A stretch of 64,000 bases of DNA. Source: Lentinus brumalis. Its lineage: Eukaryota; Basidiomycota; Agaricomycetes; Polyporales; Polyporaceae. Position 1 is the first letter of the stretch, and the number at the start of each line of letters is the position of its first letter. The notes under the pieces were generated by a model, which did no database searches, was not told where the DNA came from, and saw only the letters and a program-made list of their open reading frames with translations. A program made the translations under genes and the position numbers. Of the stretch, positions 1-64,000 are shown piece after piece. The stretch lies in NCBI GenBank assembly GCA_001792895.1, contig MARA01000009.1:930001-994000 (forward strand), read 5' to 3'.

Positions 1-3000
1 GTGCGGCATATTCAAGGGCGGGTGCGGTTGCACGGGTTTGGAGAGACAATCTCGAGCGAGGCACCTCGTGGAGATTCGGCGCCGCATGATGGAGAGGTCG
101 AAACTGTGCGGGTTTACGGCAGGAGCGTCGGGGCAGAAGGTTACGCGTGTCCAGCGGAGAGGCAGGTGCGGACAAAGTTTTCCGGTGACATATCGGCCGC
201 AATTTGAGACGAGTGTCCGCGATACCAGGCGCCATGAGGTCCTTGTGACGGCTATGCGCTCCCGCTGGCCTGGTGCGCAGCTGAAAGCACTTCACTTCCT
301 CTCCTTCAGCTTGGACCATCGCAGAGTGTCGGCGGGCTCGATGTCCACTGACTGGAAGCACACGCGAGGGGAGGTCTGAGCAGGCCCAAGGGACAGAGAT
401 GCAGGCTGTGCGGACAAGTGGGAGGAACGAATGACGCAGCCCCGGGGAGTATCAACAGCGAAAGCGAGAGGAAGCACTGCTAGGACCACGACGACGAGAT
501 ATGTTCAAGTAGTAAGCTCCGATGATCTGGACGCACGGCGTGCCCCGTCTTTGTCGGACAGACCAACGAGCCCACAGTTGCGTCCAGCCGAGCAAGTATG
601 CCGTCTGCTGGGCATCGCAGTGCGGCCGCCTGTCTTGGGTGGAGCACATGTAGTGCGAAGGTCGGTGCAGCAGTTCTAGACAGAGGCGGGAGGAGTCGGG
701 AGAGGCGGAAGTTTTGGCTACGGGCGATGGAGACCGGAGAGGTGGATATGCTGGTTCGGGAAGAGTCGCGTCGGCGACGTTCAGCTGAGACGCAGGTGCG
801 CGGGCTCCACGGTGACGGGTGAGAACGCCTGTTCCGAGTTCGGAGGAGGCGATGGTGGGTCCAGACGGGCAGGAACAGCAGGCTCACGTTCGGCCGACAC
901 TGGACCACGAGGACATAGTATGTGAACGGAGGAACAGCACAACCGACATAACCTCCGAGGCATCCTCCAAGAGGTCCGGTTCCTTGCAAGCAACTCGGCA
1001 CCTGGGACGTACGTCTGCGGCCACGCAGATGGAAACTCCTCCGCATGCCGTGCGCGTTGCGATCTCCAGATGGACTGCACGATGCGGTCTGGTAGGGGGC
1101 TCCTGAGCGCTGAGCAGCCGTCGACAAAGTGAGACTGAACGAGTCGTTGCGGGAATGGGAGGAACGTCCGCGGCAGCCACGGCGCGAATAGACAATGGAA
1201 GTGAGCAAAGGTCGGGAGCGGAGAGCGGGGCGACGGGCTCGTGCGAGGCTTGTCCAGGTTTAGCGGTCTTCCCACTCCTCCGCCTCCTCCGGGACAGCTT
1301 GCTTGGAGGTCCGCCGATTGCGCGCGAAGAGTGTGGAGTGTCGGGCGAGCGACTTACATCATATACCCTCTGCTGTGCGCGCAGTATCTCCTGGGTCGTA
1401 CGCCCATCCCGCCGCATCCCTGCGCAACGACTCCCCTCTGCTCCGGACTTCCAGTACCTCCGCGTAGTGTGTTTCGAGCTATGGTCGCGCGTGACGGGTA
1501 CAGACCCTGGAGTTTGACGACGGCCAAGCTAGCGATGTTCCATATCGCGGTCCCGGCGGATTACTGCGTGGGTGAAGGTCAGCCACTGTGACCGTTCATC
1601 ACGAGTCCGCACAATCAGTGCATGCGCGGACGCGAGCAGAAACGGAGACTCACATGGCAGCCTTGACGTTTTGGTGCTGAGAATGATCGTGACGATGGCG
1701 TGGAGGGATCCCGGTCTGCCCTCGAGGAGACGTGTGGGCGAGTACATGCAAGCTTGAATGAGGCGGCTGGTTATCTGTAGGAATTGAGCACTACAGCAAG
1801 TCAGCACGCGACCGGGTGAGTGACGGATGCATGTACGCACAGCGGATGCTCTGATCGAGCGCAGCTAGGCAGGGCAAATCGTACTTCGGACTAGCGAGCA
1901 AGAGGCAGCGGTACAGCATGTACGGTAGCAGAGCGGGTGAGAAGAATAGCGTGGTCGGTGAGTGGGTGAGTGAGAGCAACGGCGAGCCCGACGGCGGCAA
2001 GACGGCGGCGACGACGAGTACAACGCGCGCGCCATCGGTGTCCGCACGTGGCGGCGTCTCCGTTACATCCTCCGTCTTTGTCTTGCCCGACGACGACGAC
2101 GACGCAAGACGGCAGTGCACCCGCTGGTAAGCATGCGAGGTATGTTCTATGCCGGTGAGGCTGATGCAGTAGACAGTTGTGCTCACTGCAGACACAGGCG
2201 ACTCCCGCAGGCACCTCGTCGAAGCAATGTCCCGGCCCATGCGCTGGCCCTCGACGTGCAGACTCGAGTCGACTCTCTCATCCGACGCGCTCTCCGACTA
2301 TGTCTTCTGGCTGTGTATTGGACAGTGCCGCCCCGACGTCACACTTGGGAGAAATGGACTCGGGTTACAATCGCGTCTCACCCCATTTCATAAGTGCGTT
2401 TTCGCCTTCTTACTTGCTGCGTAACTCACCTTGGCACAGAACCCTCTACGACGCAACTATCACGCTACTTGGCATCACACGTTCACGGGACAGAGGAGAG
2501 TCCCACTGCGACCTTCGTCCATTTTCGCCTGGCTTCAGGACAGCGCGGGCTCTATCAGCAGCTACTTGAGACAGCTCCGCCGCTCTTCCTCGCCGGCGCA
2601 GTCATCTAGTCTTGCTCCATCGAGGTGATCCCATCCTCTCGGTGCGACTATCCCTCCTTTACCTCCATCTTCACTGCGATCCTGGCTCGGTCTCTGGTCC
2701 TCAGCTCGCAAGCCCGATGTCGAGCCACAGGTAGTGCTTGCCCTCCGACGATGCAGTCCACTGCGATACAGACCACTGCGGTATAACAGCAGCCTCCGAC
2801 GCTGCTCTAGCATTCAGTGCTCACAACTGCTCGAAGATCCCAGGGTACGGAGGAAGGATCTGGCCTTGATGGTAGTGTTCACGCGTGCGTGAGTTCTCCG
2901 CATACCCTATGCCATCGTATGTTTAATAGGACGTTCTCGCGCAGGGACCTGTTCGTTGACACCCGTTCTGCTTCCCCGCATCATCTAACAGGCCCATTCT

Positions 3001-5227
3001 CGCATCGTTCCAGTAGGGACGTCCACCACCGTCCTCGATCTCGCGCACCCGTTCACCTTCCACAGCAACCCCTCCCACAGTAGTCTCGACAACGGTATCC
3101 ACCCTCCCCCGAACGTTAGGTCGCTGCCGCCGACAACGCTAGCTTTGCCGTGAAAGGCAGAACAGCGGAGGACGCAGGTAGAGAGCCAGATCGACGCCCG
3201 GACGACCGTATAGCCAATGTTCCGGGTCCTCAAGATCGTCGGGCAGCAGTTTGCGGTCGTCAAATCGGAGACTATCTCTTGTGGTCATCCATTCGCTCCT
3301 GCTCGCCCTCCGTACATCGCACACTCAGCGCATCTTTCTCAGATTCTAGTTCGGCGTTCGCTGAAGACAAACCGGCTCGTCCTGGAGCGCAGATGCAAGC
3401 CCCGGTTCGAGCCCCCGCGACCGATCGCACGAGCGTTCACTCCCGAGCTCACCGTCTTCTGGTTCCTCCACCATCTTCGTTCAGCCAGGATCGGCACCAG
3501 TCGGCGCACGGGAGCATGAAGTCGAAGACTCGATTCGGAATGAAGGTTAGACGGAGTTCCCAAGCTTCGAAGACGCAGACATTCATCAACATCCTACCCG
3601 CTCTGCGCAAAATCATATCGCGTGAGGCAAAGCCCTCATTTCCCTATGCTGAGACTCGCCCCTGTCCTTGCGTTCAGCATGATGTCTGCGCTGGTCGCCG
3701 TCTTGTTGGGACCTGCCGCGATAGGCTCGGACGCATGCGGTGCTCCTCGTCCGCCATGCGTACTCGTGCACGCTTCCGCCAGGTCTTGAGATCCTGAACT
3801 TTGCAGCAGGCCGACGAGTCACGACTACGGCTCTTCATCTGTCGGTCCCACTGCTCGGTGACATGTCGGGCTCCATTACCGTCAGGGCGCAAGTCGGCAT
3901 CGTCTGGCTCTAGCGAGAGTCTGGGTGGTGCAGGATGTGCTTGTAGACGGTATCATCACGGTGGCCGCGCAGTCGTGCAGATCGCCTACATCTGGAGTGG
4001 ACGACTCAGCGCTCAGCGTCTCCATTCAGCCTTCGATGTTTATTTGTCTTACCGCGCCAGGATCTCGACGCATAGCTCTCATCACGGTGTCGCTCCTAGC
4101 GCCTGCAAACACCGGAGCAGGGTCAAGTGAGCTCAAATGTCATTCGCCGACGCTGGTGGACGTCGACCATGGTGCCAGCTTACACCTCCATGGCTTTTCA
4201 CCTCCGCGCCATCGCTCTCTGGGTGCACTAGATCCCCGTTGACCTATAGCGCTGCATCGCCGCATCGAACAGCAACAGGTCGCCGCGAGCATCCGTCGTT
4301 CCTTCTGCGTCTGCCCTCGCCCAGGCCTGCTAGCTCACACGTGCTCTTCTCTCCGTCCGGGTGGTTGCGGCCCCGGTGTCACTTTCCACGCATCCTGTGT
4401 ACGTATCGTCTACGCAAGCCATCTGTCTCCCATTCCTTTGAACGCTATGCACATGCAGGCCGAGAAGAGCGAGTGCCGCCCACCCCACGCATAACGCTAC
4501 CGCAGACTCGTACTATATACATGTGGTATCCCTGGGACCGCGCATGGGTATCCCATTGCGTTTGAGATGTCACTGTCTTGTCTTGACCATCAGTTATCAG
4601 TTCACTTAGATGTCTCCAGGCTTCTGGAAGAGGTGCCCCGGAGGCGACGCGTGCAGCGTTCGATCCAGTTCGGATCCATGCCCCAACATTGTCCGGGAGC
4701 GAGGACAGCGGTGCGTGAGGAAGAGCTGAAGTCATGCATCGTGGTGGTAAGTAAGTGCTGTCAGCGGAGGACACGGTGGACAGCTTCTTGGCAGGTGTTC
4801 GCCGATCTGATGCCTATGTGGTACAGCCCGAGGCAAGAATGAGATGTAGTACTCAGCGTGGCTCTGCCCGTACTTAACTCACTCCAAGGACTCATGCTAC
4901 GGTCTACCGTTACCGCCCCATGCAGGCATGCACATGCTCGATACATATGTATCGCTTCGAAAGTCGGTGAGTGAATGTTTCCACCCCAGTCCGTACCAAT
5001 TGACAGAACGGAACGCTCTACCGCCGGATACGTTCTTTGACGGCGTGTACCACCACGCTGCACGACTTCCTTACTTTGCTTGACAGGTTCTGCGATCGCG
5101 CACATATGCACTAGCGCCGCGTGCCTGCAGGCAGTTCATCCGCACATCGCCCTAGCTATTGCTCCTGCCCTTCGTCTACTGTCATCTTCTACTCGACGTC
5201 AAGGCTTTCTAAAACTCAGCCCCTACC
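1..5227. other. Gene-poor degenerate region
   Basis: I see no gene I can support here. Both strands have many short open frames without recognisable domains or a consistent exon-intron chain. Short stretches resemble parts of the duplicated DNA near 60.7-61.3 kb: a block near 3,390 resembles one near 60,705, and a block near 4,000 resembles one near 61,255. This suggests an old, heavily decayed copy of the same segment. A short GAC trinucleotide run lies near 2,090-2,105. Confidence 0.5.
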
Positions 5228-8200
5228 ATGTCCGAGGGACCAACGACGACCTCCAGTCCTGCGCAAGGAGGCGCGAATCTCGCAACCGCTATATCGGGCC
5301 CAGCGGCTCCGAATGAGGCAGCAGGAGACGGCACCGCTAGTGGACAGCCGGTGGAAGTACCATCACAGGTCAGGATTCTTGTGTTCAGTGAGTGGGCAGG
5401 GCTGACCATGACTTGTCGCATACAGGCACCGAACGATGCCAAAGCCAAAGAACCTGAATGGAAGACGGCGGAAACTATCGGGGTGAGTGTTATCTGCAGT
5501 GCGATGGGTGGCTGCGTGCATGGCCAACGGCGCATAGGAATACTGGAATGCCAGGAAAACAGTCATTACCGAGAAGGAGCGTGAGGACGCCTGGACGGAG
5601 ACGGCGAAGATCGTGGAGGAATACAGTGATGACCTGGTCGACCGCTGGAACAAGGAGATAGATACGCTGCTGGTCTACGTACGTCACATCGCGCCCATGA
5701 TGAGTCCTGCTGCTGACTTCTGTCATGGTGACAGGCGGGTTTGTTCTCGGCGATCCAGACGGCGTTCAACATCGAGTTGTACAAGCGCCTTATTCCCGAT
5801 CCCGCCCCCGCCACCGATCCCGTCCTCGTCGCCCTCGAGAGGATCTCGGCGCAGCTCAGTGGCTTCACCGTGAACCAGGCCTTCGTCAACTCCACACAAT
5901 CCCCCTTCGTGATACTTCAATCCACGCCCTCTACCCCTGCTGTGCCGCTATGGGCCGTCGTGCTCAACGTGCTCTGGTTCTCGAGCCTCATCTCGAGCCT
6001 CGCCGCCGCTTCCATCGGGATCATGGTCAAGCAGTGGCTCACCGAGTACAAGTCCGGAGTCTCTGGGACGTCGCGCCAGACCGCGCGCCTCCGCCAGCTT
6101 CGTCTCAACAGCTTGCAGCGGTGGCGTGTGAAGGAGATTGTCAGCATCCTCCCCGTCCTTCTCCAGATCGCCTCAGGACTGTTCTTCGCCGGGTTGCTCA
6201 TCCTCTTGTGGAACCTCAACCGCACTGTGGCCATCGTCGGGACCGTCTTGGTCGGCATTCTTGCAGCCTTCTCCCTCTCCACCATCATTCTCCCCACCAT
6301 TGCAACACATTGCTCCTACCTGTCCCCACCATCACGGGTGCTGTTCGAGCTCATGAGATTATTGAGGAAGGCCCTACATCTCTCTCGGCGCAAGCTTTCG
6401 TGCTGGATTGCCTCCTGCTATCACCATCGGGACGCTGCGTCGCGTGACTTTGATCTCGAATATTCCGCTGTCCTTGACTTTCGTCGCAAGTATCCACGTA
6501 TCTTCCGCCTTTGCAAGGTTATCTTCCCGCTCCATTCCGCCTCCAGCCTGACATGGCGCGGGATGGAAAGTACGCTTGTTTCTCGACGCGCAGAGACCCT
6601 AGACGGCGAGATGGTAGCAACCGCATACACGACCTCGATGAATACCAATTTCCTGCAGCGCGCGGCTGTGTGCACCACAGAGCTTACCGCCGAGGCCATG
6701 AGAACCTGCTTCCAGCGAATCATGTCAGCAAACATTGCCCATTGGGGGACAGACGGACATCGGGAGCCAATGGGGTCGGTGCACCCTTGCATGTGGAGCG
6801 GCACCCTCATTGCCCTCATAGACAGCTCTGGCAATTACGCTGCGTGGTCACCATCGACCTTGGTCGCGGCGTGGGATACTGCGTACAACTACATTGATCT
6901 ATCGAGTCAGCAGCTCCAGTCAGACACTCCAGGGACACGTTTGCTCTGTGTGGACTTCGCTCGTATCATACGCCACTACAACCACAGCACACTACCTCCC
7001 GACTCTCCAAATATCGCTGAGAATATATACGAGCTCGACCTGTGGAGAGTGATGGAAGATACCCAAGACACGAATTTAGGGAACGATGTCCGCCAGCATG
7101 GTAACTTCCCATATTCAAGTCGCTTTGTTGACCGCCTTCGAGCTGACACACGCATACTAGTTGTCTCCGCCTACATCGACGCTGCGCTCAAGGGACTCGA
7201 GGGGAGCGCAAGCATTGAGCGAGCTCTGATCGCTCTTCGATCCATCATCAATTGCGTCCCGTCAAGAACCGGGTCGGACTACAAGTGCGATGACCCGGAG
7301 TACAAGGCCATACAATCTCAGGCTGCCCGCGGGCTGAAAGCTTTCTCAAATGTTCTATCTACAAGTCCCTCCTTGGTGAAAAAATGCGAAGTCTATATGC
7401 ACCAAGTCCTCGATGCGCTCCGCAATCATGGAGAGCGGGCGGGTCTCATGTCCGCAGAGCTGCGACGAGCCATCGTCTGCTATCGGAATGCATACCAGAG
7501 TGCGCATGAACGGTTCCCATGGTATTGGCACATTACCGAGGAATGGATTCAGACTTTCAGGCATGAGATGGACGACTCTGGGCAGGTGCGCATGCGTCAA
7601 CCCTCCCCTAGCACATGTTCGCTAACTTCCGTTCATCTAGAACATCACCGCCGGTGTCGCGTCTTCATCTGGGGAAACCGCGGACCCGATCACCGACCCG
7701 ACTGCAGCGTGCAGCGACTCTGTGAGTATTGCCGCTGCATTTCAGCAAATATCCAAGACCCGAGATGGCATCCAGACGGCAACCGAGCCAGTGAACGGAT
7801 CATCTACACCATCGACCTCTCCTTCGCCCACCACTCACATTGCACCCGCCGTGGTTCCCAACGAATCGATGGCCAGCTCCCGACGGGCGATAGACGGTGA
7901 ACATCAGGCACACTCCCAGACTCCGACGGAGCTGTATAAGAACGGATCCTCAGCCTCGGCATCTCCGCCACCCTCGCTATGCACCGCAACTGTTGAAGAA
8001 CTTGCGAACAGCTTCCCAGGTGCTGTAGAGGACGACCGGGTTGCCCAGCTAGCCGCGACCGGATCCTCCGCCCCAGCTGCTCCACCGTCCTTTAATGACC
8101 CCGCAGCCATCGATGAACCGCCAATCAGCCTCGTCCCCCGGGGCTCTGAACAGGGCGACGAGGGTGTCATTTCCCACCCAGAGGTCAGAACGGCGAACGG

Positions 8201-8258
8201 TTCCTCTTCCGCCTCTTCCACACCTCCACCGTCCTCAGGCGATCCCGGCCTACCTTGA
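5228..8258 (+). CDS. DUF6535-type multi-pass membrane protein, copy A (intact)
   Basis: Five exons read as 5228-5368, 5426-5482, 5538-5678, 5735-7585 and 7641-8258. All junctions are GT-AG and all exons join in phase 0, giving about 935 residues ending in TGA. The start is the first ATG in frame; residues 1-47 are Ser/Thr/Pro/Gly rich. The exon 3/4 block, with a W-x-x-x-x-x-Y-S-D-D-L-V-D-R-W-N-K-E-I-D-T-L-L segment followed by AGLFSAIQTAF, is the hallmark of the basidiomycete DUF6535 family, whose function is unknown. Hydrophobic helices follow around AVVLNVLWFSSLISSLAA and in two stretches around LLQIASGLFFAGLLILLW and VAIVGTVLVGILAAFSL, so a membrane protein is expected. A long soluble region and a Ser/Pro-rich tail with repeated NGSS...PPPS units follow. 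It is the only complete, uninterrupted copy of three in the window. Confidence 0.85.
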
Positions 8259-10140
8259 CCTCGAAATCCCTGCCTGCTGCCACCTTGCAGCTGCTTCCCC
8301 ATCACCGTCTCGCTGTTTCTCGTTTCCCTTCCGTCCCGTAGCTCATTCCGGATCACAGGCCGGCCGCCTTTCTTTCCCCACTCCGTCCCGTATATATCGT
8401 CCCATACACGCTGTCTTGTCCCTCTCGTCGTTCCGCGTCCGCGCAGTCTCCTACGGCTCTCGTTCAGCATACACGCGTCGTCGAACCCAGCTCTCCGCTC
8501 GCTCGCCATTACCCCATTCTCGTATCTACTGCCAGTCCCACACCCGGTCCCCAATCACACTCGCAGGCTGATTTATTTGAGACGATCGTGTATTCCTCTG
8601 TGGCTACTACATAGCGTACGTTTCAAATCTCGTCCTATGTACAGCGTCCGGGAGACTGCATATATGTATACGATTACACTATGTTCCCAGCCAGAAATTC
8701 GGTAGAGCGGCCTCGACACGTCTGCTGCCGTCGCATGCACCAGAAAGTCGACGCGTTGGTCCACCAACACGTAGATGTAATTGGAGCCGAGGTCAAGGCG
8801 CACAAAGAACTCGGACACAGACCTGCCATACTATATACGCAATCAGAACCTGTGAGAGACAGGTCTTGGTGTCAGCGCACGCATTGGTGACGGGATCCGC
8901 ACAAGACGTACCTATTAGACGACATGATTTGCGATATTCTGGCGTGGCTGCGTGCCGATGCCTCCTCCGTGATGCAGATACAACCCGTGTCGAGACGGAT
9001 CGCCAAGTGACGAGGAAGACCACGACCAACCGACTGGCCAACCACACATCGCCCGAGCTCAGAGTCATACTGACCATGGTCAGCGAGCATAGAGCACGCA
9101 GCCTTGATAATCGGACGCCTTGGAGAGGAAGGTCTCTAAATTGGATACGCACGTCAGCCGTTAGGATAGACGTAGTGACGAAGGCACCGTACAAGGGAGG
9201 CTGTCCAACCGACCACCACGAAGGCTCTGCAGCCTCGCGGGGGTTGCAGGGAATCTGGAAGGACGAGAGGTAGAATCGGCTTTGCTACCACGAGACGCCC
9301 CTCGTACGAAACGCCACCTCACACCTCCGCCGTCTCCGAAGCACTCAGCCATGAAGAAGGGGTCTGGAAGAACCGGACGGTGGTGTTGGCTTGAGCATGA
9401 CCGTGGCGACGAGCCGCACCTTGCACGATATCGACAAGCGGCCTCGCACTTCCGCGTCACAGATGCCCTACCGTCGGCGATGCCTGTAGCTTTACCAACG
9501 CCCGTTTATCTTCGCATACTTTGCGGAGAGACATTCGGGAGCCCCGTGCGTGTCCGCAGCCGTCCCAAATGAGCGATAGATCCCTGTACGTGAGTTCTGC
9601 AGCTCGTCGGCGCACATTTAGCCCGCGCATAAGTTAGTGGGTCCAATGTGGGACGCGGTACGAGTCCGTACCTTGGACAGACGACTAGCCGTAGGAACGG
9701 CATGTGGTGTCCACAGCGAGATACTTGCAGAGCGTGAGCCTAAGTGAGCTGTAAACGACAAGATGTGGGCAGGGCTTGATCAGACAAGGCTGGAATACCG
9801 GTGCAGTGCACGCAGGATAGAATAACATACGTACCGTGGCCGTCACCACCCACCAGTTTCAGTCGGGCCGGGTCTGAGCGCTGAGATTCAGCAGCAACAG
9901 CTGCATGTGCAGCGGAGTGGAGGCGACAGGGAGAGGATGGAAGGAGTTCGAGACGAGGATCCGGGAGGGCTTGGGATAGAGCTTCCAGGACATCCCTTGG
10001 ACCGGCGGGAAGGGGCAGGGCTACATGACGAACAGCCAGAGCGCTTTACGCGTCCTGCGACAACCGTCGAAGCAGAGCATACTTACGTGACCTTCCTCAT
10101 GACGGTCGTAGTTGCAAGACGTACTTCCGTATGATAGACA
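8259..10140. other. Downstream region with traces of a minus-strand relic
   Basis: No intact gene. The stretch near 8,990-9,060 is recognisably related to 56,120-56,180, and that near 9,560-9,600 to 56,450-56,490, on the same strand and in the same order. DUF6535 copies A and B therefore share downstream DNA. Splice-like signals in the 56-kb copy lie on the minus strand, so the shared block may be remains of a small spliced gene convergent with the DUF6535 gene. Confidence 0.4.
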
Positions 10141-10159
10141 GAGGCAGCGAGAGGATGCC

Positions 10160-10202
10160 GGGTGGCAGCCACGCGTCCGTGACGTCATCTGTCTGACGGG
10201 AG
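10160..10202 (+). promoter_or_regulatory. Recurring promoter-like block, copy 1
   Basis: Contains a GTGGC...GCCAC-type inverted motif followed by TGACGTCATCTGTCTGACG. TGACGTCA is a full CRE/ATF-type palindrome. Related blocks occur near 16,050, 19,402 and 57,256, each followed within about 70-130 bp by a pyrimidine-rich stretch and a conserved GCCCGC-containing segment. Here the dismutase relic starts about 140 bp downstream. Confidence 0.45.
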
Positions 10203-10342
10203 CTCGTTGCTCGCTCGTTGCTCTCCGCCTTGCTCAACTCACCCACTACGACCTGAGACAGACGCGCCCCAGTCTGCGACATGCCCGCCTATAGCTCGTC
10301 GTCGTGCGGAGGAGACACGGCCGGCTCGGCCCGCAGTCGGCG

Positions 10343-11169
10343 ATGCGGCGGCGCGCACCTGCCTCGTCGCTGTTGCTCTCGACGCTCGTCGCCCGCTCTG
10401 CCAGTGCCGCTACGCATGCTGTCCCCGTCGTGTCCGTCTTGAGTTCCTTGGCCTTCTATGGCGTGCACACACTCCCCAAGCTCGACTATTCCTACAACGT
10501 GCGTCCTCTCTCGCTTTCTCCCCGACTCGCACGCGCACAAGGCCCTCGAGCCGCATATACGTATCTGGCAAGATGATGAAGCTGCACCACAGCAAGCACC
10601 TCCAGGCATACATGAACAGCCTCAACGCTGCCGAAGAGGCCTGCGCCAAGGCCGTTGCACCCAAGGAGCAGCTCAAGTTCCAACCCGTGCGGAGGTCCAA
10701 CGGCGGCGGCCACTCGCTCTTCTGGAAGAACCCAGGGCGGCGGCGAGCTCAAGTCTGGTCCGCTCAAGGACGCGCTCGCAGCGTCGACGCGTTCAAGAAG
10801 ATGAACTCGGTCATGGCAGCGTTCTGAGGCCATGAGTGACGCTGGCTAGGCTACAATCCCGAGACTAAGGAACTCGAGGTTGTGACGACGCCCAACCAGA
10901 ACCCGCTCTTGTCGCACGTCCCCATCATCGGTATCGACATCTGGGAGCACGCGTTCTACCTCCAGTATGACGATGTCAAGGCTGATGTGAGTATCTTCTT
11001 TCCCCCTCCTCGCTCTCGTTTTCGTCTCAGCGTGCTTTACTCGAGGAGGGGCGTGTGCTGTTCGGGGCTGGTTGCTGACCTCTGCACGCAGTACGTGACA
11101 GCGATCTGGAACGTCATCAACTTCAAGGAGGCCGAGCGCCGCTTCCTCGAGGCCGCTAAGTCTGCTTGA
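10343..11169 (+). pseudogene. Mn superoxide dismutase relic (mitochondrial type)
   Basis: Collinear with fungal MnSOD. An N-terminal presequence-like part ([12 protein letters not shown]...) leads to [11 protein letters not shown], an intron, then [17 protein letters not shown] and [11 protein letters not shown]. Next come [69 protein letters not shown], a GT-AG intron of about 100 bp, and the end [18 protein letters not shown]. The ligand residues of the DIWEHA motif are kept. The frame is broken at about 10,560 (ISGK), about 10,735 and about 10,825, where the G-x-G-W-G-W block is missing and a stop intervenes. GGGHINHSLFW is shortened to GGGHSLFW. Normal function would be conversion of superoxide to peroxide in the mitochondrial matrix; this copy cannot encode the full enzyme as read. 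Confidence 0.85.
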
Positions 11170-13206
11170 GCTGCCCGCGGTTTATCGTCGTACTCGGTCC
11201 CTCGACGAAACGCTGCACGAGGAGTGCGAGAAGGAACGATGGTGAGGACAAGAGGGAAGAGGAGGAAGTATTGGAACCTAGTGGGACGCTGCTGTCTGTC
11301 GATATGGCGGAGAATTCACGGCCTAAGGGGGCGGTAGCCGACGCGATCGGTCAAGGGTACGTCGACTTCTTCAAATCCCTGCGGCGCCGGGTATGACCGT
11401 ACTGGCGCCGAATGTGCGCACGTTCCCTGGGACTGGCCCTCGATATTCAATGTTCACCTCGGACCTACATTGTCTGCAATCAGACATGGAGGACGCGACG
11501 GTTCGCGTCTGCGCTGGCGCAAGGACACCCACTTCCCCTGGCCCAGGGCTCGCGAGACGATTATCTGCCCGCGGCAAGTTGGGCACCTGCAGTTTCCAAT
11601 CTCCGAGACCGCGTTCTCAAGCTCAAGGTCTGCGGCCACGCATCTCCCATGTCCGCTCCGGGATGCAGGATTGCGAGCCGCAGCGCTGGAGGGTTGACCG
11701 GGCACCTTCCCTTTGCGAGCCAATAGACGAGTGGGCTGAGCCCTTCGCGGTGCGGTGTCGGCCTTCAGAAGTACGGAGCGAGACTAGAGCACCTCCGTCA
11801 ACGTCAACTTGGAGGGCGGCACCGCAGATGATCGGTCGGTGCGTCGCTCTTGCACCAGATGCAGTCGAAGTTCGCTGAGCACTCGAACAGGCAGACACCC
11901 GCTCCCGAGTCGGCTCGGCCAAAGGCGCACGCACGCCCGGCGGGTCTTTCGACTGTGGCTGATCATGATTCCAGTCTCGCAAGCTCCTGCAGGGCGCCGT
12001 TGCACAATCTGCTCTTGAGCGGTCGACAACCTTCGAGCTGCCCGCATGGGATCAAGCGATGGTTCACCCCTGGACCCGCATCGCCCTGCGCCCCGTTCTC
12101 GCTCGCTCGGCTCATCGGCCTTTCAGTCAAGAAGCGCGACTGGGAGCGGGAATGTTGTCGCGGAGATCGGGCTCGGCCTGAGGATGTGTATGCGCCCTCC
12201 CGCCGCCCTCTTTCTGTAATCTTCTCCCTATCCCGCGTCCTGCTCACTCAGCCTCGCACCCGCCAGTCCACGATGCGGTTCGGTGTGCTCCAGCTCGCCG
12301 TGTGGGCCACGGACGATCAGACTCGACCCGACTATGCCCGCACATGGCAGGAATGCTCGTCATTGGTCTGCGCCTCCCCAATTGGTTTCCCCTAGTCGTC
12401 CATCACTGGTCGTCTTCGCTGCTCCTTGAACGGACCGCACGGCCTGCGCAGGACGGGCAGTCAATCAATTGCCTTCATGGTCTCGGTACTTCTGCGTCTT
12501 CTGCCGTGCTCGATCTCGTATCTATCGAACCTCACGCAGCCCGGCGACATATGGAGCGTACTGCTGCATACTCGCGATCACTCGAACCCGGAGAGAAGTG
12601 GATGCCGCTCACGACACCTGTCACTGTTCTCGCGACGCTCGCACCCGCCCTCCGAGTCGTCCTGCCCTCCTCGCTCCGCGCCCAGCCCGATCTACTCTGC
12701 ATCCCTTTTGTGGACCGCGGTCGCCGAGTAGGCTTCGAGTCGGGACTCTTCCTCGACATACATGCTCCTTCACAGGCGTCTGGGCGTCCAGCTCGGCGCC
12801 CGGCCGAGAGTGTGTGCGGTTCGTGTCTCCCTCTCCCAACCGCTGGAGGCCCGGAGACGTGCGTATACGAAGCTCGGTCACTGGAGCCCCATCGTACATG
12901 ATTTGACTGCGTTGTGGAAGCCGATGTTATTTCGAAAGGCGTCGTGTATAGCATAGATCTTCATCCAACAGCTTGAACCTTGATGTAACTCGACCCCGAC
13001 TTGGTGTCCTACTTGGTGCGCATGGCTGTGCAAAGATTAGGATCTCTCACTTATGACCAGCGGATTCGAGCTTTGCCATCATGTACCCAGTTGAGAAGAA
13101 CCACGATTACAGGCGACAGAAGACAGAACAGACGCGGTCCGAGCGCCGCTTGCGGGCTTGACACCGCGGGAACCCATGGCGCGTTTGCATCGATCTTCCA
13201 ACCCCC
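11170..13206. other. No recognisable gene
   Basis: About 2 kb after the dismutase relic with only short open frames in all six phases, no recognised domain and no clear chain of splice sites. Probably degenerate intergenic DNA. Confidence 0.5.
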
Positions 13207-13896
13207 ATGGCGACTCTCCGCGATCTCCCTTACATCCCGCTCGAGGTCGGCGAGAACATCATCGACCAATGCAGCGCGCGCTCCGCAGTTGCCAAACCAT
13301 ACCAATTTGACTTTGAACACCCTGACTCATCGACATCTTGCGCAAGCTTCATAGGCGATACCCAGGTCGTTGTAGGGTTTAGAGATGGCACTATCCGCTG
13401 GTGGGACATACCCTCCGTCCCCGTTGACGACAGAAGAGCCACGCGGCCTCCTCTCTCTCTTTTCCAACGGTTCCGCCGTGACCAGCCTATCCATGTCTCG
13501 TCTACATTCCTTTCTCGTCGCATGGTCTTCCAAAGACAAGAGTGTATCCGTCCTACGCCTCACAATGACTCGCACAACTCAGGGTTACTTGGCCGACTTC
13601 TCGCTTCATGTCATCCTCCATTGCCATACAACAGCGGTCACCGCGGCATAAATCTCTCCTTGTGAGCGATACGTCGCCACCGCCTCCTTCAATTGCACTG
13701 TCTTAGTGTGGAGCACCAGGAATGGAGAACTCTTGTGGACCTTCAGGGAACACAACCATCCAGTGATGCATGTCATCTTATCATCGGACGGGAGGATGCT
13801 GGCATCGGCAGACGTGGATGGAACAGTGCGTATTCGCCTGCTGCAGTGGCAATGTTTGTGAGGGACGTGCCAGTTTTGTCTATTGACGATACTTAG
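13207..13896 (+). pseudogene. F-box-like / WD40-repeat protein relic
   Basis: The start reads MATLRDLPYIPLEVGENIID, which resembles the F-box onset of many basidiomycete proteins. WD40-type repeats follow across frames: VVVGFRDGTIRWWDIPSV (about 13,370-13,425), a middle repeat with FLVAWSSKDKSVSVLRL (about 13,500-13,565), then YVATASFNCTVLVWSTRNGE and ILSSDGRMLASADVDGTVRI (about 13,665-13,840). The repeats lie in different frames, so at least two frameshifts or unseen introns separate them, and the chain stops after roughly four blades. A working gene would be a scaffold or ubiquitin-ligase adaptor; this copy looks truncated. Confidence 0.6.
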
Positions 13897-15399
13897 GTGT
13901 TGAATGCGGGACTCGTAGACTCGGAATTTCCAGATGCAAAGCCATCCTCCATGTTCTCTACGTAGCTTTTGATTGTATACCTGCAGTACCTACATTTTAC
14001 GACGAACGGAACCGGAGGAATCTAGACAGTGTTACAGACGTATGACGAGTCAGATCGATATGCATCTCTACGTGCTGGCATTTCTGACCTTTGTATATGA
14101 CCACTTTACGCTCGCAGAGCAGTGTCGTGAGTAGAGGCCCTCTAGATCCGAGTCGACACAAGATATATTCTATACACGAGCGACGCAAACATATATACAC
14201 CTCGTCCTCGAGCTCAACTAGAACACTGTTCCATCATGTGCGACCACAGGGTCTACACCGTCCGCCAAGCACCAAAGGTGCGCCGTGCTACCCGCCCTGT
14301 GTGATGAGCAAAGCTTCGAAACACCCCAGTGACAAGATGCAGACGTGGCTCGGACGTTCTCGTCGCTCGGGCACTCCAGCCCCAAATATGTGCGAGAATT
14401 CTGCTAAGATATGTACGCACATACCGTCGTACGTCCCTATTCGCGCGTGCAGCCTGGAACGCTAAGGCTCGAGCTCGACGCATGCGCGACTTCTGCCTCC
14501 CGCGCAACAGATCCAGGTGCCGGTGCCGGGTAAGCGATTAGGGAGGCGCATCCGCGCGAGGTAGGAGCTCCAGCTCAAGGCCTGCCGGCAATGAAAGAGC
14601 TTAGCACCGCGGGTTAAGAGAGTAGCGTCAGGCAGAGGGAAAGGATCGTCCGACTTATAGCGCCGATGCACGGACGACGTGACGGCAGGTAGGAGTACAG
14701 CTTGAGCCTGCTCAGAAGTAAGTGAACGGAATACGACAGGCTCCTGTTCGACCGACCTGTTCCGAGGGTGTCTCCTACGACCTGACGGAACGACGCCGAC
14801 GACGCACATATCCTCCCGCCGACACGTCGTCCGGTAGCCACCCCGAGGCGAGGTCCTACCCATCACAAACAGCTCGGACGGACGACTGTTTGTGACGCCA
14901 GGCCATAATCATAGATCGCAAGGTCATCGCAACGGCCGCACGAATCGCCCAACCAGGTGCGCCACCCCGACTCGACGCAGCCTGATAGAGTAAGCTCTCC
15001 TTTGGTTCATCGATCGCCCAGATCATCACGAATGCGAATGTCGGCGGGCTCGATGGACTGGGCACGTTGACGACTCCTCAACAGAGGCCCGGGACAAGTA
15101 GATGCAGGGTTGGAAGGAACGGCCGATGTCGTACAAACTCGAGGGAAGCGAACCCTCAGCAGGCTGAGGAGGCGCCGCGGCGGACTGCGCTGGGCTGATC
15201 GTACGCAACGGCGCAGACGGCGTATTTGGTTCCGTCGTTCGTCCTCCTCGCGGCTGGTCTAAGGTTTCGTGCGACCCCACGAGCCTGGAACGTGCACGAC
15301 GATACTTGGGGACGACGTACCTCCGAGGCGACGAGACGAGGTGCATCTACCCGTGCTCTCCTTTTTGTCTCGCCGGGCGCATTCATGCCAGCAATGAAC
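13897..15399. other. No recognisable gene
   Basis: Short open frames only. A minus-strand stretch near 14,860-15,060 contains a hydrophobic TFAFVMIWAI-like segment but no family or exon chain could be supported. Confidence 0.4.
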
Positions 15400-15650
15400 T
15401 TGAAAGGGCTTGTGGGTTTTGAAGAAGCGGCGTTTGGTCTGCATGGAGATGACCACGTTCCAAAAAGGCGGTGAAGTACTGCGAAAGCGAAGGTGAGTTC
15501 TCGCAGGACTAACAGCGAGGCGTACAAGAAGACTCACATCGGCTTTGTCACTGTGGTGCTGAAAGAATATCGCGTGCTCCCAGAGGTCTATGCTCATGCC
15601 AATGGAAACTACGAAGAGGATGGGGTCCTGGTCTGGAGGCTGTGTTAGCG
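15400..15650 (-). pseudogene. Second Mn superoxide dismutase fragment (C-terminal part)
   Basis: On the minus strand a segment reads QDPILFVVSIGMSIDLWEHA, FFQHHSDKADV, then a GTGAGT intron. After a CAG acceptor come YFTA and, one frame over, FWNVVISMQTKRRFF. This parallels [31 protein letters not shown] / [18 protein letters not shown] of the 10.3-kb relic, with the intron at the same place. Only the C-terminal third is visible and it is frameshifted. The opposite orientation and the sequence differences show it is a separate copy. Confidence 0.7.
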
Positions 15651-16049
15651 GACGCGGGACTCACCGTCGAACCTGCCAAGTCCGCTACCTCCATTCTGGT
15701 GCAGATTTGCCTTCGCTGCCGTTCTGGGACTTGCGTAAGGAGTCACTGATGTTGCGGCCGAGTGCGGAGCGGAGGCAGGGTCTTAACTGAGCGCGGGACC
15801 GTGCACGTACGGCTGCTTGTGCCAGAGATGGGTTGCTCGAGGGCCTGTGGGCGTGAATGCTGTCAACTGGGTGCGGGGAGAGAGGGTGGGAGAGACGCAC
15901 GTCGGTCGTTTGTCGGCACGGTCGAGCTTTGGGTCATGCGGCCAGCGAAACGGACACATATAGCGAGCAGGATCCCAGGCACAACATCGGATGCATGGCG
16001 GTCATTGCAGCCTGCAGATGGGCTGCAGCCAGCGATGGCGCGAGGCTCT

Positions 16050-16096
16050 CGCGTGGCCGCCACGTGTGCTGCCATGATGTCATCTGTCTGACGAGC
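16050..16096 (+). promoter_or_regulatory. Recurring promoter-like block, copy 2
   Basis: GTGGCCGCCACGTG followed by TGATGTCATCTGTCTGACG. It combines a GTGGC/GCCAC inverted repeat, a CACGTG E-box and a CRE-like half palindrome. It is almost identical to the block at 57,256-57,300. Confidence 0.5.
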
Positions 16097-18379
16097 CGAC
16101 TCTCAGACTTTGCGCTGCTCTGCCGCTTCTGTCTCCTCGAGCTCGTCCTCGACTTCCTCCTCGCCTTCCTCACCTCTGGCAAGCTCACTCACTTCGACAA
16201 GCTAGCGGGAACTCCCTTCCCGACATGCCCGCGCTGTGGTCGACGACTCTCGCGCTTCAGAAACACACTCGAATCCGGAGTCCTACAGCAAATCGATGTT
16301 CTGCAGCACCCTTGCCCTCATGTCGACGTCCTCGTCCTTGGCAGGCTCCGTTTGGAGCACCGATCTGCCCCCTAGTCCTCCGGCAAGTCATCTATATGTC
16401 CTACGTCTCTCGTGGGTCTCCTCGTCGCCGGCCCACCCTCCACGGGTATCAGGCTGCCTGGAATGCCTCAGGGCGACGAGTTGCGGGAGAAGCTAGCGAA
16501 GGTCACGTCCGCTGCAGGTAGTGCGAGATTCGCAATGGGCTCAAGAAGGTCAGTTCATGTTGTCCAGCTGGGACTGTTTCTCGCAATCGTTGACGTCGAA
16601 TGGTTCTCAGACTCTTTCTACTGTCGTCGTCTTTGGGAGGAGAAGCTCGAGTACTCGAAGGCAAGTCTCGGACGGTCTCTCTGCGAGCATCCTTGCATTT
16701 TTATCAGCACTGCTCTTGGGCTCAAGCCGGATTCAGAAGTAGTGTCGTCGAGCCCGGGGACGGACCGAGGCCAAATCAAGGACATATACTTCTCTTTGCT
16801 AGCATTCCGCCAGTCGAGTCATCATCCGCAACTCCCACTCCCTCGAACTCCAGCCGTCGGCCGTCCTCCGCCAACGCACTTCCAGCTATGACATGCTGTC
16901 GATGGCGCATCGCATCCTCAACGTCAAGCGTAAGCTAGCCCAGATCTGCTCAGCACGCCTGCCCTATCGCCATTCCATCATACGTTCCCACTCTCTGTGT
17001 CCTCCTCGCTGGCGTCTCTCCCTCCTTGGCTCAGTCATGTCTTCGTTGTCCCACAGCATCCGGGCACTGAACATGACAGTCACGGCTGTGGCTGGTCCTC
17101 ATTGCCGTCCCGGTCATCCCCCCGGGTTCGGTACGCTCGCGAGTGCGTTTCCGCCGCTTGAGATCCTCCCTCGATCCGCTGTGGTATGTGCGCGAGGAGT
17201 CTATGCCAAGGGAGATGGTCGAGTAGATGCTCAGAGGTACGTCTCGTACTCCTTGCTTGTCGTATGCTCGCATGTTCAAGCGGTTCTGCTCTCCTAGCAT
17301 GAGCTGCCGACGATAGCAGTAATGAGCAAGGGTCCGTAGCAGCACGCGCAGCTGCAATCTATTGTGAGGGGATCGACGCACCGACGACGATCTCTGAGAT
17401 CGTGCTGCACTACGTCGGCGATGGGGGAGCGCTTCCCCCTAGTCGACCTTGAAGACTACCCCTCCTGCTCATATACGCGCTCGTGTTCTCCGCCCTCCAG
17501 GCCCGTCTTGTTCAGTTATCGACCTCCGTAGCCCGTTGCAACGAGTCGACTCGGCACACTCTTCTCTAGGAGGAGGCCGAAGCCGCGCTGACGTCGTACG
17601 ACGGTGCCGCAGGTACTCTGGGTCTCCGGGTCTCCGGCGATCGTGGCGGATGAGGGAGAGGTCTGCCGTCGTCTACCACGATGGCTCTCGCTGTCCTGCG
17701 TGCCCATGTCCAAGTCAGCACGTACCTTCATCATCACCATCTAATACCGTCCTTGCCGCCATCGAGCTCATCCTTGATTTCAATCGGGTCTCGGTTGTAG
17801 GTAGACGGACTCCGCTCGATCATCCTTCTCAATGACTCGCGGGTTGCCAGCGCAGACGCAACGCGGCGGCGCAAGGGTATCTCCGGCATCAAGACACGAA
17901 TCGCACCAGCTTCGAAATCCGCGTCCCGAGTCATCGTCGGTGCAATCTCGCCTTACAGAGGCTCGCTCGGACGTCTAGCACAACGACTGAGTACATAGTC
18001 TGGGCAAACTTACTGGGACGCCGTCACCGCAGACTTGAACTGCAGGCACGTCGGCTCTCTGTCATCCTGTTCAATGAACGGCCGACCCGGATCTCGCACG
18101 GACGAACACGACGAGCAGGATGGTACGGGTCCAAGATCTGATCTCTGAGAACGACGGTCGTCGCTCAGACTATGACGCCGATATCCTTTGTATTGGTGAC
18201 TCGGACTTCATCGTCGTCGTTGATCTGGGCAGCGAATTACTGGGTCTTTGTCAACATTGTGCATCGAGGTGGTCGCCCGCGGTCCAACTTAAGCGCTGTA
18301 TGCGTTTCCGCGAGGAGGACCGTTCGAGCCGTCATCATCGCGGCTTCTGCAGTGGACAACTCCGTGATCAGCACCCTCG
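16097..18379. other. Downstream of promoter-like block; decayed gene family member
   Basis: A conserved pyrimidine-rich leader and a segment starting ATGCCCGC near 16,223 resemble the segment near 57,398. The downstream frames are short and no product can be named. The remaining DNA to 18.38 kb shows no supportable gene. Confidence 0.35.
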
Positions 18380-19024
18380 AAACTTCTCCGCACTGCGACG
18401 TCCAACATGATGTCGACTCCAGAGGCGATACTGAGCCTGAAGAATGTATTATCTCCTCCGAGCACGAGCGGGCAGGTCTCATGGCAGAGCTGCGACGAGC
18501 TATCGTCCACTATCGGAATAAATACCACAACGCGCATGAAGGGCCAACGAGGAGTGGACTCAGAACCTGAAGCGCGAACTCGGCAACCCAGGGCAGGTGC
18601 GCATGCATCGAACCCAGTGTAGTGCACTGTGCACCCATCCGCTAACATCCGTTCCATCCCTCATCTAGACCACTCGTGCCGGTACCGTCGCATCGGTATC
18701 TGCGGAGAACGAGCACTGCTCCCTCTCCGTAGAAGCGACTCCGTCTGCAGAGAACGCCGTTGTGGTCAGTGCCAGCGCGGCGTCCCAGCGGCAGACGACG
18801 GCCATGGTATAGTGCCTGCACGCAGACCGAGCCGGCCTTGGACCGATTCTCCTCCGACTCTACTGGCACGCCTCCAGCTCCCTCCGGTCCCACCACGACC
18901 GTGGACGGATTACGGCCAGCCCGGATGCAGCACAGGACGATCCGGGTACCACTCGCAGACAGAGGTCACAGGCACGAACGAAGCCTTTCGACGCCTCCAC
19001 CATCATCAGGTGGCTCCGGCGTAA
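18380..19024 (+). pseudogene. DUF6535 C-terminal relic
   Basis: Reads ERAGLMAELRRAIVHYRNKYHNAHE, then in another frame EEWTQNLKRELGNPGQ, a GTGCGC...CTAG intron and TTRAGTVASVSAENEHCSLS. This matches the end of exon 4, the last intron and the start of the Ser-rich tail of DUF6535 copies A (7,430-7,700) and B (54,635-54,900). The N-terminal and membrane parts are absent, and a small indel shifts the frame near 18,545. It shows the family was once more numerous here. Confidence 0.75.
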
Positions 19025-19401
19025 CTCGACCTTAGGCCCACGTTGTCGCGGGAACTTTGTGTTGTGCTACGACCACTTGCATAACCGTTCTGCTGCCGTG
19101 TCTCCCACTCCCGTGCCGCATACACCGCCGCGTCTCACATAACGATCTGCTACCCCTCGTGCCCGATGCTCGCCACACGATCTATCGACTCGGACTTCGG
19201 CTCACCGCTCATTGTCTCTCCATCCTGGCATCCTGAGCTTGATAGCGTCCTATGAACAGTGTATCCCAGCGTGTGCAGCGAAACATCGTGGCCAGCTGTC
19301 TCAAAGTGCTCGGTGCGACAACAGGCTGCCGATGTAAGTCCGTTACACATGCAAAACAACTGCAAGGCGGCCATAATCGTAAGCAGACGGTCGCAAAGGG
19401 T

Positions 19402-19441
19402 GGCGGCCACGTGCCGCCGCGATGTCATCTTCCCTGACGGT
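19402..19441 (+). promoter_or_regulatory. Recurring promoter-like block, copy 3 (diverged)
   Basis: GTGGCGGCCACGTG then GATGTCATCTTCCCTGACGG, the most diverged of four related blocks. A CCGCCGCGGTCGACGA segment about 90 bp downstream recurs near 57,406. Confidence 0.4.
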
Positions 19442-19904
19442 CCGAATGTTGTCCTCCCCACGTCTTCCTCACCTCTGTCGCGTTCACCCTCTGTGACACG
19501 CTACACCGTCTCTCCGCTCCGCCGCGGTCGACGACCCGTCGCGCCTGAGACACGCGCCCGAATCCAGGAACTTGAATTACTGCAGCTGTCCCTTATATCC
19601 AAACCTTCGGCCGTGCAGTGGGCTCCGTTCCAAGAACCCATGACCGCCGCTCTGGACGATGGAGCGCTGACCGTATGCGACGACAACTCGAAGAACTGCG
19701 GCGAGTACCCCAGCTTTGCTGTGCCCTCATGATGCCCTCTGCACACTGGAGTTGCTGCAGTACGGCGAGAGCCAGCCTCGGGAGCCTCGATAACGTGTCC
19801 TCTGTGGTTATTGTGCTCTCGGTGAGTAGTCGTCGGCCATTCCTGCTCGCTTGTCCATGCGAGCAGTTTTACTGCTCGTCCTCGGACGCGGCTCTCATTC
19901 GTCT

Positions 19905-20545
19905 TCTTTAGAGGCCAGACCTCCGTGGCCCTGTGATTGTATAGAAGGGCTGCTGGTTTGGCAAAGGGCGGGGAGCTGCTGACGGAGGCATATAGAACCA
20001 GGTTTTTCCTCACTGACGTTGGGTTGGATGTTCGCAACGGGCTCGTCCGAGTCAAGATCAGTTCTCGTGATTCAGTACTGGTCATCCGCGATGATTGACC
20101 CTGGATTACTCACAAATGTTTTCCCTGTAGCTCTCCTGTAACCGCTCGTCCGGGCGAAGATCGATGCCTGTGCGGGCTTTACGAGAGTTGCACGGAAACG
20201 TCCTTCAACTTGCAAGACTCAGCCGTACGTACCTGGTTTAGGTTCAAGTCCCATTTTGAGGCGGTGTATCAAGCAGCGTGGCCGCACGGAGACCAGCTTG
20301 AGGACACTACAATCATCTTCGCTCTGTTCGGGTATTAGGTGAGTGGTCACCCGCAACACCCACACCCTCGTTTTCTCGTCCCGCGTCCTTCCTCATGAAT
20401 ACGCAGCCTGGCTATCACGCGCTTGTGCCCCGCAATGCGCATATACCGTCATCCTTGAGCTCAATTCTGCTCAGCATCTCAGATCTGTCGCCCATCCTCG
20501 TGCAAGTCCTGGCGCTCACAGCCCTTCCTCGCCCTCGCCCTCGCT
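19905..20545 (+). pseudogene. Relic of the unknown protein seen intact-like at 59.2 kb
   Basis: Corresponds to the reading LLEPVTVSKAAGLAKCEELL...TAFNLQESA at 59.2-59.5 kb. Here the reading is interrupted, and an in-frame TAG follows FALFGY directly before the GTGAGT donor near 20,338. The splice sites around the PGYHALV exon are kept. I do not recognise the family. Confidence 0.5.
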
Positions 20546-22024
20546 CTCCGCCGGTTCGCTCTGCTCTGCATGAGCGCATACAGGCACCATCGGACTCACA
20601 TCCCTGTCACACACCGGCCTCTCGAACCGACCTACAGGCAGTCTTTGCGCTCGGCCTCGAGTCCGACCTGGAGAAGAGTTTCGACGCACGCTGCGCTCGG
20701 GTACAGCTGTGGATGATTTCCGTCGTGCGCCTTGTCTCGGGCAGTCTGCGCTCGTGGCTACTGCCTTTGCGGGCGCCGCCGCGTCGCCCAGTCTCTCGCG
20801 CGGCCTACTGGATGGAGGGAGAAGGCGGAGGCGGTTGAATACACAACTGCGTGCCACAAATGGAGGACGTCAAGGTCACTCGCATCGCAATGCTCATCAT
20901 TCTAGACTGGGGCTCGAGGTGTTCAGCACGACGGCTGAGCTGGTCCACCTGATGCTCGAATTCGTCGCACTCGGACGCGAGCGGTGCTCCTCATCTCCCC
21001 GCCAACACAGCGCTGAACGTCCTCGTAGACAACGCGGTGACGTCGCGCGACGTCGATGACTGGGGAAATCTAGGATCCTGCGCGTACACTCCTCGGGTCT
21101 GCAGGACGACCTCCCAATCTGGTTCCTTCCATCCCGGACATCTACATGTTCGTTGCCGTAGTCCGCCGCTTGGATGCGCAAATGAGCATGGGCTGAGTAT
21201 GGCGAGGATTGGGCGGTGCTTGAGCCGCCTGCCTTCTTGTCGTCTGAGCGGCCTGCACGGGCGGACGACTCAGCGCTCAGTGTGCAGCGTCCCGGTACAG
21301 AACCGGCTGCAGACGCGTCGACCATGGAGCCGACTCCAATGGATGTTTGGTATTCACATGGTTTTCCTCCGCCTCCACACGCGTATCGTCGTTGGACGAT
21401 CCTCTTGACCTTAGTACCCATAAAGCCACGGACCTTCTCTGATTCACCTCCGTTTATCGCTGTCCGGTTCATACGCTTTGGACTGTTCCCATCTTGCCCT
21501 AGTTCTGACTCCACGTATACGGGCTCTGGTCGTAGTATCCGTCCTGCATGATCGCAAGGTTTCCTATTCAGACACTGCAGACACTCGCTCAATGTTTCCC
21601 TACCTCGATTTCCCGACACGAATACGGCGTTGAACGAGTCCTTGCATTCCTGTGCGACGATACTATCGAGTTCGTACTTTCACATCCATCATCGCTGCGC
21701 GTGCGCATAGATATCTACTGTATGTATCTCTACGATGCTCGAGGTAGCGATTGTGGGGGAAACTTCCGGAAAGTCTTCCGAGCACCAGCTTCTATCAAGC
21801 AAGTGAAGTGCATCGACGGTATCCCTGCCATGTCCGTGCGTAGCTTGCTCACCACGACCAACAAGGTGGAGGTCCCTCGAGAGACGGGCTTCCGCGAGGG
21901 GTGTTCTGGTCGCCAACTATCCATGGCGCGTACCACCATGCTGCGCCTCTTCCTTCCGTATCTTGACAGATTGTGTACTCGTATTCGTGTTTCGTGGACA
22001 CTGGAGGCGCCCATGCCTGCAGCC

Positions 22025-22028
22025 AATG
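22025..22028 (+). repeat. Left target-site duplication AATG of the 30-kb element
   Basis: AATG directly precedes the left inverted terminus and recurs directly after the right terminus at 52,043-52,046. The uninterrupted paralogous site near 61,994-61,997 has a single AATG in the same context (GCAGCCAATG on the left, CACC...TTGCGCCA on the right). Confidence 0.75.
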
Positions 22029-22064
22029 GTATGACGAGGGTTTTAGGACAAAATAAATCGTGGT
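22029..22064 (+). repeat. Left terminal inverted repeat
   Basis: Begins GTATGACG, identical over 8 bp to the reverse complement of 52,035-52,042. Further imperfect matching extends to about position 22,064. Confidence 0.7.
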
Positions 22065-22077
22065 TTCGTTTCGACAC

Positions 22078-22385
22078 ACTTTGCACAGAGTTGCACTATC
22101 ATGCACCAAATTGCACATCGTTGCACCCCTTTGCAATCGTTTGCCCTCCTGTGAACACGCTTGCTCTCGTTTGCACTGGCATGCGCTCAATTGCACTCCT
22201 TTGCAACCCGATTGCACGCAGCGTGATAAACAACCTCAGGGACGCCCGCCGTTATTGGGCCACCAGCACATTTGCGCTGGATTGAATTACCTTGCACCCC
22301 CGTTGCACCCCCTTTGCACTCCTTTGCACCCGCTTGCAACGCATCGAATTGCCACGTTGGCGCCGGCATGCGGTTGCAATTCGCA
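22078..22385 (+). repeat. Left subterminal TTGCA array
   Basis: About fifteen TTGCA motifs in roughly 300 bp, often as TTGCACTCC or TTGCACCC. The region at 51,540-51,985 has the same motif on the opposite strand (TGCAA, often GGAGTGCAAA). Such inverted subterminal arrays are typical transposase-binding regions of DNA transposons; binding is inferred. Confidence 0.7.
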
Positions 22386-22697
22386 GATTGGACGCTGGGG
22401 GTGGTATTTTCTCCCCCAGCGTCTGAACGGGAGGCATCCTCTCTCGTCGGGGCGCACAGCCACCACTGCATCTCAACCACCTCGCCAGAATGCCAAGATC
22501 ATCCCGCGTAGGTACGCGTGCGCCACCTGACTATTATTGTCCTGCGACAACTAATATCCTCGAGGTCGTCCGATGCAAACCCGAAAGCCGTTTCGAGGTC
22601 GACTCGATCTCCTCGCCGACTCGGACTTCGCACTTTCCTCTGACCCCCCATCATCAGCCTTCTCATCGTCTCGCCTCCCGCCATTCGTACTTCTGTC

Positions 22698-25600
22698 ATG
22701 CCTCCGTCTGTGTCCCCCGCTCCCAGCGGTTTCCCTCCCCGGGGCGACTGTCAACACCCCGAATGCCTTGGCGATCCACTCGGTTCTTGCGCATTTTTTG
22801 CCGTGACCGACAACAACATCCCTCGCGCTGTGAGTTCATCTCTCCTTTGTGACACCTTCCCACTTGGCAACCACGTACTGTCATCCCGTATACTTTTATT
22901 TCGCTCTAGGCATGATATGCACTGTCATTCAAACTCCCATTCCACCGCGCATGACTATCTTCCTCCCTACGTTCCGCCCTTTCTTGTACAAGGCTCACAC
23001 GTTACATGCGCGTTTTCTCCGCAGCACGCCCTGCACCCCGAGGAGGTCTGCCATCAGTGCGGGCATCTCTGGTTTCATCACCAGGCCAAAACCGCGGAAG
23101 CGCAGAGCCAGCCTCGCAACTGGGCCCGCGGAGGTTGTCCCTCCAGTGCATGTGGGGGCTTCCTCTCGGTACGTACGCTCATCTGTTGGCTTCCTCATCC
23201 TTCCATCTGATTGTATGTCCAGCTCGATCCACCCGACAGCTGGGGGTACACCTCCCTGTGCGTGTGCGGCCGTCTTCTTCGGGCTCATGGTTCTCCACCG
23301 CTGTCTCTCGGCTTAGCGTACGTCCTCCTTTCGCTGATTCTTCTTGGCGGATGTTCCCTCAATCTTCTGTAGCACTGGGGCCAGCTCAGCCGCCCCTCCG
23401 CAATTCGCAACGACCCATCCCACCGCCGCGGCGCCCACTCCCTTCGTCCCTTCGGGATTACCGAGCCTGCTTGGCGGCGCCGGCGCACGCCCCGCGTCTT
23501 CCTCCACTCCTATGCCCCCACCACTCACTGCATACATGACCATGCGTGGCCCCGATCAAGGCCCGGTGAACGATCAGCGCCTGGCAGCCTCGGCTCGCCA
23601 CGGAGGACACCCGCTTCGCCGCCCTGCCCCGGCCGACATGCCTCGCGGCGCCCTCAGCCCTCCTCCCAACCTCCCGCGTTCGCGGACCACGGTCGCCAGC
23701 GTCCCTGCGGGGCCGCATACCAATGGCGGGGCGGTGCTGCAGCTGCATCCCCACCACGCTGCGCCCCCGTCTGCGGTCGCCACTGCTATGAGCTCAAGGG
23801 CGGGTAGCTCGGCGGCAGCGGTGGCGGCATCGTCGTCGTCGGGATCGTCGTCAACCGAGGCGGGTAACACTGCTCATGAGATTTTTTCTGTGTTGATGTT
23901 TCCTTTCGTCGTACGTCGCATTGGTTGGGTTCGATGTGGCAAGTCCTTACGCACGTCCCCTGCAGCCTCCCGCGTACAAACGCCGTGCAAATGGCACCTA
24001 TCCTCATTCCAGTATCGCCTTCCACCCCGCCGACTTCAAGAATGTCGTTGAATCGCTGGAGCACTGGGGGCTGCTCTTCTCCGTGCGCCTCTCCCGCACC
24101 GGGTCGGTCTTTAGATCTCTTGGTACGCAGGTCATCACGCAGTTGGACTCGTTTGGTATAGAGCTGCCTGGTTACGATCGCGCCAAGTCCTGGACAGCCC
24201 CGCAAGACTTGCCCTTCGTCTTGCTCAACGCATCCAACAAGAAGGACGATATGAAGCTGCACTCCCCGTATGACTCCTTCAACGAGGAAGAGTTCACTCA
24301 TGCGTCTCTCACCGGTAAGAAGCCCAACCTCGTCGGCATATCGTGTCCTGTTGGCGGGCCTCTCATGAAGCATCGCTTCCTCCGTCTCGGTATGACTGTC
24401 TTCCTTCGTCTTCCTTCCATATGTATGTTGTTAACATAACCCGCTCTCTTCAGCCCCTCGCTTCGGCGATCTGCGCGCCCCACTCAACAATCATGCCGCC
24501 TTCGTTGCTGGTGCCCCTGGCTTGCAGGACTTGCTCTCCATCGAGGCTCCTGAGCCACCTCACCCCTGCTTTCCTCATCGCGTTCTCTCGCACGTTGTCG
24601 AGGAGCTCACCGCCAAGTGCCTCGTCAGTTGTCCCGTCGCCTCTAGATTCACTCCCCCGGCAGCCCCACTCTCACTTCCGCTGACATTGCAGCCCCGGCT
24701 CCGGTCGTCGCACGTCCCCGTCCCCGTCCTGTAACACGTTCGTCCGCCTCCCTTCCCCCTCCCATCGTGATCCCGTCTGCTCCGTCCGCACCGCGTGAGC
24801 TTGACCTGGACGACACCGACGAGGTGAGCACTGCAAGTCCTCAATCGCCGGCCAGTTTCCTCGCCACACTCTCTCAATCCAGAGGGCTGGTCGAGCCGCT
24901 GTTCCTCGCAGAGCTCCCCGGCAATCCTGCCTCCCTCGATCCCACGTCTCACATGGACGTCGTGGAACCTCAGCCGGGTGTGACTGCACATGGTCAAGTT
25001 GATCTTCATCCCACAGCCGAAGTCCGTCACGAGGTGGCTGCAAATGCTGTCGTAAGTGACATTTCTCGGCATCGGTTTAGGTTCGCGTTTATTGATTTTT
25101 GCCGGCCAGCCCATGCCGGACTCCAACGCGCATCGAGCTCGAACGTCTGTCCGCATGTCTACCGGTGGTCGTGCACCTCGGGCCCGGGTGGTCGCTCCCG
25201 CCGATTCCTCCGACTCTGAGATGCACGACGATACCGCCTATGATGACGACGCCCCGTATGAACCTCCTCGTGGCAGTCGCCGCACTCATTCTGACATTGC
25301 GTCGCCGGAGGTGCGCTCCTCGTCTGCTGCCACTCTGGTGTCGTTCTTGATTCATTCACATTGTAGACTCCTGCGTCGGTACCTCCGTCAAATCGCCGGC
25401 GTGTGGAAGGGCCCCAGCCCGGCCAGGTTGGCGTGCGTGCCATACCAGTACGACCCTTCGCCTGTTTGGTCTCAAACGTGAACTGATCAGCACTCGCGCC
25501 CTGTAGGCCCGTCCTCCTGTCTGCACGGAACCGCTACAGAACCTCGGCAAGCGTGAGTTGGCGGGCTGGTCTGACCGGGTCATCAGCGGCATTCCGCCGG

Positions 25601-27438
25601 CCTCATCGCGCTCCCTCGTGAGTCACAACCTGCCTGTACGTGTTTTCCCATCGCACCCGCTCGCACGGTTCGCTCATGGATCACCATTGCGCGCACAGGG
25701 CCTTCGCCCCAAAATACGAGCCGCCGACGTCAAGCAAGGGGCCTCTATTCTCATTTTTATGGTTGAATGGCTCTTCACCCACGCGGCTTCAGGCCCGCTT
25801 ACCTCCGCTCAGCGTGGGGCGTTCGAGGTCGCCTTCCGCGCTGAATATCCGGCGCCTGAGGTCGAGTGTGATCTCGTGCCACTCACGGAGATCATGCGCC
25901 ACGCTCACCATCTGGATGTTGAGGTGTGAGTGTTATTGCGCGATCGTCTGCTTCCGCTCGCAATGACATTGATATCATCTCTGGCAACGCACAGCGAACA
26001 CGCCCTTGGGGACAGCCCTATTCGCTCTATCTTGCGCCATGCTATCCACACCGTCTCTTCCCAGAGGGGCTATTGGCAGCCTCTCGGGCGATACAATACG
26101 ATTACGTGGTTCCTCCAACGAGCCGAACGTCAGGAGCGCGACGTCGCATTGCGTACGAGTGGCTTCCTCTCCCTCCTCCATCTCGTCGTCTTGCTTGTTG
26201 GCCCAGATCCGATCTCGCCCTTCGCCCTGCTCAACATCTTGCTCGGTCGGGTCCGCAGCTGTCGCTATGACGAACACTTCATGATGACGTTGGATCCGGA
26301 GTTGGTAGGACGCCTTCAGGTTTGGAAGGACTTCGACATCTCGCAGCCTCTCCCTCGGGACCCCAATGATCCTTTATACCATCTTCTCGTGGCCGCGGAG
26401 ATTGACGTGAGTACCTGTTCTGCAGTTCGGGCTCAGATTCTCCGATCTTTGACATCCCTGGGTATCGTAGCCGTGGAAATTTGGTGACGGCCCACTGCAG
26501 GCGTGTGACCTTCTCAGCGTCGAACAGGACCTCGTCTCCCAGATGGTTCATGGGAAGCCTGTCATCAGCGACGACGAACTCGACATGGTCGCTTTCGCAG
26601 ATGGCTTTTTCGCTGCTCATCCTCGGCGTAGCCGTCTTCTCGAGGTGAGTACCACACCCTCTCTGAACTTTACCGTCCTCTGACGTGGGGACGTCATCAG
26701 AGTTTCCGCGGGTTCGAAAGAGACTACATTGCGGCGATGTGCAATCAGCGGCTGGAAGACGTCGGGGTGCTGCTCAGCCACCTAGAGTTCATCAAGATCG
26801 ACGAAGTGGATATGGGTTTCGAGGACGATGTCGAGGAGGTCTCTGGTAAGGAGTCCGGCAGCAGCGTGTCACAGCTACCGGACTCCGTGTGGGACGCGTA
26901 CTTTGAGTCCGAGTTTGAGGACGCCTTGCGTTATTATCTCACTCAGAGCGGTCATCCTGACCACCCAACCATTCGCTCGATGGTGGGAGATCGCTTCCAG
27001 GATCAGGCTGAGGACCCTCTCCTCCGTGCCCGGCTCTTCTTGACGATGATGTCTGGGAGTGATCTGGTACCGATTGAGCCTGCTTGGAAGATCAAGGTGC
27101 GTCCGGAACGGCTCCTCCAACCGACTTCGACCCGCTGATGTATCATTGCTCAAGATTCACTTCGTGCACACCGGCACTCGGTGTCCCGATCCGTCTCTCG
27201 AAGTGGAGGCCGTTCCCCGCGCGGTGAGCCCGTCATGTAACCTTTCAGCGCCCCGCTCGCCCTGATGCGTTCCTCGGCGAACCAGATTCAAGTTCAAGCA
27301 TGCTTCTTCGACTGCGCGATCACGATGGACGATGGGCTGCGTGCCCTCCTGAGGTTGAAGGAGGCTGAACCATGGCTCTCGTTTCAGGTGTGGTTCCATG
27401 GTGCGGTGTTGGATCCCGACGACTTCAACCAGGCGTAG
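22698..27438 (+). CDS. HECT-like large protein with N-terminal Cys/His region (element gene)
   Basis: A chain of short exons, all on plus. Exon 1 is 22698-22829 (MPPSVSPAP..., a C-x-HPEC motif, DNNIPRA). A Cys/His exon follows with EEVCHQCGHLWFHHQ (about 23,029-23,170), then a Pro/Ser/Ala-rich exon (about 23,344-23,870). Next are FDVASPYARPLQPP... (about 23,930-24,390), acidic linkers (24.78-25.3 kb), WLFTHAASGPLTSAQRGAF (about 25,760) and SQRGYWQPLGRYNTITWFLQRAERQER (about 26,060). The C-terminal exons hold GPDPISPFALLNILLG, FRGFERDYIAAMCNQRLEDVGVLLSHLEF (about 26,700-26,790), SGHPDHPTIRSMVGD, IHFVH and CFFDCAITMDDGLRALL. The end resembles the HECT-like C-termini of basidiomycete transposon-associated proteins as I remember them; ligase activity is unproven. 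Exact exon edges between 22.9 and 25.9 kb are uncertain. Confidence 0.6.
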
Positions 27439-27826
27439 AGAACACGCGCACGAGGCGTTGCATGAGAGGCATGGTATTGGAGGTTGGGTAGCTGTAGTCT
27501 GTACTGTGTTACCTTTGCTCGTCTTACGTCGAGCCGTCTCGTGGAGAGCGGTCGCACTGATTGGTGATCGTGTGTGCCCTCGCGATGGGCGCGGTCTCAC
27601 TCTCAACGACCCAGTTCTGTGTGATTGTCTCTCGACATGTACCTCCCGCTGCACTGTATAATACACGCCAACACGTTTGTAGCAGCGATACCGCCGAGTG
27701 CAGGAGCACGAAACCAACATGCATGAGGGGAACACACGAGGCAGCTTGGGCGATGCCCGATCAGCTTGATCACCGTGGGTCGCTTCCTGCTTCTTGCCCT
27801 CAAAGTCCGTTGCGCGGTGCTCTGTT

Positions 27827-28398
27827 ATGGCCTCTCATCCCCTTGTCGAACGTTCCCTTACATCTCTGCTGTTGCAAGTAGGTCACTTCACGAGGCGTCG
27901 CGGTTTTCGTCGCCGTCCTCGAACTTTAAGTCTGATTGTCCCCTGCCAGTTGCGCTCCATGCAGAGCCAAATTCGTGAATATGCGCCGGCATTTTTAGGT
28001 ATGCATTGTGGGACTCACCAAGTCCGAGGCAATCACGATTCATGCTTACTGACGATGTACCAACAGAACTCGGCGACCGCGAGACCATTGCCGTCTTGGA
28101 GGCCGTCCACGATCGCCTCTATGGTGAGTCTCAGATTGTATTTCGCCACGCCGTGGAGCCCCCGAATATTGATGTTTGCGGCAACTCAATCCCAGAGGCC
28201 GAACGGCAGGTGGATGTGCGGCTCCTCGACATCGACTTTGCCAATGCGCACCCAAGTCCGAGCGAGGACGCCATGATAGATCTCCAGCCCGCGGAGCAAT
28301 CATTCCCCTCAGAATACGACACGGTCTGGTCAGACCCCCGCACCGAGGACCATCCGGATGCGTGTCCGACACCCCCATGGCCTTGGGAGGACTACTGA
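27827..28398 (+). CDS. Small acidic protein of unknown function (element gene)
   Basis: Three exons, 27827-27877, 27950-27998 and 28067-28398, with GT-AG junctions in compatible phases, giving about 143 residues. The N-terminus reads MASHPLVERSLTSLLLQ, then LRSMQSQIREYAPAFL and ELGDRETIAVLEAVHDRLYG. The C-terminus is rich in Asp, Glu and Pro. A second open frame overlapping the stop (about 28,372-28,609, ending GYTWTSME) has the same acidic composition. It may be the true C-terminus after a one-base indel or an unseen intron. No family recognised. Confidence 0.55.
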
Positions 28399-29330
28399 CT
28401 ATGGGTGGTGGCTCCCACTTGGGCTATTGGATGTGGATCATTACGAGCCGGACTGGCCCTCGCAAGTCCTGCTTGAACTGGAGGAGGAAGCTCAACCTGA
28501 GCTCGCCGGGCGGGCGGAGGCGGAGCGCATTTGGCAGAGCTTGCAGGCGTATCTGCAGGATATCGAGGACAGTTTTCCCGCCGGTTATACGTGGACCTCG
28601 ATGGAGTAGATGTTGCGTGGGTCATACCTTGTATGCGATGCTGGACGCCAATGTCAGACGGAATGAGTGCGACCGGTCGGCCGATGTCGCCCACAGCTCA
28701 GTGTTCACCGTCGACAGTGAGTCGAGGTGTCCGGTTTGCCGAACCGAATCCCTGCGGGGGCACCTACGGCGTTCGAGATCAGAGTGTTCGACTCATAGTC
28801 GCTGCCTGCGCAGTGCGCACTGCACGCACGCAGTATGAAGAAAGGCGGGGCAGCGTGCGTTGTTGATGAGTGGGCACCGTGACTGTAAACTGACTTGTGA
28901 GTGACGATCCGCGCGTACTGTCTCCATATTCCAGTGAGAGGGCCAAGCTGACACGTCGAAGCGTGCAGGTTGGTGGTGTGGGATGGTTAGTTGTAGCACT
29001 CAAACTTACATCACGCTTACGTTACGGAGGTGTCCGTGCCTGCAGATCTTGCGTGGATGCCAGTGGGGTTGTGTGGGTCCGTGTGTTCAGCGGCGGTGTA
29101 GGCTCCATGATAACTTTGACAGCTTGTTTGGGGTCCTTGCAACGTCCGGCGTATTGTATACTTCAGACGATTGTGAGAATTGCAACAGAGGGTACTCTGG
29201 CAGGGAGATCGCGGCACATCCAGGGCAGGCAGGCGCAACGTGCTGTGCGCCCCCACGGTGGCGTGCCGATTTCCCTGCATCTTACCACCACCGTCTGTAT
29301 ACGTCCACTTCGTCCTCGCCCAACCAGGCT

Positions 29331-30298
29331 ATGCCGGCTCGTACTTTCACTCCCGATCTTCAGCATGATCGTTGGGGCTCGCCCTTCCCAGCGGTGCCCT
29401 GGGATGTGCCCGCGAATAACTCTTGGGGCTCGCCCGTCCCGACGGTGGCCGGCGATGAGCCCGCGATGCCAGCTGGTGCTTTGCCACCCCTTCCTCAGCG
29501 TACCTCTTGGGGCTCGCCCGTGCCCTCGGAGCCGTGGGATTTGCCAACTCTGATAGCCCGTGGCAACGGTGTGGTTGTGCTGCACGACAACGGGGACGAG
29601 CAACGGGTCAATCGGCTTGAGCGGTTGAGCCTGCACTTCCACATACCTGGTGGCAATCAGTCTAACGAGTCCGCGAGCGAGAGTGTTATGGTTCGTTCCA
29701 TGCACGAGTACCACACACGCTTATTCTGACATGTCAGATCTTCTCGTATAGATCCCTTTTCCTGCGCGTCGGCAGGAAGCTCGCCAGTGGAGAGATTTCC
29801 GTCCTTTCGAAGTGGACCTCTTCCAACTGCGCCTGGAGCAGGAGACGGCATTCGGCGATTTGCACAGCGTGCTTGCGTTTTTTGCGGCCCGCCATTGCCC
29901 GCCCGACGAAGAATGCGTCCAACGTCAATGGCACCAGTTCGCTCGCGCTGTCTGGAACATCGTTGTAGATGCGGCGGAGCCTGCAGAGACCCGCGTGCTT
30001 GCGATTGCCCGCTGGAGTCGGGAGAACCTCTCGGTGAGCGACAACGTCTGGTCGGTGCTGTAACGGCCCTCACGGTCATGGCTAGGAAGAAATATTTGAC
30101 GATCCCTGGTGGGCGGGCAAATGGGAGTGGTGTCCCCAATCTCCGGGCCTACGGGTATCGATGGACGAACAGGAACTACGGTCGGACGAAGACGAGGGCT
30201 CTCAATTCGAGTTCGCGGAGGGATTGGATGGTCTGCCTGTGCCTCCTGGCCACTTCCCGGCTCGCCCGTGGAGCAGCTGGGCGGAGGACGCGGCGTGA
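29331..30298 (+). CDS. Unknown protein with WGSP repeats (element gene)
   Basis: Three exons, 29331-29690, 29752-30033 and 30086-30298, all joining in phase 0, about 284 residues. The first exon has three imperfect repeats around W-G-S-P-x-P followed by PWD-x-P or similar (about 29,369-29,540). The second exon is predicted helical (FEVDLFQLRLEQETAFGDLHSVLAF). The third is acidic and aromatic (DDPWWAGKWEWCPQSPGL, then SDEDEGSQFEFAEGLDG). The donor of exon 1 (GTTCGT) is weak, so that junction is the least certain. No family recognised. Confidence 0.5.
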
Positions 30299-30810
30299 TG
30301 TCTTCCCGACGGCAGCACGTCCTGCGCAATACCGGCGACTTATGGTCATTGACCGGAATGCCACGCCGATGCAACTGGGCGCTGGGATAGCACTGTTCTT
30401 GTGGTATTTGTGCATCCTTGTAGTGATCGAATATGTTATCAGAGCATCCCCCGCACGAAGACAGCAACGGTATGTGCCGTACAAGCTCACGGGCCTGGCT
30501 GCGTGCCTGCGCCCCAAGACCGCGGAGGTGGGGGGCAGTCACTTATGTCGCATCGTTTCACGCGGCGCCAGATTGGGAGGTGGATTCCACGCGCGCAATT
30601 GTCATTACAGTACGGTTCTACATCGGCTCGGTACGTTCACGGGAGTGCTACTCACGAAATATGATTCTGATGTTGGGGGCAGTTGTGGACTCTGACGTCG
30701 GGAGCGGTCTTGGGTTGTGAACTTCTGACTTCGACAACCGCGATGGGCAGCCTCACGCGACAACTGAAAGGCGGCAACATAATCTGCTGGAACCGTAAGT
30801 AGGGTACCAT
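30299..30810. other. Spacer before minisatellite
   Basis: Short open frames only; no gene supported. It separates the WGSP-repeat gene from the 130-bp minisatellite. Confidence 0.4.
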
Positions 30811-31290
30811 AGTGCAATGGGAATGCCAAGAAGTCGACCTCGCTGGAACAGCGGAATTGGAGAAGCGACGGGAGAGACACTGCACCTGTCCCAGCCGCAT
30901 GCGAGGCATCAGAGGCGTTGGAACAACGCACTTCACGACGCGACGCTCAGCGCACCTCCCGTTCGCTCCGCGCTGGAACAGCGGTGATGGAGAAGGGAAG
31001 GGAGAGACACTGCGCATGTGCCAGCTTCAGGCGAGGCATCGGAGGCGTTGGAACAACGCACTTCACGACGCGACGCTCAGCGCACGACCCGTTATCTCCT
31101 CGCTGGAACAGCGGTGATGGAGAAGGGAAGGGAGAGACACTGCGCATGTGCCAGCTTCAGGCGAGGCATCGGAGGCGTTAGAACAACGCACGGCACGACC
31201 CCATGCAGAGCACACCTCCCGTTCGCTCCGCGCTGGAACAGCGGTCATGGAGAAGGCACGGGTGAGACACTGCGCACCAGGCGCAATTGG
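30811..31290 (+). repeat. 130-bp minisatellite, about 3.7 copies
   Basis: The marker CGCTGGAACAGCGG recurs at 30,841, 30,971, 31,101 and 31,231, a constant 130-bp spacing. Units 2 and 3 are nearly identical, while units 1 and 4 carry substitutions. 130 is not a multiple of three, so the open frames across it are by-products. The marker contains an inverted CGCTG...CAGCG motif. Confidence 0.9.
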
Positions 31291-31600
31291 GAAACACAGC
31301 GGCGGGGTCTGCCGCGTGGCTTCTCGTTTGAACCGCGATGAATCACGGTACTAGCCTCACACATATGTCGGTGGCACTGAGGCGGGCAAGGAGCGGATTG
31401 CTACGCTCAGAACGTGGAAGCATATAAGTGTACTCACCGTGATCCAAGAATCCTTTCGATCTCCTCTTCTTGCAACCATAGCGCATGCTGCGAATGCGCC
31501 TGCCCGGTCTTAGATATGTGCCGAGCCCGAGTGGAAGTCACAGATAGAGTAGTAATACGGCATAGCGTGCAGGTGGGCTGACAGCTGTTCAACGGTGGTG

Positions 31601-31637
31601 GGGAAGGAGGAGGAGGAGGAGGAGGAGGAGGAGAAGG
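31601..31637 (+). repeat. GGA trinucleotide microsatellite
   Basis: About ten consecutive GGA/GAG units upstream of the dioxygenase gene. The purine strand is the plus strand. It lies about 220 bp before the gene's start and could be part of its 5' region. Confidence 0.85.
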
Positions 31638-31859
31638 CCCGCGATCGGCTGGCGCTTCACGCGGGCAAAAAAGATCGGCCAAGTCCGTCGTGCAGACGCC
31701 TGAGGGGGCAGGGAGGGGGGGTCTGCCTCTCCTCCCCTAGATCATTATTCTCGTCCCCGCCCCGGGCCCACATCCCTGCGACCACCACAGGCCTCCCAGC
31801 AGTAAGAGCACCTAACACTTATAACAGGCGCACGGCTGATTATCTGGCTTGTCTTAGAA

Positions 31860-33427
31860 ATGCCGGCTCAGCGTCGAGTATCTGACGACTCTGCGCGGCG
31901 CGTAACCAGATCACAAACCACTGGTGTGCGCGACGCAATGCGGGCCGATGAAGGTCCAACGAGGGCTTGTAGCGTTGCGGCCGTCCCTTCACGGCGCACG
32001 AGGCCGCAGGATAGGACACCGCGCACGACCTCGGGGGAAACCACGTTGCACGATAGCGCGGAGAGTGTAGTCTCCCAGGCCCCGGGGAGACGCACTGCTC
32101 GCAAGAAGTGGCAGGACTTTGCGCCCACACGCGCAGAGATCAATCGGCACAAGGAAACGCTGGACATGGAGGTGGACATGGACATGATCAGCGACTTGTC
32201 GGACACAGAGTGCGTATGGACCGCCGACCTCGTGCATCTGGTTTGACCGTCACTGTTTCTCACGACCCGGACGACTTGGGAACACCGGACGTCGAAGGCA
32301 CAGCGTGCGTCTTTGGTTAACGGGGCGGCCAGACTCGCTCGGTCTCACGCTCGCGAGGCGCAGAAGCGCGGCAACACCAGTTCGTCACATATTCATCTCC
32401 CGACATGCCCGCCGCTCAGTCCAAGTACGGCTGCCCAGTTCATATGAAAGTGTTCTCGTTGGTTAATGCCGTCAAGACTCCGCACGGTCGTCCTGAAAAC
32501 GTGAAGGAGGTGGAACCACCGGGGGCGACAACAGTTCTTCGAGGTGACACTTCGGCTCGGATCGAGAGCGAGGATGGGTACGACCTTATCTATCATCTCC
32601 CGGGTGGGCTGCACGGGCGCAATCTGGTACGTGATCTATCCTGAGTGCCTCGGTGATGACGCTCAACTGGGCTGTCGTAGGAGGAGCTAGTGGAGGCAGC
32701 GCGGGAGTGGGGAGAGGCCTGCAAACCGTGCAAATCAGTTTCCAATGACAAGAAAGGAGGGTACAAGGAGGCTGGTGACCTCGTCGGCACGACACGCATT
32801 GTCCTGGCGTGGCATGCGATTGGCCACCCGGTGCGTGCTTCGGTCCAAGACCCATCTCTCCGCGACGTGGCTTACGAGCTCATGCAGCACGACGAACCGG
32901 GCGTATGCGCGGATGTATTGAGGAACAGGCTGACGTTCAACGGCGCATGTGTCCTCCTCGAGAAGTTGGACGTCGTCAACTCCTATGTCATGGCGCTGCT
33001 CAAGGCCATCGACCCCGAGCAATATGCGTCGTTGGAGGAACTTCACAAGTGGCGGCTCAACAAGTACGCCAGCTCCCGTGCCCTTTCCGGTCTGACCAAA
33101 CCGCAGCTGTGGTTCGAAGGGCGCGAGATCCAGTTCAATCGCTTCTCAAAAGCGCACTGGGATAGCCAGGATCCGCACTTCGCGTGGGCGATCATCATCT
33201 ACTTTGGCTCGTTCGGCTCATGCAAGCTTAAATTCAAGCAGTTGCGGACGGAGGTTGTGTTGCGCCCCGGGGACGTGATCGCCATCCGGGGTCAGGATCT
33301 TCTGCATGAGGCAGATGACTGGGATTTTGGGGAGCGGCACTTGCTCGTGCACTTTACGCACCGGGCGCTGTGGAAGCAGGCGAAGAAGGAGATCCGAACG
33401 AGCTTCGCGGCGCCGTACTCTGATTGA
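31860..33427 (+). CDS. TET/JBP-like 2-oxoglutarate/Fe(II) dioxygenase (element gene)
   Basis: Exons 31860-32213, 32333-32626 and 32681-33427, joining in phase 0, about 464 residues. The N-terminal third is basic and Ser/Thr rich (RRVTRSQTTG), with an ARKKWQDFAPTRAEINRHKE segment. The C-terminal part carries a double-stranded beta-helix signature. AHWDSQD supplies the H-x-D pair (about H375, D377), followed by the strand pair FAWAIIIYFGSF / CKLKFKQLRTEVVLRPGDVIAIRG. LLHEADDW gives the third ligand (about H425) and GERHLLVHFTH the 2OG-binding Arg (about R435). This order and the FTH...W ending match fungal TET/JBP dioxygenases as I know them, which oxidise modified bases (5-methylcytosine or thymine) and are expanded with transposons in mushrooms. 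The substrate here is inference. A GGA microsatellite precedes it. Confidence 0.75.
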
Positions 33428-33671
33428 ACCCCATGTAATGTTACGCAACAGCATTTTCATGTTCTGTACGAGACATCGCGCCTGTCATTCGCGACCTGAC
33501 CCGCTTTGATAGGTAGTAAGTCCGTAAGAGAGCTATGAGAGCATAGTGCCCCCGGAGGCACGGACGGTCCTCGATGGCCTGGTTATGTTCGTGTGATATG
33601 CAACGATGTGGGGTAATTTAAATCGGGGAGCTTTGAGCAACAAGGTCTACATTGGAGTACGCTACGCAAGA
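33428..33671. other. Convergent 3' spacer
   Basis: Separates the 3' ends of the plus-strand dioxygenase gene and the minus-strand unknown gene. Nothing else seen. Confidence 0.6.
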
Positions 33672-35151
33672 TCACTGAGGTTCGATATCATAAAATTCTG
33701 GGGACACAGGTAAGTTGACACCTTTCTGCAGGTTGTAAAGTGCCGCGACCTCCGACGCCCAGCGTAGAAAGGTCTTGCATGGCTCCCAGATTGCATCGTG
33801 AATCCCTGCGGGCAGCGGCTCCTCGGGGACGTGTTGGCGGGTGGGAAGAGGTTTGGGTCCAAGCAACGCCTTCATCGCTTGGTACGCGCGGTACTCCAAC
33901 CTCGGCATAGCATGTCTCTGTGACTGATCCTCCCACAGATGCTTGTTCTGACCCAGCCAGGTGTACACAGATTGCACCTTGTCCATACGCGATCGGACCG
34001 AGCGGTACGTAGCAGGATGCATGCCAAAAGTTATCATGACATGATCAGGCTTGACGCGAACGCTCTCGGCGCCGACTGTCACCCTGACATATCGTCGCTC
34101 ACCCTTGCCCGTTCCGATACCCAGCTCGGCGAGTGCGCTCCCTATGATCCTGAGCCGCTGGACATCGCGATAGGCTACTCCATAGGGAGGTGGAGTGGAG
34201 CTCAACTGCCGTGCCCGCTCAACCCTGGCCCGGAAACGGGTGCAGATGTACTGCACCACGGCGGGCTTGACCGACGGAAGAGGGCGGGGCCCTGTCCCTT
34301 TGTGAGTGCCAGCAGTACGGGTTGAGCCGGAGTCGTCTTCATCATCGTCATCCGATTCTTCTTCGACTGGGGGAACAGGTGAAGAGCGCTCCAATTCTAC
34401 GACACACTTCACGGTCAGTGCGTGCGAGTGAAAGAACAGACGGTACACGCTGACTTACCTAGGTCACTAATGGAACTCTCATCCGAATCGGAATGTGTGG
34501 GCGGTCGCGGGGCTTGCGCTGGTACGACATTCGTCCGCACGGGAACGGGATGAACCCCGAGAGGCAGGTGCGGAGCGACCAAGCTCACTTGTTCGCTCGG
34601 CATGGGCCTCGGGGCACCAAGGAAGACTTGTGCTGCAGGCATCCTGGGTACACTTCGTAACTAAGCCAGGGTTACGAGGATTAGTACACCCTCGACGTAT
34701 ACCATCTCATGAACAAGCATCGCTTACCTGTTCTCGAACGCCACGCTGATGAACTAACGCCAGATTGTCTGGGACGCGGACCCGAACGGGCTGCGTATTA
34801 GCTAAGCGTAGTCGCAAGCGATGTAGGCGGGCTGACGGCGAGAGGTCTCTCCATCGTATAGTAGAAACGGCTCTGCAGAGGAGACCTTGTTACCGACGGC
34901 CGACACTAGCATACAGGGGCACCAAAACGTACTCATTCTGCGTCCGGGTGTGTACGCTACGTCCGGCCGGCAACGATGGGTGGATGCACACGATACCACT
35001 GCCAGGTGGATCAGGTACGGACACCTGCGGTGCGGCTTGAGATCTCTCCTCGGGACGTCCCGTTTCAGGGGGCAAAGTGACCTGCTAGCATGATTCTTTA
35101 AAACTGGAGGTGGCGGCTGGCTACGTGTCAGCGCACTCACCTGGGGAGTAC

Positions 35152-35156
35152 GAAGC
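35152..35156 (+). repeat. Gypsy target-site duplication GAAGC (left)
   Basis: GAAGC immediately before the 5' LTR; the same five bases follow the 3' LTR at 43,248-43,252. A 5-bp duplication is standard for Ty3/Gypsy integrases. Confidence 0.9.
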
Positions 35157-35901
35157 TGTTACATTCCATGCCACAAGGCACCAACTCCGGTCCGGACCTA
35201 CCTCGGACTCCGCACCTCCGGTCCGTTCTTACCTGTGATACTATTCTCGATCACTTCACCCCTTATCGTCTTCTTACTTGACCCGGACTCCGGACCATCT
35301 GCTTCCGCTTGCATCCGCCTCCGTGATCAGACTCCGTGCATTCGATCCTTCGATTGTATCCGCCCTTCATTCGATCTTACTATACTTTGTATTGGCTGAT
35401 CATTTGCTTCCGCCTGACTCCGGTTCCGTACCTCCTTACCTATGTCTTGGCTACTCCTCTCCGGACTTTCGGACTTTACTATATAAGCCTTCCTGTAGCC
35501 ACGCTTAGACTTCAGTTCTGATATCTCGTTACACTCCCCGTTACGACTCTGAGCTCAATCTATTCTGTTCGCTCTCTCTCAACGTCCGATCCTTCCGACC
35601 GGACTTCTGACCTCCGACCTCCGACCTCCGACCTCCGACTTCTGCTTGACTTCTTACCTCTGGCTTGACTTCTCTCTGGCTTGGTATTATCTCTTGCTTA
35701 TCTTCTTACTCGTTGCTTGCTCCGGTATAAACCCCGGTTCTCTTGTCTGTCTTAAATTGAAGACCTTCGTGGATCCTCAAGGCGTTGATCAATAGCTTCG
35801 CCGAAGTCTTCACCCTCAGCGCGTCTCGTTCCGGACTTCGTAACTCCGTAACTCTGTCCGGACTTCCACCGGACTTCGTCCCGGCGCGCACGGTCTTAAC
35901 A
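35157..35901 (+). repeat. 5' LTR of the Gypsy element (745 bp)
   Basis: Starts TGTTACATTCC and ends GGTCTTAACA. Contains a TATA-like TACTATATAAG near 35,478-35,488 and four tandem GACCTCC heptamers near 35,608-35,640. It is paired with 42,504-43,247. Confidence 0.95.
35476..35488 (+). promoter_or_regulatory. LTR TATA box
   Basis: TTTACTATATAAG inside the 5' LTR, in the expected place for retrotransposon transcription start. The same motif sits in the 3' LTR near 42,821-42,833. Confidence 0.6.
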
Positions 35902-35931
35902 GTATATCAGAACTCAACTTGAGGATTCATC

Positions 35932-37350
35932 ATGTCGTCTTCCTTCCAAGGATTCACTGAACGCATATCCCAAGCTGTGGGATATAACCCGGCGGACACT
36001 CCAACCCGTCGGGGTAAACTCCCCGCAGTCAGCACCACTCCGCCTTCTCCGGGCGGTACTCGTCCGCCTTCACCGGCAATCATCCAGCCTGTTTTCCCAT
36101 CACCTCTCCCAACAATCCCTTCGATCAGTCCGCCATGCGCTTCTACTCTCCGGCTCAAGGCTCGGCCTCTCAAGCTCGGGCTGCCCATGCTGGAGTTCAA
36201 CCGAACCCGGTCCCTCAGGCCGGAACATCCGGACAAGCGCAGGCATCCGGACCTCCGGGAGGTGCTCAGACCCCGGAACTCAGGCCACTCAGGCATCTGC
36301 CGGTGTTAACCCCCAGTCGCAGACCAATCAGGATCTAGCGGCTGCTATCACCCTCCTGGCTCAAACCGCGCAGTCCCTCCAGCGGGCTCCGCCTCCGCCT
36401 CCGGCTCCTCCGAAGCCTACGGCGTTTGAGCGCAACAATGTCCGAGACCGGACCAGTTCGACGGCACGGACCCTACCAAACTCCGTTCCTTCTTCGTTCA
36501 GTTAGAGCTGGTCTTCAAGGCTCGGCCCAACACGTTCGATACCCACGAGAAGAAAGTCACCTATGCAATCTCCCATCTCAAGGGGACTGCTCTCGCTTGG
36601 TTCGAACCCTTCCTCCTCGAAGCTCCGTCCGGGAACTCCGGTTTTCCTCTCGGACTACGAGGTCTTCCAGGAAGAACTCCGTATGAACTTCGGACCTTAC
36701 GACGTCGTCGGAACCGCGGAGCACGAGCTGGAGAATCTAGTTATGTCCGAGAACCAGAGGGTTGCTCGGTATATCACCCAGTTCAATCGTCTCGCCACTC
36801 AAGTCGAGTGGGGAAATGAAGCTCTCCGGTATCAGTTCTACAAAGGCCTTCCGTCCCGACTCAAAGACCGCATCGCGGAGATCGGGAAGCCGAAGGATCT
36901 GAACAAACTCCGAGAACTCGCTCAGTCCATCGACGCCCGCTACTGGGAGCGCAAGACCGAGCAGATCCGTGAGACTCGGACTTCCACCTCCGGATCAAAG
37001 TCCTCTTCCACTCCGAAGTCTTCGACGTCATCCTACCCATCTCAGTCCTCGGGTTCCTCGACTTCTCCGGGCAGCTCCGCCCAGAAGAGTTCGTCGAAGC
37101 CTGCAACTCCGAAGACCCCGGCTAAACCGCAAAGCCATACGCGGACAAGCTGGGCAAGGACGGCAAGCTCACCCCCGAGGAGCGTCAGCGGCGTTTCGCT
37201 GCTAACCTCTGCCTCTTCTGCGGAGGTCCCGGTCATACTGCGGACGCTGTCCAAAGAAGACCGCGGCCAAGGGCCGGGCTGCTCAAGCCCAGGCACCTGA
37301 CGCTCCTGCTGCTCCGGACAACGCTCCGGACCCCGCGGAGCCAAAAAACT
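35932..37350 (+). pseudogene. Gypsy gag (frameshifted)
   Basis: The start MSSSFQGFTERISQAVGYN lies 30 bp after the LTR. The reading moves through three frames in the Pro/Gln-rich N-terminal part (breaks near 36,130 and 36,440). It continues with the capsid region (KVTYAISHLKGTALAWFEPF, ARYITQFNRLATQVEWG, YQFYKGLPSRLKDRIAE) and ends in a CCHC-like knuckle, [13 protein letters not shown], near 37,215. The last Cys of the knuckle is lost to a one-base deletion. The role is assembly of the virus-like particle and RNA packaging. Confidence 0.8.
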
Positions 37351-37396
37351 AGGCTGCGATCCTCCGCAATCCGCGTGCGGTGTAGATCGCGTTGAC

Positions 37397-37770
37397 TTGA
37401 CCCACGCGGAACCGCAACTCCGTCTCAACGCTTCCGCTCTTTCGGACCCTTCTGCTCTCCTCCTCCGTCTCTATGCCGAAAACCTCGAAAACTCGTTCAC
37501 GGCTCTAGTCGACTCCGGATCATCGCACTGCTTTATTGATTCGGACTTCGTCGACGAGCACGGACTTCAGACATCATCCATTCCTCCGCTCCGGTTGTCC
37601 TTATTTGACGGATCATCTAATACATCTATTACTCGGATAACCACCTTCCTGTACACTTTCCCTCCGGGGAAGTTCTGAACATCGACTTCTACGTCACTCC
37701 GCTCGACAAATCCGTCTCCGCTGTCCTGGGATACAGCTGGCTCTCCGACTACAATCCGTTGATTGACTGG
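37397..37770 (+). pseudogene. Gypsy aspartic protease region
   Basis: Contains the active-site motif ALVDSGSSHCFID near 37,505. The frame breaks near 37,670 and resumes with [26 protein letters not shown], the usual end of the retropepsin domain (LG-x-x-WL). It processes the polyprotein in intact elements. Confidence 0.8.
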
Positions 37771-39330
37771 AAGACGCATAGCATCCAATTCCGGACTACG
37801 CCCTCGGCTCGTCCCGTACCTCTGTCTGGTCCGGAACCTCCACCGGACTCCGGAGTGCCAGGGCCTCCGCCCAAGCCTCCGTCTGTCTCCCTGATCGGAG
37901 CAGCCGCGTTCGCGTGTGCCTGTAAGCTCCAGGGCTCAGAGAGTTTCACTCTCAATCTATCTGCCCAGTCCGCCACAGCTCGTAGCACGTCCGTCTCGGA
38001 CGCTCCCCCTCCGGACCTTCCTCCCGGAGTTCCGGAAGAGTACCGGGAATTCGCGGACGTCTTCAACAAGGCTAAGGCCGACACCCTCCCGGAGCACCGT
38101 CCGTACGACCTAAAGATCGAACTGGAAGACGGCGCTGTTCCACCCCTCGGACCCATCTATTCCCTGTCCCAGCTCGAGCTCGATACCCTCCGAGAATACA
38201 TCGAGGAGAATCTCCGCTCGGGGTTCATCGCTCCGTCGAACTCCCCCTGCGGATCTCCGGTCCTCTTCGTCAAAAAGAAAGACGGCTCACTCCGCTTGTG
38301 TGTCGACTATCGAGGACTTAACAAGATCACTCGGAAGGATCGCTATCCGCTCCCGCTCATCTCGGACCTCCTTGATGCTCCCCGGAAGGCTCGTATCTAT
38401 ACCAAGATCGACCTCCGGCACGCTTACAACCTAGTCCGCATCGCTCCCGGAGATGAATGGAAGACTGCCTTCCGGACTCGCTACGGTTCGTTCGAGTGGC
38501 GCGTTATGCCGTTCGGACTTTCCAACGCTCCGGCAGCCTTTCAACGTTTCGTCAACGACATCTTCGCGGACTTGCTAGACGTTTGCGTGGTCGTCTATCT
38601 CGACGACATCCTCATCTACTCCGACAACCCCGCCGATCACCGGAAGCACGTCAAAGAAGTCCTTCGACGTCTCCGGAAGCACAAACTCTACGCTCGCGCG
38701 GACAAATGTGAATTCCACACGGAGTCCGTCGAGTATCTGGGCTACATCCTCTCTGCCGAAGGCCTCACTATGTCTACGGACAAGGTCAAGACGATTCTCG
38801 AGTGGCCGGAACCCCGGAAGGTCCGAGACATACAGTCGTTCCTCGGATTCGCCAACTTCTACCGGCGTTTCATCCCCAACTACTCCGAGATCGTCATTCC
38901 ATTGACCCGCCTGACCCGGAAGAACGTTCCATGGAACTTCTCCGACGCCTGTCGCGATGCCTTCAACACCCTCAAGAAGGCGTTCACCACGGCTCCGGTA
39001 CTCCATCACTGGGAACCGGATCGGCAGATCACCGTCGAAACCGACGCTTCGGACTACGCCATCGCCGGAATTCTGTCCATCACCTCGGACTCCGGTGAAC
39101 TCCACCCCATCGCTTTCCACTCCCGTACCCTCTCCGGCGCGGAGTTGAACTATGACACCCACGACAAGGAACTACTCGCCATCTATGAAGCATTCAAGAC
39201 TTGGCGGCACTATCTCGAGGGCTCCGGAACTCCGGTCGACGTCGTCACGGATCACAAGAACCTCGAGTACTTCTCCACTACCAAACTCCTTACCCGCCGC
39301 CAAGCCCGCTGGTCCGAGTACCTGTCCAGT
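37759..39330 (+). CDS. Gypsy reverse transcriptase / RNase H
   Basis: Open without stops over this stretch. RT motifs in order: [56 protein letters not shown] and the catalytic YLDDILIYS (about 38,595). RNase H follows: [16 protein letters not shown] (about 39,030), then the Glu of [21 protein letters not shown] and the Asp of VVTDHKNL. The frame shifts at about 39,330, at the RNase H/integrase linker; the same frame stays open beyond but no longer encodes the family sequence. Confidence 0.92.
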
Positions 39331-41010
39331 TCAACATGGTCATCCGGTTCCGCCCCGGAAAACTCGGAGCAAAACCCGACGCACTCACTCGCCGTTGGGA
39401 CGTCTACCCAAAAGAGGGGGATAGTGACTACTCCGTCGTCAACCCACACAACTTTCGACCAGTCTTCACTCAAGAGCAACTCGCTTCATCCCTCCGGGCG
39501 ACGATTCTGCACCTTCCCGTCCTCCGAGCAGTGTTCGCACTCGACGACACGCAACTCCGGACGGACATCCTGTCCGCTCAGAACTCCGGATCCACCTCCC
39601 CGGAGCTCGTCGCGGGCCTCAAGTCCGCTTCTGACCCCAATCATCCCCGTTGGACCTTCAATCCAGAAGGCTTCCTTTGTCTCAACAATCGCATCTATGT
39701 TCCGGATCTTGGCGACCTCCGTCTACGCGTCCTCCGAGCCCGCCACGACCATCCGACGGCTGGCCACTGGGGACAGAACAAGACTCAGGACCTCGTCCTC
39801 CGGGACTACAACTGGCCCGGACTCCGGATCTTCGTCCGGGACTACTGCAAATCCTGTACCACCTGCGCCCGATCCAAAACCCCTCGTCATCTACCCTACG
39901 GAACGCTGAAACAACTCCCCATCCCCGAACGACCGTGGAACTCCATCTCCATGGACCTCATCGAACAGCTTCCGGACTCCGAGGGTTATACCGCGATTCT
40001 TGTCATAGTTGACCGGTTAACCAAACAGTCCATCTTCATTCCTACGCACAACACCCTCAATGCTCAGGAACTCGCCGAACTGTTCATCTCCATGTCTTCT
40101 CCAAGCACGGAGTTCCTTCCCACGTCACCTCGGACCGGGGCTCGGAGTTCGTCTCACACTTCTTCCGTTCCCTCGGCAAAGCTCTCGATATGAAGCTTCA
40201 CTTCACCTCCGGATATCATCCGGAAGGCGACGGACAAACCGAACGTGTCAACCAGACCCTGGAACAGTATCTCCGCATCTACTGCAACTATCAACAGGAC
40301 AACTGGTCCAAACTCCTGCCTCTCGCGGAGTTCGCGTACAACAATGCTCCGAACGCCACCACCGGACTCTCTCCCTTCTTCGCGAACAAGGGCTATCATC
40401 CCGGACTAGCCGTCCACCCGGAACGCGACCTCACCTCCGCTCGGGCTCGGGAGTTCGCCATAGACCTCGACGAACTCCACTCCGCACTCCGAGAACATAT
40501 CGCCGAAGCTCAGGCCCGTTACCAAGTCCAAGCCGACAAACATCGTCTTCCAGCTCCGGACTTCCGGGTCGGAGACTACGCCTATGTCCGAGCCGAGTTC
40601 ATCCGTTCCACTCGCCCCGCCAAGAAGCTCTCAGAAAAGTTCTTGGGCCCTTATGAGATCATCGCTCAGCCCGGAACTCACTCCTTCACCCTCCGTCTCC
40701 CCGAATCCATGCGGGCTATCCACCCCGTATTCCATGTCTCCCAGCTTGAACCCGCAACTCCGAACACCATCCCCGGACGTGTCCAAACTCCGCCCCCTCC
40801 GATCGAGATCGACGGAGAACCCGAGTACGAAATCTCCGAGGTCCTCGACTCCAAGATTGATCGCCGGCGCCGATCCTGTCAACTCCTGTACCTGGTCCGG
40901 TGGGCCGGATATGAAGGCACCGACGAAGAAACGTCATGGATACTCGCTACCGAACTCGACACGCCCAGGAACTCCTTGCGGACTTCCATCGGTCCTATCC
41001 GGACAAGCCC
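39330..41010 (+). pseudogene. Gypsy integrase and chromodomain (one internal frameshift)
   Basis: The HHCC zinc module reads [13 protein letters not shown]...[12 protein letters not shown] (about 39,740-39,875). The catalytic core has Asp in SMDLIEQLP, Asp in the TSDRGSEFVS region (about 40,130, frameshifted between 40,095 and 40,150) and Glu in DGQTERVNQ (about 40,235). The C-terminal GPYEIIAQPG and HPVFHVSQLEP motifs follow, then a chromodomain with YEISEVLDSKIDRR, LYLVRWAGYEGTDEETSWI (about 40,830-40,950). In the family the chromodomain directs insertion to heterochromatin. Confidence 0.88.
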
Positions 41011-41215
41011 GGACCTCTTGCTTCACTCTGATTACTTATGGTTCTTACTTATCACTCATTCTTATCTGGTCATTGCTTCAATTCTTACTCATCTATTCAT
41101 TCTGATCTGATACAAAATCCTTATACTATTACAAAAACATCTGACCCTTCAACTTACTTACTGTCTTATTGTCACTCTTATTCGGTCTTCACTCGGTTTT
41201 TGATCAAGAAAAGAT

Positions 41216-42285
41216 TCATTCTCTATCTACACGGACGTCCGGACTTCGGACTCCGTTCACTTCTTCGGACCCTGGCCTTCGGCCCCTTCCCAGACCCTTC
41301 TCCCGTCTTCTCCGGCTCCTTGCCGGACTCCTGCCCATCCGTCCCTCCGGACTCTCCCCGGACCCTTCACCCTCATCCTTCTTCTCCGGACCCTTTCCGG
41401 CCTCCCGCTCGGACTCCTCCTCTTCTTCGGCCGAACCATCTTCATCGGCCTCCGCTCCTCCCTGGGCTTCGGAACTCCGGTGGCTGGAACCGGGCGAAGT
41501 ACGCCTCCACGGCCCGGCCCGGTTCCGGAAGTCATCCAACTTCCGGAGCTCCATCCGGATCCGGGCCTCCTCCACCCTGGTCTTCCTCACCTCCTCCTGC
41601 AACTCCGACATCTCCTCCTGCAAGGACGCCATGTCCGGCCGGAGCTTCCGGATCTCGCTCCGGCACGCGGACACCTCCTGCAGGACCCGGAGGAAGAGGT
41701 CCCTCGTGTCGAGGGACCCCTCGGCGACCGCGATCTTCTTCGGCCGCGCCTTCTCGACCTCCGGTTCCGGCTCCGGCTCCGGGTGCGCCCTCTCCTTCCC
41801 TTCCCTTCGACCTTCCTTCGGCGTCGGGGTTCGTCCTCGTCGCTGTCGACCTCGTTCTTGACCCGGACGTACGGCGGACTTCCGCCCTCGCACTTCATCT
41901 TCTTCGCCTGGCACCGCACACACGCGGCAGCTTTGCCGGAGGTGTAGTACCGGCATATCGCCATTGCCTTGCGGCAAGGCGTGCAAGGCGAACTACGAAC
42001 AAACATCAGTAAATTCATCAATCCGGACTCCGGGTCCGGACTTACTCGTGACCTTCTCGGTCCGCTCCTCCCCGGCCCCTGCTCCGGACTTCTTCGTCGG
42101 GGTCCTCTTCTTCGGCTGCCTGGCCTGCTCGGCCTCCTTCTCCTTCTCCGCCTTCCGAGCGCGGCCTCCGTCGCCAACCGCTCGGCCTCCAGCTTCTCCA
42201 CGTTGGCCCTAGCTAGGGCCAACTGGGCTTCGGCCTGTTGAAGGCGCAGCGCGGTGATGTCGTCTTGGGTCTTCGGGGCATGGTG
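41216..42285 (-). CDS. Antisense ORF of the Gypsy element: zinc-cluster/coiled-coil protein
   Basis: Minus-strand reading between pol and the 3' LTR. The N-terminal part is a Leu/Ala/Glu heptad region (ALRLQQAEAQLALARANVEK), then Arg-rich. A GTAAGT...TAG intron (about 42,000-42,050) follows, then a cysteine cluster CTPCRKAMAIC...CVRCQAKKMKC (C-x2-C-x6-C...C-x2-C-x6-C). The next frame carries a strong coiled coil (VLQEVSACRSEIRKLRPDMA onward) and a charged tail. Reading it requires a one-base shift after the start ATG at about 42,281 (a C run) and another near 41,820. Both frames flanking each shift have clear coding character. The Cys spacing resembles Zn2Cys6-like DNA-binding clusters. The role is unknown; an accessory regulator of the element is a guess. 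Confidence 0.55.
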
Positions 42286-42490
42286 GTGGTGTGGAAGAAG
42301 AGGATCTGATCACCCCCGACTCCGGCTCGGAACTTTATAGTCCGTAGCCGATCCGGATCTTTCCGACCTTCACAACTCCGAACATCACATCCGACCTTCA
42401 CCTGTCCGATCATCATCCGTCCGGTCATCACACGTCAGATCGAAACATCATTCCATCGGACTTCCTATCGGTCCTCGAGGGCTCGGACCC

Positions 42491-42500
42491 AGTGGGGGGA
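42491..42500 (+). other. Polypurine tract
   Basis: AGTGGGGGGA a few bases before the 3' LTR, the expected position of the plus-strand primer site for reverse transcription. Confidence 0.65.
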
Positions 42501-42503
42501 TAC

Positions 42504-43247
42504 TGTTACATTCCATGCCACAAGGCACCAACTCCGGTCCGGACCTACCTCGGACTCCGCACCTCCGGTCGTTCTTACCTGTGATACTATTCTCGATCAC
42601 TTCACCCCTTATCGTCTTCTTACTTGACCCGGACTCCGGACCATCTGCTTCCGCTTGCATCCGCCTCCGTGATCAGACTCCGTGCATTCGATCCTTCGAT
42701 TGTATCCGCCCTTCATTCGATCTTACTATACTTTGTATTGGCTGATCATTTGCTTCCGCCTGACTCCGGTTCCGTACCTCCTTACCTATGTCTTGGCTAC
42801 TCCTCTCCGGACTTTCGGACTTTACTATATAAGCCTTCCTGTAGCCACGCTTAGACTTCAGTTCTGATATCTCGTTACACTCCCCGTTACGACTCTGAGC
42901 TCAATCTATTCTGTTCGCTCTCTCTCAACGTCCGATCCTTCCGACCGGACTTCTGACCTCCGACCTCCGACCTCCGACCTCCGACTTCTGCTTGACTTCT
43001 TACCTCTGGCTTGACTTCTCTCTGGCTTGGTATTATCTCTTGCTTATCTTCTTACTCGTTGCTTGCTCCGGTATAAACCCCGGTTCTCTTGTCTGTCTTA
43101 AATTGAAGACCTTCGTGGATCCTCAAGGCGTTGATCAATAGCTTCGCCGAAGTCTTCACCCTCAGCGCGTCTCGTTCCGGACTTCGTAACTCCGTAACTC
43201 TGTCCGGACTTCCACCGGACTTCGTCCCGGCGCGCACGGTCTTAACA
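42504..43247 (+). repeat. 3' LTR of the Gypsy element (744 bp)
   Basis: Matches the 5' LTR along its length at a constant offset, apart from one missing C in CCGGTC(C)GTTC near 42,568. Ends TTAACA, followed by GAAGC. Confidence 0.95.
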
Positions 43248-43252
43248 GAAGC
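43248..43252 (+). repeat. Gypsy target-site duplication GAAGC (right)
   Basis: Same pentamer as 35,152-35,156. Confidence 0.9.
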
Positions 43253-43349
43253 AGGTGGTCAACAGCCATCGACTCAGCCGGGTGTGACAATAGGCAAGCG
43301 TGCGGTTCGAGAGTGTCGGTAAGGGCAAGTTCAAAGGTATCTGACCGCG

Positions 43350-44595
43350 CTGATGGGAGAGGCGAAACTATGGAAGTATATGATATATCTATCAGTACGT
43401 GCCACAGAGTCATATTGGGAGCACGACGGACCATGGCTATTCACCGACAACATGTCAGTGGATCGCGTCTCCATGTTGACCGCGGGGTCAGGTTGGTCTG
43501 CAAAAGTGCGTCTGAGTCTGGCGGCCGTATGCTCAGGACAAGGATGCGGCTACGCACCGGGACTGTCGGACTGCATGTGGTCCACTGCAGTTGCCGCCAC
43601 TGTGAGCCCAGACTCGGGACAGTGCCCCCGGTCCTCCTCATATCTGCCATGTCTCCCTGCTAGGAGATGTGATGTCGCTGCGTCCGAAGCCGGCGACCTG
43701 TTTTCGGAGCGTAACCACTCTACCACGCAGGAATAAGGGACGTGTAGGAACAACTAAGACATTACTCACCGTTTTGGCTGGTCAGTGACCCGTCGCCATC
43801 GGTGTCGTTGATGCTCGGCGACGTTTGAGGTGCGACAGGGGTGGGTGCGAGAGCTGTGTACCCGGAGTGAGCAGAGATCAGTACCATGAGACACACGCAG
43901 ACAGCCACGCACGATGGGGATCCTCCGAACTTGTGTGGGCCCCCATGCGACCTCTACGTCGACGGGGAGGCGCTGATGGGAGAGGCGAAACTATGGAAGT
44001 ATATGATATATCTATCAGTACGTGCCACAGAGTCATATTGGGAGCACGACGGACCATGGCTATTCACCGACAACATGTCAGTGGATCGCGTCTCCATGTT
44101 GACCGCGGGGTCAGGTTGGTCTGCAAAAGTGCGTCTGAGTCTGGCGGCCGTATGCTCAGGACAAGGATGCGGCTACGCACCGGGACTGTCGGACTGCATG
44201 TGGTCCACTGCAGTTGCCGCCACTGTGAGCCCAGACTCGGGACAGTGCCCCCGGTCCTCCTCATATCTGCCATGTCTCCCTGCTAGGAGATGTGATGTCG
44301 CTGCGTCCGAAGCCGGCGACCTGTTTTCGGAGCGTAACCACTCTACCACGCAGGAATAAGGGACGTGTAGGAACAACTAAGACATTACTCACCGTTTTGG
44401 CTGGTCAGTGACCCGTCGCCATCGGTGTCGTTGATGCTCGGCGACGTTTGAGGTGCGACAGGGGTGGGTGCGAGAGCTGTGTACCCGGAGTGAGCAGAGA
44501 TCAGTACCATGAGACACACGCAGACAGCCACGCACGATGGGGATCCTCCGAACTTGTGTGGGCCCCCATGCGACCTCTACGTCGACGGGGAGGCG
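43350..44595 (+). repeat. 623-bp perfect-looking tandem duplication
   Basis: Unit 1 is 43,350-43,972 and unit 2 is 43,973-44,595. Every open frame in unit 1 recurs in unit 2 at an offset of exactly 623 with the same translation, so the copies look identical. The unit starts about 100 bp from the Gypsy 3' LTR and contains a minus-strand exon with a GTGAGT donor belonging to the split unknown gene. Identity implies a very recent event or an assembly artefact. Confidence 0.9.
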
Positions 44596-44600
44596 GAGGT

Positions 44601-45320
44601 GGATTTCCAGCTTCCAGACGAAGCGCACGCTGCTCATATCTTACCCTGCGGCGCTCCTCGCAAGTCAGAGACGACATATCAGTGTCTGCCTGCCCGAGCT
44701 GACATCCTAGGGCCGCCGGCGGGTGAGGCGCATCGCCCATCTCAGCCTCCCAGAAGGCAGTGGCGGGGTGCGGGCACTGTCCGCGATGGCCAGATCACTC
44801 GAGATAGCCAAAGGCGGGCGTTCAGGTGCGTAGAGGCTGTCGAAGAACGACAGCAAGGGGAGGGGATTGAGATTACGAAGCAGAAGAACGAGCTGACCGA
44901 CCGAGGGTCTCAACTGAGAGTTTGAGACGAGAGCGATGGCGGGCGCGCGCCACACGCGCAAATACCATACTTAGGTGGCACCCATTGCAGCGCACGCGCA
45001 CCCAGGTGCGCTGTGTATTACATAGGGCTGCGAGTGGTTAACTACTCCTGGTACATTGACACGAGACGTAAGAAGAATACAATGGGCCAGGGAAGGGGAA
45101 GCATCACCCATGATATTCTAACTACGTAAGTCGGCGACACGTACTTGCCGAGATGCCTGAGATCTGCGCCGAACGCGAGGGGATGCGCCCTCCCCCCTCC
45201 CCCACATATAACTTGTAGCAACCGTGAGGCACATCGCCGAATCTATTGCCCAAACGCCGTACAGTACTTTATGGCTGTAACCGACCACGCAGGGTACTAC
45301 GAACTGCGGACCAACCGTAC
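44601..45320. other. Spacer with possible 5' part of the split minus-strand gene
   Basis: Minus-strand frames near 44,600-44,740 and 44,707-44,960 could be first exons of the interrupted gene, but no start codon or splice chain is convincing. Nothing else seen. Confidence 0.35.
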
Positions 45321-46367
45321 CTACGTGCTGACTCCCGACGCAGCCGCACCCCAGATACGGAATGCGCGAAACCATGCGCCCTGGGCCGGGCGCGATGCGG
45401 GGTGGGTACCAGCAGCGACGCCGGAAGCCCCAGTGTCGAGTAGGCCTAAGCCTGCGGGGGAGAGGTCGGGGCGCGCACCAGGACTGGCCATGGTATGACA
45501 AGGATCAGACCGGGACGGGCCGGGCGTAACTGATATTGGGAGGAGAGGAGTACGGGGAGACGAGGAATCAGTGCGTCCGGCGCGCGGGGATGGGGATATG
45601 CGAAGGCGTTTGTGAGGGTGCGCGGGGGTGATGGGGACCGGGACATGTTCCTGGCAGAGGGCAGCCGCGTGCTGAGCATTGGCGCTAGGGGAGGGGAGCG
45701 GGGAGGAGTGGACAACGGGGAGTGTATGGGGTAATGCATATCTGCGACTGCATACCTGTCCTCCAACAGCGGTGCTCTCAGCAGCCTCTTGAGCCCAGCG
45801 AGCTCCTCCTCCAAGATCTTGAGGCGAGTCACCAAGACATCCTCTGTCCGTGATAGTCGACGATCTAGATGCCCCTCCCACGTCGGCGTGCTGTTGCCGG
45901 GCAAGCGAGGATAGTCGTACGCCCCCGGAGTCGGTGGATTGACCACACGGGCCTGCTCCAGTAGCAATGCCAGAGACGCATTGATGTTCTGAATCATTTC
46001 GGGCACTTGAAGATCCGCAGAAGTTGCCTCGACGCCTGGGCAGGGCTGCGTGAGGAACCACGAGAACAGCAACGAAAGAATCCGTATAGGGCTCACCTGA
46101 TCGGTACGAACATCCGAGTCGTTGTGCGTTACACCTGACACAGCCGATGGTTCGCCGGTTCTGAGTGCAATCGTTCGGTACCCCGGCTTGAGCGCATTGT
46201 ACGCAAGGCGCCTTGATACGGGAGCGAGAACCACGTCCGTCTTGCTTGGAGGGACGTGCATCACTGTCCGTTGAAGCGGACCGACTGCGCTTTTGACCGA
46301 TTGAAGCCTGAGTGGGGGCAGGAGGGAAATGGCAGGGGCCTAGCCGGGAGGTAGACGAGCTGGGCAT
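45321..46367 (-). CDS. Zinc-cluster/coiled-coil protein (element gene)
   Basis: Exon 1 is 46097-46367, starting MPSSSTSRLGPC. It has a basic stretch with KRSRSAS and a cysteine cluster C-x2-C-x7-C...C-x2-C-x6-C (CVQCAQAGVPNDC, CVRCNAQRLGC). A GTGAGC...CAG intron joins exon 2, 45756-46035. That exon has helical EMIQNINASLALLLEQARVV and a heptad segment around RLSRTEDVLVTRLKILEEEL. A third exon (about 45,321-45,690) is Pro/Ser rich with HKRLRISPSPRAGRTDSSSP. Cluster plus coiled coil suggests a dimeric Zn2Cys6-like DNA-binding protein. The antisense ORF of the nested Gypsy element has the same architecture. The 3' exon edge is uncertain. Confidence 0.6.
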   Translation of the reverse strand: MPSSSTSRLGPCHFPPAPTQASIGQKRSRSASTDSDARPSKQDGRGSRSRIKAPCVQCAQAGVPNDCTQNRRTIGCVRCNAQRLGCSYRSGEPYTDSFVAVLVVPHAALPRRRGNFCGSSSARNDSEHQCVSGIATGAGPCGQSTDSGGVRLSSLARQQHADVGGASRSSTITDRGCLGDSPQDLGGGARWAQEAAESTAVGGQVCSRRYALPHTLPVVHSSPLPSPSANAQHAAALCQEHVPVPITPAHPHKRLRISPSPRAGRTDSSSPRTPLLPISVTPGPSRSDPCHTMASPGARPDLSPAGLGLLDTGASGVAAGTHPASRPAQGAWFRAFRIWGAAASGVST

Positions 46368-46889
46368 GAAGTGGACTCGGACACCATCACCATCCAGTCG
46401 CACTGCAGAATCGGGGGAGTCGTGACAAGACCCAGGGCACAGGTTCGACTGGGGTGCGGGAAAAGAGAAAGACATAGGACAGATGCGAGGTAGCCTGGTG
46501 TAGAGTGAGTGGTTCGGTGCACGGTGCAAGGAGGTTGAGTGCAATGAGCGGCGTCAGGCGCCTGCTGAACCACATCGCTTTCGCACGGTAACTGCGAAGG
46601 AATAGAACGGATAAGAAAGGTTTCTAACCATGCATGTTGACCGCATACCCTCGCCGTGTTTGCCCTGCAACCATACCGCCACCTGAAGAGAGCCAACGTG
46701 AGGAACTATCTCTGATCCGTATATATCTGCTCCCACCCTGAAATGATCAAGTAATAGAGCCGGCCGTGGAACACTCGCCATCGTGTATTAACCACAAGCC
46801 GATCTCGCACCGACGTGAGTATGTAGTGCGATTTCGATCGCCCTGACACGCTTCAGAACTGATGAGGCTCGTTTGTTCATCTTCGCAGG

Positions 46890-47488
46890 ATGGATGTGTT
46901 GTCGCTGCCAAATCAGAACCGAATGTGGTGGTACACCCATGTGGTGATGTCTGCGTGGGTGCTGAAAGTCTACATCTGGACCGAGGTAAGTAAGCCACAC
47001 CCGCCGAGAGTGATCGAATGCGAGGGACAGTGTTCATGTCCAGTCTCACACGGATCTCCATTCTATAGGACCACGCTGAACCGCATGTATGCAATGCCCG
47101 AATGCGGGATAACACACCCACACGGGTATCCCTGCGCGCGCATCCTGCGACCCGAGACGCATTTGCACTGATTGACGGCGACGAAGTGCAGATTTGGAAT
47201 CCTTTCCGCCGGGAGTGGATATCGCGTGCCTCTGGGAGCAACGTGTTTGTGTGCGTATATATCCGCTACACTGTCCTGGTGCGGGGAGTCAACGTGAAGC
47301 ACTGTCGTGGGCTGGACGAAGTGCTCGCCAGAGACACGGTGGCCGATGGTAATGCCAACCTCAGATTTCGCGAGGCGTATGTTCGCCGTCACGGAGACCG
47401 CCTGGACCACGTTCCGATCGGGCAGCTGCCAACCCCAGACACCAGCGACGACGAGGGCGGAGTGGGAACGCGAACAGTGTGGCTTTGA
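46890..47488 (+). CDS. Small unknown protein, paralogue of the gene at 50.7-51.2 kb
   Basis: Exons 46890-46985 and 47069-47488, phase 0, about 171 residues. A shorter start at an internal ATG (46,923) is possible. The first exon ends LKVYIWTE before GTAAGT. The second has DGDEVQIWNPFRREWIS, NVFVCVYIRYTVLVRGVNVKHCRGLDEVL and an acidic end. The minus-strand gene at 50,723-51,159 has VTVYVWSD before its intron, then EVWVPEHRVWFEG, IAVCMYRRPTVLIRYHSVEHCVGMEERI. The pattern and the intron position are shared. No known family recognised; beta-rich by appearance. Confidence 0.55.
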
Positions 47489-47533
47489 GTTGAGTATGTT
47501 ACATACTTAGTACTTCATGCATGTACCAGAGGC

Positions 47534-48328
47534 CTACAAGGTGCGAACGGCATCATAATACTCCAAGTACAGTGGGCCGTGGAGCCACACCTGGAACGCT
47601 AAGTATGGCTGGGCGGAGCGGAGCAGGTTCCGCATGCCCTCGTCGATGGTGAGCGTGAGATGGTGGAGAACGGAGTTGAACTTGCACTGATGTTCGAACC
47701 ATGGCAGGCTCAGTGATTGAGAGACAGCTCCAAAGAGAGAGGACGAACAGGCGCGGGGATAAGAGACTCGTCGGGCACGGTGGCGATGTGCTCGAAATCG
47801 TTTTCAGGCCAGTGGTGCACGAAAAAAACCTATGGAAATTCTCATCGATGAAACGGCAATGATTATGGAGAGACGCACCTTGAGGCGAGGGGCATCGCCT
47901 CTGGCAAGAGCCTCGCATCCTCCCAGGGCATGCAGGAAGAGACGGGCGCAGAGGAGCTGGTCGCCGCTGTCGCGCTCGAAAGTGTCGTCGCCCACGAGTT
48001 CACGGGCTGTCTCATGATCGGGGTGGCCAGTCGCGAAGAGGTACGATGTGATAGCCTCGTGGGCGAGCTGCTCGTACAGAGAACCATATCCTATCCTCAT
48101 CAAGTTTGGATGGATTGGTTCCGGTATATCGCCGTGGTCCAGCGCGCTGGTATCGAGGTCACTGTAGAAATATAAGAGATTGGGAACAACATGTGGATGA
48201 GCGAGTTGGTCGCAGTGGTTGCACATGGCGGGAGGCAAGACTGAGGAAGAGGACAAGCGTGCGGGGCCGGCCGCAGCGCGACATAGGCTGGTGGGGCGCC
48301 TGTGACTCGGCGGGCACATGGGCGCCAT
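47534..48328 (-). CDS. HECT-like protein, C-terminal copy (probably truncated)
   Basis: Minus-strand exons: about 47,879-48,226 or 48,328 (MCNHCDQLAHPHVV...ATGHPDHETARELVGDDTFERDSGDQLLCARLF), about 47,715-47,825 (FFVHHWPENDFEHI) and 47,534 to about 47,700. The last exon reads CKFNSVLHHLTLTIDEGMRNLL, then FQVWLHGPLYLEYYDAV. These align exon by exon with the end of the large plus-strand gene (26.74-27.44 kb: SGHPDHPTIRSMVGD, IHFVH, CFFDCAITMDDGLRALL, FQVWFHGAV). The N-terminal half of that protein is absent here. It may be a truncated paralogue or a small stand-alone version. Its start lies about 240 bp beyond the integrase stop codon. Confidence 0.6.
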
Positions 48329-48562
48329 GGAGAGACACGATTACGGCGAGGATGCTGGGCTATCGGAGTACGTTGCCGCACAGTGGTGAACACATAAGTA
48401 GTATGTGCTCTAAGTCGGGATGGTCGCACGATCTCAGCAGCTTGCAGGTCTGCCTGAGCAGGGGTGTATACAGAATTGGAATGCCGTACATGGTCATTGT
48501 ACCGCGCGGCTGAGCTTGACTACATACATCCGAGAGGGCAGATATGATGAGTGCAGATGTGC

Positions 48563-50385
48563 CTAGTGAAACCACGGACGGCAGAAAGTGAGCGCCGACC
48601 GCCACAGCTCCCGCCGAATCGCCATGTTGCGAGAGGAGAGGTCGAAATGATAGCTGAGGTGCTGATTGAGCATGGCAACGACGTCGAAGGCGAGCGGACA
48701 TCTAGGAGGGTCGCAGGTGACCTCCGAAAGGCGAGAGGGTACGGAAGCAGGGGCCCCCAGGTTGGTGTCATGAAGAGGCCTATCGATGTCCGCGGCGTGG
48801 CCGATCTGCACGTTGTGTTCGCGGTGGTGGCGCATAAGAACAGGGTCGTTCATGGCCTCCCAGTCGACACCGTAGTTCACGATATCGTCCACGGGCTCAT
48901 CGGGCGGAGGGCCACCAGCATATGACAGACCGCGGGGACCGTGCTCCGCCACTCCGAACATGAATAACTCGTGTGGGCTCGCCGACTGTTCTCCGCGGAT
49001 GTGAAGACTGTGCGCATTCCACACGGCGGCCCATTCCTGTGCGTCCTGGTTGATCGCGTGCAGGAATAGATGGTGCACCAGCCATATGTGGCCGAGATGA
49101 TCAACATCCAGGTCATCGTGGGCCTCCAGCTCCATGAAGAACGTCTTCCATTTACCTCCGAACCCGAGCGTGACGTCGAACCACAGGCGCTCGATGCGTG
49201 TATTGTGGACGCTTCTGCAGCCGTTCGAGGGATAAGCAGTGCGGCGTAGAACTGACGAGCAAGTACTTACCTCCCCCATATATACGAACCTCGGTTCGGG
49301 CCTCGTACTTCCTCCATCCAGGCAGCCACACGCAGATTTTCAGTCCCGTGATCACCGCGCACGCGACTCGGCATGCCATGAGTTCGGACGGTGTCGAGGA
49401 AGAGTTCGAGTACAGTCTGGGCACGATTGTTGGTATGCACCCGGATGCCCGTGACGTATCGAGAGAAGCCATCTATGAAACAGTGGATGACGAACTTCCA
49501 CCTAATAAGACCTAACCACACGGACATGAGGAGGATAGAACCGACGAAGAGTACGTACGCACCATGTTGTCCGTCGTGATGTACAAGGGAGTTAGGGCCG
49601 GGAACCTTGTATTTCTTGCGGATAATGCGACGGCGGGCAAAATCGGGCGGGGCACCGCGAATGCGAACACATGCCGTGCGCACACGGGCCTCTGGGACAC
49701 GATACCCCCGAGCGCGGAGCGCACCGACGAGCATGACATGCCCGAAGCGGGGGTACGTCGTGAGGATATCGACGAGGACTGCGTCGAGCTCGGCGTCAGC
49801 CATGGTGGACACGGGGGCGGTCTGAGTGGAGTGTATGCGGGTGCGGGTGCCATCAGGGTTGTCTACGGTGCGAAAGACGGGTGGGGCTGGCTGTACAAGA
49901 CCATGGCGTAGCGCTTCACGCCGCACGTGGCGAGCAGAGCACTTCAGGACCTTCGAGACCCGAGCGGGCCCGCGGACCTCGAGGGCGTGGCGGAGGAAGG
50001 CGGGATCGATCTGTTTGGCAGGCCGGCCTCTCTTGCCCGTGCGAACCGTTAGAACGATCGGGAGGGACGGCTCGTCTGGAGGATCCCTATTCTTGTGTTG
50101 GGCATCGTCAAGGTCAGTGACTACTCTGGCCAGGCTCTCCTGGAGGAGGTGGTATTCGGCTGCTGGCATGACATGGCGATGCTATAAACGCGGTCAGGAG
50201 ACAGGGACACAGAATAAGATGGAACGTACCTGTTCAGCCGCGGTCATGAGCGAGGTCGCGAGCGTGCGGACCTGCAAGAGCCGTGGCGGATCGCCGACGT
50301 AGGCACGGAGTGCGACATTGACCTGGTTGATGATATGATTATAATTATTCCGGATATTGGCGAGCTGGTGAAGACTCGTGTCCAT
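48563..50385 (-). CDS. DDE integrase-core transposase (candidate mobilising enzyme)
   Basis: Exons on minus: 50230-50385, 49563-50181, 49271-49511 and 48563-49214, about 555 residues. The start MDTSLHQLANIRNNYN is followed by the helical VNVALRAYVGDPPRLLQVRTL. A helix-turn-helix-like segment follows (RGPARVSKVLKCSARHVRRE). The integrase core has the first Asp in HHDGQH, the IRWKFVIHCFIDGFSRYVTG block, NNRAQTVLELFLDT, the second Asp in SRVRGDHGTEN, and Glu in HNTRIERLW. Spacing is roughly 57 and 35 residues, a D-D-35-E-type triad. The 51-bp intron at 49512-49562 is a multiple of three, so an uninterrupted frame reads through it; splicing it restores the family block. This matches the integrase-core family abundant in basidiomycete genomes. 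That it cuts the TIRs of this element is inferred from location. Confidence 0.85.
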
Positions 50386-50722
50386 GCTGCGCGTGCAGAG
50401 CGGTACTGCGGTGTGTCTCGAGCGTTGTTGTTGGCGGGGAGTGTGCGAGGAACGATGGGGAGGCTTGTCGGAGCAGAGTGTGAGAAAGCGGCGGGGGGGC
50501 GCAGTCAGAGGGCCACCTGTCATACGGGGCGGCAACGGACGTCGGCAGAGCAGGTGGCCGGCGGCAAGGGGCTGGCTCGAGGGCCGCAAGAGCCCACGGG
50601 GGAATGTTCTGCCTGACTTAACTTCATGGACCAAGCCAGTGTGTTTCCGGCGACCGGTGAGAGAACTACATGCATTGAACTTCAAAACGGATGTGTAGAA
50701 GCGAGTGACGTGGACGCGGGGT

Positions 50723-51159
50723 TCATTGTTCGACACTAGGCTTGCCAGGCAGTTCGCGGTCGAGATGACCCAACGCCTGTGTGATCCTCTCCTCCATCCC
50801 CACGCAGTGCTCGACCGAATGATAGCGGATCAGCACGGTCGGCCGGCGGTACATGCAGACTGCAATGGGCATGTGAGGATAACCCTCAAACCAGACGCGG
50901 TGTTCAGGGACCCAAACCTCATACGTGTCCGCCGGCGCAGAGACTGCGCTCATGAGCTCTTGGAGAGCGGGATCGCTATCGAGGTATACATGAGTCTGCC
51001 CAGCCGCGATGTCCATATAGGTTTCTCGAGCGGGGCTACCTTCCTGGAGATGATGTGATGTTAGGCCAGATGGTAACCACGACAGGGTTTACTTACCGCG
51101 AGGCTGACGTCGGACCACACGTATACGGTGACAATCCAGCTATGTGGTATGCCGGGCAT
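50723..51159 (-). CDS. Small unknown protein, paralogue of the gene at 46.9-47.5 kb
   Basis: Exons 51097-51159 (MPGIPHSWIVTVYVWSDVSLA) and 50723-51043, phase 0, about 127 residues. The second exon has TYEVWVPEHRVWFEG and AVCMYRRPTVLIRYHSVEHC. It shares its single intron position and core motifs with the plus-strand gene at 46,890-47,488. It lies upstream of the integrase on the same strand, between that gene and the right subterminal array. Function unknown. Confidence 0.55.
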
Positions 51160-51539
51160 TTCAAGGTGGCGAGAGGGAAACTGTGTGCGCGTGCGTGAGG
51201 CCTGTGATACTTGATGAACGTGCGGCGTGAAGTACTTACGGTAGTTACTGGCAAGTATGCGGATATGTGGTTAAACCGTTATAGCGATCTTGTTCGGGCG
51301 CAGCGTGAGTTGCTCGTCAAGAGCTACCTCGATCAGGGGCGTCTCACCGAAAGGGCGGGTTTGCGTGGTCACAGAGAGGGCGGGCAGCAGGGGTCGCGCA
51401 CACACCACAGACGTCGGCCGATGGAAAGATCGACGTCATTGACCAGAACAGCAGATGGGCAAAGGGTTGCGATGCCAAGGCTTGGCGAGCACGTCATCCG
51501 TGATTGCCAAGAGTCTGGAAAGACGACGGCGCGGGGAAG

Positions 51540-51985
51540 TGACTGCAAAGGAGTGCAAAGGAGTGCAAAGGAGTAGCCGAGGTTCGTAATTATAGGCGCC
51601 GGGGCATGTTCATTATCGCATGCAGTATGCAAAGGAGTGCAAAGGACTGCAAAGGACTGCAAATCAGGAGATGTCAGTGCAATTGCGTGCAAACGCGATA
51701 GAACGCTGGAACGCACACTGAGCGCTGAGGTCTGCAGATGAAAGTGCAAAGGAGTGCAAGAGGAGTGCAAGCGAGCGCAAACGTGTGCAAATGACGCCCA
51801 TTGGGTGCAAACGCAATTTGTGGGCGTCTATTGTGTGACATGTGTTCGTGCGTGCAAGTCAGTGCAAAGGAGTGCAAAGGAGTGCAAAGGAGTGCAACAG
51901 GGGTGCAACTGAGGTCAAAGCAGTGCAATTACGTGCACACCAGTGCAAGCGAGAGCACACGGCTGCATTCCGCTGCAAACGAGCG
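51540..51985 (-). repeat. Right subterminal TTGCA array (inverted)
   Basis: More than twenty TGCAA motifs on the plus strand (TTGCA on minus), with runs of AGTGCAAAGG at about 51,541-51,573, 51,628-51,665, 51,739-51,790 and 51,857-51,905. It is the mirror image of the array at 22,078-22,385. Confidence 0.75.
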
Positions 51986-52007
51986 CAATTCAGAGCAAAA
52001 GTGGGTG

Positions 52008-52042
52008 AAACTGGTATTATTGTCCACGAAACCGCGTCATAC
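52008..52042 (-). repeat. Right terminal inverted repeat
   Basis: Ends CGTCATAC, the reverse complement of the left end GTATGACG. Inward similarity continues imperfectly for about 25 bp (TTGTCC, GAAACC). Confidence 0.7.
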
Positions 52043-52046
52043 AATG
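52043..52046 (+). repeat. Right target-site duplication AATG
   Basis: Directly follows the right terminus, pairs with 22,025-22,028. Confidence 0.75.
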
Positions 52047-52308
52047 GCTCACCTTTGCGCCAATTTGTGGTACATAGCTCTCACGCCGCGTCCGAAGCGG
52101 GTACCTCGGGGGCCACCATGCTATACATCCTCTCTGCCAGTGCGCGTTCACTTTGACAGGCGATGCACGGTCCTCCCGTCAGCATGAGAATGCACGCATT
52201 GTGAGAGCCTCGCGCATCCCTTCAGTCTCTTACTCTCATCCATCCCATTCCTCAGAATCATATCACTTCTCCCCTTCTTTACGGCACTCGACAACATCGA
52301 GGTTCGAA

Positions 52309-55300
52309 ATGGCCTCCAAATCTACAGACGATCCCGGAGATACCGCTTCTATAACATCGTCGGCAGACACACACCATGGCCCGGCGAGTAGCGGCGCATC
52401 GAAGAGTATACCAGAGGCCACGACGCAGGTCCGACTGCTTGTTTTCGGTTGGCAGATTGAGCTGACGTTGAGACACAGGCACCAGTGTCTGCGGCTGCCG
52501 GGGAATCCAGTGTCCCACCGAGCGGCGGCGTCGCCGGCAGTGAGAGTGCGCAACGAGCAGCCCCAGCACAGGTCAGACTGTTCGTTCGCCCTCCCTGGAA
52601 CGAGCTGACGGCTATTAGACACATGAACGAAAGGAAGGAAGGAGCTCAGAGCGGCCGAAGTGGGAGACCGCCAAGACTCTCGAGGTGAGTGCTCGTTTCC
52701 TGGATGTATTCTACACTACTAAGACGACACACAGGATTACTGGAAGACTAGAAATACGTTCTTCACCGAAGCGCAACGTGCGGAGGCTTGGGAGGAGACG
52801 GCAAAGATCGTGCAGGACTACAGCGACGAGCTGGTCGATCGATGGAACAAGGAGATGGACAACCTGCTCATCTATGTATGTCGCCCACATCAGCACCGTT
52901 GCCACTTGGGACTGATGTCATTGCCGTGCAGGCGGGTTTGTTCTCTGCGATCCAGACCGCATTCAACGTCGAGTTGTACAAGCGCCTCACTCCCGATCCC
53001 GATCCCGATCCTGTCCTCGTCGCCCTCGAGAGGATCTCGGCGCAGCTGAGCGGTTTCGCTGTGAATCCAGCCTTCGTCAACTCTACACAACCGTCCTTCG
53101 TCCTCGGTGATGTCAAGACCCCTCCTGTGCCGCTATGGATCGTCGTGCTCAACGCGCTCTGGTTCTCGAGCCTGATCTCGAGCCTGGCCGCCGCATCCAT
53201 CGCGATTATGGTGAAGCAATGGCTCACCGAGTACCAATCCGGGCTATCAGGGACGTCGCGCCAGACCGCGCGCCTCCGCCAGCTTCGTCTCAACAGCTTG
53301 CAGCGGTGGCGCGTGAAGGAGCTCGTGAGCTTTCTCCCCGTCCTTCTCCAGATTGCCTCGGGGCTGTTCTTCGCTGGGTTGCTCATCCTGCTGTGGAACC
53401 TCAACCGCACCGTGGCCATCGTTGGAACCTTCTTCGTCGCGATATTACTCGCATTTTCACTAGGCACCATCATTCTCCCTAGCGTTGTCACGCATTGCTC
53501 CTACCTTTCCCCACCCTCACGAGTGCTGTTCGAGCTCACTAGACCATGGAGGAAGGCCCTATATCTCTCCCGGCGCCAGCTTTCTTCCCGCATTGCCTCC
53601 TACTATCATTGTTATGCGAGTGAGTTCTATCACTTCAACCTCCGAGTCCATGCCCGCGGTGCCAAACAATTCTGGGATCAGCATCCTCGTATCTACCACC
53701 TTTGCAAGATGCTCTTCCCGCGTGACCGAGCCTACACCCTGGCGTGGCGCGGGATGGAAAGTGCCCTTGTTTCTCGACATACAGAGTCACTAGACAGCGA
53801 CATGGTAGCAACCGCATACACGACCTCGATGGACACCACCTTCCTGCATCGCGCGGCTATGTGCACCACAGAGCTTTCCCTCAATGCCACGAGAACCTGC
53901 TTCCAGACAATCATGTCAGCAAACATCGCACATTGGGGGACAGATGGACATCAGGTGCCAATGTTGTCGGTGCACCCTTGCATGTGGAGCGGCGCCCTCA
54001 TCGCCCTCATGGACGTCTCTGGCAATGACGCTGCGTGGTCACCATCGACCTTGGTTGCGGCGCTGAAGACTGCGTACAGCTACATCAATACATGGAATCA
54101 ACAGCTTCAGTCAGACACTCCAGGGACACGTTTGCTCTGTGTGGACCTCGCACGTATTATACGCCACTACGACCACAGCACACTACCTCCCGACTCTCCG
54201 AATATCACCGAGGGTATATACAAGGCTGACCTGCGGTTCGTGATAGAAAATACTCGAGACATGAATATAGGAAACGATGTCCGCCAGCACGGTAACTTTC
54301 CATATTCAAGTCGCTTGTTGACCGCCTTCGAGCTAATGCACGCATACTAGTTGTCTCCCTCTACATCGGCGACGCACTCAAGAGGTTTGAGGGGACCATC
54401 ATCGAGGACGCAAGCATTGTGCGAGCTCTGATCGCTCTTCAATCCATCATCTATTGCGTCCCGTCACAACCCGGGTGGGACTACGAGTGCGATGACCCGG
54501 AGTACAAGGCCATACAATCTCAGGCTGCCCGCGCGCTGAAAGCTTTCTCGAATTTTCTATCCACAAGTCCCTCCTCGGCAGGACAATGCACATTCGAGAT
54601 GGACAATGTCCTCAATGCGCTCCGCAATCATGGAGAGCGGGCAGGTCTCATGTCCGCAGAGCTGCGACGAGCTATCGTCCGCTATCGGGATGCGTACCAG
54701 AGTGCTCATGAACAGCTCCCATGGTATTGGGACGACAACGAGGAATGGATTCAGACTCTCAGGGGCGAGATGGACGACCCGGGGCAGGTGCGCATTCGTC
54801 GAAGCAGTACTTGCACACATCCGCTAACTTCCGTTCATCTAGAACACCACCGCCGGTGTTGCATCTACATCTGGGGGAACCGCGGACCCGCTGACCGTCG
54901 CCACCCCAGCTGCAGTGTCCCACAATTCTGTCAGCATCTCCGCTGCATCTCAGCAAATATCAGGGACCCAAGATACCATCCACACGGAAACAGTCCCAGT
55001 AAACGGCTCCTCCACACCATCCACCTCTCCTCCGCCCACCGCTCAGATCGCGCCCGCCGTGGTTCGCAACGAATCGGTGGCCAGTGCCCAAGGGACGGCA
55101 GACGCACACCGCCCGACGGAGCTGGATGCGAACGGTCGCTCAGCTTCAGCCGCTCCTCCGCCCTCTATTCACCATGCGACCGTGGACGGATCTGCGGACA
55201 GGCTGAGCTTGCCAGGTGCTGATGACCGAGGTGCCCGGCTCGCCGCGACCGGAAACGTCGTCCCCGCTATTCCACCGTCCTCTGTGTATTAGTACACGAA

Positions 55301-55454
55301 GACCGTGGACGCATCTGCGGGCAGCGTCCCGGGCGATGATACACAGAGCGACGGGAACAGTGCCTGCTCCCCGACCAAGCTCACGGCCGCGAATGGATTC
55401 ACTTCCCCCTCCACCACACCTCCACCGTCTTCAGGTGGTTCTGGCCTACCCTGA
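52309..55454 (+). pseudogene. DUF6535-type membrane protein, copy B (frameshift and early stop)
   Basis: Exons 52309-52428, 52479-52571, 52634-52684, 52735-52875, 52932-54787 and 54843 to the end. The structure follows copy A, with an extra 93-bp exon shared with copy C. The core is conserved (YSDELVDRWNKEMDNLLIY, AGLFSAIQTAFNVELYK, membrane helices as in copy A). At about 54,314 CGC-TTGTTGACC lacks one T relative to copy A (CGCTTTGTTGACC), giving a stop at 54,348. Downstream the family frame resumes intact. A TAG at 55,290 cuts the tail 54 codons before the TGA (55,452) that corresponds to the end of copy A. The exon 3 acceptor CACAG of copy C is CACAT here, and an AAG nine bases on appears to be used. 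Either a young pseudogene or, for the single T, a sequencing error. Confidence 0.75.
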
Positions 55455-57250
55455 CCTCTGCGCATCACATTGTCGCAGAGCCGCTATGAATCTTCGTGCC
55501 GCCGCCGCCTTGTACTATACATAGCTACTTTCATGACTGCATACATCGTCCCATGAACTTGTTCTTGTCGCTCTCGTAGTCCCGCATGTGCGTAGTATCC
55601 TTCTGTGTTGAATCCGGCTTTCTGCTCGCTCGCCATTACCCCATCTTTGTACGCAGTCCCACCATTCCAATTCCACTCGCAGGCCGAGACAGCGTCAACT
55701 GAACATGGTATTATTGAGCACCTACTCAACGTACGACTGCTCCCCCGTACTATGTACTGTCTCCAGTGACCGCAAATATGGATACCATCGTGTCCACGAG
55801 CCGCCCGCGGAGCGGAGCTTAAGGTGCTCGGAACGGCGGCGAAGCGTATGGCATGGATGTGTGTCGACATCGACATCCACGCCTGGGCCAGAGAAGGTTG
55901 AGGAGGCGGTCTGCAGACATTAGAGTCCGTGCGGTTCGCATGCGCGTCCTCGTCCTCAACGCGTTCGTCAATGTCCGAGCTGGACGCAGGATGACCGTTC
56001 ATACCTGTGAACCAGACGTTGTGCTGTTCAGTACGCGGATTGGCGGCGGAATCTCCGCCAGACGTGGAGACGTACCTGGACAACTTCGATACTCTGGCGG
56101 ATCTGCGCCCCGATGCCTGCGGTCGACCTGCATCGGGACGAATCACCTTGTGGCGAGATGACCACGACCAGCCGACATAAAACCCCATGCGGACGTACCT
56201 CAGCCGAGCTCTGACAGAAGGTTAAAGCGCACGCCATGTTCCGAGCCTCGGGGAGCAGACACCTTGGTCCGGAGAACCGCCTCGCAGCTCCGCGTAAAAG
56301 GACTCCAGTACTCAGCGCCCTATCGTCGCCCAAAAGATGTGCGTTCGAGTTGGTAGATGGGCGATCGCGGCGACTTGACCGAGGTCCGTCCGACCGTGCA
56401 TACTTCCCGTATGGACTGTCCAAGGCCCTGTGCGTGTCCGGGACGGTCCCAGGTGCGCGATCGATGCCGTGAGCGGTATGCTGCTGTTTACCACGAGGTG
56501 CGAAGAGTGTGAGGGGCAACGTCGACATCAAGGAGCGATACAGCGATGTTTGCGGCTTGGAGGCGCACATCTAGTCCAGAATCTAGGTGGACGAGTAAGC
56601 GTGCGCGCGTAATGTGATGAGATCTGACTTCTCACCTGAACAGACGACCGATGCGTTTGGACCACGGCGTTAATGCAGTAGCAGTGTAGGAGTCTTGCAG
56701 TCTGCGGAGCGTGAGGGAGAGGTGGAGGAAGGTAGGCGGACTGGACTGGCAAAAAAGGTACGATGAGTAGGAACATAGTGTGCGACGCACACCCTCGGAC
56801 CCAGACATAATGCAAGACTTACGGTATTCGTCACCATCCAACAGACACCGTCCAGCCGCAGCCATAAGAGTCGCCGCTAGAGATGCATGTGCAGAAGAGG
56901 CGGACGATACGGGTTGCACGCCGTGTGAGGTCAACGCCCAGGCGAGGGTAGGAGGAACATCGGCACGAAGACGTCCGTCGTGCTGGTAAACGGGTCAAAG
57001 GAAATACTGTGAGAATGCATGAGAGCAGGGAGAGAATCAGAGCGCCCAGGGCAGGTCCCAATGCTACACGATCCACGCTGTCCTGGAGCTGTCCCGGCCC
57101 TGTCCGTGCAGGCTGGTGGGGTCAAGGTCGGTACGACTTCCATAGCGCACTAGGGTTGGATTGCGAGGCCTTGAACGTTTCGTTTGCGCATTCTCTGGCA
57201 GGCGTTGATGCGGACAGAGGAGTCCAGCAATGGCGGTATGTAGGACGACG
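55455..57250. other. Downstream region with minus-strand spliced-gene traces
   Basis: Related in order to 8,690-9,720 downstream of copy A. Minus-strand donor GTACGT follows TFCQSSAE near 56,200, and a short exon GIGAQIRQSIEVVQ with another GTACGT donor lies near 56,070-56,115. This looks like part of a multi-exon gene with small exons, but no product or complete chain can be given. Confidence 0.4.
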
Positions 57251-57255
57251 TGCCT

Positions 57256-57302
57256 CGCGTGGCCGCCACGTGTGCTTCCATGATGTCATCTGTCTGCGAC
57301 GG
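57256..57302 (+). promoter_or_regulatory. Recurring promoter-like block, copy 4
   Basis: GTGGCCGCCACGTG, a TGATGTCATCTGTCTG block and a following pyrimidine-rich leader, nearly identical to copy 2 at 16,050-16,096. Confidence 0.5.
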
Positions 57303-59049
57303 GCCTCTTGAGCTCGTCCTCTCCGCCTCGACGTCCTCTCCGCCTTCCTACTCTCTGCCTTGCCTCACCTGCTACGTCGAACTATGATACGAGGGAGACG
57401 TGCCCGCCGCGGTCGACGAGGCCATGCACAAGACACTCGCTCGCCTTCCGCAACACGAGAATCCGTCTCCAGCTCCTCGGCATACGGCTGTACTTACTCT
57501 TACTCTCACCGGACTCCGAGAACGCCCCTCCGCCCTCTGTCAAGTGATCGTTAGGCACTTTACGCGTGCCTGCTGGCCCGTCCGGACGACTGATTCTCCT
57601 GACCATGCAAACGCGGTCTCTCCTCCGACCTCCTGCTCAGCAAAAGACCCACCCGGATTCTAGACCACTCCCGTAGATGCCCGCGTACGCGTCGCTGTTG
57701 ATGATTCCGCGTGCCCGAGACACGCGCAGACCTCTCGTTACGCGATATGTTATGAAGTCCTTCGGGCAAGCTCTCCAGATCTGTTGCGCTGGCGACATCA
57801 ATCGCTGCGGACATCAAGACTGCAGCCTGGCATGCGGAGGGCCTAGTGTTTGAGACAAGCTCGTCTTCACCCATAGGCTCAGGTCAGTATTAGTCCATGT
57901 CGCGCAGCCGGTACTGTGTCTCCGTACTGATCGTCACAAAATTGCTCCAAGATCTACGTGCTCTAGTTCACGGCACTATGCAACGTGGACATACCGACGC
58001 GAACCCGCATGCATATACGAAGGTCATCGTTGCAAGCATACTAGGCGAGCCGTCGCTCGCAACTCCACTCTTCGAACCATCATCCTTTCTCTGTCAGTAC
58101 GAAGTCTATCTACCATTCGTTCTCTATGCTCATATCTCGCCAAGCTCACCTTCATTCCCTATGTCTTCTGAATCATTGCCCTGCCACTCCTCGTCTTCGA
58201 AGCCAGTCCTTTCGCTGTGCTCGATCTGGCCCTGTCTCTGACATCGCATACGGCCCTCATCGCATCGGACACGGACCTTCATGCTTGTCGTCCAACGTCC
58301 CGACTAACCTACCGCACACCTCTGCGAGGCCTCCCAGCCCGCCGTCAAGATGCGTAGAGCCGCGTACCGTTGTAGCTCGCTCTCGAGGTGTCGGTCACTT
58401 TCACTCGCGACTAGCGACTACGCCACTTCCGCTGGCGCCATCGCATGTTCTCCGAGGCTGACTTCCCCTCGCAAGTCGGCCATCTTGCAGCGGTACTGGC
58501 ACGAGGAGGACTCGATGACCAGTCTGAGCAGTACGTGAAGGTGAGTCACACGTCATTCATCCGTTGTGTCTCGTTCGTTTCTGACACTGTTCCTACTGGT
58601 GTTGTAGCCTGACCGGCCTGCCCTCGCTTCTATCAAGAGAGCCACGGAGGCATGCGAGTGGAGACGAGGGCGGGCCTCGAGGAGACAGAGATCCAACACC
58701 ATACCCCGTGCTGCTGCGCCTATCACGTTCTTGTGCAGCGTGGCTTCACAGGAGCAGTGCGCGCCCGTCGGCTCGGACGTCCCACAAATGTCCGAGCTCG
58801 CGATCGCCTCCGACATGTTGCGCTCGTCTTATTCCAGTTCTGCCCTTAGTCCATTGCAACGCTCGTTCCGCCTTCGCTGATCGCTTGCATAACCGCGAGC
58901 CTAGGACCCGGACCGATGGACGTGCCTCGACGTGCTTGTCCTTCTCGCTGTCTCTTGGTTGGAGCTCTCTACTCGGGCGGGATGCGCGTCGGCTGAGGCA
59001 TGCGGACGAAGGCCCGGAGGACGACGCAGACACCTCGGCACACTATAGT
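57303..59049. other. No recognisable gene; decayed family member at the start
   Basis: The GCCCGCCGCGGTCGACGA segment near 57,401 and the following short frame (AAVDEAMHKTLARLPQHENP) parallel the segments after promoter-like copies 2 and 3. The rest has only short frames. Confidence 0.4.
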
Positions 59050-59179
59050 CGCTGCAGTACGGCGAGAGCCAGCCCCAGGAGCCTGGAGACCTTGTCCCTT
59101 ATTGATCTCATTGGGCTTTCAATGAGTACTTAGTCGTCGGCCTTCCCTGCTCGCTCGTTCATGCGAGCAGTTCTCCTGC

Positions 59180-59860
59180 TTGTCCTCGGACGTGTCTCTC
59201 ATTCGTTGTCTTCAGAAGCCAGGCCTCCTTGAACCTGTAACTGTATCGAAGGCTGCCGGGTTGGCAAAGTGCGAGGAGCTGCTGACGGAGGCATCTAAGG
59301 CCAGGTTCTTGTCACCGACGGGTTTGATGTTCGCAACGGGGCTCGTCCGAGTCAAGGTCAGGTCTCGCGATCCAGGACGACTATTAAAGATGATTGACCT
59401 TGGATTACTCACAAATGTTTTCCCCGCAGCTCTCCTATACCCGCTCGTCCGGGCGACGATCGATGCCTGCGCGGGCTCTACGAGAGGTCACATGCGAACG
59501 GCCTTCAACTTGCAAGAATCAGCCGTAAGTATCTGGTTTGGATCAAGTCCGATTCTGAGATGGTGAATTTATTCAAGCAGCGCAGCCGTACGGAAGCCAG
59601 CTCGAGGACATCACGATTACCTTCGCTCTGTTTGGGTATCAGGTGAGTCGTCACCCGCAACACCCACACCCTCGTTCTCTCATCCCCCGTTCTTCCTCGT
59701 GAATGCGCAGCCTGGGTATCACGCGCTGGTGTCCCGCAATACACCGTCATCTTTGAACTCGGTTCTGCTCTGCATCCCTGCTCTGTCGCTCATCCTCGTG
59801 CAGGTCCTGGCGCTCAAAGCCCTTCCTCGCCCTTGCCCTCGCTATCGGTCTGCTCCGCTC
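59180..59860 (+). CDS. Unknown protein, possibly partial gene
   Basis: A reading from about 59,180 (MSSDVSLIRCLQKPGLLEPV) runs through AAGLAKCEELLTEASKARFL and ends TAFNLQESA at a GTAAGT donor (59,526). After GCGCAG comes PYGSQLEDITITFALFGYQ (to 59,642), then a GTGAGT...GCGCAG intron and PGYHALVSRNTPSSLNSVLLC. The last part is hydrophobic (IPALSLILVQ). The three exons join in phase, unlike the related copy at 19.9-20.5 kb, which has a stop. The 5' and 3' ends of the gene are not clear. No family recognised; a membrane segment at the end is likely. Confidence 0.45.
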
Positions 59861-62256
59861 TTCGTCAGCGTATACAGGCACCATCGGATTCACATCTGTC
59901 ACACCTCGGCCTCTCGAACCCACCTACAGGGATCCTTTGCGCTCGGCCTCGAGTCCGACCTGGAGAAGGGTTCCAAGTCACTCTGCGCTCGGATACAGCT
60001 GAGGATGATTTGCATTGTAGTCCGTGTCTCGGGCGGTCTGCGCTCGTGATTACTGCCTTCGCTGGCACCGCCGGGTTGCCTCCTCCCTTACCGCAGCCTA
60101 GGGAGAAGTCGGAGGCTGTGGATGCTCGACTTCATGCCAAGATTGGAGGTCAAGGTCACTCGCATGCACTTGATTTCGTCCTGCCGTTAATGAGACCACC
60201 GTATAGATTTCATAGGCTGACGCGTTCACCTTCGCGATGAGGAGAGTGGTGGAGAGACGCAAGGCAGGCATGGGTGGACCTGCGCACGTCGGAAAGGAGA
60301 CGCAGTGCAATCTGCGGGCGACGCTGGTCCAGAATTCGCAGCTGCTCGACATCGTCATGACCATCTACAGCGTGACGTCCGCAGCTGCGGGCGGTTCGCG
60401 ATCGTTAGCCGACAACTTGAAGACTGCCCGAGATCATGTCCGGCCTCGTGCTTAACTGCAGGATCCCCGTCCAGCCCAGGCCCAGCTTCGAAAGCAACGA
60501 AGTCGGTCCGCTCGTAGTACTGGTTCAGAAACCGTGCACGCCACAAGTACGTACGACACGTCCAACGCCGGGATGTTCGAGTTGACCGAGCTGGTCGCCG
60601 CTCAACTCGCACTCGTGTCGGATATCCGCGTCGCGTCGGATACTGTGTTCCTCGCGTTCTGGTACAGCCTTGGTTACGACAAGACGACTCGGAGACGCAC
60701 CAACCTCGAGCGCAGATGCAAGCCCGTATGCGGGTCACCGAATCCGACCTTCCCTCTACTCGGTCCACCCACCCCAGGATCGGCCGCTTGCTCCTCCACG
60801 ATCGAGACGGGATCGGCACGAGCTGGCGCATGTTTCCGACGTTGTCCTTCTCGCATCCGTATCGTGTCAGACCAGGCGCAATGCTCCTCATCATAGGCTG
60901 GGCCTCGAAGTGTTCTGCACGACGGCCGAGTTGGTCCGCCTTATGCTCCAATTTGTCGCGCTCGGACGCGAGCGGTGCTCACCATCTGTCCGCCCCCACA
61001 GCGATGAACGTCCTCGTAGACGACGCGGTGACGTCGAGCGGGTCGATGACTGGGGCAATCCAGGATCCTGCGCGTACACTCCTCGGGTCTGCAGGACGAC
61101 CTCCCAATCTAATTCGTTTCATCCGGGACATCTACATGTTTGTTGCCGTAGTCCGCCGCTTCGATGTGCAAATGAGCATGGGCTGAGTATGGCGCGGATT
61201 GGGCGGTGCACGGGCCGCCTGCCTTCTTGCCGTCTGAGCGGCCTGCTCGGGCGGACAACTCAGCGCTCAGCGTTCCCGGTACAGAACCGTCTGCGTACGC
61301 GTCGACAATGGAGCCGAATTCAATGGAGAATCGGCATTGCTGCTCCTCCACTTGCGCATCGTCGTTGGACGGTCCTCTTAACCTTGCCCATACAGTCGCC
61401 TCGAACCTTCTCTGAGTCGCTGTTGTGTCTCGCTGTCCCGTTTATACGCTCTGGACTGTTCCCATCTTGCCCTAGTTCTGACTCCACGTATACGGGCTCT
61501 GGTCGTAGTATCCGTCCTGCATGATCGCAAGGTTTCCTATTCAGACACTACAGAAACTCGTTCATCGTTTCCCGACATCGAATCTCCGACATGAATACGG
61601 TGTTGAATGAGTCCTTGCATTCTCGTGCGACGGCACTATCGAGTTCGTTTTCACGTAGACCATCGCTGCGCGTGCGCATAGATATCTACTGTATGTATCT
61701 CTATGATGCCCGAGGTAGCGATCGTGCGGGGAACTTCCGACAAGTCTCTCGACCACCAGCTTCTATCATGCAACTGAAGTGCATGGACAGTATCCCGGCC
61801 AGGCAGTTAGCTCGTGCTCACCGCGGCCAACAAGGTAGAGGTACCTCGAGAGACGGGCTTCCGCGAGCTGGTCGCCAATCATGTATGGCGCTTACCGCCA
61901 CGCTGCGCCCCTTCTTTGCGTATCTTGGCAGAGCATGGAGCTGTGCAGCCTGCTCATTCCTCGTGTTCGGTGGAGAAGCGCATACCTGCAGCCAATGTCC
62001 ACCTTGCGCCAGCTTCCGGTCGCTCTAAAGCCGCGTCTGAAGCGGCTACGTGCTCCGGAGCCACCATGCGGCACGTCTTCTCTGTCGGTGCGCGTTCACT
62101 TTGACAGGTCATGCACGTCCCTCCCGTCAGCGTGAGGAAGCATGCAATGTGAGAGCCTCGCACATCCCTTCAGTCTCTTACTCCCACTCGTCCCATTCCT
62201 CGGAGTCACATCACTTCTCCCCCTCTCTACGGTACTCGACAACATCAAGATTCAAG
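59861..62256. other. Decayed region between unknown gene and DUF6535 copy C
   Basis: Open frames of about 100-280 codons overlap in all phases without domain content. One reading near 60,891-61,186 (NVLVDDAVTSSGSMTGAIQD...FIRDIYMFVAVVRRFDVQM) has protein-like composition and may be a remnant exon. The empty insertion site for the 30-kb element lies at 61,994. Confidence 0.4.
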
Positions 62257-64000
62257 ATGGCCTCCAAATCTACAGACGATCCCGGAAATACCGCGTCTGC
62301 AACATCGACGGCAGACACAAACCATGGCCTGGCGAGTAGCGGCGCACCGAAGGGTGTACCAGAGGCCACGACGCAGGTCCGACTGCTTATTTTTGGTTGG
62401 TAGATGGAGCTGACGGCGAGATACAGGCACCAGTGTCTGCGGCTGCCCGGGAATCTGGTATCCCAATGAGCAGCGGCGTCGGAGGCAGTGAGAGTGCGCA
62501 ACAAGCCGCCCCGGTACAGGTCAGACTATTTGTTCGACCTCCGTAGAACGAGCTGACAACTAAACACAGGAACTCAAGGAAGGAAGGAACTCGAAGCGAC
62601 CGGAGTGGGAGACCGCCGAGACTCTCAAGGTGTGTGCTAGTTTCCTGGATGTATTCTACACTACTAAGACGACACACAGGATTACTGGAAGACTAGAAAT
62701 ACGTTCTTCACCGGAGCGCAACGAGCGGAGGCTTGGAAGGAGACGGCAAAGATCGTGCAGGACTACAGCGACGAGCTGGTCGATCGATGGAACAAGGAGA
62801 TGGACAACCTGCTCATCTATGTATGTGGCCCACATCAGCACCGTTGCCAATCGGCACTGATGTCATTGCCGTGCAGGCGGGGTTGTTCTCGGCGATCCAG
62901 ACCGCATTCAACGTCGAGTTGTACAAGCGCCTCACTCCCGACCCCGACCCCGACCCCGTCCTCGTCGCCCTCGAGAGGATCTCGGCGCAGCTGAGCGGCT
63001 TCGCCGTGAATCCAGCCTTCGTCAACTCTACACAACCGTCCTTCGTCCTCGGTGATGTCAAGACCCCTCCTGTGCCGCTATGGATCGTCGTGCTCAACGC
63101 GCTCTGGTTCTTGAGCCTGATCTCGAGCCTGGCCGCCGCGTCCATCGCGATAATGGTGAAGCAATGGCTCACCGAGTACCAATCCGGGCTATCAGGGACG
63201 TCGCGCCAGACCGCGCGTCTCCGCCAGCTTCGCCTTAACAGCTTGCAGCGGTGGCGTGTGAAGGAGATCGTGAGCGTCCTCCCTGTTCTCCTCCAGATCG
63301 CATCCGGACTGTTCTTCGCTGGGTTGCTCATCCTGCTGTGGAACCTCAACCGCACTGTGGCCATCGTCGGAACCTTCTTCGTCGCGATATTACTAGCGTT
63401 TTCACTAGGCACCATCATCCTCCCTAGCGTTGTCACGCATTGCTCCTACCTTTCCCCACCCTCACGAGTGCTGTTCGAGCTCACTAGACCATGGAGGAAG
63501 GCCCTATATCTCTCCCGGCGCCAGCTTTCTTCCCGCATTGCCTCCTACTATCATTGTTATGCGAGCGAGTTCTATCACTTCAACCTCCATGCCCGCGGTG
63601 CCAAGAAATTCCGGGATCGGCATCCTCGTATCTACCACCTGTGCAAGATGCTCTTTCCGCGTGACCGAGCCTACACCCTGGCGTGGCGCGGGATGGAAAG
63701 TGCCCTTGTTTCTCGACATACAGAGTCACTAGACGGCGAGATGGTAGCAACCGCATACACAACCTCGATGAATACCAATTTCCTGCATCGCGCGGCTATG
63801 TGCACCACAGAGCTTTCCCTCATCTCTATGCGAACCTGCTTCCAGAAAATTATGTCAGCGAACATCGCGCATTGGGGGACGGACGGACATCGGGAGCCAA
63901 TGGGGTCGGTGCACCCTTGTATGTGGAGCGGCGGCCTCATCGCCCTCATGGACGCCTCTAGCAATGACACTGCGTGGTCACCATCGACCTTGGTCGCGGC
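62257..64000 (+). CDS. DUF6535-type membrane protein, copy C (truncated by window end)
   Basis: Exons 62257-62376, 62427-62519, 62570-62629, 62680-62820 and 62877 to beyond 64,000, all in phase. No stop or frameshift is seen to the window edge. The order is that of copy B, with RPEWETAETL, YSDELVDRWNKEMDNLLIY, AGLFSAIQTAFNVELYK, a Pro-Asp repeat (TPDPDPDPV), and three hydrophobic segments. Nucleotide identity to copy B is high through exon 5, and a few codons (HFNLHARG against HFNLRVHARG) distinguish them. The C-terminal half lies outside the window. Confidence 0.8.

Follow-up and report, generated by a model that had tools for sequence, protein, structure and literature searches.

The 64,000-nucleotide stretch of Lentinus brumalis DNA analysed here (hereafter the window) contains a segment of about 30 kb flanked by inverted ends, which raises the question of whether this segment is a single mobile unit and, if so, of which kind. 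A preliminary description, made from the letters of the window, had read it as one large mobile element with termini starting with GT and a 4-bp duplication (AATG), and as a member of no described class. Our analysis indicates that this basidiomycete segment is very probably a DNA transposon of large size that belongs to the IS3EU/GingerRoot kind.

Boundaries, copies and recent movement

The letters on which the preliminary description relied are present (GTATGACG at 22029-22036 and CGTCATAC at 52035-52042, with AATG flanking both on the outer side), but the ends of other copies in the same genome place the boundaries differently. The base preceding TATGACG varies between these copies, which fixes the terminus as TATGACG and makes the duplication 6 bp long (CAATGG and not AATG); the extra G/C at the apparent termini arises because the duplication starts with C and finishes with G. 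The element thus extends from 22030 to 52041 (TATGACG...CGTCATA), its termini start with TA, not GT, and a 4-bp duplication with GTATGACG termini is ruled out. Taken alone, the 8-mer is weak (four occurrences in the window vs. 1.73 expected, with 9 of 100 shuffles reaching four), so the case stands on the 27-bp terminus, of which the two instances in the window agree at 19 of 27 positions, and on the other copies. Two other probes were discarded: AATGGTATGACG, found at eight places in the genome vs. three for the reversed control, and the left 372 bp, whose matches do not go beyond the window (their own sequence and pieces of the right array).

Copies were searched for across the 53.4-Mb host genome with a 27-base terminus pattern (up to three mismatches), which gave 31 matches, vs. 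none for the reversed pattern used as a control. Nineteen of these matches are ends of ten two-ended copies, the twentieth end (C82:295345) having been spotted by eye. All ten paired copies show a perfect 6-bp duplication, each with a different hexamer; the 12 partnerless matches lie outside this count, the flanks of C104 share 7 bp, and the C87/C101 pair, which spans two contigs, was compared by eye. Termini read TATGACG or TATGAGG (TATGAGT at C82:295345), following TATGA..TCATA in all ten copies, and left and right ends form two types, each kept across copies. Copy lengths are 30.0 kb in the window, 29.4 (C93), 25.7 (C13), 24.2 (C44), 21.8 (C55), 21.2 (C104), 20.9 (C1), 20.6 (C82) and 2.1 kb (C66). 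Defined ends, 6-bp duplications and many copies therefore bear out the single large mobile unit of the preliminary description; further copies with the same ends, which it had proposed to look for, do exist, but with duplications of 6 bp instead of the 4 bp it expected.

Some of these copies moved recently. Around the transposase gene, C93 and C101 align over 2201 of 3561 bp, up to where the two diverge, with 99.955% identity, and around the TET gene they are 99.91% identical over 3496 bp; yet their duplications differ (GTTATC and GACAAC), which indicates recent movement of the family. In C66, which is flanked by a duplication of its own, the 229 bp just inside the right terminus are 97.8% identical to C44. 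The copy in the window has no near sibling, its transposase stretches being 65–71% identical in nucleotides to those of the other copies.

Gene content and subterminal arrays

The features of the element are collected in Table 1. Gene models come from a simple purpose-made predictor and are approximate, while Pfam was run on seven of these models and on 20 stop-to-stop ORFs, out of 106 of at least 120 aa between 21 and 53 kb.

Table 1. Features of the element, in window coordinates
Feature	Position	Strand	Basis
Left target site duplication, CAATGG	22024..22029	.	Identical hexamer at 52042-52047; ends of other copies
Left terminal inverted repeat, 27 bp, TATGACGAGGGTTTTAGGACAAAATAA	22030..22056	+	Same left-type end in other copies
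Left subterminal array, TTGCA at multiples of ~10 bp	22081..22338	+	Motif counts, spacing
Gene A, HECT-like by fold, many exons (start by eye, approximate exon model)	22698..27438	+	tblastn with L. brumalis P0121, 22719 to 27435
Region B, without a recognised domain; either a gene of its own or the 3' part of A	27753..30295	+	Matches P0121 residues 1193-1630
TET/JBP dioxygenase gene, with its main exon at 32681-33427 and predicted exons upstream	32216..33427	+	Pfam PF12851; NgTet and CcTet profile matches
Gene C, conserved protein without assigned function	33672..34642	-	Present in other copies
Nested Gypsy/Ty3 LTR retrotransposon, foreign to the element	35157..43247	+	Duplication GAAGC at 35152-35156 and 43248-43252
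ORF D, predicted, single exon, CxxC motifs	45321..46475	-	Gene prediction
Gene F, second module like the C-terminal part of gene A, directly downstream of the transposase gene	47552..48208	-	Sequence similarity
Transposase/integrase gene with an rva_4 domain (DD34E); position of the start codon uncertain	48563..50247	-	Pfam, alignment
Right subterminal TTGCA array (TGCAA on + strand), approximate limits	51544..51997	-	Motif counts, spacing
Right terminal inverted repeat, 27 bp, TATGACGCGGTTTCGTGGACAATAATA	52015..52041	-	Terminus pattern, other copies
Right target site duplication, CAATGG	52042..52047	.	Ends of other copies

The element has its own DDE integrase, as proposed in the preliminary description, with a D, D(34)E triad that is invariant in all 12 aligned sequences; by eye, this alignment shows no conserved His/Cys pairs (HHCC zinc motif) before the core. 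In NCBIfam it matches IS481 (E 2.8e-13) and IS3 (E 8.6e-7), in each case with a score far below the curated cut-off for naming. Of 7994 candidate proteins scored, 411 reach E ≤ 0.001; these relatives are spread over many Agaricomycetes, and the best matches among the 120 best of the 411 are from Ganoderma and Trametes. The presence of an rve-type integrase could also recall a virus-like element of the Polinton/Maverick type, a reading that we regard as highly improbable, for Polinton termini are AG while those of the element are TA, the transposase is closest to IS481/IS3, and neither polymerase nor packaging ATPase nor capsid families of such elements were matched in the 20 ORFs and seven gene models. 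The retrotransposon families among the Pfam matches belong to the nested Gypsy. The 6-bp duplication is, for its part, a feature shared with Polinton (PMC10045372, in the passages cited).

This Gypsy element, of which the LTRs are 99.87% identical, was inserted later than the element and leaves about 21.9 kb when removed; the preliminary description does not mention it. A Zn-cluster match at 41.2–42.0 kb (E 0.002, below its cut-off) falls inside Gypsy DNA and was rejected as cargo, and since it is the sole match of this type and ORF D has no Pfam match, the transcription cargo announced by the preliminary description is not established. Gene C is 59–63% identical at five places and 27–31% identical at more distant ones.

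Homologues of gene A are present in other copies, and its best matches are from Lentinus and Polyporus, which, together with those of the transposase, points to a polypore as the probable host. The HECT N-lobe fold was seen on P0124, a homologue of gene A, rather than on the window's own protein, in a VIA-align second look at the top 1000 chains of Foldseek. A candidate for the HxCF-like motif that holds the catalytic Cys of the C-lobe (IHSCF, IHACF or VQACY) was observed by eye in three of five homologues; the model does not resolve this lobe. With E values allowed up to 10 for P0121-P0124 and up to 1 for P0125, Pfam yielded no HECT match, nor did the PDB sequence search yield any HECT chain at E up to 10. 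It is thus the fold that suggests a HECT-like protein as the probable product of gene A, in line with the preliminary description.

The mirror-image TTGCA/TGCAA arrays noticed at the outset are found at both ends. TTGC occurs 19 times in 371 bp, where shuffles average 1.71, and 27 times in 501 bp, where they average 2.94; neighbouring motifs lie 10n or 10n + 1 bp apart in 16 of 18 and 23 of 26 cases, a spacing equalled in none of 20,000 random placements for each array. Four other copies have arrays of this orientation at their right ends, namely C101 and C1 and, with thinner arrays, C44 and C82.

The TET gene and the cohesion of the gene set

The TET/JBP gene of the preliminary description was recovered in two ways. 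The exon scores 27.1 bits, below the curated Pfam cut-off of 34.9, while a profile built from nine copies, drawn from 20 TET loci, finds the PDB structures of NgTet (E 2.2e-6) and CcTet (E 4.7e-5). Nineteen TET loci with higher Pfam scores sit outside the ten copies. All nine copies in the profile keep HxD, the second His and an Asp at H+5, the last aligning with an Asp of NgTet that acts in binding 5mC. The HxD motif excludes the PE type, and the position of CcTET Asp337 is occupied by Ala, so the enzyme does not resemble the AG type as described in the cited part of PMC12730594.

Are these genes a stable cargo, or did TET, HECT-like and other genes merely end up as chance passengers of single insertions? 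The two-ended copy at C82:295345-315929 lacks a TET match, hence TET is not carried by every insertion, and C66 is just 2.1 kb long. Yet gene order is the same in all eight TET-bearing copies with both ends, with TET between the transposase gene and gene A. Moreover, pN/pS ranges over 0.14–0.21 for TET and 0.18–0.30 for a transposase exon among five copies (10/10 pairs each), a comparison in which synonymous sites have reached saturation and dS is not finite for two TET pairs. TET and transposase distances are correlated in eight copies (r 0.96, reached by 24 of 10,000 permutations), and both genes share two clades (C126, C93, C13, C1 and C44 vs. C104, C55 and C53) that match the TATGACG and TATGAGG termini. 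Altogether, both genes are under constraint and TET diverged in step with the transposase, and passengers assembled by chance are highly improbable.

Under the reading of a large IS3EU/GingerRoot-type transposon, the whole gene set would move as one unit. The transposase would bind both the terminal repeats and the TTGCA arrays with their helical phasing, excise or copy the unit, then join it to the target with a 6-bp stagger. TET may oxidise 5-methylcytosine in the DNA of the element and so counter silencing, while the HECT-like protein might be a ubiquitin ligase, or a decayed one, whose target would be either the transposase or a silencing factor of the host. CpG depletion, looked for as a trace of methylation, was not found, which lends no support to heavy methylation. 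It is conceivable, albeit doubtful, that we are dealing with a giant IS3EU-like lineage equipped with two anti-silencing weapons (TET erasing its own methyl marks, a HECT-type ligase removing host silencing proteins), a kit that would have co-evolved over deep time. Since TET and transposase show similar constraint and joint divergence, the role of transposon-borne TET enzymes becomes directly testable.

Comparison with known systems

In the passages of PMC10045372 cited here, IS3EU/GingerRoot elements have TA..TA termini and usually 6-bp duplications. Compared by description, the element most likely belongs with them: it combines a 6-bp duplication, TA..TA termini and an IS3/IS481-related DDE transposase devoid of the HHCC motif. 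The claim that no described class fits is therefore to be abandoned; Kojima (2025, PMC12730594, in the part cited) already describes TET-bearing IS3EU from rusts and Tuber indicum. In contrast, the exclusion of KDZ and Ginger was correct, for duplication length rules out both: 7 or 8 bp are expected for KDZ (Kyakuja-Dileera-Zisupton) and 4 to 5 bp for Ginger1/2 (rule from the same passages of PMC10045372), vs. 6 bp here. A Starship tyrosine recombinase was not found among the 20 Pfam-scanned ORFs (of 106) and seven gene models.

The element might instead represent a new superfamily, near but outside IS3EU/GingerRoot, with its own transposase clade and distinct by its size, its HECT-like gene and its end arrays. 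Its size (20.6–30 kb), its TATGA termini vs. the TAYGG of TET-bearing rust IS3EU (PMC12730594, in the part cited), the absence of alpha-kinase as a third gene (none of eight genome matches at E ≤ 0.001 lies inside the ten copies) and a transposase likeness greater to IS481 than to IS3 would agree with this, as would the published tree, which left IS3EU/GingerRoot unseparated from IS481EU (PMC10045372, as cited). Nevertheless, TA..TA termini with 6-bp duplications are precisely those of IS3EU/GingerRoot according to the same source, and we deem a separate superfamily unlikely.

The titles and abstract openings listed in our searches contain no description of the element, so a family recorded only in a database may exist; our literature search returned no paper on TET with integrase in basidiomycetes. 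IS3EU repeats have been counted in the genus Ganoderma, without further description in the cited part of PMC8955403.

Among the systems most like it, Kyakuja (KDZ) is also a DNA transposon with a TET gene in Agaricomycetes, and the only TET-bearing one given for Polyporales in the cited part of PMC12730594; yet it has 7-bp duplications, CA..TG ends without inverted repeats, a KDZ transposase and a TET of the AG type with CcTET Asp337, where the element has Ala. GingerRoot shares mostly TA..TA termini, 6-bp duplications and a related transposase, but comes from a clubmoss, and the cited text mentions neither TET nor HECT-like cargo (PMC10045372). Styx of Zymoseptoria has an IS3EU-related transposase, 6-bp duplications, terminal repeats and further genes, but is about 7.9 kb long with well conserved 36-bp repeats, and no TET or HECT-like gene is named in the cited part of PMC10853768. 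Closest are the TET-bearing IS3EU of rusts and Tuber indicum, with 6-bp duplications, TA..TA termini and TET between the transposase and a gene in opposite orientation; in rusts, however, ends are TAYGG..CCRTA with repeats over 30 bp and the gene opposite the transposase is an alpha-kinase, whereas here ends are TATGACG/TATGAGG and the gene is HECT-like (PMC12730594, in the part cited). Compared with the cited passages of these papers, what is new is a TET-bearing IS3EU-like element of 20.6–30 kb in a polypore, with defined ends, target sites and recently moved relatives, where only Kyakuja had been reported (PMC12730594), together with two parts that they do not mention for the superfamily: a HECT-like gene in the place of the alpha-kinase of rust IS3EU, and helically phased end arrays of TTGCA at 10-bp spacing.

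Surroundings of the insertion

Since DUF6535-type genes are found on both sides of the insertion, the element sits among genes of this type.

DUF6535-type genes in the window
Feature	Position	Evidence
DUF6535-type gene	5458-7900	similarity of translation, by eye
DUF6535-type gene	52842-54350	PF20153 confirmed for 52752-54347
DUF6535-type gene	61935-63961	similarity of translation, by eye

Interrupted copy and unpaired ends or transposases

When inspected by eye at C44:614500-615200, the copy on contig C44 displays an insertion of ~280 bp between its terminus and its subterminal TTGCA array, itself bounded by inverted-repeat ends and absent from C66, a short relative of this copy. Elsewhere in the host genome, identical left-type ends (TATGACGGGATCCATAGG...) occur at five places (C35, C49:34796, C68, C72 and C76), for which no partner end was found with the terminus pattern; four of them (C35, C49, C72 and C76) enclose homologues of the HECT-like gene A, and a contig end lies <15 kb away at C35, C68, C72 and C76. 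Moreover, five transposase loci (C45, C49, C95, C109 and C110), sharing 99.3-100% identity across 3252 bp and accompanied by nearby TET genes, are all located at most about 20 kb from a contig end, and no element ends were found there with the same pattern in this genome.

More distant transposases and other TET genes

Three further loci with the rva_4 transposase domain (C1:3835445, C100:5260 and C102:113203), identical across 3297 bp and containing internal repeats, belong to a more distant family. Finally, 19 more TET_JBP loci (including C59, C64, C115, C81, C1:275579, C51, C53:5454, C83 and C111) exist in the genome outside of the ten paired copies. Their Pfam scores are higher, several being equal, as if the loci were identical, and they are possibly Kyakuja elements, i.e., TET-bearing KDZ transposons of mushrooms.
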